Source: Echinarachnius parma (Eukaryota; Echinodermata; Echinoidea; Clypeasteroida; Echinarachniidae). From it: a stretch of 64,000 nt of DNA. Position 1 is the first letter of the stretch, and each line of letters starts with the position of its first letter. The stretch lies in NCBI GenBank assembly GCA_037951105.1, contig JBAMJV010008503.1, forward strand, positions 32,908-96,907. The letters run 5' to 3'. The notes beneath the pieces were generated by a model that saw nothing but the letters and a program-made list of their open reading frames with translations, had not been told where the DNA came from and searched no databases. The position numbers were made by a program, and so were the translations under genes. Shown here piece by piece: positions 1 to 64,000 of the stretch.

Positions 1-60
1 TAGATTCCCCCCCCCCCTGAAAAAAGAGGGAAAAAAAAGAAAAAAAGAAAGTTAAAAAAT
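1..60. repeat. Low-complexity polyC then purine-rich tract
   Basis: A run of about a dozen C is followed by A/G-rich sequence. The same polyC-then-GA-rich layout recurs near 54.37-54.43 kb, so it may be the end of a dispersed repeat rather than simple slippage. Confidence 0.6.
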
Positions 61-61
61 A

Positions 62-126
62 TTGCCTTGGATTCGAACCCACGACCCTTCGATCTTGTGT
101 CACAAATTATACCGCGAGACCAACAT
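62..126 (-). repeat. tRNA-derived SINE head (fragment)
   Basis: On the minus strand there is a B-box-like GGTTCGAATCC and, about 45 bases upstream, a degenerate A-box region (TGGTCTCGCGG). The spacing is tRNA-like but the acceptor and anticodon stems do not form well. It is read as a tRNA-derived SINE remnant rather than a tRNA gene. Confidence 0.45.
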
Positions 127-130
127 TAGA

Positions 131-900
131 TCTCTTAACGATAATGGGAAATCGGGAAAGATACATCAGCGAATGCACTCTGCATTTGTCATTGTAACAG
201 TGAGTTATTTGACCTTTGATCCTAATTTACATATCCTTAACGCCATTTTCATAATCCGATCTTATCTTATGAACATTTTGCCTTTCATTATAACATACAT
301 GTGTGCTGAATTGCATGTCCGCGGCGTACGTGGTTATTGAGTATTCATGCTTGATTTATTTGACCTTTGACGGTAAATATGACAATGAAATATGCATTTT
401 CGCGATTTGGTGTTAACTTATGAAATGATGGGCTTGATAATCCCTATTCACATGCGAAATCTCAAATTGATAGCATAATTCCTTCAGCAGTTATATGTCG
501 ATAACATACGTTTTGGCTAACCCTCAATTTGTAACAGATTTGAACTCTTATTTCCAATCAAACAATTCATTGAACAAAACTAAATGGTGTGAATAGATTG
601 CGAATAGAGCAGAACATCAGCTACGATATATCAAAATTTGGGAGTACATTGATGGAAAATAAGTGAGATATGGTCAAAAGTACACTGTGATCGATTTCAA
701 CATTGATTGAAATTGAGTAAAATTCGCATTTTCAACTTTAACCGTCAATACGATGACTTTATAACATTTACTCGGAATAAATGAGGTATGAATTCGTATC
801 TACAACTCATAATCTATCCGAATATTAAAAGAAAATATGGTATTTGTGGACTTTTAAAAAAGTTATGGCCGAATAAAAAAAGTATGTTTTTACCATATTT
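131..900. other. AT-rich stretch, nothing recognised
   Basis: No coding signature, inverted-repeat termini or RNA gene could be supported here. Confidence 0.5.
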
Positions 901-907
901 TGCCAAT

Positions 908-1220
908 TTGCGTGCGCGCTAATTTTGACTTTGACGCGCGCGTACTCCGTTATTATGAGTTAACAATGACTCAAATTTATAGGGTGTGTTGAGGGATCTA
1001 TAAGGAATGCAAAACATGTGAAAAAACGACAATTTTACTATTAATTCGCGTTACGCGCGCAAATACGCGCGCGCCGACGCGCACGCGCGGAATTTTTTGA
1101 AACGCTTAAAATTGTCTGAAACATATAGTAAATTACTCGGGTTGAGGTTTTGAGCATTTTTTGACATTTTTTTTCATTTGACGGACGCGTACGCGCGCGT
1201 CTCCGAGTGGAATTGCACGC
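908..1220. repeat. Clusters of alternating CG tracts in AT-rich DNA
   Basis: Four clusters of alternating pyrimidine-purine CGCGCG/ACGCGC (near 910, 938, 1050-1088 and 1185-1200) are set in AT-rich sequence. Such tracts favour Z-DNA and stand out against a CpG-poor background. No termini were found, so the identity of the element is unknown. Confidence 0.45.
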
Positions 1221-1338
1221 GCATGAGCTTAAAAGATGCCCATTGACCTGATTAATATTGATGCGAAATTTGAATTGAAATTGATATTTCATGACTGAGA
1301 TATGATGATTATTAAAATTTGACAAAATGGCGTCCTGA

Positions 1339-1362
1339 TGACGTCACAGTCATGTGACGTCA
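1339..1362. promoter_or_regulatory. Pair of perfect TGACGTCA palindromes
   Basis: Two perfect TGACGTCA octamers (the CREB/ATF site consensus) start at 1339 and 1355. No gene is recognised nearby, so function is unproven; they may be part of a repeat. Confidence 0.3.
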
Positions 1363-1539
1363 CTGAAAAAGTGGGCAGTTCTAAGTTAGAACATGCTCTA
1401 TCATCATGTGAAGATTCATGATATTTGATTCATCTGATCTTGAGATAATCGACGAACAAAATTGATGGGAAGAATAAATAAATAATAAAAATTCGAACAA
1501 AATCAATAGGTTATACATATGTATATGTATAACCTAATA

Positions 1540-2995
1540 AGTATAGAAATATGGTGAATGGTAAAATAAAAAATGCTAAAAGTGACTATTTTAAGGCAAA
1601 ATTTAAGAAAGCATCAGGAAATATACAGAAAATATGGAAATTGATAAATGAAAGTCTTGGTAGAAATAAGAAGGACAATATGCCTGATTCTATTAAGCAT
1701 AATGACCACATTATTTATGATAAGAAAGATGTATGCTCTGTTTTTAATGATTTTTAAAATTAATATTGGACCCAGTTTAACTGATAATTTAGACAATGAT
1801 TTTAATAGTGATGATATTTATAGAAATATACGTTTTAATCCATGTACAGCTTTTAAAATCTTTTTAAACATAACAAATGACAAACATCATTTGATTCTTA
1901 TTTTGTTCAACATAAAAATATGAGTATGTATTCCACAAGACAATCTGAGAATGTTAGTTTACCAAACTATAGATAATAATTTTCAAGAAGAACTATAAAA
2001 TATTCTGGCCCAAATATATGGAATTGCCTCCCAAAGTCTCAAACGCAATGCACTTCATTACCAATGTTCACTCGTCAACTAAAAGTAAATATTATCAACT
2101 CATATACTTAACCTTGCCTACCCATGTTAAACAATGGTCTTCTTGCTTAGGGGAACAAGCATCAATCGTTCTTAGATTTTGGAACATTATTGATGATATA
2201 GATATGAAAAATTTACCTTCACTTAATTGTTTTAAAAGAAAACTTAAATAATTTTTTATTTCAACGTTATGGTAATAGTTAACTTTAGTAATGAAAAGGG
2301 GTCATTGTATATGACTATTTATTATTGTTGCTTTTTTTTGGAAATTTCGCCGTTTATTTTCAATGAAATAGTATTTCTTGTACTCTTAATTTGTATGTAG
2401 TTTTTATTCTATACATTGTCCTTTAGTCATGCAGCTCCATACCCTCTCATTCCATTCGTACTTTCTATGTTTGATTGTCTTTTGTGTAATATTGTCCAAG
2501 TATGCTTCCACACTGCGTCTTATTCGTTCATACATGTTCTCTTCAATAGTCTCCGTAGGCACAACATTATCTTGAATCCTAAGCAACCTGATTTGTAATA
2601 ATTACATTCTTTATAATACTACACTGCATATTTCTTTTTATCATGTTCGGTTGTTTTTTGTGTTTTCCGTATTTGATAATTTCATTTGTAAAACATGAAT
2701 TTTGTGAGGGATCCACATTCTACAAGCCATGCTTTTTAGTGGATCCCTCCATTTTAACTTGAAATCTGAATACACAATAACATTTATTACCTTTCTGATT
2801 TCGCTTATATTATGACATGATTATTTAAAAATTTCATTGTAACTTAATCAATAATTATATAAACGTTAATTTTAATTGGCAATGTAAAATAACATGCACT
2901 TATTTAAAATTTCAGCTTGTATATTTTATCAAATGTTGTTCATTGTAAATATATGTATTTTTCTTGTTGAAAATGAAATGAAATTGAACATTGAA
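1540..2995 (+). mobile_element. LINE fragment, CR1/L2-like, internally deleted
   Basis: Residues encoded at 1551-1757 match the basic linker between endonuclease and RT of CR1/Jockey-group LINEs (KSDYFKAKFKKASG, then IWKLINESLG). The RT core is missing. 2018-2251 encodes a C-terminal segment ending FKRKLK, which is typical of these ORF2 proteins. The 3' UTR follows, contains a perfect hairpin (2706-2749) and ends in an ATTGAA-rich tail typical of CR1-like 3' ends. It is a dead copy. Confidence 0.7.
2706..2749 (+). other. LINE 3' UTR hairpin (11 bp perfect stem)
   Basis: Stem GAGGGATCCAC pairs perfectly with GTGGATCCCTC across a 22-base loop that contains ACAAGCCATGC. The same structure occurs in the LINE at 5773-5817 with one compensatory base-pair change, and in decayed form at 24133-24170. 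It is probably an RNA structure used by the element's own reverse transcriptase. Confidence 0.7.
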
Positions 2996-3059
2996 CAACA
3001 TTGACGTTATTAATCACAGTTTAAAGTGATACATCAATTTTATAAGATTTTATCAAAAG

Positions 3060-3160
3060 TGATATGTCAGACTTCACTCATATACCAATATTACAATAAG
3101 ATTCTTCTCAATGTTTTGTATAAGTTTCATAGAATACGAACGCTGTTAATCTAGTGTAAA
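3060..3160 (-). repeat. Fragment related to MITE-G
   Basis: The segment (CATATACC, then ATTACAATAAGATTCTTC) resembles the minus strand of the internal part of MITE-G (23540-23898). Similar fragments lie at 4370-4500 and 16990-17095. No termini are preserved. Confidence 0.4.
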
Positions 3161-3419
3161 GGGCGAACAAATATGGTAGTTGTTATCACCTACTGCCCAT
3201 TGATTCCCAATATTATGTTACCATAATATGCCAAACAACAATGTAAAAGATGAATGTGGAAGCTCTGAGTTTTTTTAACCATTTGCAATACATATTATTG
3301 TTATTCCCGTGTAGACCTGGTGCACTCCTTTCTATGAACCATTTGGTAAATTAGCAAATTAAAAAGACGGTCTCCAGCCCCCTTTGGCATCCAATGGGCA
3401 TGTCGGGCATCATTTTTTT

Positions 3420-3740
3420 GTTGCATATCTGGCGGCATAAAATACTAAATTGTACATGCAGTACAAAGAACAAATAACAAGTAACAATATTACAAAACAA
3501 AATTATAATGGATTAAAACAGACATTCAATCATTTAGATATTTATTGAATATAGTGGTTTGAATATAATTAAAATGGTTTTATTTCGCACATCTGGCGGT
3601 ATGAAATGCTGAATTGTACATCCATTAGAAAGAGCAAATAACAAGTTACAATATTACAAAATGAAATTATAATGATTAAACAGACGAGAAATCATTTAAA
3701 TATTCATTAAAAATAGTGTATGATTAAAACTATCAAATGG
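3420..3740 (+). repeat. Tandem duplication, two ~160 bp copies
   Basis: Two diverged head-to-tail copies, each beginning at CATCTGGCGG (copy 2 starts near 3586) and sharing AAATAACAAGT, then ACAATATTACAAAA. Non-coding. Confidence 0.65.
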
Positions 3741-4039
3741 TTTTAAAATACATACTATACAAATTGGAAAGACAATGAAAACTACCTTTTAGGTGTGCAT
3801 CTAATTGTATGGAAAAAAGCTTAATCATAACTATCGATTATGATCATTTACATCAACATTTCTAATAATACGACAAAGAAGAATATAATCGTACGGAATT
3901 ATTTCACTTATAATGCATTGACAACTTCTAATAAAACAATTATTAAGCATCTAGTGATTAGCGAAAAAAGAATATTCTTTATCAGTATTTATATTTCGAA
4001 GCAAACTCATTTTAAATGACAAAATAACAAATCAAGGCA

Positions 4040-4320
4040 TGTAGTTTCATTTTACATGTAATTAAAATTAGTTCAAAGAACAAAATTCCATTTAATTTAT
4101 TTCTGCAAAATGTAATTAAAATTGAGTTTATAATTTTGGGTGGCTAAAAGCTCTAGACAAATTTCCATGTTTTAGTGGCCATTTTGGATTTTTGCGTTAA
4201 ATAAAACGCTCAAGGTTTCGTGTCTGGCACCCGACGGATTTGGAATCAGCACCCTCTAATTGACAATAAACCATCAAAACACGTTGTATATGTCGAAAAA
4301 CAAGGTTCGGATGTTTTCCT
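4040..4320 (+). repeat. Dispersed repeat R1, copy 1
   Basis: Shares long near-identical blocks with 10280-10555 (GGCTAAAAG, CCATTTTGGATTTT, AACGCTCAAGGTTTCGTGTC, GAATCAGCACCC). No coding signature and no clear terminal repeats. Confidence 0.65.
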
Positions 4321-4369
4321 ACGTAGCCTAGCCTGGACTATTAGCGGTTTATAATATTGGTCCAATTGT

Positions 4370-4500
4370 GATATAATTTGAGACTTCAATCATATACCGG
4401 TATTATTGTAAGATTCTTCCGAATGATTCGCGATTATTTCATCGAAAAGGAACACTGTTTACCAGGTGCAAAAAGTGAAATTGATGTGAGATTGTATCAC
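4370..4500 (-). repeat. Fragment related to MITE-G
   Basis: The reverse complement matches the internal part of MITE-G near 23770-23870 (AAAGGAACACTG, CGAATGAT). Termini absent. Confidence 0.5.
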
Positions 4501-4639
4501 GTATTGCACAATAATTTTTACAATCGAAATTCAATCATAACTATCTCCACAATAAGGGATATATTTGAAATATCAAAACCCATCTCATTCCTCTGTCACC
4601 GTTAATAGCCAAAGGACAAGGTACAGGTGAAAATATGAA

Positions 4640-5660
4640 ATCTCCACATTATTTCGCCCATGATGGTTGTCATTTACAAAGTTAATCATCACTTTAACCA
4701 GCACCCTTACTTAATGATTATAATTTTTCAAAACAAACGTCCTGTTTACAGGAGGGGTGGACTGAGGAGGGTGGTGGCCCAGACCCCGTGGTGTTATTTG
4801 AGTCATAGGAACGAGAAGATGATCGATGTGACAATTATGGAATAAAAGTCGTCAGTAACGACTAACAATTCTTCATCTGCATGTGTGAGAAATATATGTG
4901 ACCACACCCTTTTCACTTTTTTCTTGCTTCTAAATGAAAATCTTCATTGAAATTCGATTGTATCAATTAAACAATAGCTAATTTTCAAATTATGCAAATT
5001 AGAATATGACTAGGCTATTTGTATACAGATGAGTCCACTGTGTTAGTTGTACTTGGACCAAAATAATTACCATGCTTTATTGCTTTGATTTGATTTATAA
5101 ATGCAAACATATATTGAAACTCAAATGTGTAACCTTTTCAATAGCTCATTTGCATAATATGCCAATTAATTTAATTTCAATGTTTTGACAGGATGTCTAG
5201 CATTACCTTTGTCATTATTGACCTTGAAAATGGAGGCTTTATCATTTGCATTCACTCAATCAAGTCCGATTTGGGGAAAGAATGTGCAATATTTTTCTTT
5301 TGTGGAACTTAATTTGCAAATTATGTTGCTTTTATTAGTACGGATGTTAGTTCATCGTGTAATCTGGGCTTTCAATAAAGGGTTTGCATACTATTCTGGC
5401 GGTAGTATTGTATATAATCTGAACCAATTTGTCCCTTTATACAACACCACATTTGCATATTATGCAATTAAAACACTTTCCCCAGCTTCGATTTCTTGAG
5501 ACGTTTAGTATGGTGTTCAGGGGAGTTTTCTGAACGGAATTGCGAAGAAAATTCCCATGATGCAATTTTGTCGAGGTCAATATCCAATATTGACTGGACT
5601 AGTAATAAATGATACAAATTGCTCATTAAGGCGGCACATATCTTCAGCACAGTACACTTA
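4640..5660. other. AT-rich intergenic stretch, nothing recognised
   Basis: Open frames of up to ~100 codons occur (for example 5185-5499 +), but the encoded proteins show no family signature and the composition matches the background. No gene is supported. Confidence 0.5.
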
Positions 5661-5772
5661 ATATGGTTTATATAATTTCAATTTCAATTTCAATTTATTC
5701 TTGCTTCCAACAAAACATTACAAATCAATAATGATAATTTGCACAAAATAGTGATATACATATTGGAAACAA

Positions 5773-5817
5773 GAGGGGTCCACTAAAAAGCAATGCTTGT
5801 ACAATTGTGGACCCCTC
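5773..5817 (-). other. LINE-A 3' UTR hairpin
   Basis: GAGGGGTCCAC pairs perfectly over 11 bp with GTGGACCCCTC, with a 23-base loop. Relative to the copy at 2706-2749, one A-T pair has become G-C with both sides changed. The loop keeps the CAAGC-ATGC core. Confidence 0.75.
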
Positions 5818-6219
5818 AAATAATAGTTAGGTATATTGTACATTTAAATTAACACATTCTAGACTACAACAACATAAACAAATATAGAGAGGAAAAAGGG
5901 GGAAAAGGGGATGCCAACAGAGACCAACATGGGACAAGAGAGAACTTTACATGACACAAATAGGAGAAGACGCACACAATACAAACAATGAGACACTGCC
6001 ACAAGGAAGTGAGAGATCGGAGGTACAAATGTATGTAAAAGATAAGCTGCAAGTGGGGTTCAAGTGAAAATAAGGAAAAAGACTTGCGCATAATAGAATG
6101 GGACAATGCATGAGAAGGCACAATATATAATATCAGATTACATTTTGAGTCCGCGAGTAAAGAATGACCTTGTTTAAGGATGACGTAAGCACGAAATAAG
6201 AGTAAATGGGAGATATAAT

Positions 6220-8638
6220 TCAATGATGTTTATAAGATTGTAATAAAAACAATTTAAATTTTTTCTTAAAGATATTAATCGATGGAGCATTTTTTATTTC
6301 ATTACTTAAAGAATTCCATAATTTAGGACCTTCATATATAAATGTATTTTGAGCAAGTAGGGTCCGCAAGAGAGGTAAATGAAATTCTTCAGAATGTCTA
6401 GTTGGATAATTATGAACTGAACTATTTTTAAAAAACATTTCTTGAAAAACAGATGGTAGCATGTTATTATTATAATTATACATAAATTGACCAAGTTGAA
6501 ATAAAAATAGGTCTTTTACCTTCAGTATCTTATTTTCAAAAAATAAAGAGTCAGTATGGGAGCGAAAAGGGGAATTACAAATAATACGAATAACCTTCTT
6601 TTGTAATAACAACACTTTATCTAATAAAGTTTCATGTGTGTTTCCCCAAACTAAAAGACCATAATTTAAGTATGGGAGTATCAAAGAACTATAAAGCATA
6701 ATTAGTGAATTAAAAGGAAGACATGTTTTTGCTTTATAAATAATACCAATATTACGAGAAATAGTTTTACAAATATTATCAATATGATGTTTCCAAGAAA
6801 GGTTACTATCAACCGTTACACCCAGAAATGTAATGAATGAAACACGCTCTAATGGGGTGTTTTCAAAAACTATGTTAGCCGGTAACGAAGAATCTATAGA
6901 TTTACTAAACAACATATATTTCGTTTTCTGGAGATTCAATGATAATTGTTCGCTCTAATCCATGATAAAATATGACTCAATTCAATATTAATAATTTCAA
7001 CTAATCTATGAGAATCCGTATGAGAAAAAAACAAACTTGTATCATCAGCAAAAAGTACGAATGACAAAATTTCGGACGATCGACAGAAGTCATTAATATA
7101 TAAAATAAATAAAAGTGGGCCTAATATACTACCTTGTGGAACACCACAATTTATATTACGGGGAGCTGAAGAGTTATCATTTAAAAATACATACTGCCTT
7201 CTGTCTGAAAGATAGCTCCTGAACCACTCCAAGGCCAACCCACGTATACCATAATGTGAAAGTTTATAAAGTAAAATATCGTGGTTAATCGTGTCGAAGG
7301 CCTTGGAGAAGTCCAGGAAAATGCCTATCGTATGAGACGATTTGTCGATTGCATGAGCTACCTTCTCAATAAAGGACAATAATGCGTGTACAGTATTGTG
7401 TTTTTCCCTAAAACCAAATTGGAGACTAGAAAAAATATTGTTATTTTTTAAAAAGGATACTGTACGAGAATATATTATCTTTTCTAAAATTTTTGAAAAA
7501 GAGGATAATAAGGAAATCGGTCGATAATTATTTACATCTAATTTATCGCCCTTTTTAAACAAAGGAATTACTTTGGCAATTTTCATACAGTTTGGTACCT
7601 GGCCATATAATAAAGACAAATTAAAAATATGAACGAGAGGATCCACAACAGAAGGTATAATGCCCTTTAAAATAAAAATTATTAATTTCATCATGGCCAG
7701 AACTTTTCTTAGAATCAAATTTCGAAACAATATCTAAAATTTCATATCTATGAATAGGAACAAAAAATACAGAGTTTGAATTGGGCTGGCCCAAAAATTC
7801 AGCAAAATGCTTATTTGATGCGGGAATATTAACAGCAAGATTTTCACCAATCGAAGAAAAGTAATATATTTACTTTATCCCTAGGATCCTCAACAATCTC
7901 ATCATTAAACTTAATTTTTGTTATGTCAGATTTATTATTAGTAACATTCATTGCCTGTTTAATCATTTTCCAAGTATTTTTCATATCATGTTTATACAAA
8001 GCCAACATATTTTCAAAATACCCTTTCTTTTCCAAACGAATAATCTTAGTCAAAATATTTTTATAAGATGTATATTTAATTTTTAACCTTTCTGTGCCAT
8101 CTAATTTATATTTATAAAAAAGATTATTTTTCCTATTTATCGAACGTAATATCGATTTTGTGATCCAAGGAAGCCTTGGTGTTTTTTTATAATCATTAAG
8201 TTTAACTCTTTGTTTAGGAATACAAGTATCTAATTGATCATTCAAAATATCACAAAAATTATCGTAAGAAGAATTTACTTCATCTACACCATAAACAGGA
8301 GACCAATCTACATGTTCAAGACTAGAAGCAAGACTAGCTAATTTTTCATTATTTACTTTTCGTCTAAATAAACGTGGGTCATTATTATTAATTGATTGAG
8401 ATAAAGTATAATGTGTCACAATAGGATAATGGTCAGTTATGTCTGAAAGAACAATATAAGAGTCAGGGTGGGGGATGACATTTGAAAATATGTTATCTAT
8501 TAAGGAGGAAGAGGAGTTTGTCACACGAGTGTGCTTAGAAATAAGAGGTAAAAAAGATGCAGAGAGGAGGGTCTCGAGAAATTCTTGGGACACATTATTA
8601 TGTTCATGATTTAATAAATTTATATTAAAGTCCCCCAT
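6220..8638 (-). pseudogene. LINE-A ORF2: endonuclease C-terminus, RT and C-terminal domain (frameshifted)
   Basis: Three consecutive minus-strand frames together read as one ORF2. 8638-7844 starts in the endonuclease (GDFNINLL, then SLIDNIFSN, then the SDITDHYPI segment with the catalytic His of APE enzymes) and runs through a Lys/Arg-rich linker. 7730-6936 is the RT: YRPISLLSSFSKILEK, motif A LDFSKAFDTINHDIL, motif B GVPQGSILGPLLF and the catalytic FADD box (bases 7041-7052). 6939-6220 is the thumb and C-terminal domain (FLGVTVDSNLSWKHHI, then a C-terminus ending KKKFKLFLL). At least two frameshifts separate them, so it cannot make a full protein. The motifs fit the CR1/L2/Jockey group; a finer clade was not assigned. 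Confidence 0.85.
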
Positions 8639-8659
8639 TAAATAATGAGATCACACATA

Positions 8660-9046
8660 CCAGTAAAGTCTTCCCGTAAGTGCCATGTATTGGTATTACT
8701 GTGTGATGTAATGAAACGAGGCTTTTTGGGGGCAATTTCGTGGCTTATCCGTAGCAAGACGTGGTGATCCGTGACAGTACGTGCCGGCAGTAGTGGAATT
8801 TCATGCCACTTATGGGAAGGCAGAGCAACAATTTCAAAATTTTCACAATTCCCCAACGACAGGGTTATTGGTGTCAGCTCTGCCTTCCTATAAGTGGCAC
8901 GAAAACGCAGGTGTGCAACGTATCGCCACGTAATGTCATATATTGCCACGGAAAGCCCACGAAATTTCGACCGAATAGCCCCGAATAGCCTCGTTAACCA
9001 CATATAGATGCCAATACGTGGCTCTAATACGGGAAGGTTTTACGGG
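8660..9046. mobile_element. Foldback MITE (~387 bp), TA target site
   Basis: The ends are imperfect inverted repeats (CCAGTAAAGTCTTCCCGT on the left; the reverse complement of the right end reads CCCGTAAAACCTTCCCGT) continuing inward to an ATTGG block. TA flanks both ends, as for Tc1/mariner-type MITEs. It abuts the truncated 5' end of LINE-A. An inner AGGCAGAGC inverted pair surrounds the centre. Confidence 0.6.
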
Positions 9047-9049
9047 TAT

Positions 9050-10270
9050 TAATGACTGAGACATTATAAATCTGACTTCGTACTATCAGCCCATTACTTC
9101 CGAGAAGGTAATCTGAAGTGTTCTTACCTTGTTGGTGAAACACGGCTAGATGTAAGCCCTGTAGTATTATATGGGCAACTCCGGCTCGCAGTTCGCGATA
9201 TCATGGTCTTAACTTGAAAACAATTCGAATTTAATTTCCGTGTGCTTTGCATTATAATGTACGGACGAACATTTTAATTTACAACCGTCGGCGATATCGA
9301 TCTTTAACCAAATATTTTGTTTCTAAATTGCCAATAAAAAAAATTTATAGGCGGTTTCGTGGCCAAATTGTTATAATCCCATATTAGTAAAATTATATTC
9401 TTTCACATGGTCGGTGATAAAAACGTAAATTTCACTATTTCTGTATGGGGTGTTTCCCAAGACTGCCATTGCCGGCTTTAAGTTTCTAGACAGTGCATGC
9501 AAGTCGTACAAATTGGGCACATGAATAGTGTTGATCAAAATGTTGAACAACATTGATGGATTCGCCTACCGGTATATAATATGACGCCTGATCTCAAACA
9601 AACAAGTAATTTACACGCACATAAAACAACAATATCTCCTAAGAGGTGTTTGTTTGATCACCAAAAATCAATCCTAAAATCGATTTTATTTGTTTAGTGA
9701 AACACACCCAGGGGCCAGCTATTTGTTACCAATAATACAGAATATCTGAATATCCAGCTCGAGGCCTTCATCCTCGGATGGATTTAAATAGACAATTGAA
9801 ATACTAGTTATTTGTTACCATAAAACCCCGGTAGTCAATTCAATCAAATACAATTAAATACATATGTTTCTATTTAATTATCAAGAACAACACGTAATAA
9901 AGTAACCAATACTGTGTAACGTACAAGACAACATCATGAAAATGAGAGAATAAAGCCTCGCCGAAACACATCTTATACATAATAATACCAGTTGAATTGA
10001 ATTGGATTTGATTGATTGAATTGAGCTGCGGGTCTTTATTGTAAAAAATGATTATTATTTCACTTGTATATTCAAATCTATCTCAGTATGGGGGCCTTTG
10101 AACTCATGTTTCTAATTATAAAATACCCCCTAGACTCCAATGTATTTCTATGACATGATTAACCACAATTATTTAACTTCATAAACTGTCCCATTATGGT
10201 ATACTTGGGAGGCCTTAGTATTTTTTTATAACGATTCCATTTGTACATTGAAATACCCATTCATATTGTA
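9050..10270. other. Non-coding stretch, nothing recognised
   Basis: AT-rich sequence without coding signature, RNA gene or terminal repeats that could be supported. Confidence 0.5.
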
Positions 10271-10279
10271 CATAGCTTT

Positions 10280-10555
10280 TAGCACATATTTAGTTTCATT
10301 CTATTGTAAGTTAACTCGAGGAACAAAATTAAATTTGATTTATTTGTGTAGAATGGCATTTAAGTTGAGATTATTTCATTCTGGGGGGCTAAAAGAGGCA
10401 AATTTCCACGTTTTGGCAGCCATTTTGGATTTTCGCGTTTAAACAAAAAAAACGCTCAAGGTTTCGTGTCTGGCATCAACCGGATGTGGAATCAGCACCC
10501 CCGAATTGACAAGAAACCATCAAAAAATGTTGTATATATCAAAAAACAAGGTCAT
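10280..10555 (+). repeat. Dispersed repeat R1, copy 2
   Basis: Direct-orientation partner of 4040-4320, ending like it at an AACAAGGT block. Both copies contain CCATTTTGGATTTT and AACGCTCAAGGTTTCGTGTC. Confidence 0.65.
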
Positions 10556-10564
10556 GTGGTCTCT

Positions 10565-10890
10565 AGCTCGGACTATAGAGTGGTTCCAGAACTACCTTTC
10601 CAATAGAAAGCAGTATGTTTTTTTCTTTTTTTCATGACGTTAATTCTGAGTTTCGTTATGTTACTTGCAGCGTCGACCAATGAAGCTTATTGGGTCCACT
10701 TTTTATATAGATGTGTGTATATCATCTGATATACTGTCATTCATACTAGTTGCTGCCAATACTCATTTATTTTTTTCTAACAATAATCAACATACTTTAG
10801 AGTAGAAATTATTGATATTGAATTATTATAGATTTCTCAGTGGAGCTAATAAATTATCTTCAAATTTTCAGAAAAATAATTTTCTTGCCC
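10565..10890 (+). mobile_element. Decayed LINE RT fragment (5' part), LINE-A family
   Basis: Translation gives WFQNYLSNRKQYV, then a decayed motif B (CSVDQ-stop-SLLGPLF, from a GVPQGS-LLGPLLF ancestor) and a decayed catalytic-box region (AANTHLFFS, from ADDTNLFFS). The element is interrupted at 10891 by MITE-A and resumes at 11428. Confidence 0.65.
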
Positions 10891-10894
10891 TTAA

Positions 10895-11423
10895 AGGGAT
10901 AGTTGAGTTTTGGTATAGAGGGCGCTTCAAGAAATAATTTTTTGGTGAGGTAATGACAAACTAAATGTCAAATTTGAAATAGATACAATTTTAATGACAG
11001 AATACACTTAATTTGACCAAATCGGTTCAGAAACAGCTGAAATATCACTAAAATTGATATCCGATCGGAATAAATGTGGGATCCCGCATTTATTCGATGA
11101 TTTAAGAAAACGAAAATATAATGCTTACACTTTTTCAAAAATTCACGAAAGAAGGTTTTTAAATAGCTTTAAAGAGATGTCTTTAATAATCATTTTTTTT
11201 AAAAACACACATGCACACTTTTTAATTTAAAAAATGGTTGAAACCAATGCGTTTTAGAGAGCGCCCTCTTGTGTTTTAACGGCTCTTTTTGAATGATAAC
11301 CGGCTTTTTACTCAGTCGTTTGTAAAATGTTGCATACCTTTTGAGCATGGTGGAGTTATAACTATTGTTATGGTGCCGGTTTTGGTTACTAAAATTAAGT
11401 TTGACCAATACTGTACCATCCCT
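10895..11423 (+). mobile_element. MITE-A, full copy (529 bp), TTAA target site
   Basis: Starts AGGGATAGTTGAGTTTTGG after TTAA (10891-10894) and ends GTACCATCCCT before TTAA (11424-11427). Subterminal GAGGGCGC on the left and GAGCGCCCTC on the right form an inner inverted pair. There is no coding capacity. It sits inside an older LINE RT, splitting it cleanly. Confidence 0.85.
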
Positions 11424-11427
11424 TTAA

Positions 11428-11927
11428 ATATTGATTTTTGTTTTAATAATGTGTTGGAGGAGGTGCCTCATATTAAATTTTCGGAAGTTATTGTCGATAA
11501 TAAATTTTCATGGAAATGTCATATTGATAGCATTTGTAAAACTATTTAGTTAACATTATCAAATTATTATATTATAAATTATTGGTGTTATAAATTGATT
11601 AAAAACTTGTCTCCCGATATTTTCCTTGTTATGTTATACTCATCTTGAAAATTGCCGCACTTGGGGGAACATGCACCAATCGTTTTCGATAGGGTTTAAT
11701 TATTACAAACAAAAACATTCGTATTATTTGTAATTCCACTACACGCTCCCATACAAGCTTTTTAAATTTTTATGATAAAATATTACAAATGAAAGACCTG
11801 TACTTGTATCAAACTAACATTATTTTTGTTTATACCATTATGATAATATTTAATTCATTTTTAATCAAAGAAACAAATGTCATCGTTGGACTAATTATTG
11901 TTGTTACTAGTATTGGAAATTGAGCCG
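11428..11927 (+). mobile_element. Decayed LINE fragment (middle and start of 3' part)
   Basis: Continues the RT interrupted at 10891: translation PHIKFSEVIVDNKFSWKCHI then DSICKTI matches the FLGVxVDxxLSWxxHI block of LINE-A. It runs toward a 3' UTR (TTATTGTTG, then TTGGAAAT) that is again interrupted at 11928 by MITE-B. Confidence 0.65.
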
Positions 11928-12569
11928 TTAAAGGGACTTAGTAAAATTGTCCAAATCCTCAAAATCCAATTGAAATTCTATCGGTTCCCTCATAGCTTGT
12001 TGTATTCGTATTAACAATAAAAGCATGGGACAGGTTTCGTTTTTTTCAAATTTCTCTTTCGTTAAAAAGATATTGACGATTGAAGTGTTCAAATGTTTAG
12101 TTCTCCACTGGACCGCGAAAACCGTGTACAAAGTGAGTGCAATGAGTTAAGTGAATATCACTTTGCATTGTTGCTCATTACTCGGCCATATAACGCCCAT
12201 TTAACTTGAAATTTTAACACAACACCTACCGTATGTCCCAAAATGAATTACAACGGGACTTTCTGCAACGATAACTTTAAAGATAGTAGATCAATCAGAA
12301 TGATATTTCAGGGTATGAAACTGAAACTTATTACCTACATCTTCCAGAAAATCCTATTCGATTTGCTTCAGTGGTCATGGAGAATTGGGGATCTTTGTAA
12401 ATCATGTCATGGGTCCTTTTCTTCCAAGTTTGACACCTGGATGCTCTTGGCACCCATATGAATGGAAATACCGTTTGTCCCCCCAAAAATACAATCGGAC
12501 TTTCTGCAACGATAACTTAAAAGATAGTAGATCAATCATAATGATTTTCCAGGGTATGAAACTATAACT

Positions 12570-14901
12570 TTGGGTGAGGAATATGATTTAAAACAGCATG
12601 TTGATAAACCAACAAGAGTAACACCAACTTCTTCAACCTTAATTGATGTACTATTTTCTTCAAATCATGACAAAGTTACCTTCTGTGACGTCATCCCACT
12701 GAGCTTGAGTGATCATTATATGATAGTATACTCTCTCGGAAGAGTAAAATATCCTAAAGCACAGCATAAATATGTTAATTCTCGCAATATGCGTAGATAA
12801 ATTCAAAAATTATTTACGTCAAGTGAACTGGGATGATGTTTTAGAAGATTCTGATCCAAATACTGCGTATGAAACTTGGGCTGTTAAGTATAATATAGTT
12901 TTGAATAAACATGCTCCTTTAAAAAGAAAAAGAGTGCGTCAAAAAGAGTCATCCTGGATTAATGATGATATATTGAATAAAATACGTGAACGAGACCGTA
13001 TGAAACGTAAAGCTAAACGTACTAAACTAGATAGTGATTGGACTTTGTATAAAAAATCAAGAAATTCTGTGACGGCAATGATAAGGAGAGCAAAACGTTC
13101 ATACGTCTCTGAAAGTATTTTGAATAATACAGGTGATAGCACAACAATGTGGAAGTCATTGAGGCGCATAATGCCTAAAAAACTAAATGTTGGCTCTATT
13201 CCAAAAATTACTGTTGATAGAAAAGAAATAACAGGTTCAAAAAATATAGCATCATGTTTTAATGATTATTTTGTTGATTTAGCTACACGAAGGAAAGAGA
13301 CCAGAAAGTTTGGTACTAATATGGAGCAGTATATGACTCCCGTTGATTCTATATTTAGGTTTAAAGAAATTTCCCAAGAGGATGTTTTGAAATGTATACA
13401 TGGTATTGCAAGGAACAAGGCCACTGGCCTTGATCAATTCCCCGCTAGTGTTGTTAAAGACTCTATTGAATGTATTGTTCAACCACTTACACACATCATC
13501 AATTTATCACTAGTGACGGGGAAAATCCCCGATGCTTGGAAAAAGGCTCGTGTAACTCCCATACACAAAAGTGGAGATACCTCAGACCCCACAAATTATA
13601 GACCGATTTCGATCCTTCCTATTTTGTCAAAAGTATTGGAAAAATTGGTATTTAATCAAGTATATGATTATTTGTCTGTAAATAATTTACTGAATCAAAA
13701 TCAACATGGTTTTCGCACTAACCATTCTACTTTAACTGCCCTTATGTCTTTGACTGATGACATGATCAAATCTATAGATGAAGGAAATGTAGTTGGTGTT
13801 GTTACACTAGACTTAGAAAAGGCTTTTGACTTGATATCTTTCGACATATTATTGAAAAAACTAAAATACTTTGGCTTTGACCAAACAGTTATTAAATGGT
13901 TTCAGAATTATTTCTTGGGTAGAGAGCAATCCACATTAGTAAATGGAAGTTTATCTTCGAGCCGAACTGTAAAAAGTGGTGTACCCCAGGGTAGTATACT
14001 TGGGCCGTTATTATTTATTATTACATTGAATGATATACATAAATCTGTTAATACATGTTCAATCTCTCTTTACGCTGATGATACATGTATGTACTATGTT
14101 TCAAAGGATCCCAAAGATTTAGAGAAATCAATTAATGATGACTTGAAGTCTATAATGCGTTGGTTTTCAAGTAATGAACTTTTGCTTAATATACCCAAAA
14201 GTCAATTTATGTTAGTTGGATCAAAACACAATTTGCGCCAGTTTTCTGATGTTATAATAAGTATTGGTAATACAAAATTACAGAAAGTTACGGAGTGTAA
14301 ACATCTTGGGGTCATGCTTGATTGTAATCTTTCATGGGACCAGCAAATAGACTTTGTAAGGAAAAAGGCACTAAAAACATTCCACGCTCTCAGACGAGTG
14401 AGGCAGTTCGTAGATAAAACGACGTTTCTTGTACTTTATAAGACTTTGATTCAACCCCACTTTGATAATAATAGTTTGATTTGGATGAATGGGCATCTTA
14501 CACAGTTAAATCGCCTTCAGGTTATACAAAATAAATGCTTACGTTTGGTACTTGGTGTAAATAGTCGCTTCAATAGAGAAACTTTATATAGAACCCTTGG
14601 TGTCGATCAACTGGAAGTTCGCCGAAAGAAACAAGCTTTGGTTTTTATGTTTAAGTTACTACACAATCTTGCCCCTCCATTGTTGTCATCCCGCATAGAG
14701 TTAAAACCCCACTTAGATTATAGATTGCGACATGCAAACACCCAAATTGAATTGCCTCGACCCCGCACAAACTTTATTCGAAATAGCCCATTATATGATG
14801 CATCAAAACTGTTTAACATTCTACCTATTTATTTACGAATTATACACGACGTTAAGATATTTAAAAAGGAAATTATGAAGCTACCCATACTAGATTTATA
14901 A
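12570..14901 (+). pseudogene. LINE-2 ORF2: endonuclease end plus reverse transcriptase
   Basis: The first frame (12570-12800) encodes the end of the APE endonuclease (TSSTLIDVLFSS, then LSDHYMIVY with the catalytic His). A single frameshift near 12790 leads into a 709-codon frame to 14901. That frame has a basic linker, then the RT: TNYRPISILPILSKVLEKLV, motif A LDLEKAFD, motif B GVPQGSILGPLLF and the catalytic YADD (residues 434-437; bases 14071-14082), followed by HLGVMLDCNLSWDQQI and a C-terminal domain. RT would copy the element's RNA at a nicked target. Catalytic residues are intact, but 5' truncation and the frameshift make this copy non-autonomous. Confidence 0.85.
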
Positions 14902-15189
14902 TTCATGTGCATATTAGTTGTTCAATGATTGTTTTACTCATGTATATATACTTATGCCTATTGGTTTCCTCGTTCATTCTGATTAGTAAATTATTATTAC
15001 CCCAATCTTTGTAAATATGTTTTATTTTCCCCTGTTTAAATAACTTGTTTGTAATTAATATTTTGTATTATTTTATGTATTTCTGTATTCCTTTGTCTCA
15101 CCGCCCTGCTGAAAACAGCTTGTAGCTGAAAGCGGGCATTTTATTATTGTATATACCGTGATTAAATAAAATAAACAAACAAACAAACA
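12571..15189 (+). mobile_element. LINE-2, 5'-truncated CR1/L2-group retrotransposon
   Basis: Flanked by a candidate 5 bp target duplication AACTT (12566-12570 and 15190-15194) and ending in a TAAA/CAAA short-tandem tail, typical for this LINE group. It starts within the endonuclease domain and has a near-complete RT ORF. The 3' UTR contains AACAGCTTGTAGCTGAAAGC. It differs in sequence from LINE-A and is better preserved, so it is probably younger. It interrupts the left arm of MITE-E. Confidence 0.85.
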
Positions 15190-15973
15190 AACTTATTACC
15201 TACATCTTGCAGAAAACCCTATTTGATTTGCTTCAGTGGTCATGGAGAATGGGAATCTTTATACATCATGTCAGATGTCCCTTCCCTCCAGGTTTTGTAG
15301 GAAGACGCGTTGTCCATTGTGTTCACGCCTTACATACTAAGTTGTTCATTGTGTTCTCGCACAAAAATATCTTTTGAGAAAGTAACTTCTTGTTTCCTGC
15401 ATTTTCAACTAACGAAATAAATAATGAATGAAATGAAGTAAAAGGGAATCATATTTCTGAGTTTTGCAAACATTAGTAAGGTGTGAACATTAATGATTAA
15501 AGAGAAAATTAAATCATTAACTCATGAAAGACTTGATTTGAGCTCTTCCTCCTTTATGGTTTTTTTCACATCCTTCAACAACAAAACCTCACACGAGTAC
15601 ACACCATTGATATAAAGGTATGCACACAATTTGAATTAATTCGTTAGTTGCCCTGGCAGTTGTGAGCAAAATATTTCCACTTATGTGGGTGCCAAGAGCA
15701 TCCAAGTGTCAAACTTGGAAGAAACGGACCCATGACATTATTTACAAAGATCTCCAATTCTCCATGACCACTGAAGCAAATCAAATAGGATTTTATGCAA
15801 GATGTACGTAATAAGTTATAGTTTCATACCCTGAAATATTATTCTGATTGATCTCTGTAAAGTTATCGTTGCAGAAAGTCCCGTTGTAATTAATGTTGGG
15901 ACATACGGTAGTGGACATATCAGATAACAACAATATACATTGTATCAAACACTCATCACTTTTTGCACTTGTC

Positions 15974-16911
15974 AACAAAGTTACTAGATCCCTTTAATAA
16001 TTATGTTAATTTCGATGAAATGTCCTCTCTCGTGCTCTAAATTCCTATAAGCTTCCTATTCCATGCATCGTTCTTCAGTCATTTGGTCCACACCCACTCA
16101 TCCCATTCGTATTGTCCATGTTTCATTGTCTTTTGTATATTCATGTCCAAGTTGTATTTGCTCTCTTTATTACACACTGTTTTCTTTAAAAAAAAGAAAA
16201 ATCATTATTATGTAACCGATGTTGTTGAATCTGCTGCTATGTCAGTGGTTATGTAACCCGTTTATTGTTTAGTGGCAGTCGGTAGTTCCATGCGGTGCTC
16301 AAAACAGTTGATAGCGGTTTAAAAGATACTGATTATATCCGTTGTTAGAGATACCCAAGAGGAGATATGAATTATACACTTATATGTAACATTAAGCGTA
16401 AATACCATTTAAAGAGACGCAGGGAAAAGGCAACATCGCAAGACAATGTTAATATCAGACACAATGGTGATAATATATCATAATGATATACATTCTAACA
16501 AAAATCACCTTTGCACTCGTGTCTTTATGTCTTTGTTCTCGGTGCATTGTCGATATGAGTTGACGCTACTCAGAAAGGATTTTGGATCTTCATTTCCATT
16601 CCCTGCACTTCAGGGCATTCCGTGGGATCTTGAAAGGAAAGTAACCCTTCTGAGAGTATGTAATAATTAAGGACTGTGTTGTTCTTTAAAAGTTATCCAT
16701 TAACTATGTACAAATTCAACCAAATTTATTTGGAGCTTTCACAATTCACCGACACAACGGTGATAATAAATCAGAATGTCATATATTCTAACAAAAATCA
16801 CCTTTGCAATAATGACTTGCACCCATAAATATGGTGTTAACAGAAGCATGAAATTAAATTATTTTTTTTTGAAACGTCTTCTTAATAACGGAGATATTTA
16901 TAATTTAATGA
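15974..16911 (+). repeat. Direct duplication, copy 1 (~940 bp)
   Basis: Matches 17702-18644 closely. It begins at the right end of MITE-B, continues through a LINE 3' UTR segment (CATTTGGTCCACACCCACTC, to about 16190) and ends near AATAACGGAGATATTTATAA. Both copies keep the MITE-B end, so the duplication postdates the MITE-B insertion. A shared open frame (16446-16670; 18190-18399) shows no recognisable family. Confidence 0.75.
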
Positions 16912-16989
16912 AACACGTTCCGGAACGCTTTTTAGTTGCATTCAAAATCAATGGTTAGTAGTTAATAGACTCTGGCATCCATTTTCAAT

Positions 16990-17095
16990 ATTTGCACTAG
17001 ATAATTATGATAAACAGCGTTGAAACGTTTACACATCATTCAGAAGAATATTTATATGATATTGGTATATAATTGAAGTCTCAAATATAATTTTA
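16990..17095 (+). repeat. Fragment related to MITE-G
   Basis: CATCATTCAGAAGAATAT followed by TTGAAGTCTCAAAT parallels the right-hand part of MITE-G near 23815-23860. No termini. Confidence 0.4.
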
Positions 17096-17156
17096 TGACA
17101 TGAATGTATTTCACTTGTCCCTATTGATTACAATGATATTACTAATATTAGTAGTT

Positions 17157-17159
17157 ATA

Positions 17160-17215
<56 letters not shown>

Positions 17216-17309
17216 GAAGAAGAAGAAGAATAATATGAATAGATACCAAAACTACTACTACTACTACTATAACTACTATTACTACTACTACTACTACTAC
17301 TGCTACTAT

Positions 17310-17403
<94 letters not shown>
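17157..17403. repeat. Compound microsatellite (AAT)n-(AAG)n-(ACT)n
   Basis: About 57 bp of AAT repeats runs into AAG repeats (17214-17229), then after a ~20 bp gap about 150 bp of ACT repeats with few interruptions. The poly-Asn, poly-Tyr and poly-Ser open frames across it are artefacts of the repeat. Confidence 0.95.
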
Positions 17404-17404
<1 letters not shown>

Positions 17405-17701
17405 TTTATATAATGTTTCACCTCTTTTGCTGAAAGTTGCTAAATGAATTTAAAATAATTAAATGATTGTGTCATGGCATTGGTACCGGAAGTGAGGGAG
17501 AAATATATGACTGCCCCCAAACATTCGAATGACTTGGATACGTCACTGTTTGTATCATATAAAGTTTTAAACTAATATCTAACAATAGGATGGTGGGCAT
17601 TCCCCGCAAATCGAATCTGAGACTTCCAGATTGTAAGACTGGCGCTGAAATAATGCTCTGCCACTGCACTTTTGAGGACCTAATCTACATACATTAACAG
17701 T

Positions 17702-18644
17702 AACAAAGTTACCAGATCCCTTTAATAATTATGTTAATTTCGATGAAATATCCTCTCTCGTGCTCTTAATTCCTATAAGCTTCCTATTCCATACTTTCTT
17801 CAGTCATTTGGTCCACACCCACTCATCCCATTCGTATTATCCATGTTTCATTGTCTTTTGTATATTCATGTCCAAGTTTTTTTTACTGTCTTTACTACAC
17901 ACTGTTTTCTTGTGTAACCGATGTTGTTGAATATGCTGCTATGTCAGTGGTTATGTAACCCATTTATTGTTTAGTGGCAGTCGGTAGTGCCATGCGGTGC
18001 CGGTTGGAAAACTTATGGCAGCCTCCAGTGTTCAGTCAAAACAGTTGATAGTGGTTTAAAAGATACTGATTATTTCCGTTGTTAGAGATACCCAAGAGGA
18101 AATATGAATTATACAGTTATATGTAACATTAAGCGTAAATACCATTTAAAGAGACGCAGGGAAAAGGCAACATCGCAAGATCAGACACAATGGTGATAAC
18201 ATATCATAATGACATACATTCTAACAAAAATCACCTTTGCACTCGTGTCTTTCTGTCTTTGTTCTCGGTGCATTGTCGATATGAGTTGACGCTACTCATT
18301 GGAAAAGACTTTGGATCTTCATTTCCATTCCCTGCACTTCAGGGCATTCCGTGGGATCTTGAAAGGGAATTACCCCTTCTGAGAGTATGTAATAATTAAG
18401 GACTGTGTTGTTCTTTAGAAGTTATCCATTAACTATGTACAAATTCAACCAAATTTATGTGGAGCTATCACAATTCACCGACACAACGGTGATAATAAAT
18501 CATAATGTCATATATTCTTTAAAAATATCACCTTTGCAATAATGACTTGCACCCATGAATATGGTGTTAACAGAAGCATGAAATTTGTTTAATTTTTTTT
18601 TAAACGTCTTCTTAATAACGGAGATATTTATAATTGAATGAAAC
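17702..18644 (+). repeat. Direct duplication, copy 2 (~940 bp)
   Basis: Partner of 15974-16911. It starts with the MITE-B terminal GTTACCAGATCCCT and carries small indels, including an extra segment (GCCGGTTGGAAAAC) near 17998 and loss of part of the T-rich stretch. Confidence 0.75.
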
Positions 18645-18810
18645 AATAATTGACAAGAGAATATAAACATCATTATGCGTAAATAAACGAACATATATAC
18701 ATTGAATATGATATGTGAAAAAAAAAACACCTTGGCAACATTTTTTGCGACATTTAACAAAATGCGAAGAATATGCTAATACAATGAGTAGCTCGATCCA
18801 CAGCACAATA

Positions 18811-21181
18811 GGCGGAGGGCCAAAGTCGAAAAAGGTGACTTTCTGCTGCCAGATCTCCACAATAAGTTTAAACCGATTTTATTTGCAAGTATTTTTAATG
18901 AGACCAATTAATTCAGAGGTCTACCTCAAAAAAATTGTTGCGAACACCTTCAAATCCAAGATGGCGTCCAAAAAAGTAGCCGTTTTGACTTGATATAGAT
19001 AATTGGCAAAATTTACCAAATGACACCTGAGTACAGCATGATTTTGCAGTCATATGAAAGACAATAAAATTTCCTATAATCTGATATCAAACACCATGCG
19101 TTTCAGAATATGTAACACGCTCATTTTTAGCCCCAAATTAAAATTTTAGGAATTTTGTCCCAACAATATGAAATTATTGATTTACATAAAATGGCATAAA
19201 TCAATCATTATATTAGAAGTTGAAATAATACTTTTCAGAAAACTGCCCAGTTATACCAACACTACTCTGTGACAATGTGTACCGTATCTGAACAAACAGT
19301 TATTACACGTGGAAATCAGAATTTGATATCTACAAAAAGGGTAGTTTTGCATGATTTCTTATCCTGTACAGGGTGTCTCAAAAATGTGTAATCTTTACTA
19401 TAGGATTTGTGTACTAAATAATTGCATCAATCTAGCGACACCTTCAATTCCAGTTATAAAAAATCAACATTAGGCTACCTGTAATATGATGAATATTCCA
19501 CCATCATTTTGTAATCCGCGTAGATGTCGTGTCTGTCTTGTATTTGTTTAACTGCATTTATCATAAATCAAGCGCTAAAAATGAACTTATTTCCACTACC
19601 CATGGAGCATTCCTGTCAGCTGCATACTGACGCGCCTGCCATGCCTATTGCGAATTCGAATCATACATGGGTGCCCATGAAGTTTTTAAAACATTGTTAA
19701 GATCATGTTCAGTATCTTGATACTAAAATACATAATATGAGGGACACATGTGCAGAGCGTATTCGAACACCATCTTGATCGCAAGGCACGCCCCCTTCAT
19801 CCTCTGATTTCTTATTACATGTATTTGGAGACCATTAAGGTCTGTACAAATTAGCTGACTTAGTATTAAAACAAAACAAACTCAATTGCTAAACCAATAT
19901 GTACAACACCGAAAAGCCTAGCTAACAGCAAGCCGAATGTTTATTTTTTGTGCACTACCCTGTACTCGTGTAACCATGATAACAGCCGATTATAGACAGA
20001 AATAGACCAAATCACCAATGGTTTATTAACAAAACTTAAAATTAGCAGGTAAAGGCCTTGTCATTTCACATGTTCACGCGAAAATTAGTGTGCATAATGC
20101 GGCTTGTGGTAGCCCGATATATGATTTATTGTATTTCTATTGTTGCTGTTACTATGGTTACAAATGTACACGGTGATACAAACAGTTACTATACGATAAA
20201 CATAATAGTTTTATATTCAACGTTTCCTTCGAACCATGAAAACGAATTTGCATGAGGTCCAGCTTAACTGTGGTGTTCCGAATAATATACCGAAATAATG
20301 TATCATCAAGCGTAATCATGTTAAAAACATGATCATCCAGATATGGTCAGTCCAACTGTAAAGGACGCGCGCCTCCCATTCGAATATTGCAATGAATAGT
20401 GCACTTTGCATGATTGATTTATTACACATGCAGTGCAATTATACCGACACACTATATTCGTGTATTGCAAACCGATGGTGGCATATTCATGACATAAAAG
20501 AAGAAAACTGAAGGTTTTGTTAAAAACGGGAATGAACAATATGTGAATTTTTCTGAGCATTTCTTGAATAAAGTCCGTAAACAAGAATTACATTTGTTGG
20601 GGCACTCTGTATAGTGTTCGAAATCGTAAAAAATGCTGTATTTGTCAATATCAAATGCTGACTTCCAGTTATTATAACTTTTTGTTAAGATACGGTACAC
20701 ACTTGGAATTTTTACAGAGTATTGCTGATATAACTGGACAGTTTTCTGAAAAGTATTAATTCAAATCCCAATACAATGATTGATTTATGCTGAATTATGC
20801 AAATCAATAAATTACTATTATTGGGAAAAAATGCCTACAATTTAAGTTTGGGGCTAAAATTGACCGTGTTACATATCCTGAAACCCATGGTGTTGGTAAC
20901 AGATTATAGGAATCATATTGTCTTTAATATGATTGCAAAATTATGCTGATTTCAGATATCGTTTGGGAAATTTCGCGAATTATCTAGAGCAACTCGAAAC
21001 GGCTACTTTTGTGGACGCCATCTTGGATTTGGAGGTGTTCGCAACAAATTTGTTGAGGTAGACCTCTGAATTAATTTGTCTCATTAAAAATACTTGCAAA
21101 TAAAATCGGTTTAAACTTGTTGTGGAGATCTGGCAACCTAACTCCTTAAGGAAGCCACTTTTTCGACTTTGGCCCTCCGCC
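18811..21181. mobile_element. 2.4 kb DNA element with very long inverted repeats, TA target site
   Basis: The left end GGCGGAGGGCCAAAGTCG and right end CGACTTTGGCCCTCCGCC are perfect complements and lie directly inside TA dinucleotides. Inverted homology continues inward for at least 580 bp on each side (to ~19390 and from ~20590) and, more weakly, to about 19640 and 20330 (ATGAATATTCCACCATC against ATGAATATGCCACCATC). No transposase frame was recognised in the ~700 bp centre. It looks like a non-autonomous foldback of Tc1/mariner type, judged on the TA site only. Confidence 0.75.
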
Positions 21182-21289
21182 TACAAATCAAAATTTAAAA
21201 TAAATAATCAAAATATTTCATTTTGTCCTAAGAAAACTGGTGCATACTAATCCTACAAAATCGACATAATTGTTTAGAACCGCTTTTAA

Positions 21290-21872
21290 ATGTTTGTGTA
21301 TTTATAAAAACCATGCAGAACAAAGAAACAAACTAACATAATTTATTCGTTTAAGCGACATGAGAGTTATATTATCCGTGCTGCTGATGATGATTACCTC
21401 GATATACTTTATATTTATGATTATAATAATGCTTATTACTTGCTAGATTGCTTGCTTGATTTGAGTAATTGTTGATTGAATAATTAGCGTATGAAAACAG
21501 ATCATTACAGCGGGATTAATGTTTTTGATTGATCGATATTGTGCATGTGATGTTTTGTTGAAATAGTGATTAGATAGAGAGATAATCAACAACTATTTAA
21601 AAACCTCTTTTGTACAGTTTTGAAAAGAGGAAGCATTTTTAATTTTTTGTAACGGCAGGTTCAAAATTATAAAATAATTGTGAGGCCCCACAATTATTAC
21701 AAATGGTTATGTTTATGGATATTTCAGCTATTTCTAAACCGATTTTGAAGTAATAAAGTTTATTCTGTCATTAAAATTGTATGCTCTTCCCGAATTGACC
21801 CTCAGTTTTTTAATTATCTCAGAAACAAATTATTTTGTGTAGCGCCCTCTATACCAAAGCCCAACTATCCCT
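21290..21872 (-). mobile_element. MITE-A2 (variant of MITE-A), partial
   Basis: The MITE-A left terminus lies at the right-hand edge (ACTATCCCT before TTAA 21873-21876). Inward, after TAATCAACAACTATTT, the sequence departs from MITE-A and matches instead 26090-26370 (TGTAATGATCTG, TCGAGGTAATCA, GGTTAAACGAATAAA in the other orientation). The far end is not defined. Confidence 0.65.
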
Positions 21873-21879
21873 TTAAGTT

Positions 21880-22560
21880 GTGCCATGCACTGTTGAGAAT
21901 TTGGGCCAACGTGAGTCTAAGGTGGTCACAAACCAACAAGTTTTTCAGTTTCCCTTTTGAAAAAGAAAAACCGCCGTATGAAGGCCATTCTTTGTGAAAG
22001 AGTGGCGTTCCGTATAATGTACGTGCAAGGCAGGCCAGGAACCCCTTACGTTCGATTGAATATTTGTTTTAACTGCCTTTAAAGTTATCAAGTCAATAAG
22101 TAAGTCATTTGTGGCAAAAACGGGACTTCGAAAGGGAAATTACCGCGGATTTCTTTTTCGTATCATCATCATTGTTACGAACAGTATTTCGTGGTGGGAA
22201 TTATAAGTGTAAAACCAAGCCCTTAAGATTATAGAGTTAACAGTAATTGAAAATCAAAACGGCACTTAAAAGGGAAATTTCCGCGTTATGTTTTTCTTAT
22301 CATCACAATTGTTTGGAAAATGATTGTGTAAGTGTAAAACCAAACCATTAACATATAAAGTAAACAATGATTTGAAAATACCTTTTCGAAGCAGGTGGAA
22401 AGAATGTGCACTTTGTGCCGGAATTATCTATGTTGTCATGTCGTTGTCTTTATACAGGGTAACCTCTTTAGAATAAACAGCTTTAAGGGAGCGTCCTGTA
22501 TACTCGATATCTATTGAGTTTAATTTTCTTGTAAAAATTTGAAGGGAAAAAAAGAAAATA
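21880..22560. other. Non-coding stretch with a local repeat
   Basis: GGGAAATTACCGCG (~22133) and GGGAAATTTCCGCG (~22276), with the following AACCAA blocks, show a diverged ~145 bp tandem duplication. Nothing else was recognised. Confidence 0.45.
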
Positions 22561-22583
22561 TGATGTGGGGCATGCATGATTAA

Positions 22584-22953
22584 AGGGACTTTGCTGACAT
22601 TTGCAACAAGTGATGAATGGATGATACAATGTACATTGTGGTTATTTGATATGTCCACTGTGTATTGTGTGAAAATTTCAAGTTAAATGGACTTTATATG
22701 GCCGAGTAATGAGCAAAAATGCAAAGTGATATTCATTAACTCATTACACTGACTTTGTACACGGTTTCGACGGTACAGTGGATAATTAATCATCTGAACA
22801 CTTCAATCGTAAATATCTTTTTAACGAAAGGGAAATTCGAATAACCGAAACCTGTCCCATGCTGTTACTGTTAATACGAATACAATAAGGTATGAGGGAA
22901 CCGCTAGAATTCCAATTGGATTTTGAGGATTTGGACATTGTTACCAAGTCCCG
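22584..22953 (-). mobile_element. MITE-B, diverged copy (370 bp), TTAA target site
   Basis: Bounded by TTAA at 22580-22583 and 22954-22957. The minus strand keeps MITE-B blocks (GAATTCTAGCGGTTCC, TTGTATTCGTATTAACA, GTACAAAGT, CTCATTACTCGGCCATAT). More diverged than the copies at 35010 and 41772, so older. Confidence 0.8.
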
Positions 22954-23539
22954 TTAAAGGGCTATTCGGGAATGTTCAAACCTCCAAATCTTCGTTAAAA
23001 ATCACAATTGGATAATGTAATAAAAATACTGTGCGTGAAATGTCCAATTTATTAAACATTGGGATTTGTTTGATTTAGTTCCAAATGACACATACAAATT
23101 GCCATATTTCATTTTTCAAGTGGTGAAGATTATGCCGTGAGACTTACACAGAATGTATGGACTGCTGTATCTTACCGTAATCATGGTAATTATCGTTAAT
23201 CATTCCAGCAGTGTGTTCAGATTTTAACATTCCAATTCCTGATTAGCCCTATAAATAATTGTTGTATTATGGTCAAGAAATGCAAACTGTTAATTGCCGA
23301 GTTATTGTTATAGGTTTCTACGCAATCGAAAGTACATGTATTCCAAGTATGCTTTCACATTTAATACATTGTATATCAATAACGAAGGAGAATCAGGCAA
23401 ATTCAGGTAAGGAAAAAAGGAGCTCAATAGAACCGTTAATAAAGTTATATATATTTTGGGGGTTTTCGAGAAAGTTACAATATAAATTTTCCTAGTACGT
23501 TGAATTATTACCTATTTTTTAAATCTAAGATCATATTAA

Positions 23540-23898
23540 AGGGATGCCTGTAAAGTGTCTAACTCCACGAAAATTACTTGGAGCTTCCTCATTTCTCTTC
23601 TGCCGTGTTGTTTAGCTTATGGTAAGAGAAGAATAAAATAGGGTTAGATTTTTTCAAATGCCCCTTTAGTATGACGATATCTATCATTCAGCTCAAAAGC
23701 GTTAATTAACGGTCATAAACCTCATAAACCTCCGTTGTAAAAGCTGACGCATATTTTCGCTTTTTTAACCAGGAAAGCAGTGTTCCTTTTCAATGAAACT
23801 TTCACACATCATTCGGACATATCTTATAATGATTTTGGTACAGGCTTGAGGTGTCAAATCTCATTTTGGGCAATATCTGACACTTTACAGGTGCACCT
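23540..23898. mobile_element. MITE-G (359 bp), TTAA target site
   Basis: TTAA flanks both ends (23536-23539; 23899-23902). The left end AGGGATGCCTGTAAAGTGTC and the reverse complement of the right end AGGTGCACCTGTAAAGTGTC are inverted repeats over ~20 bp with a few mismatches. Non-coding. It carries the same AGG start and TTAA site as MITE-A, -B and -C although the bodies are unrelated. Confidence 0.8.
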
Positions 23899-24227
23899 TT
23901 AATGAAGAAGTTATTGTGTTCCAAACACTCCCTAATCGGAGAGAACAACGACACACAATTTTGAGCACTTGAGCACTATTTAGTGATAATTATACAGCAC
24001 TTTATAGATAACAAGTTTTCCTTATTTACAATTTCAATTTTATTTCACATTTCGTTTCATTTCATTTATTCAACCATAAAAACATAACAAAAAATCGCAA
24101 CATTTAGACATGAATACACTGTTTTATGGTTCGGACCATTAAGAAAGCATGGCTTGTAAAAAAATGGCCCTTAAACATACATATAAAATAAAACATACAA
24201 AATATAACTAATACAGATCACGCGCAT

Positions 24228-24240
24228 ACAACACACACAT

Positions 24241-24271
<31 letters not shown>

Positions 24272-24272
24272 A
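24228..24272. repeat. CA-rich microsatellite
   Basis: (CA)n with a few ACATT/ACATAC interruptions, inside the 3' region of LINE-C. Confidence 0.9.
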
Positions 24273-24943
24273 TACCCTATTAGAACATTTGCATGAATGT
24301 ATATACACCTAAATATATAATAAAATAATCAATATAGTACACAAAATGTAACAATGTATCATTTTAGTATGTAACAAAGGAAAACGAAAGGATACTTCAA
24401 ACTACTTTCATAAATTTTGCATAAATTCTAAAAGGTACTCACGACATTGTTTTTTAAATTTGGTGATTGATGTACTGGATTTTATAGAGTCTTCTAGCAT
24501 ATATTGCACTCTTTTACACCAGTATAGCTTATAGAATTTAATGAAGAAGTTAATCGAAATTTTGGTTGATGAAAATGGTGACTTTGCCGTGTGTTATATG
24601 AATGAAGTTTTGAGTTTACAAAAAACATATTACAATATTTTGCTGGTAATAATCTAAAGTGTACACAATACTTATGTATTAAAATATTAAAAGCAATTAA
24701 TTCATATATTGGTAAAAATATGTAACTGTCTAAGAAGAGGTGTGCTAGGGCAACGCCAAGAAGATTTTAAATATAATTCTTACTGCTTTCTTTTGGATGA
24801 TATATATTGTAGTAAGTTGGGTTTTGTATGTATTCCCCCATATAATTACAATAATTTAAATGTGGCACAACAATACTATTATATAACATATATAAAACAT
24901 TACAAGGCAAAGTGAATTTAAGTTTTGTGAGTATGCCAACACT

Positions 24944-25018
24944 TCTCGCAAGAGATTTACAAATTGAGGAAATATGACCACTCCAGTCTCGCAAGAGATT
25001 TACAAATTGAGGAAATAT
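24944..25018. repeat. 43 bp tandem duplication next to a retroposon
   Basis: TCTCGCAAGAG through GACCACTCCAG (24944-24986) is repeated from 24987, and the second copy is cut after AAATAT (25013-25018) by the retroposon. The missing end of copy 2 resumes at 25351. Confidence 0.8.
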
Positions 25019-25350
25019 TTATTTATTTATTTATTTTTTATTTACTCGTTTTATTTCAGTAGGGTAGCTCTGTCAGTGATCGGAGCACTGTTTCTCACAG
25101 AGTTCAACCTACAGCTACTAAAGAGACCGGACGTCATTTCCAGTACACCGCTCTCTGCTGACTAGCGAGCTCCGCTCCGATACATATCGCCCCCGCGAAG
25201 CTTCGGCGGTGGCGACAGTACCGACCGTTGTATATATACCGTATACGAGTGTTACCGGATTTCACCGTTCGGGATACCTTTCTTCTCCTCGCCTTTACGC
25301 CTCGTCAGGACCCAAGTTCCTTCATCCAGGAGTTAAGGTACGTCCCGATT
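25019..25350 (-). mobile_element. Retroposon insertion with (AAAT)n tail
   Basis: On the minus strand the insert ends in an AAATAAATAAATA tail and is flanked by AAATAT on both sides (25013-25018 and 25351-25356), consistent with target-primed insertion. The body is GC-rich relative to its surroundings and non-coding (CCTGACGAGGCGTAAAGG and CTTCGCGGGGGCGATATG blocks). It is either a SINE or a severely 5'-truncated LINE; no Pol III boxes were identified. Confidence 0.65.
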
Positions 25351-25551
25351 AAATATGACCACTCCAGTCTAAATATTCATTAATTAAAACACCAAGGAAC
25401 TTTACATTTTGTAATCGAGATATAATAACATTATCAATATGTAATGCAGGCAAATTAGTGGGTAATTTCCTGCTCCTTGTTCTAAAAATAATGTAGTTGG
25501 TTTTTGTTAGATTAAAGGCCAATTTATTGACCTTGAACCATACAAAACATA

Positions 25552-25794
25552 ACATGCACAATATTTTATTCAAAATGGTTGAAACCAATGAGATTTTAGA
25601 GAGCGCCCTCTTGACTTTTAACAGCTCTTTTTGAATGATAACAGGCTTTTTACTTAGTAAATTTGTAATGTTGTATTCCTTTCGAGCATGGTGGAGTTAT
25701 AACTGTTAGTTTGTAATGTATTGGTGCAGGTTTTGGTTACTGAAATTCAGTTTGACCCAAACTGTACTCTCTTTACCAAAACTCAACTATCCCT
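25552..25794 (+). mobile_element. MITE-A, right half
   Basis: Matches the right half of MITE-A (ATGGTTGAAACCAATGAG, GAGCGCCCTC, TGGTGGAGTTATAAC) and ends ACTCAACTATCCCT before TTAA (25795-25798). The left limit of the 9 kb tandem duplication falls inside it at ~25581. Confidence 0.8.
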
Positions 25795-25798
25795 TTAA

Positions 25799-25864
25799 TG
25801 AAGTTTGAAATATTGGATATTGCTCTTAAATTTGACGGTAAGAGCAGACCTGGTTGTGATGGTG
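25799..25864 (+). mobile_element. Remnant of a LINE RT between two MITEs
   Basis: Encodes FEILDIALKFDGKSRPGCDGV, which fits the KSPGxDGI segment at the start of CR1/Jockey-group RT domains. Both sides are cut at TTAA by MITE-A-type elements. The duplicate is at 35402-35467. Confidence 0.55.
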
Positions 25865-25868
25865 TTAA

Positions 25869-26370
25869 AGGGATAGTTGAGTTTTGGAATAGAGGGCGCT
25901 ACACAAAATATTTGTTTGTGAGATAATCAAAACTGAGTGTCTAATTTGAAAGAGCATACAAATTTAATGACAGAAAAAAATTTATTTGATCAAAATCGGT
26001 CCAGAAATGGCGGACAGATGTTTTTAAATAGTTGTTGATTATCTCTCTATCTAATCACTTTTTCAACAAAACATCACATGCGCACTATTTTATTTAAATG
26101 GTTGAAACCAATGAGTCACTCGATCAATCGAAAGCGTTCATCCCGATGTAATGATCTGTTTTTATACTCTAATTATACAATCAACAATTACTCAATTAAA
26201 CTAGTAATAAACAGTATTATAATCATTGAATATCAGTTTATCGAGGTAATCACCATCAGCAGCGGACCTCACGGATAATATAACTCTCAGGTCGGTTAAA
26301 CGAATAAAATACGTTAGCTTGTTTCTTTGTTCGACATGGTTTTATAAATACACAATTTTCATAACTGTTG
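25869..26370 (+). mobile_element. MITE-A2, left part
   Basis: Starts AGGGATAGTTGAGTTTTGG after TTAA (25865-25868) and follows MITE-A to ATGGTTGAAACCAATGAG (~26116). It then enters an A2-specific body shared with 21290-21540 (opposite strand) and 35720-35975. Right end not defined. Confidence 0.65.
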
Positions 26371-26785
26371 ATTTATTTATGATTAGGAATATGACTATGA
26401 ACCTTTCCCATTGAAACATACTGCATACGTAGCTGTGTGAAATGCGTTAAACTTTATACGAGATGAGACGAACACTCGTTATTGGTAATAAGCGGAGTAG
26501 AAATTTAGATCATCACATTTGCATAATTATGATACCGGCGAGTGAACCACACTAGATGGTCCTCATATATATATACAAGCGAAAAGTTAACTAATATATA
26601 CCACTTTGGTTTCTTCCTATATTTAAATAATTGCAAAGAATAATCATAAATGATACAAAAGAAAGAATAGTAGGCGTATATATATATATTTGTTTAAATG
26701 TAAAATTAACAAGCTAACATGTATGCATGATACCCACAATAATACATACAATAGTCAGTCGAATCTGTTACCGGGGTATTCTATA

Positions 26786-27233
26786 CAGAATGGCCCAGAA
26801 TTAATTACAACGGGACTCTTCAACGATAACGTTAAAGATAGTAGATCAATCAGAATGATATTTCAGGGTATGAAACTATAACTTATTACCTACATCTTGC
26901 AGAAAACCCTATTCGATTTGCTTCAGTGGTCATGGAGATGAGGATATTTTGTCAATCATGTCACGTACGTGTCCCATTTTTTTCATAACGCGTGAACACA
27001 ATGGGCAACGCGTCTCATTATGACTTGTACAAAACCTGGAGGGAAGGGACTTCTGACATGATTGACAAAAGATCCTCATTCTCCACGACCACTGAAGCAA
27101 ATCGAATGGGCTTTATGTAAGATGTAGGTAATAAGTTATAGTTTCATACCCTGAAATATCATTCTGATTGATCTACTATCGTTAAAGTTATCGTTGCAGA
27201 AATTCCCGTTGTAATTAATTCTGGGGCATGTTG
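26786..27233. mobile_element. Foldback MITE-E (448 bp), TA target site
   Basis: Two ~190 bp arms in inverted orientation (CCCAGAATTAATTACAACGG at 26794 against its complement ending ~27227; TTGCTTCAGTGGTCATGGAG against CTCCACGACCACTGAAGC). TA flanks both ends. The arms surround a ~65 bp centre containing GTGAACACAATGGGCAACGC. It would form a long cruciform. In unit 2 most of it is deleted (36107-36193). Confidence 0.75.
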
Positions 27234-27239
27234 TAGTCA

Positions 27240-28090
27240 TTCAACCTGCATAAAATGTTTATTGGTAAAATTAATAGTTTAAATTAATTGAGACGACCTG
27301 CAATATTTCATGTTGATGCAAAACACCTAGACATTGTAATCTCGGCCTTACCCTGCATGTATATACAGCAATTTGCGTTTTATATGTTGCATATTCGTGC
27401 CATAGAACTGAACTTATCATAATACTTATACAACGCTCATGTCTAATTGATGTACTTCTCTCTCCTATTGCCAGTTCTCATTTCCCTTCTATTTCTTTCT
27501 CCTCTTCATTCCTTTTGCCTATTCCCCTTTCCCTCTTAATCTCTTCTACCTTTTACTTAGCTCTCCACTTGCATTTTTTAATGTTCATACTGTGACATAT
27601 ATTCTTTGACAATGTATGTATGTAAATGCTTTTGCCATGTAACGTTGATAATTAGACGTTGTTTTATTATATAAACTATCAATTGTTATTCATTTTGATA
27701 TTGTGAACCCGAAATAATTTTCTATTGAGTTGGACCAATAAAATATATAAATAAATAAAATAATAATAACCAATACAATGTGGTTTGTGAGAACCGCTGG
27801 ATCGAGTTCCAAGTCAGTTTGAAGGATTTTTAAAGGTAAAGGCCAGTTTTGGAAACGCCCCCTCTCAAAAAAATGAAATGGAAGCTCTTATTACCAATAA
27901 TGTGAAAGAATATGTTTGTACTAATATAGGATCATAGGATCATAGGCCAAGAAACCGCCTACTCATTGATATATTGGCAAAATTATAAATTGATCTAGGG
28001 CCGGATAGATATCACCAACGCGGAATCGCTCATTCGCTACGTGTATTACGACCACGAGGTGTACACGAGATGTCGCGCTATACGGGCTTG
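27240..28090 (+). other. Pyrimidine-rich and AT-rich non-coding stretch
   Basis: A CT-rich tract (27440-27540) followed by AT-rich sequence ending in AATAAAATATATAAATAAAT (~27738). This looks like the 3' UTR and tail of a LINE, but no coding part is attached. The TTAA at 27536-27539 is the empty counterpart of the MITE-C insertion in unit 2. Confidence 0.5.
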
Positions 28091-28099
28091 TCCCAAGCT

Positions 28100-28310
28100 T
28101 GTCGATATCTCCCCCAGCGCTAGCGGCGCTGACAGGTCTGAACGGGCGGTGAATTTATGAATTTCACAGGCGGATATTGGATTCCTTCCGATATTTCTGT
28201 ATTTAACGATGCTTAGGTTCGGATTTTACCACACAAGCCCTATTTCAATACATATTCAACAATATTGATCAATATAGATGTATTTGGCTACTTTCCCGAA
28301 ACTGGACTTG
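28100..28310 (+). repeat. Dispersed repeat R2, copy 1
   Basis: The block TTTAACGATGCTTAGGTTCG, followed by ATTTTACCACACAAGCCC and a segment around TTGATCAATAT, recurs in inverted orientation at 45925-46120. The unit 2 copy is at ~37230-37440. No coding signature. Confidence 0.6.
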
Positions 28311-28884
28311 GGCTTTAACAATGATACTAGATTCTTTCAAGAAAGCAATTCTAGAAGGTAGAATACATCCTAGATTTCAGAGTATATAACATTATATTTG
28401 TTCTCTTACCTTTCACTCCACCCTCACTAGTCCCTGTGTCTGGATCCCGTGCCTGGATTATGATAACTTGATCATTTCGGCGATGATGCTTATTACAGAA
28501 AATGTGTCATTTACACAGCAAAACAAAAGTCCTTTAACATAGTTCGCAGTTAATTTGCCACAATTTTGCATGAAATATATTTATTTAAAAAACAAATATC
28601 GAGAATGAATACAAGATGAGGTATATTTATCGAACGTTCCACGCGGGTATGGGGTGAACACACTAGCTACGCGCAACTTTTGTATAGCTCATCAATGAGG
28701 ATGCAAAGGAAGAACTACTCAACTCGAACAGCGAATGAAAGCGAATGTACCATGACATTACGAAGAAACAAATCATAACCAAATTGATATCAATACAGTT
28801 TGGGACGATGTGTTTTTGTATTATTCAAAACCACTTGCTGTGATAAAAAAGGGAACGCAACTCATTTCCGCATATACATATTGA

Positions 28885-29131
28885 CCAATCACAGTCTTCT
28901 GTACTTCGGAACAATGAACTATTCAGCTCTGGTATGAGACACAGTGAAATTTCTCTTTGCCAAACCGTGTCATTGAAACTCAATTTCGCAAACAAAACAG
29001 TGACATATTTATAGCGCTTTCGTGACAAAACAAGTCAACTAGTCATAGTATACATGGTATACATGTGTACGTCGACTTCGCCCATGTTTGCTTCATCTGG
29101 GTAGTAATAATATACCTGGAAACACGCAAAG
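28885..29131 (+). promoter_or_regulatory. Putative promoter of UGT exon A
   Basis: ACCAATCACAG (CCAAT box at 28885-28889), CTTCGGAACAA and a TATTTATAG box (29006-29014), about 118 bp before the ATG, are conserved upstream of copies A, C and D at the same spacing. Each exon having its own promoter fits alternative first exons. Confidence 0.5.
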
Positions 29132-29975
29132 ATGTCTACTCTTTTCTTCGTCGTCGCAACCCTTATCCTCGTCTTGTCGACGAGCTACCCGACTCTTTCG
29201 GCCCGCATTCTGATAACGAGCGGGTCGAACTTCGGCAGTCACTTTTCGGTAATGTCGATGGTCGGCAAGGCGTTGTACGATCACGGCGCTGGTTAGCAGC
29301 GCGCACGAGCACAAAGCCAACGCGGATGATCCTAAATACGCGCACCTCACGTTCGACGTCTTTGTCGCTACCGAGGCACAGGCAACACGGGACTGGCCGG
29401 ACCTCTACGCCAAGTATGTCATCAAGAAAAGGTCTTCCGCCTTCGGGTTTCTCACCAACTGGCTACCACCTGGCGAGCTGCTTAATATGGCTGGCGAGTG
29501 CCGGGACATGTTAGTTCACTTCCACGTCAATGTGCCTCTCGCGTATGATCTCTTCATCGTAGATGCACACAGCCCCTGCTCTGTGTTCCTAGCGGGCCAC
29601 CTCGGCATCCCCTACGTCCTGCTGGTGCCAAGCGGCATCAAGCCGTCGATCGCTCGTCGTCATGGCATCTCGGACACGTCCGCGTACTACCCCGAGATGA
29701 GCACGGGTCTGTCGTATCGCATGACCTTCCTCCAGCGCGTTTCCAACTTGCTCACGGGTCTCCACGACGATGTGGCCGTCTTCTTCGCGTACGATGTCAT
29801 GGGGTTTGTTTACAGCATCAGATACAGCGTGAATGTCTCCGTCAGAAGCCTCGTGCCCAGCGCTCAACTCATCCTCATCAATAGCGACTTCTCCGTCGAC
29901 TTCCCATTTCCTATTTTGCCCAATGTCATCACGGTCGGCGGGCTGACAACGAAACCTTCTGTAGCTTTAAGCAAG
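29132..29975 (+). pseudogene. UGT first exon, copy A (frameshifted)
   Basis: Same exon as copy C: a signal peptide, the SGSNFGSHF motif with the catalytic His (residue 37), the DLFIVDAHSPC motif with the catalytic Asp, and an AAG|GTATGT donor at 29975/29976. A 14 bp deletion at ~29276-29280, between direct TACGA repeats that are still present in copy C, shifts the frame at codon 50. Translation from the ATG ends at TAG 29294-29296 after 54 codons. The rest stays open in another frame (from 29487), so the loss looks recent. Length is 844 nt against 858 in copies C and D. An error in the assembly could mimic this; the base change is otherwise clear. Confidence 0.9.
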
Positions 29976-30237
29976 GTATGTCTTTATTATCATAATTGTT
30001 ATTATTACGTTATACAAAACAAAGTTTGAACAATAATTCAAATGGTAAGACAAGATAACTGACTGCATCAAAGCTCCAACGCTCTACCAACTCCCCACTT
30101 TTGTTGGTGTCCCAAATAAGGTATTAAAATATATGATGGTAATTCGTTTTCTCTCGATGACTTTTCAAAACGTTTATTACAAAGCACCAATGTCTTTTCA
30201 AATGAAGCAAGAAATGAATGAAAACAAAAACGAAGGG

Positions 30238-30310
30238 CATGTTGGCTCTTTGGCAGAGCGTCCGCCTCTTGACCACGAGGCTGTGGATTCAAACCTCTGC
30301 AACCGGGCCG
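30238..30310 (+). repeat. tRNA-derived SINE head
   Basis: A-box-like TGGCAGAGCGT and B-box-like GGATTCAAACC at tRNA spacing, with a D-stem GCTC/GAGC. Relatives lie at 39419-39490 and 45093-45165, each at the same relative place after a UGT exon, so it was present before the UGT exons duplicated. Confidence 0.6.
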
Positions 30311-30809
30311 CAATATAATATTTTGGGGTTCAGATTGTTTTTTTTTAAATCTAACCATAACCCCAACTCTCACCATTATCGTAGCCCTATACCCTCATAC
30401 ACACAAACAGACTCGTTTTTAATAATTGCTACCACATATCATGTCCCGCAAATAATATACTAAAGTACAGGGTACTTTGGGGTAAGAAATCAATTCATGG
30501 CATTTATTAATACACGTGCAACACTCTAAAAATCCAAGATGGCTGTCCCTAACTTGCATATTCATGAATGTTATTATTTCTCTGAGCTTCCAAAAATCGT
30601 TAAAACGTTTCAAAGTTGAATCAGGGTTAAGATTGGTTAATATGAATGAAATATATTTAAAATTAGTTGCGCGGGATTTTGACAACCGTGGAAAATGCAT
30701 ATATTTAGCATAATTATGATTTAAATACTAAAAATTGCCTATGGCATAAAAGCGAGTCTATCCTGACTGGGGAAGGCTAACCAATCAATGTGTGCTTCCT
30801 AGCAGTCAC

Positions 30810-31215
30810 ACCGCCAAACCGAATCCAAACCGACACGAGACCGAATAATTCGGGGTGCTAGCGGGTTGGTGTCGATGTCGTATCGGAATTGTCGGTCTCT
30901 TGTCGGGGTCCAGTTCGGACTCCAAATTTGTGGGAGTGGGTGCTTTTGAGAGTGCTCGAAAGAACCCACTCGGACAAATTATCGGGGTGCTTGCGGGGAC
31001 GTCTCGGCGTCGTGTCGGGGATGGTTCGGGGAATGCGGGGAGGATTCGGAGTGGATTCCATCTGGTGTCGGGGTGAACATTCGGGCTGGGTTCGGTTCTG
31101 ATGCCATTTGGATTCGGCCGAACTGAAACCGCAAGAAAAAAAAAAAGAAAATGGTCTACCCGAATGATGCCCGCAACTCACCGATACCAAACCGAATCAA
31201 GACCGAATAGCCCTC
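30810..31215 (+). repeat. GC-rich repeat of CGG/CCGAA motifs
   Basis: GC-rich island in AT-rich DNA with CCAAACCGAATC and GACCGAATA at both ends in direct orientation. The internal ~135 bp period is marked by TCGGGGTGCTAGCGGG (~30850) and TCGGGGTGCTTGCGGGG (~30982). The + strand has several GGGG runs. Open frames on both strands are compositional. The unit 2 copy has an extra 10 bp (ACGTTCGGGG). Confidence 0.6.
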
Positions 31216-31477
31216 GAGCGATGCGATATTTACCCACTTGAGCACATCCGGTATTTGGAAGAGGGTCGATATTTTGGGCATATGTACCTATAATTTAGTG
31301 TTGGAAAAAATATATCCTCTATTGCTTTGAGCTATTCTATGAATATAATTCTAGTCAAGAAATTTGTTTAGACAATAACTAAAAGCAATAATATGTATCA
31401 ATCCACAAACTTTCGGCAACAGCGTATGTTTATTTGTAAGTGGCATGTTAGAGAGTCGATAATTGTGGGGGTGACTC

Positions 31478-31590
31478 CCCCCCCCCCCTCCCCCCAACAC
31501 CCCGTCGCCCCTGCTACCCCTTCCCCATATTATATCGTGGATTATTTTGTCTGATTTGCATTTGCTATAATTCCCCCCCCCCCCCCCCCT
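31478..31590. repeat. Two polyC tracts
   Basis: C runs at ~31478-31497 and 31573-31589, 80 bp apart. The unit 2 equivalents (~40663-40677, 40754-40769) differ in length, as expected from slippage. Confidence 0.85.
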
Positions 31591-31614
31591 TGCAACACCT
31601 TCACCCATATTATG

Positions 31615-31919
31615 TGATCTGATATGTCCACTGATCAGCTGATATGAATTATGTGTGAACATTCCGCGGTAATGACATGCCATGTGACCGAGTAATGTGC
31701 GAATTGCAACTTGCAATTCCCCTACTCATAACACCAACGTCATTCACAGTTGGAATTCTCCAAAAGAGACTTTGGAAATTTAAACACTTCAATAATACAT
31801 ATTTGCATAACAACATAGGCGTTTTTAAAACCAAAACCTGTTCTTAAATTGGTGATATGAATACAACGAGGTATGTGAGAAACACTCGGAAGTTTCTGGA
31901 CAATGTTACTAGATCCTTT
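31615..31919 (-). mobile_element. Decayed MITE-B
   Basis: The minus strand retains scattered MITE-B blocks (ATCTGATATGTCCACTG; CATGTGACCGAGTAATG; AACACTTCAATAAT on +). The right edge is ACAATGTTACTAGATCCTTT followed by TTAA, into which MITE-A inserted in unit 1 only. Confidence 0.55.
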
Positions 31920-31923
31920 TTAA

Positions 31924-32477
31924 AGGGAAAGTTGAGTTTTGGTAGAGAGGGCGCTAGACTACTTAATTGGTTTGTGAGGTAATGAAAAACTGAGTGTAAA
32001 ATTTGAAAGAGCATAATATTTAAACAATAAAATCATCTTTGTTTGATCAAAATCGGTTCAGAAACGGCTGAAATATCCATAAATATAACAATTTGTAATA
32101 AACCCGGGGCCCCGGGTTTATTAGAGAATTTTGAACCAGCCGTTAAAAATTCAAAAAAATGCTTCCTCTTTTCAAAAAGTTACAAAATAGGTATTTAAAT
32201 AGTTGTTGGTTATTTCTCTATCTAATCACTATTTCAACAAAGCATCACATGCACAATATTTGATTCAAAATGGTTGAAACCGATGAGTGTTTAGAGAGCG
32301 CCCTCTTACGTTTTAACGGCTCTTTTGAATGATAGCATGATCTTTACTACGTCATTTGTAATTTTGTGTTCCTTTCTAGTTATAACTATTAGTTTGTAAT
32401 GTAATGATGCAGGTTTTGGTTACTAAAATTCAGTTTCACTAAAACTGTACTCTCCTTACCAGAACTCAACTATCCCT
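31924..32477 (+). mobile_element. MITE-A, full copy (554 bp), unit-1-specific insertion
   Basis: Starts AGGGAAAGTTGAGTTTTGG after TTAA (31920-31923) and ends ACTCAACTATCCCT before TTAA (32478-32481). Unit 2 has a single TTAA at 41099-41102 with flanks otherwise matching, so this is a filled/empty pair. Confidence 0.9.
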
Positions 32478-32658
32478 TTAAGTAATTTATGAGTCTGGAA
32501 GTTAAGTAGAAACAAGCAAAAACAAGCACTATGCAGATAAAACATTACTGCTATTTAATGACCAGTCTTGTTTATTTCTATCATTATAATATTACATTCA
32601 AACATATAAAGAAACTGACCAGAAATATAACGTGATTAAAAGAGACCAAAGAAAATGA

Positions 32659-32731
32659 GATTCCAACGGGATTCGAACCCGAGACCTACGGATTGCTAGA
32701 CAGGTGCTCTTACCGACTGAGCTATAGAAAC
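32659..32731 (-). tRNA. tRNA-Ala(AGC)-like sequence, probably SINE-derived
   Basis: The minus strand folds roughly as a 73 nt cloverleaf: acceptor GTTTCTA/TGGAATC with one mismatch, D-stem GCTC/GAGC, anticodon loop CTAGCAA (AGC at 32695-32697 on the + complement) and T-loop TTCGAAT on a CGGG/CCCG stem. The anticodon stem pairs poorly. A second copy lies 290 bp away within the same longer repeat (TATAAAGAAACTGACCAG upstream on +), which points to a tRNA-derived SINE rather than a working tRNA gene. Confidence 0.5.
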
Positions 32732-32948
32732 CCCTAGTACGGCGCTCGTTCCTGAAACCCCTTAATTGTCATTGCTCGAGTGGTCAGAAGCTATTATAAA
32801 CCTGACATAAACCCGAAGGATATAAATCAACTTGGGGATATATGCGAGGGATCACCGAAGTGATGCAGCCTTTTTTGAATAATTAATTCAAACATATAAA
32901 GAAACTGACCAGAAATATAGTGTGATTAAAAGAGAGCAAAGAAAATGG

Positions 32949-33021
32949 GATTCCAACGGGATTCGAACCCGATACCTCTGGATTGCTAGACCGGTGCTCT
33001 TACCGACTGAGCTATAGAAAA
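32949..33021 (-). tRNA. tRNA-Ala(AGC)-like sequence, probably SINE-derived (second copy)
   Basis: Same structure as 32659-32731 with a different, also imperfect anticodon stem (CCGGT against TCCAG) and a weaker first acceptor pair. Same flanking repeat, tandem orientation. Confidence 0.45.
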
Positions 33022-33364
33022 CCCTAGTACGGCGCTCGTCCCTAATTATAATATTCAGTGAAATATTCCATAATTTCACTTTCAAAATAAGCAACACAGA
33101 TAGCCAGATCCCTCCAGGTACAATACATATGTTGTTTCATTTAAGTTCAGGATTACTTCATCCTGTATTTTGACAAAGAAAATAATTATAATGAAACATA
33201 AATCGGGAAAAAATCGCACACAATCATTTTTAGTTCAGTTGGGAAATAGAACATGAAACTGATATCGGGGCTTGAATTGAATTGAATAGAGTTGAATAGC
33301 TAAACAAAGATAATCGCATCAATGTGTTTAAAAAGAACAAGCGCTTTGTCGCAAAAACTGACAA

Positions 33365-33905
33365 ACCGTTGATTAATATGTATTTCGGTGATCTGATGTT
33401 TGAAAATGATATGGTAAATGAATGTCATATGACCGAGTAACGAGCGAAAATGCTAATCGAAATTATTCGCTCACTCAATACACCGACTTTGTACAAAGTT
33501 ATTATTATACAGTAGATACTTGTATATCCGAACACTTCAATCAGAAGAGCATTCAACCAAAAGGCGCTAAATCCACTTTTTCAATTTCCGAGGAAAAGAT
33601 GTTTCTTTGTCCCACTTTGTACACGTGTGCCTTTGGGAATATGAAAATTGAACTTTCTATATTTTGATGTTGAGTGAGTTATTTGTCGTAAAATGTGGAT
33701 TCCTAGATAGCTACGTAGATAATACATGTAGATATATCGTTAACTCAATTTTTATGGAAAGTGGATTTAGCGCCTTTTGGAAGTGAGCTCTTCATATCTT
33801 AAACAATGGAAGAGAAAATTTGGAAAACCGAAAGCTGTTTCATGCTTCTATTAGTACTACGAATACAATAAGGTGGGTGGAAACCGCTAGAATTCCAAGT
33901 AAGAA
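33365..33905 (-). mobile_element. MITE-B remnant hosting MITE-D
   Basis: Minus-strand MITE-B blocks (CATATGACCGAGTAACGAGC, GACTTTGTAC, GAACACTTCAATC, then ACGAATACAATAAGGT and CCGCTAGAATTCCAA on +) flank a 250 bp inverted-repeat element. Both MITE-B termini are gone. The same arrangement is in unit 2 at ~42360-42885. Confidence 0.6.
33544..33793. mobile_element. MITE-D (250 bp) nested in MITE-B
   Basis: Outer inverted repeats GAAGAGC/GCTCTTC, then after a variable 6 bp a perfect 23 bp inverted repeat beginning CCAAAAGGCGCTAAATCC. No coding. A related, more diverged copy is at 56056-56405. Confidence 0.75.
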
Positions 33906-34447
33906 AGCAATTCTAGAAAGTAAAGTACATCCTAGATTGAAGAGTCAATCAAATCATTTATTTATAACATTATAACATTTTTCCTCTTACCTTTCATAAG
34001 GTAGCTTGTAGATACGCGGAGCGAGTATTTGTATAATCCACCATCTCTAGTCTCTGTGTCTGGATCCCCGTGTCTGGATTATGATAACTTGCTAACTTTG
34101 ATTTTTTTTTATATCGAGAATGAATACAAGATGAGGAATATGTATCGAACAGGTTCCATGCGGTTATGGGGTGAACACATTAGCTACGCGCTACTTTTGA
34201 ATCGCTCACCCATGATGATGCCGAAAGCAGGTCGAATCAACTCGAATGAAAACGAATTAACAATGCAGATCATGACATTATTAAAAGAAAATAAGATCGT
34301 AACCATAAAAACATCTATGCAGTTTGGCATGATGGTTTTGTTATTATTAGAAGACATTTTGTATTCAAAACCACTGGGTGAGACGAAAAGGAGAGAACGG
34401 AACTGATTTGCGCATGCCTAATACCGTAAATACCATGTACATGTTCA

Positions 34448-34618
34448 CCAATCACATTCTTCTGAACTTCGGAACAACCTACACTTCAGTTTTGCAAACA
34501 AAAAAGTGACAGATTTATCGCGCTGTCGTGACAACAAGTCATGGTGTACATGTGGGCGTCGACTTCGTCCATGTTCGTTTCGTCTGCGTAGTAATAATAG
34601 ACCTGGAAACACGCAAAG
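34448..34618 (+). promoter_or_regulatory. Putative promoter of UGT exon B, shortened
   Basis: CCAAT box at 34448-34452 and CTTCGGAACAA are kept. Relative to copy D, 57 bp is missing between two TTTTG direct repeats (after CTTCAG), so box spacing differs from copies A, C and D. Confidence 0.5.
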
Positions 34619-34792
34619 ATGTCTACTCTTTTCTTCGTCGTCGCAACCCTTATCATCGTCTTGTCGACGAGCTACCCGACTCTTTCGGCCCGCATTCTGA
34701 TAACGAGCGGGTCAAACTTCGGCAGTCACTTTTTGGTAATGTCGATGGTCGGCAAGGCGTTGTACGACCAGGGTCATACGATCACGGCGCTG
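34619..34792 (+). pseudogene. UGT first exon, copy B (truncated at the duplication junction)
   Basis: Encodes the first 58 codons of the UGT exon: signal peptide, SGSNFGSHF and GHTITAL. The exon then stops at CACGGCGCTG and continues directly into MITE-A sequence, and the frame ends a few codons later. The break point is the tandem-duplication junction, and copy D (43678) is the intact original of this copy. It carries an F-L-V in place of the F-S-V of copies A, C and D after the His. No splice donor remains, so it cannot act as a first exon. Confidence 0.9.
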
Positions 34793-35005
34793 AAACCAAT
34801 GAGATTTTAGAGAGCGCCCTTTTGACTTTTAACAGCTCTTTTTGAATGATAACAGGCTTTTTACTTAGTACATTTGTAATGTTGTATTCCTTTCGAGCAT
34901 GGTGGAGTTATAACTGTTAGTTTGTAATGTATTGGTGCAGGTTTTGGTTACTGAAATTCAGTTTGACCCAAACTGTACTCTCTTTACCAAAACTCAACTA
35001 TCCCT
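34793..35005 (+). mobile_element. MITE-A right half (duplicate of 25582-25794)
   Basis: Starts abruptly at AAACCAATGAG at the duplication junction and ends ACTCAACTATCCCT at TTAA (35006-35009), where MITE-B is inserted. Confidence 0.85.
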
Positions 35006-35009
35006 TTAA

Positions 35010-35397
35010 AGGGACTTAGTAACATTGTCCAAATCCTCAAAATAAAATTGTAATTCTAGCGGTTCCTTTATACCTTGTTGTATTCGTATTAACAATAAAA
35101 TCATGGGACAGCTTTCGGTTTTTCAAATTTCCCTTTCATTACAAAGATATGTATGATTGAAGTATTTAGATAAGAAAATCTCCGGGCGAGATTTTCATCC
35201 CTGTACAAAGTGAATGCAGTGAGTTGGTGAATATCACCCAATATCACTTTGCATTTTCGCTCATTACTTGGCCATACATTGTCCATTTGACCTGAAATTT
35301 TCACACAATACCCTGAGGACATATGAGATAACAACAGTATACATTGCATCAACCATTCATCAGTTTTTGTACATCTCAACAAAGTTACTAGATCCCT
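35010..35397 (+). mobile_element. MITE-B, intact copy (388 bp), unit-2-specific insertion
   Basis: Flanked by TTAA (35006-35009 and 35398-35401). Termini AGGGACTTAGTAAC and GTTACTAGATCCCT. The unit 1 counterpart is a single TTAA at 25795-25798. Only three differences from the copy at 41772 were seen over 388 bp, so both are young. Confidence 0.92.
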
Positions 35398-35471
35398 TTA
35401 ATGAAGTTTGAAATATTGTATATTGCTCTTAAATTTGACGGTAAGAGCAAACCTGGTTGTGATGGTGTTAA

Positions 35472-35975
35472 AGGGATAGTTGAGTTTTGTAATAGAGGGC
35501 GCTACACAAAATATTTGTTTGTGAGATAATCAAAACTGAGTGTCTAATTTGAAAGAGCATACAATTTTAATGACAGAATAAACTTTATTTGATCAAAATC
35601 GGTCCAGAAATGGCGGACAGATGTTTTTAAATAGTTGTTGATTATCTCTCTATCTAATCACTTTTCAACAAAACATCACATGCGCACTATTTTATTTAAA
35701 TGGTTGAAACCAATGAGTCACTCGATCAATCGAAAGCGTTCATCCCGCTGTAATGATCTGTTTTTATACTCTAATTATACAATCAACAATTACTCAATTA
35801 AACTAGTAATAAACAGTATTATAATCATTGAATATCAGTTTATCGAGGTAATCACCATCAGCAGCGGACCTCACGGATAATTTAACTCTCATGTCGGTTA
35901 AACGAATAAAATACGTTAGCTTGTTTCTTTGTTTGACATGGTTTTATAAATACACAATTTTCATAACTGTTGATT
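35472..35975 (+). mobile_element. MITE-A2, left part (duplicate of 25869-26370)
   Basis: Starts AGGGATAGTTGAG after TTAA (35468-35471) and is collinear with unit 1 through the A2-specific body. Confidence 0.65.
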
Positions 35976-36106
35976 TATTTATGATTAGGAATATGACTAT
36001 GAACCTTTCCCATTGAAACATACTGCATACGTAGCTGTGTGAAATGCGTTAAACTTTATACGAGATGAGACGAACACTCGTTATTGGTAATAAGCGGAGT
36101 AGAAAT

Positions 36107-36193
36107 ACCCTGAAATATCATTCTGATTGATCTACTGTCGTTAAAGTTATCGTTGCAGAAATTCCCGTTGTAATTAATTCTGGGGCATGTTGT
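36107..36193 (-). mobile_element. Foldback MITE-E remnant after deletion
   Basis: Only the outer ~87 bp of the right arm survive. The junction AGTAGAAAT|ACCCTGAAAT joins bases equivalent to unit 1 positions 26504 and 27148, removing 643 bp with 1-2 bp of microhomology. Confidence 0.8.
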
Positions 36194-36496
36194 AGTCATT
36201 CAACCTGCATAAAATGTTTATTGGTAAAATTATTAGTTTAAATTAATTGAGAAGACCTGCAATATTTCATGTTGATGCAAAACACCTAGAAATTGTAATC
36301 TCGGCCTTACCCTGCATGTATACAGCAATTTGCGTTTTATATGTTGCATATTCGTGCCATAGAACTTAAATTATCATAATACTTATACAACGCTCATGTC
36401 TAATTGATGTACTTCTCTCTCCTATTGCCAGTTCTCATTTCCCTTCTATTTCTTTCTCCTCTTCATTCCTTCTGCCTATTCCCCTTTCCCTCTTAA

Positions 36497-36654
36497 AGGT
36501 AGTTCAGATTCGTCAAATGAGATGCGCGGCGCCATCTTGCATACGCGTTGCGCACGGTGCGTAATGCACGTTAGCTCAGTGTCATGCAGTGCGCGCAAAC
36601 TAACCCAGTTCAAAATGGCGACCCGCTATGTAGCATCCCCACGCTTGATGCCCT
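36497..36654. mobile_element. MITE-C (158 bp), GC-rich, unit-2-specific insertion
   Basis: Flanked by TTAA (36493-36496; 36655-36658); unit 1 has one TTAA at 27536-27539. Starts AGGTAGTTCAG and ends TTGATGCCCT. Terminal complementarity is only a few bases. CpG-rich body with GCGCGGCGCC and ACGCGTTGCGCACGGTGCG. No other copy was noticed in the window. Confidence 0.85.
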
Positions 36655-38017
36655 TTAATCTCTTCTACCTTTTCCTTATCTCGCTCTCCACTTGCATTTT
36701 TTTAATGTTCATACTGTGACATATATTCTTTGACAATGTATGTATGTAAATGCTTTTGTCATGTAACGTTGATAATTAGACGTTGTTTTATTATATAAAC
36801 TATCAATTGTTATTCATTTTGATATTGTGAACCCGAAATAATTTTCTATTGAGTTGGACCAATAAAATATATAAATAAATAAAATAATAATAACCAATAC
36901 AATGTGGTTTGTGAGAACCGCTGGATCGAGTTCCAAGTCAGTTTGAAGGATTTTTAAAGGTAAAGGCCAGTTTTGGAAACGCCCCCTCTCAAAAAAATGA
37001 AATGGAACTATGGAAGCTCTTATTACCAATAATGTGAAAGAATATGTTTGTACTAATATAGGATCATAGGATCATAGGCCAAGAAACCGCCTACTCATTG
37101 ATATATTGGCAAAATTATAAATTGATCTAGGGCCGGATAGATATCACCAACGCGGAATCGCTCATTCGCTACGTGTATTACGACCACGAGGTGTACACGA
37201 GATGTCGCGCTATACGGGCTTGTCCCTAGCTTGTCGATATCTCCCCCAGCGCTAGCGGCGCTGACAGGTCTGAACGGGCGGTGAATTTATGAATTTCACA
37301 GGCGGATATTGGATTCCTTCCGATATTTCTGTATTTAACGATGCTTAGGTTCGGATTTTACCACACAAGCCCTATTTCAATACATATTCAACAATATTGA
37401 TCAATATAGATGTATTTGGCTACTTTCCCGAAACTGGACTTGGGCTTTAACAATGATACTAGATTCTTTCAAGAAAGCAATTCTAGAAGGTAGAATACAT
37501 CCTAGATTTCAGAGTATATAACATTATATTTGTTCTCTTACCTTTCACTCCACCCTCACTAGTCCCTGTGTCTGGATCCCGTGCCTGGATTATGATAACT
37601 TGATCATTTCGGCGATGATGCTTATTACAGAAAATGTGTCATTTACACAGCAAAACAAAAGTTCTTTAACATAGTTCGCAGTTAATTTGCCACAATTTTG
37701 CATGAAATATATTTATTTAAAAAACAAATATCGAGAATGAATACAAGATGAGGTATATTTATCGAACGTTCCACGCGGGTATGGGGTGAACACACTAGCT
37801 ACGAGCAACTTTTGTATAGCTCATCAATGAGGATGCAAAGGAAGAACTACTCAACTCGAACAGCGAATGAAAGCGAATGTACCATGACATTACGAAGAAA
37901 CAAATCATAACCAAATTGATATCAATACAGTTTGGGACGATGTTTTTTTTGTATTATTCAAAACCACTTGGTGTGATAAAAAAGGGAACGCAACTCATTT
38001 CCGCATATACATATTGA

Positions 38018-38264
38018 CCAATCACAGTCTTCTGTACTTCGGAACAATGAACTATTCAGCTCTGGTATGAGACACAGTGAAATTTCTCTTTGCCAAACCG
38101 TGTCATTGAAACTCAATTTCGCAAACAAAACAGTGACATATTTATAGCGCTTTCGTGACAAAACAAGTCAACTAGTCATAGTATACATGGTATACATGTG
38201 TACTTCGACTTCGCCCATGTTCGCTTCATCTGGGTAGTAATAATATACCTGGAAACACGCAAAG
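38018..38264 (+). promoter_or_regulatory. Putative promoter of UGT exon C
   Basis: CCAAT box at 38018-38022, CTTCGGAACAA and TATTTATAG about 118 bp before the ATG; essentially identical to the copy A upstream region. Confidence 0.5.
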
Positions 38265-39122
38265 ATGTCTACTCTTTTCTTCGTCGTCGCAACCCTTATC
38301 CTCGTCTTGTCGACGAGCTACCCGACTCTTTCGGCCCGCATTCTGATAACGAGCGGGTCGAACTTCGGCAGTCACTTTTCGGTAATGTCGATGGTCGGCA
38401 AGGCGTTGTACGACCAGGGTCATACGATCACGGCGCTGGTTAGCAGCGCGCACGAGCACAAAGCCAACGCGGATGATCCTAAATACGCGCACCTCACGTT
38501 CGACGTCTTTGTCGCTACCGAGGCACAGGCAACACGGGACTGGCCGGACCTCTACGCCAAGTATGTCATCAAGAAAAGGTCTTCCGCCTTCGGGTTTCTC
38601 ACCAACTGGCTACCACCTGGCGAGCTGCTTAATATGGCTGGCGAGTGCGGGGACATGTTAGTTCACTTCCACGTCAATGTGCCTCTCGCGTATGATCTCT
38701 TCATCGTAGATGCACACAGCGCCTGCTCTGTGTTCCTAGCGGGCCACCTCGGCATCCCCTACGTCCTGCTGGTGCCGAGCGGCATCAAGCCGTCGATCGC
38801 TCGTCGTCATGGCATCTCGGACACGTCCGCGTACTACCCCGAGATGAGCACGGGTCTGTCGTATCGCATGACCTTCCTCCAGCGCGTTTCCAACTTGCTC
38901 ACGGGTCTCCACGACGATGTGGCCGTCTTCTTCGCGTACGATGTCATGGGGTTTGTTTACAGCATCAGATACAGCGTGAATGTCTCCGTCAGAAGCCTCG
39001 TGCCCAGCGCTCAACTCATCCTCATCAATAGCGACTTCTCCGTCGACTTCCCATTTCCTATTCTGCCCAATGTCATCACGGTCGGCGGGCTGACAACGAA
39101 ACCTTCTGTAGCTTTAAGCAAG
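38265..39122 (+). CDS. UDP-glycosyltransferase first exon, copy C (N-terminal acceptor-binding half)
   Basis: 858 nt, 286 codons, phase 0, with donor AAG|GTATGT. Residues 1-24 are a signal peptide (hydrophobic core VVATLILVL, then LSA), followed by RILITSGSNFGSHF. His37 matches the catalytic base of GT1 enzymes and Asp149 in YDLFIVDAH its charge-relay partner. GHTITAL and PYVLLVPSGIKPS are further family blocks, and the exon ends ITVGGLTTKPSVALSK. In the family this half binds the lipophilic acceptor in the ER lumen; the UDP-sugar-binding half, with its HGG...DQ signature, is absent and must come from later exons. Human UGT1A1 coding exon 1 is likewise ~288 codons in phase 0. Unusual: Ala153 where copies A, B-type D and E have Pro (xPCS). 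Codons are GC-rich compared with the AT-rich flanks. Confidence 0.88.
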
Positions 39123-39418
39123 GTATGTCTTTATTATCATAATTGTTATTATTACGTTATACAAAACAAAGTTTGAACAATAATTTAAATGGTAAGACAA
39201 GATAACTGACTGCATCAAAGCTCCAACGCTCTACCAACTCCTCACTTTTGTTGGGTGTCCCAAATAAGGTATCATTAAAATATATGATGGTAATTGTTGA
39301 AATGGAAGCAATATTTCAAATTCGTTTTCTCTCGATGACTTTTGAAAACGTTTATTACAAAGCACCAATGTCTTTTCAAATGAAGCAAGAAATGAATGAA
39401 AACAAAAACGAAGGGCAT

Positions 39419-39490
39419 GTTGGCTCGTTGGCAGAGCGTCCGCCTCTTGACCACGAGGCTGTGGATTCAAACCTCTGCAACCGGGTCGCA
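39419..39490 (+). repeat. tRNA-derived SINE head (duplicate of 30238-30310)
   Basis: Same A- and B-box-like elements (TGGCAGAGCGT; GGATTCAAACC), 297 bp after the exon C donor. Confidence 0.6.
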
Positions 39491-39983
39491 ATATAATATT
39501 TTGGGGTTCAGATTGTTTTTTAAAAATCTAACCATAACCCCAACTCTCACCATTATCGTAGCCCTATACCCTCATACACACAAACAGACTAGTTTTTAAT
39601 AATTGCTACCACATATCATGTCCCGCAAATAATATACTAAAGTATAGGGTACTTTGGGGTAAGAAATCAATTCATGGCATTTATTAATACACGTGCAACA
39701 CTCTAAAAATCCAAGATGGCTGTCCCTAACTTGCATATTCATGAATGTTATTATTTCTCTGAGCTTCCAAAAATCGTTAAAACGTTTCAAAGTTGAATCA
39801 GGGTTAAGATTGGTTAATATGAATGAAATATATTTAAAATTAGTTGCGCGGGATTTTGACAACCGTGGAAAATGCATATATTTAGCATAATTATGATTTA
39901 AATACTAAAAATTGCCTATGGCATAAAAGCGAGTCTATCCTGACTGGGGAAGGCTAACCAAACAATGTGTACTTCCTAGCAGT

Positions 39984-40395
39984 CACACCGCCAAACCGAA
40001 TCCAAACCGACACGAGACCGAATAATTCGGGGACGTTCGGGGTGCTAGCGGGTTGGTGTCGATGTCGTATCGGAATTGTCGGTCTCTTGTCGGGGTCCAG
40101 TTCGGACTCCAAATTTGTCGGAGTGGGTGCTTTTGAGCGTGCTCGAAAGAACCCACTCGGACAAATTATCGGGGTGCTTGCGGGGACGTCTCGGCGTCGT
40201 GTCGGGGATGGTTCGGGGAATGCGGCGAGGATTCGGAGTGGATTCCATCTGGTGTCGGGGTGAAAATTAGGGCTGGGTTCGGTTCTGATGCCATTTGGAT
40301 TCGGCCGAACTGACACCGCAAGAAAAAAAAAAGAAAATGTTCTACCCGAATGATGCCCGCAACTCACCGATACCAAACCGAATCAAGACCGAATA
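39984..40395 (+). repeat. GC-rich CGG/CCGAA repeat (unit 2 copy)
   Basis: Collinear with 30810-31215 but with a 10 bp addition ACGTTCGGGG near 40033 and scattered substitutions. Confidence 0.6.
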
Positions 40396-40661
40396 GCCCT
40401 CGAGCGATGCGATATTTACCCACTTGAGCACATCCGGTATTTGGAAGAGGGTCGATATTTTGGGCATATGTACCTATAATTTAGTGTTGGAAAAAATATA
40501 TCCTCTATTGCTTTGAGCTATTCTATGAATATAATTCTAGTCAAGAAATTTGTTTAGACAATAACTAAAAGCAATAATATGTATCAATCCACAAACTTTC
40601 GGCAACAGCGTATGTTTATTTGTAAGTGGCATGTTAGAGAGTCGATAATTGTGGGGGTGAC

Positions 40662-40770
40662 TCCCCCCCCCCCCCCGACACCCCGTCGCCCCTGCTACCC
40701 CTTCCCCATATTATATCGTGGATTATTTTGTCTGATTTGCATTTGCTATAATTTCCCCCCCCCCCCCCTT
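40662..40770. repeat. Two polyC tracts (unit 2 copy)
   Basis: C runs at ~40663-40677 and 40754-40769, lengths changed relative to unit 1. Confidence 0.85.
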
Positions 40771-40794
40771 GCAACACCTTCACCCATATTATGT

Positions 40795-41098
40795 GATCTG
40801 ATATGTCCACTGATCAGCTGATATGAATTATGTGTGAACATTCCGCGGTAATGACATGCCATGTGACCGAGTAATGTGCGAATTGCAACTTGCAATTCCC
40901 CTACTCAAAACACCAACGTCATTCACAGTTGGAATTCTCCAAAAGAGACTTTGGAAATTTAAACACTTCAATAATACATATTTGCATAACAACTTAGGCG
41001 TTTTGAAAACCAAAACCTGTTCTTAAATTGGTGATATGAATACAACGAGGTATGTGAGAAACACTCGGAAGTTTCTGGACAATGTTACTAGATCCTTT
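40795..41098 (-). mobile_element. Decayed MITE-B (unit 2 copy)
   Basis: Duplicate of 31615-31919. It ends at an intact TTAA (41099-41102) that carries no insertion here. Confidence 0.55.
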
Positions 41099-41285
41099 TT
41101 AAGTAATTTATGAGTCTGGAAGTTAAGTAGACACAAGCAAAAACATATACAAGCACTATGCAGATCAAACATTACTGCTATTTAATGACCAGTCTTGTTT
41201 ATTTCTATCATTATAATATTACATTCAAACATATAAAGAAACTGACCAGAAATATAACGTGATTAAAAGAGACCAAAGAAAATGA

Positions 41286-41358
41286 GATTCCAACGGGATT
41301 TGAACCCGAGACCTACGGATTGCTAGACAGGTGCTCTTACCGACTGAGCTATAGAAAC
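41286..41358 (-). tRNA. tRNA-Ala(AGC)-like sequence, probably SINE-derived (unit 2)
   Basis: Duplicate of 32659-32731 with a T-loop substitution (TTCAAAT instead of TTCGAAT), which weakens the B box. Confidence 0.4.
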
Positions 41359-41575
41359 CCCTAGTACGGCGCTCGTTCCTGAAACCCCTTAATTGTCATT
41401 GCTCGAGTGGTCAGAAGCTATTATAAACCTGACATAAACCCGAAGGATATAAATCAACTTGGGGATATATGCGAGGGATCACCGAAGTGATGCAGCCTTT
41501 TTTGAATAATTAATTCAAACATATAAAGAAACTGACCAGAAATATAGTGTGATTAAAAGAGAGCAAAGAAAATGG

Positions 41576-41648
41576 GATTCCAACGGGATTCGAATCCGAT
41601 ACCTCTGGATTGCTAGACCGGTGCTCTTACCGACTGAGCTATAGAAAA
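41576..41648 (-). tRNA. tRNA-Ala(AGC)-like sequence, probably SINE-derived (unit 2, second copy)
   Basis: Duplicate of 32949-33021 with one change in the T-stem (CGGATTCGAATCCCG on the minus strand). Confidence 0.4.
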
Positions 41649-41771
41649 CCCTAGTACGGCGCTCGTCCGTAATTATAATATTCAGTGAAATATTCCATAA
41701 TTTCACTTTCAAAATAAGCAACACATATAACCAGCTCCCTCCAGGTGCAATAAATATGTTGTTTCATTTAA

Positions 41772-42159
41772 AGGGACTTAGTAACATTGTCCAAATCCTC
41801 AAAATAAAATTGTATTTCTAGCGGTTCCTTTATACCTTGTTGTATTCGTATTAACAATAAAATCATGGGACAGCTTTCGGTTTTTCAAATTTCCCTTTCA
41901 TTACAAAGATATGTATGATTGAAGTATTTAGATAAGAAAATCTCCGGGCGAGATTTTCATCCCTGTACAAAGTGAATGCAGTGAGTTGGTGAATATCACC
42001 CAATATCACTTTGCATTTTCGCTCATTACTTGGCCATACATTGTCCATTTGACCTGAAATTTTCACACAATACCCTGAGAACATATGAGATAACAACAGT
42101 ATACATTGCATCAACCATTCATCAGTTTTTGCACATCTCAACAAAGTTACTAGATCCCT
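41772..42159 (+). mobile_element. MITE-B, intact copy (388 bp), second unit-2-specific insertion
   Basis: Flanked by TTAA (41768-41771; 42160-42163); unit 1 has one TTAA at 33141-33144 with matching flanks (GTTGTTTCA and GTTCAGGATTACTTC). Same length as, and only three visible differences from, 35010-35397. Confidence 0.92.
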
Positions 42160-42359
42160 TTAAGTTCAGGATTACTTCATCCTGTACTTTGACAAAGAAA
42201 ATAATTATAATGAAACATACTAGAACATGAAACTGATATCGGGGCTTGAATTGAATTGAATAGAGTTAAATAACTAAACAAAGATAATCGCATCAATCTG
42301 TTTAAAGGGATCAAGCTGCTTTGTAGACATGTGCAAAAACTGTCAAACCGTTGATTAAT

Positions 42360-42885
42360 ATGTATTTCTGTGATCTGATGTTTGAAAATGATATGGTAAA
42401 TGAATGTCATATGACCGAGTAACGAGCGAAAATGCTAATCGAAATTATTCGCTCACTCAATGCACCGACTTTGCACAAAGTTATTATTATACAGTAGATA
42501 CTTGTATATCCGAACACTTCAATCAGAAGAGCATTCAACCAAAAGGCGCTAAATCCACTTTTTCAATTTCCGAGGAAAAGATGTTTCTTTGTCCCACTTT
42601 GTACACGTGTGCCTTTGGGAATATGAAAATTGAACTTTCTATATTTTGATGTTGAGTGAGTTATTTGTCGTAAAATGTGGATTCCTAGATAGCTACGTAG
42701 ATAATACATGTAGATATATCGTTAACTCAATTTTTATGGAAAGTGGATTTAGCGCCTTTTGGAAGTGAGCTCTTCATATCTTAAACAATGGAAGAGAAAA
42801 TTTGGAAAACCGAAAGCTGTTTCATGCTTCTATTAGTACTACGAATACAATAAGGTGGGTGGAAACCGCTAGAATTCCAAGTAAG
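42360..42885 (-). mobile_element. MITE-B remnant hosting MITE-D (unit 2 copy)
   Basis: Duplicate of 33365-33905. Nested MITE-D at 42526-42775 is again 250 bp with GAAGAGC/GCTCTTC ends. Confidence 0.6.
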
Positions 42886-43439
42886 AAAGCAATTATAGAA
42901 AGTAAAGTACATCCTAGATTGAAGAGTCAATCAAATCATTTATTTATAACATTATAACATTTTTCCTCTTACCTTTCATACGGTAGCTTGTAGATACGCG
43001 GAGCGAGTATTTGTATAATCCACCATCTCTAGTCTCTGTGTCTGGATCCCTTTGTCTGGATTATGATAACTTGATAACTTTTTTTAATTTTTTGTATCGA
43101 GAATGAATACAAGATGACTAGATGAGGAATATTTATCGAACAGGTTCCATGCGGTTATGGGGTGAACACATTAGCTACGCGCTACTTTTGAATCGCTCAC
43201 CCATGAGGATGCCGAAAGCAAGACGAATCAACTCGAATGAAAACGAATGAACCATGCAGCTCATGACATTAATACAAAAATAAAATAAGATCGTACCATA
43301 AACACATCTATGCAGTTTGGCATGATGGTTTTGTTATATTAGAATACATTTTGTATTCAAAACCACTAGGTGTGACGAAAAGGAGAGAACGGAACTGCTT
43401 TGCGCATGCCTAATACCGTAAATACCATGTACATGTTCA

Positions 43440-43677
43440 CCAATCACAGTCTTATGAACTTCGGAACAACCTACACTTCAGTTTTGGTGTGAGACTCAGT
43501 TAAATTCCTCTCTGCCAAACAGTGTCATTAAAACTAAATTTTGCATACAATAAAGTGACAGATTTATCGCGCTTTCGTGACAACACAAGCCAACAAGTCA
43601 TGGTATACATGTGGGCGTCGACTTCGTCCATGTTCGTTTCGTCTGCGTAGTAATAATAGACCTGGAAACACGCAAAG
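43440..43677 (+). promoter_or_regulatory. Putative promoter of UGT exon D
   Basis: CCAAT box at 43440-43444, CTTCGGAACAA and GTGACAGATTTATCGCGC correspond to the boxes of copies A and C. The TATA-like box is altered to ATTTATCG, so strength may differ. Confidence 0.45.
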
Positions 43678-44535
43678 ATGTCTACTCTTTTCTTCGTCGT
43701 CGCAACCCTTATCCTCGTCTTGTCGACGAGCTACCCGACTCTTTCGGCCCGCATTCTGATAACGAGCGGGTCAAACTTCGGCAGTCACTTTTCGGTAATG
43801 TCGATGGTCGGCAAGGCGTTGTACGACCAGGGTCATACGATCACGGCGCTGGTTAGCGGCGCGCACGAGCACAAGGCCAACGCGGACGATCCCAAATACG
43901 CGCACCTCACGTTCGACATCTTTGTCGCCACCGAGGCAAAGGCAACACGGGACTGGCCTGACCTCTACGCCAAGTATGTCATCAAGAAAAGGTCTTCCGC
44001 CTTCGGGTCTCTCACCAACTGGCTACCACCTGGCGAGCTTCTTAAGATGGCTGGCGATTGCTGGGACATGTTGGCTCACTTCCACGACAATGTGCCTCTC
44101 GCGTATGATCTTTTCATCGTCGATGCACACAGCCCCTGCTCTGTGTTCCTAGCGGCCCACCTCGGCATCCCCTACGTCCTGCTGGTGCCGAGCGGCATTA
44201 AACCTTCTATCGCTCGTCGTCATGGCATCTCGGACACGTCCACGTACTACCCCGAGATGAGCACGGGCCTGTCGTATCGCATGACTTTCCTCCAGCGCGT
44301 CTCCAACTTCCTCACGGGTCTCAACGACGATGTGACCGTCTTCTTCGTGTACGATGTCATGGGATTTGTTTACAGCTTCAGATACAAGGTGAATGTCTCC
44401 GTCAGAAGCCTCGTGCCCAGCGCTCAACTCATCCTCATCAATAGCGACTTCGCCGTCGACTTCCCATTTCCCATTCTGCCAAATGTCATCACTGTCGGCG
44501 GGCTGACAACAAAACCGAGTGTAGCTTTAAGCAAG
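43678..44535 (+). CDS. UDP-glycosyltransferase first exon, copy D (N-terminal acceptor-binding half)
   Basis: 858 nt, 286 codons, phase 0, donor AAG|GTATGT. Signal peptide residues 1-24; His37 in SGSNFGSHF; Asp149 in YDLFIVDAHSPCS (Pro retained, unlike copy C). It differs from copy C at scattered residues (for example SGAHEH, EAKATRDW, WDMLAHFHDNVP, FSFRYKVNV), concentrated in the region that in the family lines the acceptor pocket, so acceptor preference may differ. It is the intact parent of truncated copy B. The 3' flank resembles that of A and C (the SINE and other blocks), showing an older duplication before the 9 kb one. Shared downstream exons were not found before 64 kb. Confidence 0.88.
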
Positions 44536-44879
44536 GTATGTCGTTAGTAGCTTTAAGTTAGGTATGACGTTATTATTATTACGTTAAACACAACGAAGTA
44601 TTACCAATAATTTAAACCTAAGTCAATTTATAATACTGCACCAATATTTAGAACATGTACTTTTGGACTAAGGCTCCGACGTTCTACCAACTGCCATATT
44701 TTGTCGGTTTCCATAACAACTGTCATAATTTCATCAGGCATCTTTAAACCAAATGATGGTTTTATTTAAAAGGCTATATCAACATTTTAAACTCATTTTT
44801 TCTCAATGACTTTTGAAAACGTATAAGTAGAATACATGACTCATTTGAAACAAGTGAAACTAGGAGGTGAAAGCCTTTA

Positions 44880-45075
44880 TGTGAAAGATTTATTCAATGC
44901 CCATGAGCCGCTTGGAAGGAATACTCCCCAGGGAGTGGAGATGGTGCACGCAATGTGTGCTGGTTTGCATTGTATCATATGACGGGGTAATAATATCATT
45001 GTAAAGCGCTTAGAGATGATTATCAATCATATTAGGCGCTATATATATCGAGTATATTATTATTATTATTAATGA
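44880..45075 (+). mobile_element. SINE with L2-like 3' tail
   Basis: Body with ACTCCCCAGGGAGTGGAGAT and GCATTGTATCATATGACGGG, followed by a tail (ATTGTAAAGCGCTTAGAGA, then GGCGCTATATATATCGAGTA and TTATTATT) matching the 3' end typical of L2-type LINEs. Such tails let a SINE use an L2 reverse transcriptase. It inserted after copy D's flank diverged, since it is absent from the flanks of A and C. Confidence 0.65.
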
Positions 45076-45092
45076 GAAAATCAATAGTTACA

Positions 45093-45165
45093 ATTATCTC
45101 TTTGGTAGAGTGTCCACCTCTTGACCATGAGACTGCCGATTCAAACCTCTGCAGCTGGGGCGAGA
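45093..45165 (+). repeat. tRNA-derived SINE head (third relative)
   Basis: Diverged relative of 30238-30310 (TTTGGTAGAGTGTCC; CGATTCAAACC), in the same relative place downstream of UGT exon D. Confidence 0.5.
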
Positions 45166-45169
45166 TTGT

Positions 45170-45920
45170 TAATGTTTGAAACAGACTGGGGTTTTACTAA
45201 TCTATAACCATAATTCTAACCCTAACCCTATACCATAACCATAAGCCTAATCATAACCCTATATCCTCATATCAGCAAATAAACATACTCGTTTTAATGA
45301 TTTATCATATTGTTGAATTATAACTATTGGTATTTAATCATAACGTGCAAGTTTTAGTTACTAAAATTTAGTTTGACTATCCCACACATGCCACGCCCCA
45401 AACCATTCATGGCACTCACTTACACGAGCAACACTCTACAATCCAAGATTGTTTTCCCCTAATTTGCATATAATTATATGAATATTATTATTTCACTGGG
45501 GCTAATACGTTACGTATCTAAGTTCATTCATGCTGTTACCATGGTTAATATGAATTCAAGATATTCAAAACTACGGTAGGTCCCATTTTAACGACCCTGG
45601 GAAATGCATATAATCATGATACATATGTATACTTTGCATATTACATAAAAGCGAGATTATCCTGACCGGAGAAGGCTAAACTATCAATCGATGCTTCCTT
45701 TCTAACAAAGGGACAACACATTCGTTTCTGAAATTGGGGATGTATTTATTGTATTACCATGAGAAACTAACCTGTAAGTGTGATTCAAGTATTCCTGCTT
45801 CTAATTCTAACATATATCACGGCCTCTCTGAGAAATAGCCTATTTGGCTGATCGAGGGCTTTTTACCGTGTTTAAATAAAAATAAATCAAACAAAACAAT
45901 ACAGAACATATCATTCTTTA
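45170..45920. other. AT-rich flank of UGT exon D
   Basis: Short blocks shared with 30330-30790 (ACACGAGCAACACTCTA, ATCCTGACCGGAGAAGGCTA) show this is the diverged downstream flank of an ancestral UGT exon duplication. No gene. Confidence 0.55.
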
Positions 45921-45924
45921 AGCC

Positions 45925-46120
45925 AAATAAAAGTATTAGGAAGGTTACCGAAAACATCTATATTATATTTCCGAACTAATTGATCAATATTGCTGAATTA
46001 GTAAATTACAAAAGGGCTTGTGTGGTAAAATCCGAACCTTAGTATCGTTAAATGCAGAAATAATAAGCACGCCAGTGAGATTTGGCCTAAATTCACCACC
46101 ATTTCGCCCCTCCCCGCTGG
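45925..46120 (-). repeat. Dispersed repeat R2, inverted copy
   Basis: Reverse-complement match to 28140-28310 (GGGCTTGTGTGGTAAAATCC, GAACCTTAGTATCGTTAAAT, ATTGATCAATATTG). Confidence 0.6.
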
Positions 46121-46794
46121 GCTGGACAACTTTTTGATGCTCAAATAGTCAATTTCAAAGCAGCTTGTTTACCAAATATTTGCATTAACAGATAAGATAT
46201 GATATATTCTTTTACAGGGTAGGTGATGAAAGCATTACTCAGAACGTATTATTTTTGGATTTATATCTACATTGGTCCGTGCTTTACGATAAGATCATAG
46301 TTTCAGTCGCTAAAGTGGACCTTGATAAATACTCACATATATCCTTAAACACTCTTTAATGCTGTATACCAAATATATGAATGTACAAAAGTCACAAATC
46401 AAAATAATGGCTTTCCATTATTGTAAGTCTAACTTAGAATTTAAATTTGACTTAGAAACTTTGTAAAATACCCCACTGAGAAAGGTTCCTTAGTCGACCC
46501 TTCGAGATTTTAAGATGAAAAAAGAAAGGAATCTTTCCACTAAGATCAGTGTGGATAGAGCTACTGTTATTCTTCAATGGAAAGAGCAGGGAACCCAAAA
46601 GTAGTCTACCTACAAAGACTGTGCATGATGGTCGAATCACGAGTAAGAAATTGATCTCCATTTCTTAAATTGATAAGAGGTTCGGTAAACCTTACATTGT
46701 TATTTCATAATGATAGCCAACAATTAATTTACCTTTTAAGAACAAATACTATAGCTACATATGTGCCAACTGGACTCGAGAAGGAAAAGGAATG

Positions 46795-47015
46795 AATCTA
46801 TTTATAAATATGATTCATGACATACTTATAGAAACTATGATTAGATTATAAATCAGAACCGAACTTAAACCGAAACATGGATAATGGCACGCCAACTTGT
46901 AAAATGTAAGCTAAAGGTCATTCATATAACGGCGGAACAAGGACATTAGGTGACCGTGCCCCAAACACTTAGCCAGATGAAAGTTCTCACTTTATTTAGA
47001 AAGCTATGTATTAAT
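46795..47015 (+). repeat. Direct repeat DR, left copy (~220 bp)
   Basis: Near-identical to 49812-50032 (ATAAATCAGAACCGAACTTA, AACCGAAACATGGA, ATAACGGCGGAACAAGG, TGACCGTGCCCCAAACACTT, AAGTTCTCACTTTATTTAGA). The two copies bracket ~2.8 kb. No TG...CA ends or primer-binding site was seen that would make them LTRs. Confidence 0.8.
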
Positions 47016-48000
47016 AGTGAAATCCTGGCTTTGATTCAGGTTTATAGCTATGAATATGTGCCTATATTGATATACCACACTCTTTTTTTTCAAAGAAATC
47101 CTTAAGTTGTGCAAAAAGGGTTCATTTCATGCACATTTTTGGCCTTTGTTCGCATCAGCGTTCCATACTCCTGAAAAAGGAATGTATAGCGGAGCGCGCG
47201 TGCAGGCACGTGCCCATCGGAACATGACGTATCAAAAGGACCACAACACTGGGTCCACTGAGTACGAACTCGCATGGTTAACATACAGAGCCTTTGACTT
47301 GCTAGTAAAACAAACTCGTATTTGCTTGGAAATTGAGGCTTAACTGAAAATGCAAAAAAAATGAATTGTAGCAGAATGCAGCAACACATCTGAGTGTGGA
47401 TCCACTATGATATAAACTTAAACAAATGTTTGCAAATATTGAAAAAAATCGAAATAATATCTCTCTGTCAACGTGAGTAGATGCACTCAGCGTGTACGTC
47501 TATGAAAATAGAGTACCAAGCTATACTGCGATTGTCTACATGTGACGTCACAAATATGACGTCATTTTTCTTCGCCCGGACTCAATTTTTTTTAACGGGG
47601 GTTCCTAAAGTGAATTTACAAGTTGATTTTTTTTTATTTTACCGGGTTTTCCCACGAGGAAAATATGTTTGTATTAGTAATCTTCAGTAAAATCTACCTT
47701 AGGTACAGTAAAACACAATTTTGAGGTAGTGTCTGTGGATTGTTAAGCTCAATTTTAAAATGTATTCAAAGAGAGCACTTACTATTTTGTCACTGCTAAA
47801 AACTGACAAAGGGTTAAAACAGTTTGTACCGGCCTAAGTGAATCATCTGTTATCTAATGGAGACGACCCAGGAGCGTTTCTCACAAATGTTAAGTTGATA
47901 TTAAAATTATCGAAAGCAATTTGTAGTCTCGGAATGAAACTTCAAGAGAAGTTGTTTACATAATTTGAGACTTTTACTGAATTTTACTTCAATGATATTT
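47016..48000. other. Non-coding stretch between direct repeats
   Basis: Contains two perfect TGACGTCA palindromes (47543-47550; 47557-47564) and a 95-codon minus-strand open frame (47389-47102) with no recognisable family. No gene is supported. Confidence 0.45.
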
Positions 48001-49682
48001 GGGCAACTCCACGAAAAATGTTACCCGAGGATGGAAAAATGAAACTCATGGGACAGCCTTGTTAACTACTGGATAGTAATGAGGAAGGACCATATGTTGA
48101 TGACTAAAAGAAAAAAGTTTGAAATTCAATGCAGAATATTTTTTTTTTTGGCCATTGAAGTTGGGACCAAAATTATATGTATTACCCCTAAAATGATGAA
48201 ATTTGCATCCGTTGTTTGTGAAATAAAATTTTAAAATATGGATCACTTCAGAACAATAATTCTACTTCTAATATCTTGTTTATGTTTTGTTTTAACATCA
48301 TAGAAAATGAAATTGTGTTAAAATTTTTACTTTTTGAAAACTGTTATTGGATAAAATCTTGATTCTTACAACATTGATGTGTAATGTCCGTGACGTTTTA
48401 GATATAAAATTTTTTGTAGAAGCAGAAGTCCTAATTCAATTTAATTTAAAATTAATTTGCAAAGCTAGAATGTGATATCATAAAGTATATCAAGAGCATT
48501 TACTAAAATATTTGATGGTTTGTCCAGAATGGTGTCACGGACATTACGTTACGGCTGCGTCACGGACATTACATACACAGTGAAAAGTATAAAAAAGCAG
48601 AGCTAAACATTTTCAAGCATTATTTTCTTATGTAAATCTCTTATTTTAGCCAAGAAATAAGATAATCCCAAGTAACAGGGGGACTACTACCATGACTACC
48701 TTCCTGGTACAAGTTTTTAAAAATTGTATCGTTAATCAGATAGTAAACTTTGAGTCAGTACTCTGAACTATTTATAAAACTAAATTCCTTTCTCAATTTG
48801 AACATGCATGTCTCAATAATCAATAAAGACTTGACTATAACTTACTGGGAGGAGAAATAGATGGTTAAATCTCATATAGTATGATCAAATTGCAAAAATT
48901 ATACTCTTAGTCCATGATTTTCCATGTGTTATGCACATGATGTTCACAACTTTTTTTATATTTTACATTTTTTTTTGCACAAAACAGCATTGTACCTCAT
49001 CAAAAATGTATAATATTGTTTAAAATAGTTGAACATTTGGGTTACTGCACATTCTTTTGAAAAATTTCAAATTTTACAATAATTTTGGAAAAAATTATTG
49101 CTATTTTAAAAATAATTTTTTGCTAATTAAAAACAAAAATGAAATATAATTTTTTTCCTCAAAACTGTTTGATTACATATCAAATGTACAATTAAAAAAG
49201 TTTCATGCACAATGGAGCATTTTTTGCGGGTTATTTCCGAGTATAGAGAAAGTGGACAAAAGTGTAATGTCCGTGACGCTAAAAATGTAATGTCCGTGAC
49301 GCAACGTTCTGTTGTCTAGATCACATATGCCTGGCCCGTTTCGCAAAAAACCACTTGGATTCAATTCATCATTGCCTTGTCTATAATTTAGTACCTAAAT
49401 CACCTTTGTGAGGTCTAAAGAACTCACAGACTTTTGCAAAGATGTATATGGATGCAAAAAGTCATGTCCAAAACATGTAATGTCCGTGACGGCGCACATT
49501 TTGCAGAATTACTCAGTAACGAATTGGATAAATGTTCTGAAACTTTTTTTGAATACTTAACCAGGCTATTGATTTGTAATCAAAATAAAAGTTAGACATT
49601 AGTTACAGGTATGAATTAGTAGTGGCATTGGAAAGTCATGAAAATTCTCTGATTTGTATTGTCCGTGACGCTGGAGTTGCCC
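48001..49682. mobile_element. DNA transposon (1,682 bp) with seven CGTGACG-type 15-mers
   Basis: Terminal inverted repeats GGGCAACTCCA / TGGAGTTGCCC (11 bp), directly flanked by ATTT on both sides (candidate 4 bp target duplication). The 15-mer GTAATGTCCGTGACG occurs on + at 48381, 49264, 49287, 49477 and, with one change, 49656 (abutting the right terminus), and on - at 48534 (14-base variant) and 48558. Spaced binding-site-like arrays of this kind are usual for transposase recognition near element ends. No transposase frame is present, so the element is non-autonomous. It lies within the 46795/49812 direct-repeat interval. Superfamily not assigned. Confidence 0.75.
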
Positions 49683-49811
49683 ATTTATCAAATTTCCTTG
49701 ACAATAAAACAAGTTATGCATTTAAACTTATACTTGAGTATTGATACTTCCCGAAGTGACATATTCCGAGGGTTCTGGTTAATTATTCCCATTATAATAT
49801 ATTTCATAGTT

Positions 49812-50032
49812 GTTTATCAATTTGTGAATATGATTAATGACATAATTATAGGAAATATGATTATATTATAAATCAGAACCGAACTTAAACCGAAACATGG
49901 ACAATGGCATGCCAACTTATAAAATGTACGCTAAAGGTCTTTCATATAACGGCGGAACAAGGAGATTGGGTGACCGTGCCCCAAACACTTTAGCCAGATT
50001 AAAGTTCTCACTTTATTTAGAAAGCTATATAT
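49812..50032 (+). repeat. Direct repeat DR, right copy (~220 bp)
   Basis: Partner of 46795-47015. Confidence 0.8.
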
Positions 50033-50039
50033 TGTAATA

Positions 50040-51430
50040 CATCGTTTATTTTGTGTGCATGAGGTGTCATATAAAAGATAAAAATATGAATTTTTTGTGA
50101 TGTTTGTCCTTTTTCAAAATAAGTACGTTTACTACCATAACAACTCACTCATCCTTGTAATTTATGCGTGCAAATGGAATTTTGGTCCCACAATTTCCAT
50201 TGTTTTAATTCAGTCATGCGTGAGTTATGTGCCATTAGTTGTACATCAAATTAAAGAAGAATATACATGTATATCTTATCAAATAAATTATTCATTATGA
50301 CAGAAGATTTCTGCCATGAAATCCGGTTTCGTTTTTCTGGGACACCTTGTACTGTGATGAGGGAGTTTAACCCTGAGGCGAAATTCTGCCATTGGCTGGC
50401 ATAATAATGAGGGTTATAATACAAGTCTGCACGGATAGATCGTTGAGACGTGAATTAACATTTTAGACAGAATATCATAAAATGATTGATATCCAACCCT
50501 AACAATATTCTTGTCATCGTTGTTTGATGTTACCAAACACGCGTTCATGATTTATATTAAAAAAAAAGTAAACTTAGCTATTATCACTTGTGCTTCATAT
50601 TGACGGTTGAACACGTGATCGGTTCGTGGCAGATGATCTCCAAAGAGATTATCCAATGGTGGTTCGGGGAGCACAACCAGAACTGCCTGCCGGCGACAAA
50701 ACTTTTGATAAAAGATAATGTCAAAAGCCTCAGTCGGAGACATTTTTCTTTTTAACGAGTGAAGGTTTGAAGTAAACAGCTTCGTAAAAGTTCAAAGTGT
50801 TCCCGTGACCGCCAAATATTTTGAATTAATTGGGCTCAATGGGCTGTAAAAGTTCGTCACCACAAAATGAACACATAATTAATTCTGTACAATTATTCAC
50901 TATCATGTGGCTTAAAGCGATGCAGGCGGGTTCTAATAATTGATGTGGAATTTCATTAAAACGGAAACAAATTTATGGTTAAGTAACATGATGAAATTAT
51001 GATGAAGTGTAATGTTTTGTTTGATATTAGCGCATACTAAATAACGATTAGTATACCGTAAATGTTTGAATAGAAGCGGTATGGTACATGGCTCTGTACG
51101 TTGTCTTTAAAATAGCGTCAGCTGAGTCCAAAAGTAGGAAGTTTAATTCCAGACTTTCCTTGATTTGAGTGTTTATGGAGAAAATAGTCAGCCTCCATAA
51201 AATTAATTAAATCAGCTCCGTCACTAAATTTTCTAGACTCCTTGATTTTCTATAATGAGAATTGCGGACAACAAATATTTACATCGGACATGAAAAAATT
51301 ATAGGTGAAACTTAAATGTGCTAATAATATCACACCGCATTTTGATCTTTGTAAAATTTGATCTGTACATTTAAAGGTTTTGAAGGTTATAATCATGCAA
51401 ATTGGGGCCATAATCACAGATAAGAAAGTA
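50040..51430. other. Non-coding stretch, nothing recognised
   Basis: A 63-codon minus-strand frame (50743-50552) is moderately GC-rich (MSPTEAFDIIFYQKF start) but has no family signature; it could be an exon or chance. Otherwise AT-rich. Confidence 0.45.
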
Positions 51431-51439
51431 TGTATCTGA

Positions 51440-52080
51440 AGATGCATGTCATCATGTGATTCGCAGCCATGTTCTTTCCCGGTTGGATTATTGTAACGGA
51501 CTGCTTACAGATGTTCCTCAAACATATATAAGGAGACCTCAAAGTTTGCAGAACTGGGCTGCTCGTATTATTTTTCGTTTAGACCGTCGTCATGATGCCA
51601 TGCCTCTTCTTAAATCCCTTCATTGGTTACCTATTAAACAGAGGATAGTTTTTAAGATTCTTTTATTTGTATATAAATTCTTTCATGATCAGGCACCAGA
51701 GTATTTCAATGAGTGTCTTCAAATGTATCAACCTGTACGTACAAACCTTCGCTCCAATGCAGACCCATTTCGATTAACTTTTCATGTAGCTCGAAGTAAG
51801 ACAGGACATCGCACATTCACTGTTGCAGCGGCTAAGGAGTGGAATAAATTTCCCTCCATGTATAAAAGCTGCTCCATCAGTGGATGTTTTTAAAAAACTC
51901 CTAAAAACGTACTTATTTCCTACTTGATTCGCTATTATTTAGTATTCTTTGGTTTGTCAATATTTTGTTTATGATTTGTTGTTATACTGCATATTATTGT
52001 AAGCGCTGTGATATAGTTTACTATGAATAGCGTAGCTAAATGCCTAATAATGATAATAATACTACTAATAATAATATATA
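51440..52080 (+). mobile_element. L2-type LINE, 3' fragment
   Basis: Translation gives SRLDYCNGLL, then LQNWAARIIFRL, LKSLHWLPIKQRI, FKILLFVYKFFHDQAPEYF and TFTVAAAKEWNKFPS: the characteristic C-terminal domain of L2-clade ORF2. The 3' end carries ATTGTAAGCGCTGTGATATA, then a TAATAATGATAATAATACT tail, also L2-like. 5'-truncated and ending in a frameshift. Confidence 0.85.
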
Positions 52081-52099
52081 CCTCTCATAATTGACCTGG

Positions 52100-52890
52100 T
52101 AAAATGCGATCATGTATGGCAGGAATAGCCAGACATATGCTAGATGAAGTCTGGCTCCCCTCACATGTCGCCCGAATTAACTGTAGAAGAATAGAGACCA
52201 TTTTGAAGATGGGGTCCCCGGAACAGCTTCATAAGGCCATTCGGACTGGTGCACAAGTCATCATACAGCTCGTTTATGCAATGTCAAGTCCTATCAATGG
52301 TGGGTTGGTGGCGCATCTCCCTAAGAATGTTCAGTAGCGATATATAATCAACGTCTGCATCTTCAAGATATCTTCATCCAGATTTTGAATCCTCTCCATC
52401 TCATGCGCTCGAGAGCTTCAGCTGCCAGCGTGTGCATACTGCTGGATCAGTTATTGCGTTTCCCATGTATGACACCAGTTACACTGCCAGGAGCACCCCT
52501 TCTATCCGAAGGTCTGCCAGTCCAGCTTTACCAAATCTTATCCCAATGACGGGCAGGAAGCAGCATGTGATGTCTAGGAACGACGAGCGCAAACTCTTCT
52601 GGATTTTGCTAGAAAATTTGTTCTATTTGGCAATACATGGCATAATCGTTTAGCTGGTGCAGCTCATTTGCCATGGCCAGTGATATTCTAAGCAGTGTGC
52701 ACACACAACACAGTCAACATTTCAGTTGTCGAGGTGCCCGGTTCTTCGACAGCATAATGTTGAATCCTCTTCAACTTTGAACTGATGATACTTTGCTGTC
52801 ATCCCAGTCGAAGATCGTTTCTGAGGACAGCATCCTTAGCAGAGACCACCAAAGGTGTTTTGTTGTGTTGCTGTAAGCATACTCTGCTGC
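52100..52890 (+). other. GC-richer non-coding stretch, possibly decayed coding DNA
   Basis: Base composition is like the decayed LINE that follows, but no RT or endonuclease motif can be read; it may be that element's 5' part. Confidence 0.35.
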
Positions 52891-52899
52891 TACATGCAT

Positions 52900-54300
52900 C
52901 CACTGGTCATGATTACTCTTGATCACACATGTAGCTCATCACTGCCGTATGTGTTTTTTCGAGGAACATTCGTTCCACGATTGATACGATGTTGTTGTTC
53001 ATGATGTCGGTCGTGGCTCACTCGGCATTACAAGCATCATTCGAGGGACTTAAACAGCATGTGCTGACAGTCTCATGGGTGCCGCTGGTACAGTTGGTTG
53101 TTCCATGGCCAGACAAAGTTATATTGCAGATCACTATTGTCCCAACAAAATTTTCCAAATACGTTGGGCTTGCAGTTGCTTGGGAGGAGAGGTCAAGATT
53201 TTGCCATCTTCTATGTGAGTTATAACAGTGTCAACCTCTCTTGTTTATCTACACCCACGTTGCTCTAATGGATGATGCAGTCCAGAAGGTAATACACCAG
53301 GATATTACCCTGAAGCTCCTTCAGATGGTCCATGACCACCATCTAGTAGGTTCAATCACCAACATCCTCCCTCTCTAACCATTTTGTTCTGACGACCTTC
53401 ACGTCGTTCTGGGCGTCTTAGAAACGGTCCACCTCAAGGCTCAGCAATGGAACCGTTGCTCCCTGCAATAAGTACATCAGCCAAGACTTCATCACATCAA
53501 TACTGCTACACAGTTGATCTTGCCATCTTCTGCTAAGGCAAGTTTTGGTCAAAAGGAGATGATACTCTGACATCGGACATGGCCCTGATAGCAACATACC
53601 TGAACATTGGACACAAACGCTGAGCGCTGCAAACCGACTGCAATTGCCTTAAACTTGAACGCCAATGAAGCAAACTTCCAGGTTATAGTTAACGTCAATG
53701 GGTATGCTCTGCCCTACAACTCCCTCCAGCATACCTCAGGGTAAAGCTAGACATGCAGTTGACCTGCAAACAACACCTTGACTAGCTACATGCCAAAGTG
53801 TCATCAAGGAACAACTGCCTCTTTTGCATTGAAGGCTCTTGGGGTACGAAAACATCTACACTCCACCCTTGGGCATTGCCCAAGTCTATAGCGCAGCATA
53901 GCATGAAAACATCCCAGCTTGGTGGTGAATCGAGTGCCCATGCATGTATACTGGATGTCACACTCAATAATGAGACGTCGTGATTAACCACAGGCTGCCT
54001 GTGTCCACCAGCTTTGCACTCCCAGTGCTTCACAACAAGAAAGTGGTGACCAAGTCACTCTTAAACCCCAATCACCTTCGTCTGGTGCCCAGCACGTGCA
54101 AGTGGGTCACCAACGTATGCGCTGCTCTCGTCGCCCTTTCAGCCTATTCACAATGGGAATATCAGCACCAACGGGTTATGGACAGACGTCTGGCAACTGA
54201 CCCCTCGATCCCCTAAATGTGCAGTCACACCCAACACGAAGCTACCACATTTTGCAGACCTATCATGCAGAGAATGGGGTATGCTCAACAGGGCCTGTAG
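52900..54300 (+). pseudogene. Strongly decayed LINE reverse transcriptase (clade different from L2 and LINE-A)
   Basis: Read across frames, + strand segments match in order a non-LTR RT: a motif-B-like LRNGPPQGSAMEPLL (~53420), a YxDDLAI-like box now YTVDLAIFC (~53510), AYLRVKLDMQLTCKQHLD near 53730 (from a YLGVKLDxxLTYKQHL ancestor), KVSSRNNCLFCIEGSWG (~53795), SAHACILDVTLNNETS (~53935), and NTKLPHFADLSCREWGMLN (~54235). The many stops and frameshifts show long decay. The motif wording points to another Jockey-superfamily-type LINE; clade not assigned. Confidence 0.6.
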
Positions 54301-54425
54301 GCGCCGCCGCCCCCCCCCCCCAATCCAAAAAGTGGGGGGGGGGGGGGGCAAAACGCGTTTTTGCCCCCCAAAAAGCCCCCCCCCCCTCAAAAAAAAGGAA
54401 GAAAAAAGAAAGAAAGAAAGAAAAA
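54299..54425. repeat. PolyC / polyG / GA-rich compound tract
   Basis: C run (~54309), G run (~54334-54348), C runs (~54365-54386), then AAGAAAGAAAG. Facing C and G runs can pair. The block directly follows the decayed LINE. Confidence 0.85.
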
Positions 54426-54480
54426 GGAAAAGAACAAATTAAATGTATCAGCCAATGCTTGTTAATTCTAACGTTTAAAA

Positions 54481-55650
54481 ACTGAGTTATTCATCCATTC
54501 AAAATTTTCGCTGCGCGCTTCGCGCGCAAACAAATTATCTCAGTTTGTTGTGTAACTTGCATTTGGTACGTCTGGGGTGGGTTTTTCTGTACCAGTCCAC
54601 GTACTTCCTGTGTAGGCTGTTATTGCTCTGCTGTTTGTGTGACGTGCACCAAATCGCACCATTACAAGTAAATAAATGCTAAATCTTCCCCGTGGGAGGG
54701 GGATACCCCCTCCTAAACCCTCTTCCTCTGGCTCTGCCCCAGCCCTCGGTCGCTTCGCTCCCTCGGGACTCATTTTTGGCTGTAAGCTATGTTGTTGGAT
54801 CATGTTTTTATGCACCAGATTGCACAATTTCAAGTCCAAAAATGCAAAAGCTCCCTTGACCGTGGGAGGGGGGGGGGGGGGGGGTTGGCAACCCTGTGAG
54901 TGTAGTCGGGCATGAGCCCCTAAACAAATAAATCGTGAGCCCCCTTCGGGTTTTGCCCCCCCCCCCCCCCAATCCAAAACTGCTTCCGGCTCGCCTGCAA
55001 CAGGCTTCACATCATTGGGGCCTATTCATGTGTGGCCCATCCGAGCAAACTGCCAACCCCATCGTCTACGAAACTATTGTTTGCCAAACCGGTAACCTAA
55101 ACCATGTCTGATGGCTAGGCAGCATTTAGCTTCTCCATTTACAGTGATTTCGTCATAGGAAAACACATATTTATATCTACAATGATTGCATTGTGTAAAT
55201 AGGTCTATTTTTGTAATTCCATACAGTTTGGTTTCTTGTGAAAAGGGGGCGTGGTCTATTTAGTGCTGGTTTCCATGGTGATTCTTAAAGGTGCAACAAT
55301 TTGAATGGTCTCTTTAAAAAACATCACACAATTCCCTTCAAAATGAGGTATGTTGTTGCTTTAATCCAGCCGAGTAAGAACAATATCCCCTCAGAAAAAT
55401 GAAAAATTAAGCGTATACAGAGGTGGTATGCATTGGTTGCTAGGGGAAATTTATGTTGCTAGGAAACGCTACTTGGTTGATATTTACTTCAAATTCATGT
55501 GTGATGGCTAGGCAGCACTTTGCTGTTCCATTTACAGTGATTTCATCATAGGAAAACACATACGGTAATGTACAGCATTCAAATACAAATTAACTTTACA
55601 TCAAATAAAGGTATATAACCATTTCAAATTATTACAAAAAAATTTACAAA
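54481..55650. other. Non-coding stretch with C/G runs and a short hairpin
   Basis: GCGCGCTTCGCGCGC hairpin (~54513-54527), G run ~54865-54882, C run ~54956-54970. CCAATCCAAAA recurs at ~54320 and ~54970 beside C runs, so both are probably one repeat family. A ~50 bp block (GATGGCTAGGCAGCA, then TTTACAGTGATTTC) occurs at ~55110 and ~55503. No gene. Confidence 0.5.
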
Positions 55651-55659
55651 ACTGATCAG

Positions 55660-56051
55660 CATGAATGAAGAAAGCATGTTATGATTAAAAAAGAGCCGTT
55701 TAAACTCAAGAGGGCACTCTCAAAAAACTTATTGGTTTCAACCATTTAAAATAAAATATCCTGCATGTGATGTCTTGTTGAAATAGTGATTAGATAGAGA
55801 GATAATCAACAACTATTTAAAAACGTTTATGGACAATTTTTGAAAAGAGGAAACATTAAAAATGAATAATTAACGGCTGGTTCAAAATTATCGAATATTT
55901 GTGGGGACCCACAATTATTACAAATGTTTATGGATATTTCAGCCGTTTCTGAACCGATTTTGATCAAATACATTTTATTCTGTCATTAAAATTGTATTCT
56001 CTTTCAAATTATTCTGCGTAGCGCCCTCTATACCAAAACTCAACCATCCCT
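55660..56051 (-). mobile_element. MITE-A, partial (minus)
   Basis: Ends GCGCCCTCTATACC then ACTCAACCATCCCT at TTAA (56052-56055). It extends to the GAGGGCACTC block near 55710; the other terminus is missing. Confidence 0.75.
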
Positions 56052-56055
56052 TTAA

Positions 56056-56405
56056 GACGAGCTTAATTTCCGAAAGGCGCTAAATCCACATTTCTCAACT
56101 TTGGAGAAAATCAGGATTCTTTGTCCAACTGTATACGCATGCCTTTAAAGGGAATTTGAAAATGGAATGTTCCATATATTGATTTTGATTATGTAATAAA
56201 TTGGTTCTAAAAGTATGATTTCTAGATATCTACGTAGCTTATTAATGTACTGATCATTGTTAACTCAATTCCCGTTCCCTACGAGTTTCTGAAATCTCCA
56301 TAGACTTTGTACAGTACCCACTCGGTTCCCGTAGTCAACAGGTCAAGGGGTTAATTAATAAAAAGTGGATTTAGTTTAATAGCGCCTTTTAGAACTAAGC
56401 TCTCC
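56056..56405. mobile_element. MITE-D relative
   Basis: GACGAGCTTAATTTCCGAAA then GGCGCTAAATCCACA on the left; the right end has AAGTGGATTTAG and AGCGCCTTTTAGAAC then AAGCTCTCC in inverted orientation. Larger and more diverged than 33544-33793. It directly abuts the TTAA of the neighbouring MITE-A. Confidence 0.6.
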
Positions 56406-56482
56406 ATGTATTATCGTGTAATTCAACATGTACGACAATGAGTACTACAGCTTCGGATTGGGCACGACCCAGTTCGAAACAT

Positions 56483-56601
56483 ACACTGGGTGATTTCAAG
56501 TATGTGTTTAAGGCCGGTGTTAGTGTTTATTACACACAAACACCAGTTTGATAAACACTATAACACCAGCCCTAAACACCATACTTGAAATCACCCAATG
56601 T
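56483..56601. mobile_element. Small foldback element (119 bp)
   Basis: Arms of ~48 bp: ACACTGGGTGATTTCAAGTA and GGTGTTAGTGTTTAT on the left, with the complementary order on the right, around a ~20 base loop. Nearly the whole element is one hairpin. Confidence 0.65.
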
Positions 56602-56995
56602 CCCATCAGTGTTATTGTTAACAAAAACAAAATAGCCTTCGGGGGAAACTACGCATGATTATATAAAACAAATCGTTAAATATTTGCTTGTATATAATTT
56701 TACTGCGATGAATGCCAACAATGTAAATAAATAAGTTAAGTTTTAAAAAAGTCTGCGTATGTACAGATTCAATAAATAATCCGTTATTGAATGTTTATAT
56801 AATGGACTCCAGTCATTAAAATTGTCATGATCGATACGGCAGTCACCAAAAGCACATACGGACAGGAGTATAATGGTACAGTTAAATAAACGTGACATGA
56901 CCGACGAAAGCGACCACATCACCACCTCACAGCGGTATTCTTTATGTTCTTATACAGTTTTAGATGATTTGGATGATTTCCTGGGTTATTTTAAG

Positions 56996-57223
56996 GCCCG
57001 GTCAGATATCAACGGATATCGGAAACGTATGCCCAACGAATAGACAATTTGCGAAATTAAATTATCCGGTGATGAAAGTCGTCTCCATTGTTTCATGTAC
57101 AAAACATCTCTAGAACAACGTACATCACCGGACAAGGAACGGACAAGAAACGTATAGAACGGATGGGAAATTAAGCTCTCCGTTTGACATCCGTTTGCGC
57201 AATCCGTTGATATGTGACCAGGC
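56996..57223. mobile_element. MITE (228 bp) with ~22 bp inverted repeats
   Basis: Left GCCCGGTCAGATATCAACGG; reverse complement of the right end GCCTGGTCACATATCAACGG. No clear target-site duplication. Non-coding. Confidence 0.65.
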
Positions 57224-57229
57224 TATCAA

Positions 57230-58613
57230 GTGGATTTCCAAAGCTGGTCTCTGGCTTTGAGAGAAACGGCGTGAACTTCTAAATTTACACTTCCGTTACC
57301 GTTTCATAAGTAGAGTGTTGTAAGATTTAGTTCTGATTCTCCGCATTCTCCATTTGAGGGTGTGGAGGATGTACTTTGTTTATGAACGGGACTGCAACGA
57401 ATTAACCGATTCCCACCTAATTGTCGTTATTCACATGGTGCTTATACGTGGTACATATTAAGTATACCGTACGCACGTGGTTATGCTCACTGTTGAAAAT
57501 GGAACGTCTATAATAAGTACAATCCTAAATTGGTTTTAAGCAAACCACTTTACAAATAGTTCACTTAAGTTCAGGATATCAGGCAATATGGTATACTTCT
57601 AACCAAGTTTCACTTTTAAACAATCATGTTAAACAAAACAATGCAGACGTTATTTTTAGATGTAACGATCGTCTCTGAAACGACAACTGCATCAAGATAA
57701 AAATTATGTTTGCTTACAAGATGTCTTGTGTTAGAATGCAAGCGCTGCTCGTGTGGTCCCTAGTCTCCTTTGCAATTTTTGCCAGTCGTTACTGCCCTTT
57801 ATTTAGACACGCGGCCCTGTCACCGACCACGGCGATAGCGGTACATAATGCCAGTATATACAAACACATGGAAAAACTAATAATTTGAAGCACCAGTAAA
57901 AAAAACAATTACCCCCGTTAATTAAGTCGTTTGAACTAATTGAATACAATTATGAGGGTAGACATTAATAATTGCATAAGACATGGTAGATCATACAGAA
58001 TAAAATAGAGTTAGTATTCTCAAAGGCTGCTCAGAACTCTAATTGAACTGGAAATTACAGTTCACATGTTGATGTACAGACGGTGCTATGGTAAAGGTGA
58101 TACAATTCGTTATATTTCAGCTGTATGAGGCAGCAAACATATTTTTATTTGCCCTTCATGTGATGTTCTGCAAAAAAGGTTGCCGTAAAAATAAATTACA
58201 AACATTTTTCTGGATCGCACACTATGTAAAGTATTTAAACCCTAAGTTTGCAATTAAATACTGTATAAAAATATTTATATGATGCCACACTTTGCGTCAG
58301 TAAAGTCTGAGACGTGCCCCTAGCTGTGCCAATAATTCGACGTGTTTCCATGTATACTTGATTATTTTCCCCGTTAAGCTTCGGATTGCTGTATATGATT
58401 AATCCTCAAGCAGACACGACTCGTGTTCTTATTCAACTCGGCGCTATTACCCCCTTCCCCAGCGCGAATAGTGTGTCACCGTCGTGCCCCGACAAGGAGA
58501 TCGTAATAGTCACTTCCTGCGCGCGTTGTGGCCAACCCTCCATAGTCTTGTTACCCTCCGAAAACTGCAGACATGCATGGATATATATCGGGATTACTTA
58601 CCAACAATCGAAC
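57230..58613. other. Upstream region of UGT exon E
   Basis: AT-rich. A 60-codon open frame at 57706-57888 starts with a signal-like hydrophobic stretch (LLVWSLVSFAIFAS) and is GC-richer than its surroundings, but no family is recognised. The frame of exon E stays open upstream to an ATG at 58386; that part has no UGT similarity and is taken as 5' UTR. The promoter boxes of copies A-D were not found here. Confidence 0.4.
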
Positions 58614-59468
58614 ATGTCTCCATTCTCTCCTGTCGCTATAGCTCTTGCCATCACATTGTATTCATTGTCATGTAGTCGGTGCTGTTTAGGCGCACGGATT
58701 CTGATGACGACGGGGTCAAACTGCGGGAGTCATTTCTCAGTGCTGTCGACAGTCGGGCGAGCGCTTTTCGACAGGGGGCACACCATCACGGCGTTGATCA
58801 GCAACGCATACGCGGAGAAAGCCACGGACCCGCAGTACTCGCACCTCCAGTTCGACATCTTCAACGAGAGCGACCAGGAGCTGTCGCGAGAATGGCCGGA
58901 CCTGTATGCCAAGTACCTGATCCAAAGGAAGACCTCTCCGCTGTCGACCCTCTTCCAAATGGTGCCTCCAGCCGTCTACTCGCTCGTCAGGAACTGCCAA
59001 GACATGATCGACCATTTTGTCGAGCGGACGGTCCACTACGACCTCTTCCTGCTCGACGGTCACAACCCCTGTTCGCTGTTCCTCGCCGCCCACCTCGACA
59101 TCCCCTACGTCCTGCTTGTGCCCAGCGGCATCAAGCCCTCGCTCGCCCGGCGTCACGGGGTCGGTGACACGACCTCCTACTATCCCGAGATGACCTCGGG
59201 GCTGTCGTACCGCATGAGCTTCTTTGAGCGCGTCTCCAACACCATTCGATCCTTCTCCGGCGATGTCGACATTTTCTTCGGCTACGACGCTCTCTGTTTC
59301 GTGCTGAGTCTCAAGTACAGCATCAAGGTCCCCGTCCGTAATCTCGTATCGAACGCTCAGCTCATATTGATTAATAGCGACTTCTCGGTGGACTTCCCCT
59401 TCCCCCTCCAGCCCAATGTCGTTACGGTAGGAGGCTTGACGACGAGACCTAACAGCCCCCTTAGCAAG
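58614..59468 (+). CDS. UDP-glycosyltransferase first exon, copy E (divergent)
   Basis: 855 nt, 285 codons, phase 0, donor AAG|GTAGGT. The start at 58614 was chosen because it gives a signal peptide (SPVAIALAITLYSL) followed at the same distance by ARILMTTGSNCGSHF. His40 and Asp148 (YDLFLLDGHNPCS) match the catalytic pair of copies C and D, with Gly149 replacing the Ala after Asp. Shared blocks include GRALFDRGHTITALIS, EWPDLYAKYLI, IPYVLLVPSGIKPSLARRHG and NSDFSVDFPFP. The middle (residues ~65-140) is the most diverged, as expected for the acceptor-specific part. It is the last UGT exon before the window end, so shared C-terminal exons should lie downstream of 64 kb. It could instead be exon 1 of an independent UGT gene. 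Confidence 0.88.
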
Positions 59469-59652
59469 GTAGGTTTTTGGTCAAATCTCAGGCCCTATTT
59501 CTCAGCACTCATATAGGGTACATTTAAACATTGATTAATTTAATCCATGGATAAGGGACGCGAATTCACCTCACAGGGGTACATTTATTTTGAAGCTTCG
59601 CACAATTTTTCCGTTTCCAATTTAGTCCATCGGTCAAATCTATTTCATGGTA

Positions 59653-59700
59653 GAAAATAAATGACGCTAACAATATAATAGTGTTAACGTCATTTATTTC
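59653..59700. other. Inverted repeat (hairpin, ~20 bp arms)
   Basis: GAAAATAAATGACGCTAACA pairs with GTGTTAACGTCATTTATTTC with a few mismatches across an 8 base loop; lies in the first intron after exon E. No U-run suggesting a function. Confidence 0.6.
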
Positions 59701-59719
59701 CTTTGCGAATAACAACAAG

Positions 59720-62700
59720 ATATGAAACTCCTGATTAGAAAGTGATAATTTATAAAGTAGAAAATATATAGAATAATAACTACATGTAGTATGCCATGTT
59801 TTGAGAGATTACATTTTAGCACAATATATCCCATCATTCCAATGGAATATGCGCAAGGATAACACTGTTACTATAATAATATAATAACATAAAATATAAC
59901 TATAATAATAATCATAATGGTGGTTACTTTTAAATAGTGCACGTTTCGTTTAAAAACACGGACTAACATTTTGTTGATGTGTGTACAAATCCGTATCAAC
60001 ATACCTTTTAAAAATTGAAATCTTATCGCTATTTTCACGCAGGAAACGTTTCATTCAGACTCGTAATACCCATAATATCAGGTCACGTTTTACAATGTCA
60101 ACAAACTTTCAGAACTATTGCGTGCTGCTGATCGGCACATTGCAGTCACAAACGTTTGTCTGTAATAACTACAATATCATGATTGTGATGTAGAATCATT
60201 GATCGGTGGGTAAATATAATATCATACAGTACATTATTCGCAATTTATGAAGGTCAGCTAGCAAACACGGTGAAAATTCTGTATCTTAGCGGTGTTTGTT
60301 TCAAATTTCATATCAATTTATCAAACGTTGCATTAATGCATTTCGGAAAGTATACATTTCCCAAAAAGCTTTGTGTGTCATGAGCTAAAATGTAATATTG
60401 AACCGAAATCATGTATTAATCTATTTAAATATATTTATATCGGCTATTTTATGGAAACATTTAGAGTATGCGGGTGAACATCCGGAGTAAACATTCATTA
60501 CATATTATACGACCAACAGCGAGAGGTATGCTTTAGATAAATTGCCAAAGCTGCATTCATAACAGTATGAATCGATTTTTAGTTAGATAGACAGGAATTT
60601 ATTCAAATACAATGCATGATCGTCAAGCCTATATGGAGACATGGAAGAGAAAACAATTATATTCAAAACAATATTGTAGGAGAAACGTGAACGTATGTGT
60701 CAATGTAATAAAACTTTTTAAATGGATTTTATCTATATTTGCTGCTCTCCACCCAGGTGTACCTGGAAGGAATTATTTCGTGAAATGCTTAATGCCCTTC
60801 ATCCATGTTATTGCCTAAAGCAAGGGTATTAATGGCCATATACACACATAACAATACAGCTCTTACAAACATCAGTGTATAACCCTTTCGGATGGTATAT
60901 ACTATGTTGTTGTTATATTAGAAAAGCTTCCTACAGTATAAATATACAGAACTAAAAAATGCATTGACATTCACTATTATATATTTACAGCAAAGATTAC
61001 ATTTATATACATTCATGAATGTTTCAGTTACATTCACAATACAGCAGAGTATAATTATGAAGAAGAAAAAAACCACAATTACTTATATGTTCATGTACAG
61101 GTACATATTGTATCCATAAGCCAGTCACAAATCACCCAACGATTATTATATAACAAAACAATCTCATGAAACATCATCGCCCACTAGAGGTATAAACATA
61201 CCTGCACCTATACATGACAGATTGCTACAAGTTATATTGATGTACAACAAAAAATGCTAAAGATAAGGGATATATATTATGATGTATAGGCCTATTTTTT
61301 GCCCCCGAAATGAATTCGAAATATACGCAAACCGTTTAGCGGTATACTCGAGGGATGAACGTCTTTATCCTAAAATATACATTCGTGTAAATTATAATAA
61401 TATATAATAATAATAATAATAATAACAATGTATTTATAACGGGCATATCACATATATATCTATGCGCAGTAAGAAATTGAAATAAAAAGAAAGAAAGGTT
61501 CAGCATACTATCAAGTACAACTGAAAGGTGCTATCCCAGAAGAGTTTACATGTACATGAAATAAAATAAAAGGAAAGCGAATGTAGCATGTCATGTGACT
61601 AATCTAGCCCTATACCATGTATACTGGGGACATGTGCCTGATCTCATTGCCCTGTTTACTCGACAGAAGTTACCCAAAGGCAATCATAATAAATATTGTA
61701 ATCAACATTAACCAATAAATTACGAACTTATACATGATGCTATAATATCTGCAACTGGGGACGGATTTACCCATGCAATGTACATTATTAGTTCATTCTC
61801 TTAGGCCCCTATATATATATACACGTAAATTTCTATACCGGTCATATAATGCATTTCCGGTGGAAAGTATTTCCACTTTAAATTAATGATATTACAACAA
61901 CTTCCGTTCTTTGTTTACTATACCTAATCAACTACAATAGTTCATGTTAAGCTTTGTATACAAGTATATGAATTTGCATTCCTAAAGGAAACACTGAGTT
62001 AAGTGTAAATTTGCAGTTCGAGACTCTACGGTCATATACCGTCTCATGCCTATACGGGAACCTGGTGGGTCCTGTTATTGTAAATGTAGCAAGTAGCCGG
62101 TTAATAGTTATTCCTCCCCCATAAATCACCATAGTCTATTCATCAAGTAAGATAACCATAACTCGCATAAGGCTAATGCAGCTGAAATGTGATCATTCAA
62201 TTATACATTTCTGTTTGCTTTTAGGCCACCAGTTTGTTGGCCAATTATTGTTTTTTATTTGGCATTATTGTAACTTATTCAGAAACAAACAAACAAACAA
62301 ACATCCTGTTCATACACCCGATAAATTTAAAGTGCAAGGTTTTGGGGATTAGGGTCAAGTTGTGAAAATGTGATTTGTAGGCATACTGGTAGGAATTCTG
62401 TAGTGGACTGGATGAGACATAGACCAAATTAGAGTTGACAAAGCAGACAGAATCCATAACCACTAAAATATACCTAAATCAAAGATTCATGCATGGTTAC
62501 ATAATTATGCAGCCTAACACTCATATAGCTCTTATAAACACAAAATAATATACACAATGGTCTATGCTTACGTTTGCAAAGCTACAATTAAGACATGACA
62601 CATTTTGGTTACATAATGCATAAGAATAATCAATCATAATAGTGAAGAAATGCAACTTTCTACCAAAAAATTATTCTTAGTTCACATACCAGATACTTCG

Positions 62701-62800
62701 TACCTGACATTTCCTTTTTTACATTGTCCATAATTTACCACTTGTCTACATGTACTTCTTTTTGTCTTCCTATATGGTTTAAGTTCCTCGTTCCGTAGAT
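59720..62800. other. AT-rich region, nothing recognised
   Basis: Presumed intron or intergenic DNA after UGT exon E. Open frames are short and show no family. AT microsatellite-like patches near 61400 and 61815. No UGT C-terminal exon was recognised. Confidence 0.5.
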
Positions 62801-62813
62801 ACGATACAATGAT

Positions 62814-62925
62814 ACCAGCATATTATATTATTACTTGATGTGCTCCCTACCCACCACAGACTGCATGATCCGACAACAAACTTAGGATCTGAACTAAACC
62901 ATTATCTGATTTACACATGCATCAA
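62814..62925 (+). repeat. Direct repeat, copy without insertion
   Basis: ATACCAGCATATTATATTAT, GTGCTCCCTACCCACC and GGATCTGAACTA match 63314-63653, which carries a 210 bp MITE between its halves. Confidence 0.75.
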
Positions 62926-63049
62926 ATATGCGTGTCTTGCTGTAGTTCGGATACTCAGTTGTTCGACGGATCGAAATCGGATCGTGTATTAATGTTTTGA
63001 TTATTTGATATCTAATTTATGCATTTTGTTTGAAACCCAGTACAACATT

Positions 63050-63310
63050 TCGTTTTCTCTCTGTTCTCTATAGCGCATAGAGACACGCTTAATCGCTATG
63101 TGTTATTCGCTTTATAAAAATTGCTTATTATTAGTAGTATTATTATTGTGCGGAATAGGCCTAAGAGTCTTGATACAATCAAAATAAAAATAATAATAAT
63201 TATGAACATTTATATAGTGCAGCTACTATAAATATATACTCTACTGTGCTTTACATTATTATTATTACCCATGGTCATCAGGTACATTTCAAACCCACAC
63301 AATGATATTG
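63050..63310 (+). repeat. Possible L2-like 3' tails
   Basis: GCGCATAGAGACACGCTTAA, CTTTATAAAAATTGC and TTATTATTAGTAGTATTATT resemble the 3' tails seen at 45000 and 52000. No coding part attached. Confidence 0.35.
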
Positions 63311-63313
63311 CAT

Positions 63314-63653
63314 ACCAGCATATTATATTATTACTTGATGTGCTCCCTGCCCACCGCAGACGACATGATCCGATCCGATCCGGCAGACAACTAAAGCCCG
63401 GCGCAGACAGAGCCGACTCGACCCGATCCGACTGGTTTTAATCAGGCTAGAGTTGGGCCCGGTCGGTCGGAGCAGATTTATCGTGTTGAATCGGCCCCAA
63501 CTGGCATCCGACTGTCTCTCGACTGGCAAAATGTGTGTTGCGAGGCACTGAAAACTGAGCCGATCGGAATGACAACCAGTCGAGTCGGCTCTGTCTGCGC
63601 CGGGCATTAGGATCTTAACTACAACATTATCATTATATCTGATTATGCACATG
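63314..63653 (+). repeat. Direct repeat, copy interrupted by a MITE
   Basis: Partner of 62814-62925. The two halves (63314-63395 and 63606-63653) are separated by the inverted-repeat element at 63396-63605. Confidence 0.75.
63396..63605. mobile_element. MITE (210 bp) with perfect 27 bp inverted repeats
   Basis: Both ends read GCCCGGCGCAGACAGAGCCG inward and the match continues for 27 bp without mismatch. The flanks TAA/TTA suggest a 3 bp TWA-type target as for PIF/Harbinger, but the duplication is not exact. GC-rich, non-coding despite an open frame across it. Confidence 0.85.
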
Positions 63654-63659
63654 TTTTAA

Positions 63660-64000
63660 AGGGATGGTGCAGTTTTGGCCAAACGGAATTTTAGTAACCA
63701 AACTTGTACCATATTATTATTAAAAACTAATAAGTTTAACTCCACCATGCCCGAAATGTAGAAAAACTTACAAACGGCTAAGTCTGCAGTATGGAGTCTG
63801 TTATCATTCAAAAAGTAGCCGTTAAAGCACACGAAAGCGCGCTCTGATTTCAAACATTTCTTATGAAAAATTGTGAATGAGATATTGTTTTAAATATTGA
63901 TTCAATAGAGAGATTATCAACAACTATTTTTAAACCTCTTAAGTATGTTTTTCAAAAGAACTCAGGCATTATATATTTTTCTTAATTTATCGAATAAATG
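63660..64000 (-). mobile_element. MITE-A relative, cut by window end
   Basis: After TTAA (63656-63659) the sequence AGGGATGGTGCAGTTTTGG followed by AACTCCACCATGC and GCGCGCTCTGATTTC is the reverse complement of the MITE-A right end. It continues through the ATTATCAACAACTATTT block to the end of the window. Confidence 0.75.

Follow-up and report, generated by a model that had tools for sequence, protein, structure and literature searches.

Filled and empty TTAA sites of three non-autonomous element families in a probable tandem duplication of Echinarachnius parma

Among described elements, those closest to the ones considered here, likened by their ends and target and not by their body, are the T2-MITEs of Xenopus, which belong to the Kolobok superfamily. 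In the account of PMC6004289, T2-MITEs combine a TTAA target with AGGRR ends, have amplified recently, and show insertion polymorphism within species; Kolobok transposases, which usually have a THAP domain, are their probable motor. Kolobok ends are described as 5'-RR and YY-3', "unlike piggyBac", in the part of PMC9587614 that treats them, and the same source reports that the TTAA-targeting Kolobok elements of the Kol0 type (the Kolobok-1_XT group) encode a transposase together with KolX, a protein similar to P2X7 in its C-terminal part. Coral CMITEs, which are of piggyBac type, are likewise short TTAA MITEs with filled and empty alleles, and are described as retaining a CC[C/T]T piggyBac motif (PMC2872659).

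The locus discussed below lies in a 64,000-nucleotide stretch of Echinarachnius parma DNA (the window), and its elements resemble T2-MITEs in target, in recent amplification and, for two of three families, in AGGRR ends. The host is different, and the third family (C) has ends outside AGGRR. Like Kol0 elements, all three families have TTAA targets and RR...YY ends, and the genome contains pairs of THAP and KolX-like P2RX7_C domains. Unlike the coral CMITEs, all three start with AGG.

Two tandem units and four pairs of sites

A segment of about 9 kb, which includes UDP-glycosyltransferase (UGT) exons, is present twice in the window. The features of the two units are as follows.

25580..34790, no strand assigned: unit 1 of the tandem duplication, carrying MITE-A and empty for B1, B2 and C
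34791..43849, no strand assigned: unit 2, carrying B1, C and B2 and empty for A
25542..25794, + strand: older MITE-A fragment, truncated by the unit boundary at 25580, whose right TTAA is the target of B1
25795..25798, no strand assigned: empty TTAA for B1 in unit 1, at the right edge of the older MITE-A copy
27536..27539, no strand assigned: empty TTAA for C in unit 1, spanned by repeat copies
31600..31923, - strand: stretch containing an old MITE-B-like sequence, the left end of which adjoins the TTAA used by MITE-A (alignment score 170, against a maximum of 63 in 200 shuffles)
31924..32477, + strand: MITE-A, 554 bp, AGGGAAAG...CTATCCCT, with TTAA at 31920-31923 and 32478-32481
33141..33144, no strand assigned: empty TTAA for B2 in unit 1
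35010..35397, + strand: MITE-B copy 1 (B1), 388 bp, located at the TTAA that borders an older MITE-A copy on its right
36497..36654, + strand: element C, 158 bp, AGGTAGTTCA...TTGATGCCCT, 54% GC, with a terminal inverted repeat that is no more than very short
41099..41102, no strand assigned: empty TTAA for MITE-A in unit 2
41772..42159, + strand: MITE-B copy 2 (B2), 388 bp, with 3 differences from B1

A sequence-only reading of this DNA had proposed four pairs of filled and empty sites (A, B, B and C), each filled site being longer by one element and one TTAA, and all four lie exactly where it placed them. Filled sites read TTAA-element-TTAA and their empty counterparts a single TTAA. The 200-bp flanks of filled and empty sites differ by 2-7 mismatches per flank; four of the eight flanks align without gap columns, three have 4, 10 and 12, and the right flank of B2, which contains a 45-bp unit-specific indel, has 90. 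Over their whole length the units mismatch at 109 of 7951 aligned columns (1.37%), or at 66 of 6998 (0.94%) when two dense bins are left out. Five internal indels of at least 100 bp separate the aligned units, not counting a further 151-bp gap that reflects the part of the query past the end of unit 2, and four of the five are MITE-A, B1, B2 and C. The fifth, 643 bp present only in unit 1 (26503-27145), ends without TTAA and resembles a unit-2 deletion within an inverted-repeat element. We do not take the B-like left end beside MITE-A to mark where a free-standing element stops, because the surrounding repeat continues through it.

We infer that the units arose by genuine tandem duplication. 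Their junction (34790/34791) is gapless, with 2 bp of microhomology, and fuses mid-exon UGT sequence to the inside of an older MITE-A copy, a structure that does not suggest an assembler-type overlap. Were the units instead alleles of one locus set side by side by the assembler, the pairs would be allelic polymorphisms. Consistent with this, only two copies at >90% reach the site among 40 scored candidates for the C-site stretch, both of them on this contig, and some C loci are found again in the same flanks on separate contigs (L065/L066, L067-L069, L073/L074 and L076/L077), so the assembly retains some duplicate or haplotype contigs. Given the junction, we regard the allelic explanation as unlikely, and the reasoning from filled and empty sites is valid for tandem units and alleles alike.

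Three families and their TTAA targets

The three families were thought to be unrelated, and indeed no BLAST match is found between them at E<=1e-3. First-look candidates genome-wide number 1902 for MITE-A, 89 for MITE-B and 432 for element C. Families A and B are short, non-coding and multi-copy with terminal inverted repeats, as expected of MITEs; of the 16 outermost bases, 14 (A) and 13 (B) match those of the opposite terminus. The ends of C have in common only AGG and scattered subterminal matches. A and B run from AGGG to CCCT and C from AGGT to CCCT or ACCT, so that all show the RR...YY pattern. Both ends of the window copies of A and B read AGGGA, within AGGRR, whereas those of C (AGGTA/AGGGC in the window copy, AGGTA/AGGTC in many others) do not, and C is therefore not filed as T2.

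The copies of A, B1 and C are young. All 40 scored MITE-A rows, from the 1902 candidates, are at 96-100% identity, and the window copy differs from the majority of 27 copies by one substitution and one indel column. B1 carries no private mutation and is identical to the copies at two loci with other flanks (L032 and L033). The window C differs from its majority at six positions, each common to at least two other copies and none private. B2 has 3 private differences; its 388 bp multiplied by the per-lineage rate predict 2.7 since the duplication, so B2 shows no shortfall. Pooled over the elements, 4 mutations are counted where 10.2 would be expected (P=0.026), or 7.0 (P=0.17) if the two dense bins are dropped, a modest deficit. 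The MITE-A identities and the exact matches of B1 bear out the earlier view of recent activity, and movement after the duplication is likewise supported. The B copy at L032 lies within a repeat that has a relative at 47019-47730 of the window; this relative has no insert, and its site is too diverged to show TTAA.

Genome-wide scoring of the ends confirms the suggestion that all three families target TTAA. Thirty loci were scored per family (26 of them distinct for C) in the 1.2-Gb genome, and TTAA flanks both ends of 27/28 A, 8/10 B and 21/23 C copies in which both ends are intact. For a related subfamily of MITE-A, the right-end match extends to or past the last TTAA base in 37 of the 38 other rows scored, which may include duplicates of one locus, and stops one base short in the remaining row. 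The words TTAAAGGG and CCCTTTAA occur 13 and 12 times, against 1.3 and 1.6 expected under a first-order Markov model. A TA target with coincidental TTAA would give identical filled and empty strings wherever the TA is bordered by T and A, but such a target should yield TTAA in only about 10% of cases and nearly all of the intact copies examined carry it. In the window TTAA accounts for only 573 of 5542 TA dinucleotides, so coincidence does not explain why all four sites are TTAA, even with TA targeting ((0.103)^4 = 1e-4). The TA-only target is already refuted at the sample size examined, and we give it almost no credence.

Several cases (B1 beside A, A beside the B-like end, B beside C at L033 and B beside B at L035) raised the idea that new insertions favour TTAA sites already bordering another element. 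Abutting sites, as found by a regular expression that overlooks L033 and the A site of the window, make up 0/28 A, 3/10 B and 2/23 C, against 9.1% of 3010 background TTAA scored by a slightly wider rule, and no enrichment is claimed.

Insertion and excision

A clean empty TTAA is by itself indistinguishable from a seamless excision, and piggyBac excision is described as leaving no footprints (PMC7351741). Some of the empty sites had accordingly been suspected of being scarless excisions, a suspicion that the data do not support. Judged by match extent, 39 of 39 other scored copies of the surrounding repeat run through the A site without insert and 38 of 38 through the B2 site; at the C site, 30 of 47 non-unit matches of the surrounding older repeat span the site. 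A repeat copy with an insert would be broken in two and come lower in the ranking, which means that the counts are not frequencies, yet the spanning copies indicate that the empty state at these three sites predates the units. B1 has no outgroup copies, and there the case for insertion is its youth, that is, its lack of private mutations. In the KolobokP lineage, which has other target lengths, excision is reported to remove 1-5 flanking bp (PMC9587614). All four elements are best read as insertions, and it seems very improbable that some or all of the empty sites arose by precise excision.

The source of the transposase

The sequence-only reading named piggyBac- or Kolobok-type transposases without choosing between them. 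Its recent TTAA activity stands, and the choice leans towards Kolobok in view of the RR...YY ends and the AGGRR of A and B, which fit Kolobok and T2 elements rather than piggyBac. A piggyBac affiliation of these MITEs, with mobilization by the piggyBac transposases that abound in this genome (118 PF13843 matches, about 100 of them free of internal stops and dozens near-identical), is rather unlikely. piggyBac likewise targets and duplicates TTAA, and coral MITEs at TTAA have been attributed to it (PMC2872659). That said, its ends are given as CCYT (PMC5601938, PMC2872659), and those of A, B and C begin AGGG or AGGT. Downstream of one piggyBac frame, none of four TTAA is preceded by CCCT in the roughly 0.8 of 1.0 kb read, a stretch (L091 and L092, with a 209-bp gap between them) that stops short of the terminus. 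Similarity of L092 to A, B and C is confined to matches of 8-13 bp, and L091 has one 22-bp stretch at 86% to A (E=0.003).

Candidate Kolobok genes are also present. A THAP domain lies within 20 kb of 15 of 31 P2RX7_C places, convergent in all 15, where uniform placement predicts 0.15 pairs; several of the 15 pairs (14 contigs, 14 THAP places) are copies of one element, so they do not amount to 15 independent events. The members of a pair are 9.7-16.8 kb apart and convergent, which sets the pairs apart from Kol0, and any connection with A, B and C is putative. Both these Kol0-like pairs and the piggyBac transposases look recently multiplied. The search for autonomous partners with AGGG termini, or otherwise with A, B or C ends, found none among the sequences read, which did not include the termini of the THAP/P2RX7_C pairs, so the motor is inferred. 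Pfam searches of 18 window frames, a subset of the stop-to-stop frames (101 listed at >=80 aa), gave reverse transcriptase in two, UDPGT in four and nothing in 12, and hence no transposase. Scans of the IMG/VR viral contigs, where matches from the genome that contains the window may be missing, found neither the ends of A and B nor a UGT relative. Our literature search for Kolobok excision or transposition activity with TTAA found none, which is not a claim of absence from print.

Kolobok, then, rather than piggyBac would have supplied the transposase, and a single kind would serve A, B and C. The course of events that we consider probable would begin with tandem duplication of the segment of about 9 kb with its UGT exons. 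Four non-autonomous DNA elements of three families would then have transposed into single TTAA sites, each insertion duplicating its TTAA, with Kolobok-superfamily transposases acting in trans (THAP-type DNA binding, RR...YY ends, TTAA target) as the most likely motor. Much more tentatively, one Kol0-like pool (THAP plus KolX) might move all three families, which share little beyond AGG and TTAA and include C with almost no terminal inverted repeat; recognition would then use a minimal end plus subterminal signals, and target choice would extend beyond TTAA to the avoidance of an adjacent T.

The evidence for recent transposon activity is good, although activity of this kind and its mechanism are already known. 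A single locus here yields four insertion events, three of them polarized by the surrounding repeats, and the divergence of about 1% between the units provides a clock for dating MITE bursts. With Kol0-like pairs and piggyBac both present, the assignment of a motor to TTAA MITEs is directly testable in this genome.

Filled and empty sites in two glycosyltransferase units

The window contains UDP-glycosyltransferase (UGT) exons and reverse transcriptase frames, the former lying in two similar stretches of about 9 kb; both kinds of sequence would suit an animal genome. The four pairs of filled and empty sites proposed in the sequence-only reading were checked on the window first and then against the whole genome (1.20 Gb, 14,790 contigs, with the window at C8488:32908-96907), and all proved exact: the filled site reads TTAA, element, TTAA, while the matching place in the other unit holds one TTAA.

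25580-34790: unit 1
34791-43849: unit 2
31924-32477: A, a MITE-A copy in unit 1
35010-35397: B1, a MITE-B copy in unit 2
36497-36654: C, an element in unit 2
41772-42159: B2, a second MITE-B copy in unit 2

Between the units, 109 of 7951 aligned positions are mismatched. Five internal indels reach at least 100 bp, and four of them are A, B1, B2, and C. The fifth is a 643-bp stretch that unit 1 has and unit 2 lacks (26503-27145); it ends without TTAA and probably reflects loss from unit 2 by a short-microhomology deletion, inside an inverted-repeat element. Less probably, the units may be an assembly artefact, since no third copy above 90% reached the C site among the best 40 of 1778 candidate matches scored. 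At their junction, a UGT exon meets the interior of an older MITE-A copy with no gap and 2 bp of microhomology, which is what a true tandem duplication should give.

The unit 1 copy of a UGT exon is 14 bp short relative to unit 2 at 29275, and the open frame there is shorter. Each unit also carries two tRNA-like sequences in a tandem 290-bp repeat (32657-33022 and 41285-41646), with relatives elsewhere in the genome; ARAGORN calls tRNAs only for those of unit 1, one of them tRNA-Ala AGC.

Polarity and age of the insertions

The A, B2, and C sites lie within older repeats. With a query running through the empty A site, all 39 primary alignment rows outside the units continue without room for an insert (83-94% identity), as do 38 of 38 at the B2 site (84-91%). 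The stretch around the C site is pyrimidine-rich and its matches are weaker; 30 of 47 outside the units cross without room for an insert (71-80%), and the other 17 stop before the site. Run-through was judged from the alignment rows of the best 40 of 2957 (A), 1732 (B2), and 1778 (C) candidates, and the fractions are not frequencies, because filled copies would be broken into pieces of lower rank and scoring covered 40 candidates each. Judged on these alignments, the repeats show that the empty state at the three sites predates the units, and the suggestion that some empty sites are excisions is unsupported, given the repeat copies that lack the insert. The B1 site, unlike these three, has no outgroup repeat copies; B1 itself shares all of its 388 bp without a difference with two genome copies that have other flanks.

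Private substitutions number one in A (against the copies closest to it), none in B1 or C, and three in B2 (its differences from B1 and from the genome loci L032 and L033), a total of 4 in 1488 bp. If all elements were as old as the duplication, 10.2 would be expected (P = 0.026), or 7.0 after exclusion of two dense bins (P = 0.17). For A, B1, and C only, a comparison from which B2 was omitted after the data had been seen, the 1100 bp hold 1 private substitution (P = 0.005 with the dense bins and 0.035 without them).

Three families and the TTAA target

MITE-A is a large, young family, with 1902 candidates and all 40 scored rows full-length or nearly so at 96-100%. The family of element C is of moderate size (432 candidates). 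MITE-B is an old, thin family with a small number of identical new copies: from 89 candidates, the 40 scored rows comprise three at 100%, one at 90%, and 36 further primary rows at 83% or less, an incomplete set that lacks the window's own B2 (99.2%). Midway along MITE-A lies a perfect palindrome of 28 bp (32096-32123), which has an opposite-strand 100% match in many scored copies, and element C bears subterminal CGCCATCTTG and CGCCATTTTG in inverted orientation, reminiscent of YY1 sites. Elsewhere in the window, a TTAA-bounded element at 23536-23902, with ends AGGGATGCCTGTAAAG and AGGTGCACCTGTAAAG, is probably a fourth family, and at 12227-15912 a MITE-B copy is interrupted by an element that has long inverted ends (TACCGTATGTCCC...) and a reverse-transcriptase frame inside.

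The genome-wide use of TTAA was borne out in the 30 best-scoring loci per family (26 of the 30 C loci having distinct flanks). Among copies with both ends intact, TTAA stood at both in 27/28 for A, 8/10 for B, and 21/23 for C; the B exceptions include old copies, since sampling reached down to about 68% identity. An independent query across the right edge of the older MITE-A gave matches through the last TTAA base or further in 37 of 38 other scored rows, the remaining one ending a base early (one locus on two contigs may be counted twice). Were TA alone the target, TTAA would be expected at about 10% of sites.

The base beside TTAA is T on 24 of 112 site sides, rarer than in the background of window TTAA (490/1146; Fisher p = 7.5e-6), from which genome-wide composition may differ. 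The avoidance is strong for A (8/54, p = 2.7e-5) and not significant alone for C (12/42, p = 0.08) or B (4/16, p = 0.20); the difference between A and C is itself not significant (p = 0.13). Elements also adjoin across a common TTAA, namely B1 on A, B on C at locus L033, B on B at L035, and two A copies at C2148:117929-117932, with no excess of adjoining elements found over background.

Candidate transposases

Both candidate motors, piggyBac and Kolobok, exist in the genome. There are 118 matches to the piggyBac domain PF13843, about 100 without an internal stop, including dozens of 453-aa frames that are nearly identical to one another. When a 551-bp stretch from the end of one such frame was searched, 38 of the 40 rows scored, its own among them, matched it in full or nearly so at 94-100%. 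In the family with these frames (e.g. C10266:18540-20874), the 3' region is long and contains an internal repeat, and the terminus was not reached within about 1.0 kb beyond the frame on its downstream side.

The genome has 31 P2RX7_C and 150 THAP domain places. A THAP domain lies within 20 kb at 15 of the 31, where uniform placement would give 0.15 pairs; all 15 are convergent, with the THAP and KolX-like P2RX7_C domains 9.7-16.8 kb apart. The pairs represent 14 THAP places on 14 contigs (C1, C849, C1721, C4095, C4817, C5065, C32, C5332, C604, C1397, C12372, C2627, C1477, and C9942), C2627 supplying two. The equal scores of six pairs in both domain searches point to recent copies of a single element. 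Because Kol0 Kolobok, as described in PMC9587614, encodes a transposase and KolX, a protein resembling the P2X7 C-terminus, the pairs are probable large autonomous elements of Kol0 type.

MITE-A and MITE-B end in AGGG...CCCT and element C in AGGT...CCCT. PMC9587614 gives Kolobok TTAA duplications with 5'-RR and YY-3' ends, unlike piggyBac, whose end appears as CCYT in passages of PMC5601938 and PMC2872659. A passage of PMC6004289 defines Xenopus T2-MITEs by TTAA plus AGGRR, and considers Kolobok likely to drive them; A and B follow this rule and C does not. The type of end would make the putative Kolobok elements the movers of A, B, and C. The earlier choice of piggyBac or Kolobok now leans toward Kolobok as the probable motor, by the RR...YY-type ends. 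The reading of the four pairs as TTAA-targeted MITE insertions was correct, and they are largely polarized and ordinary in kind.
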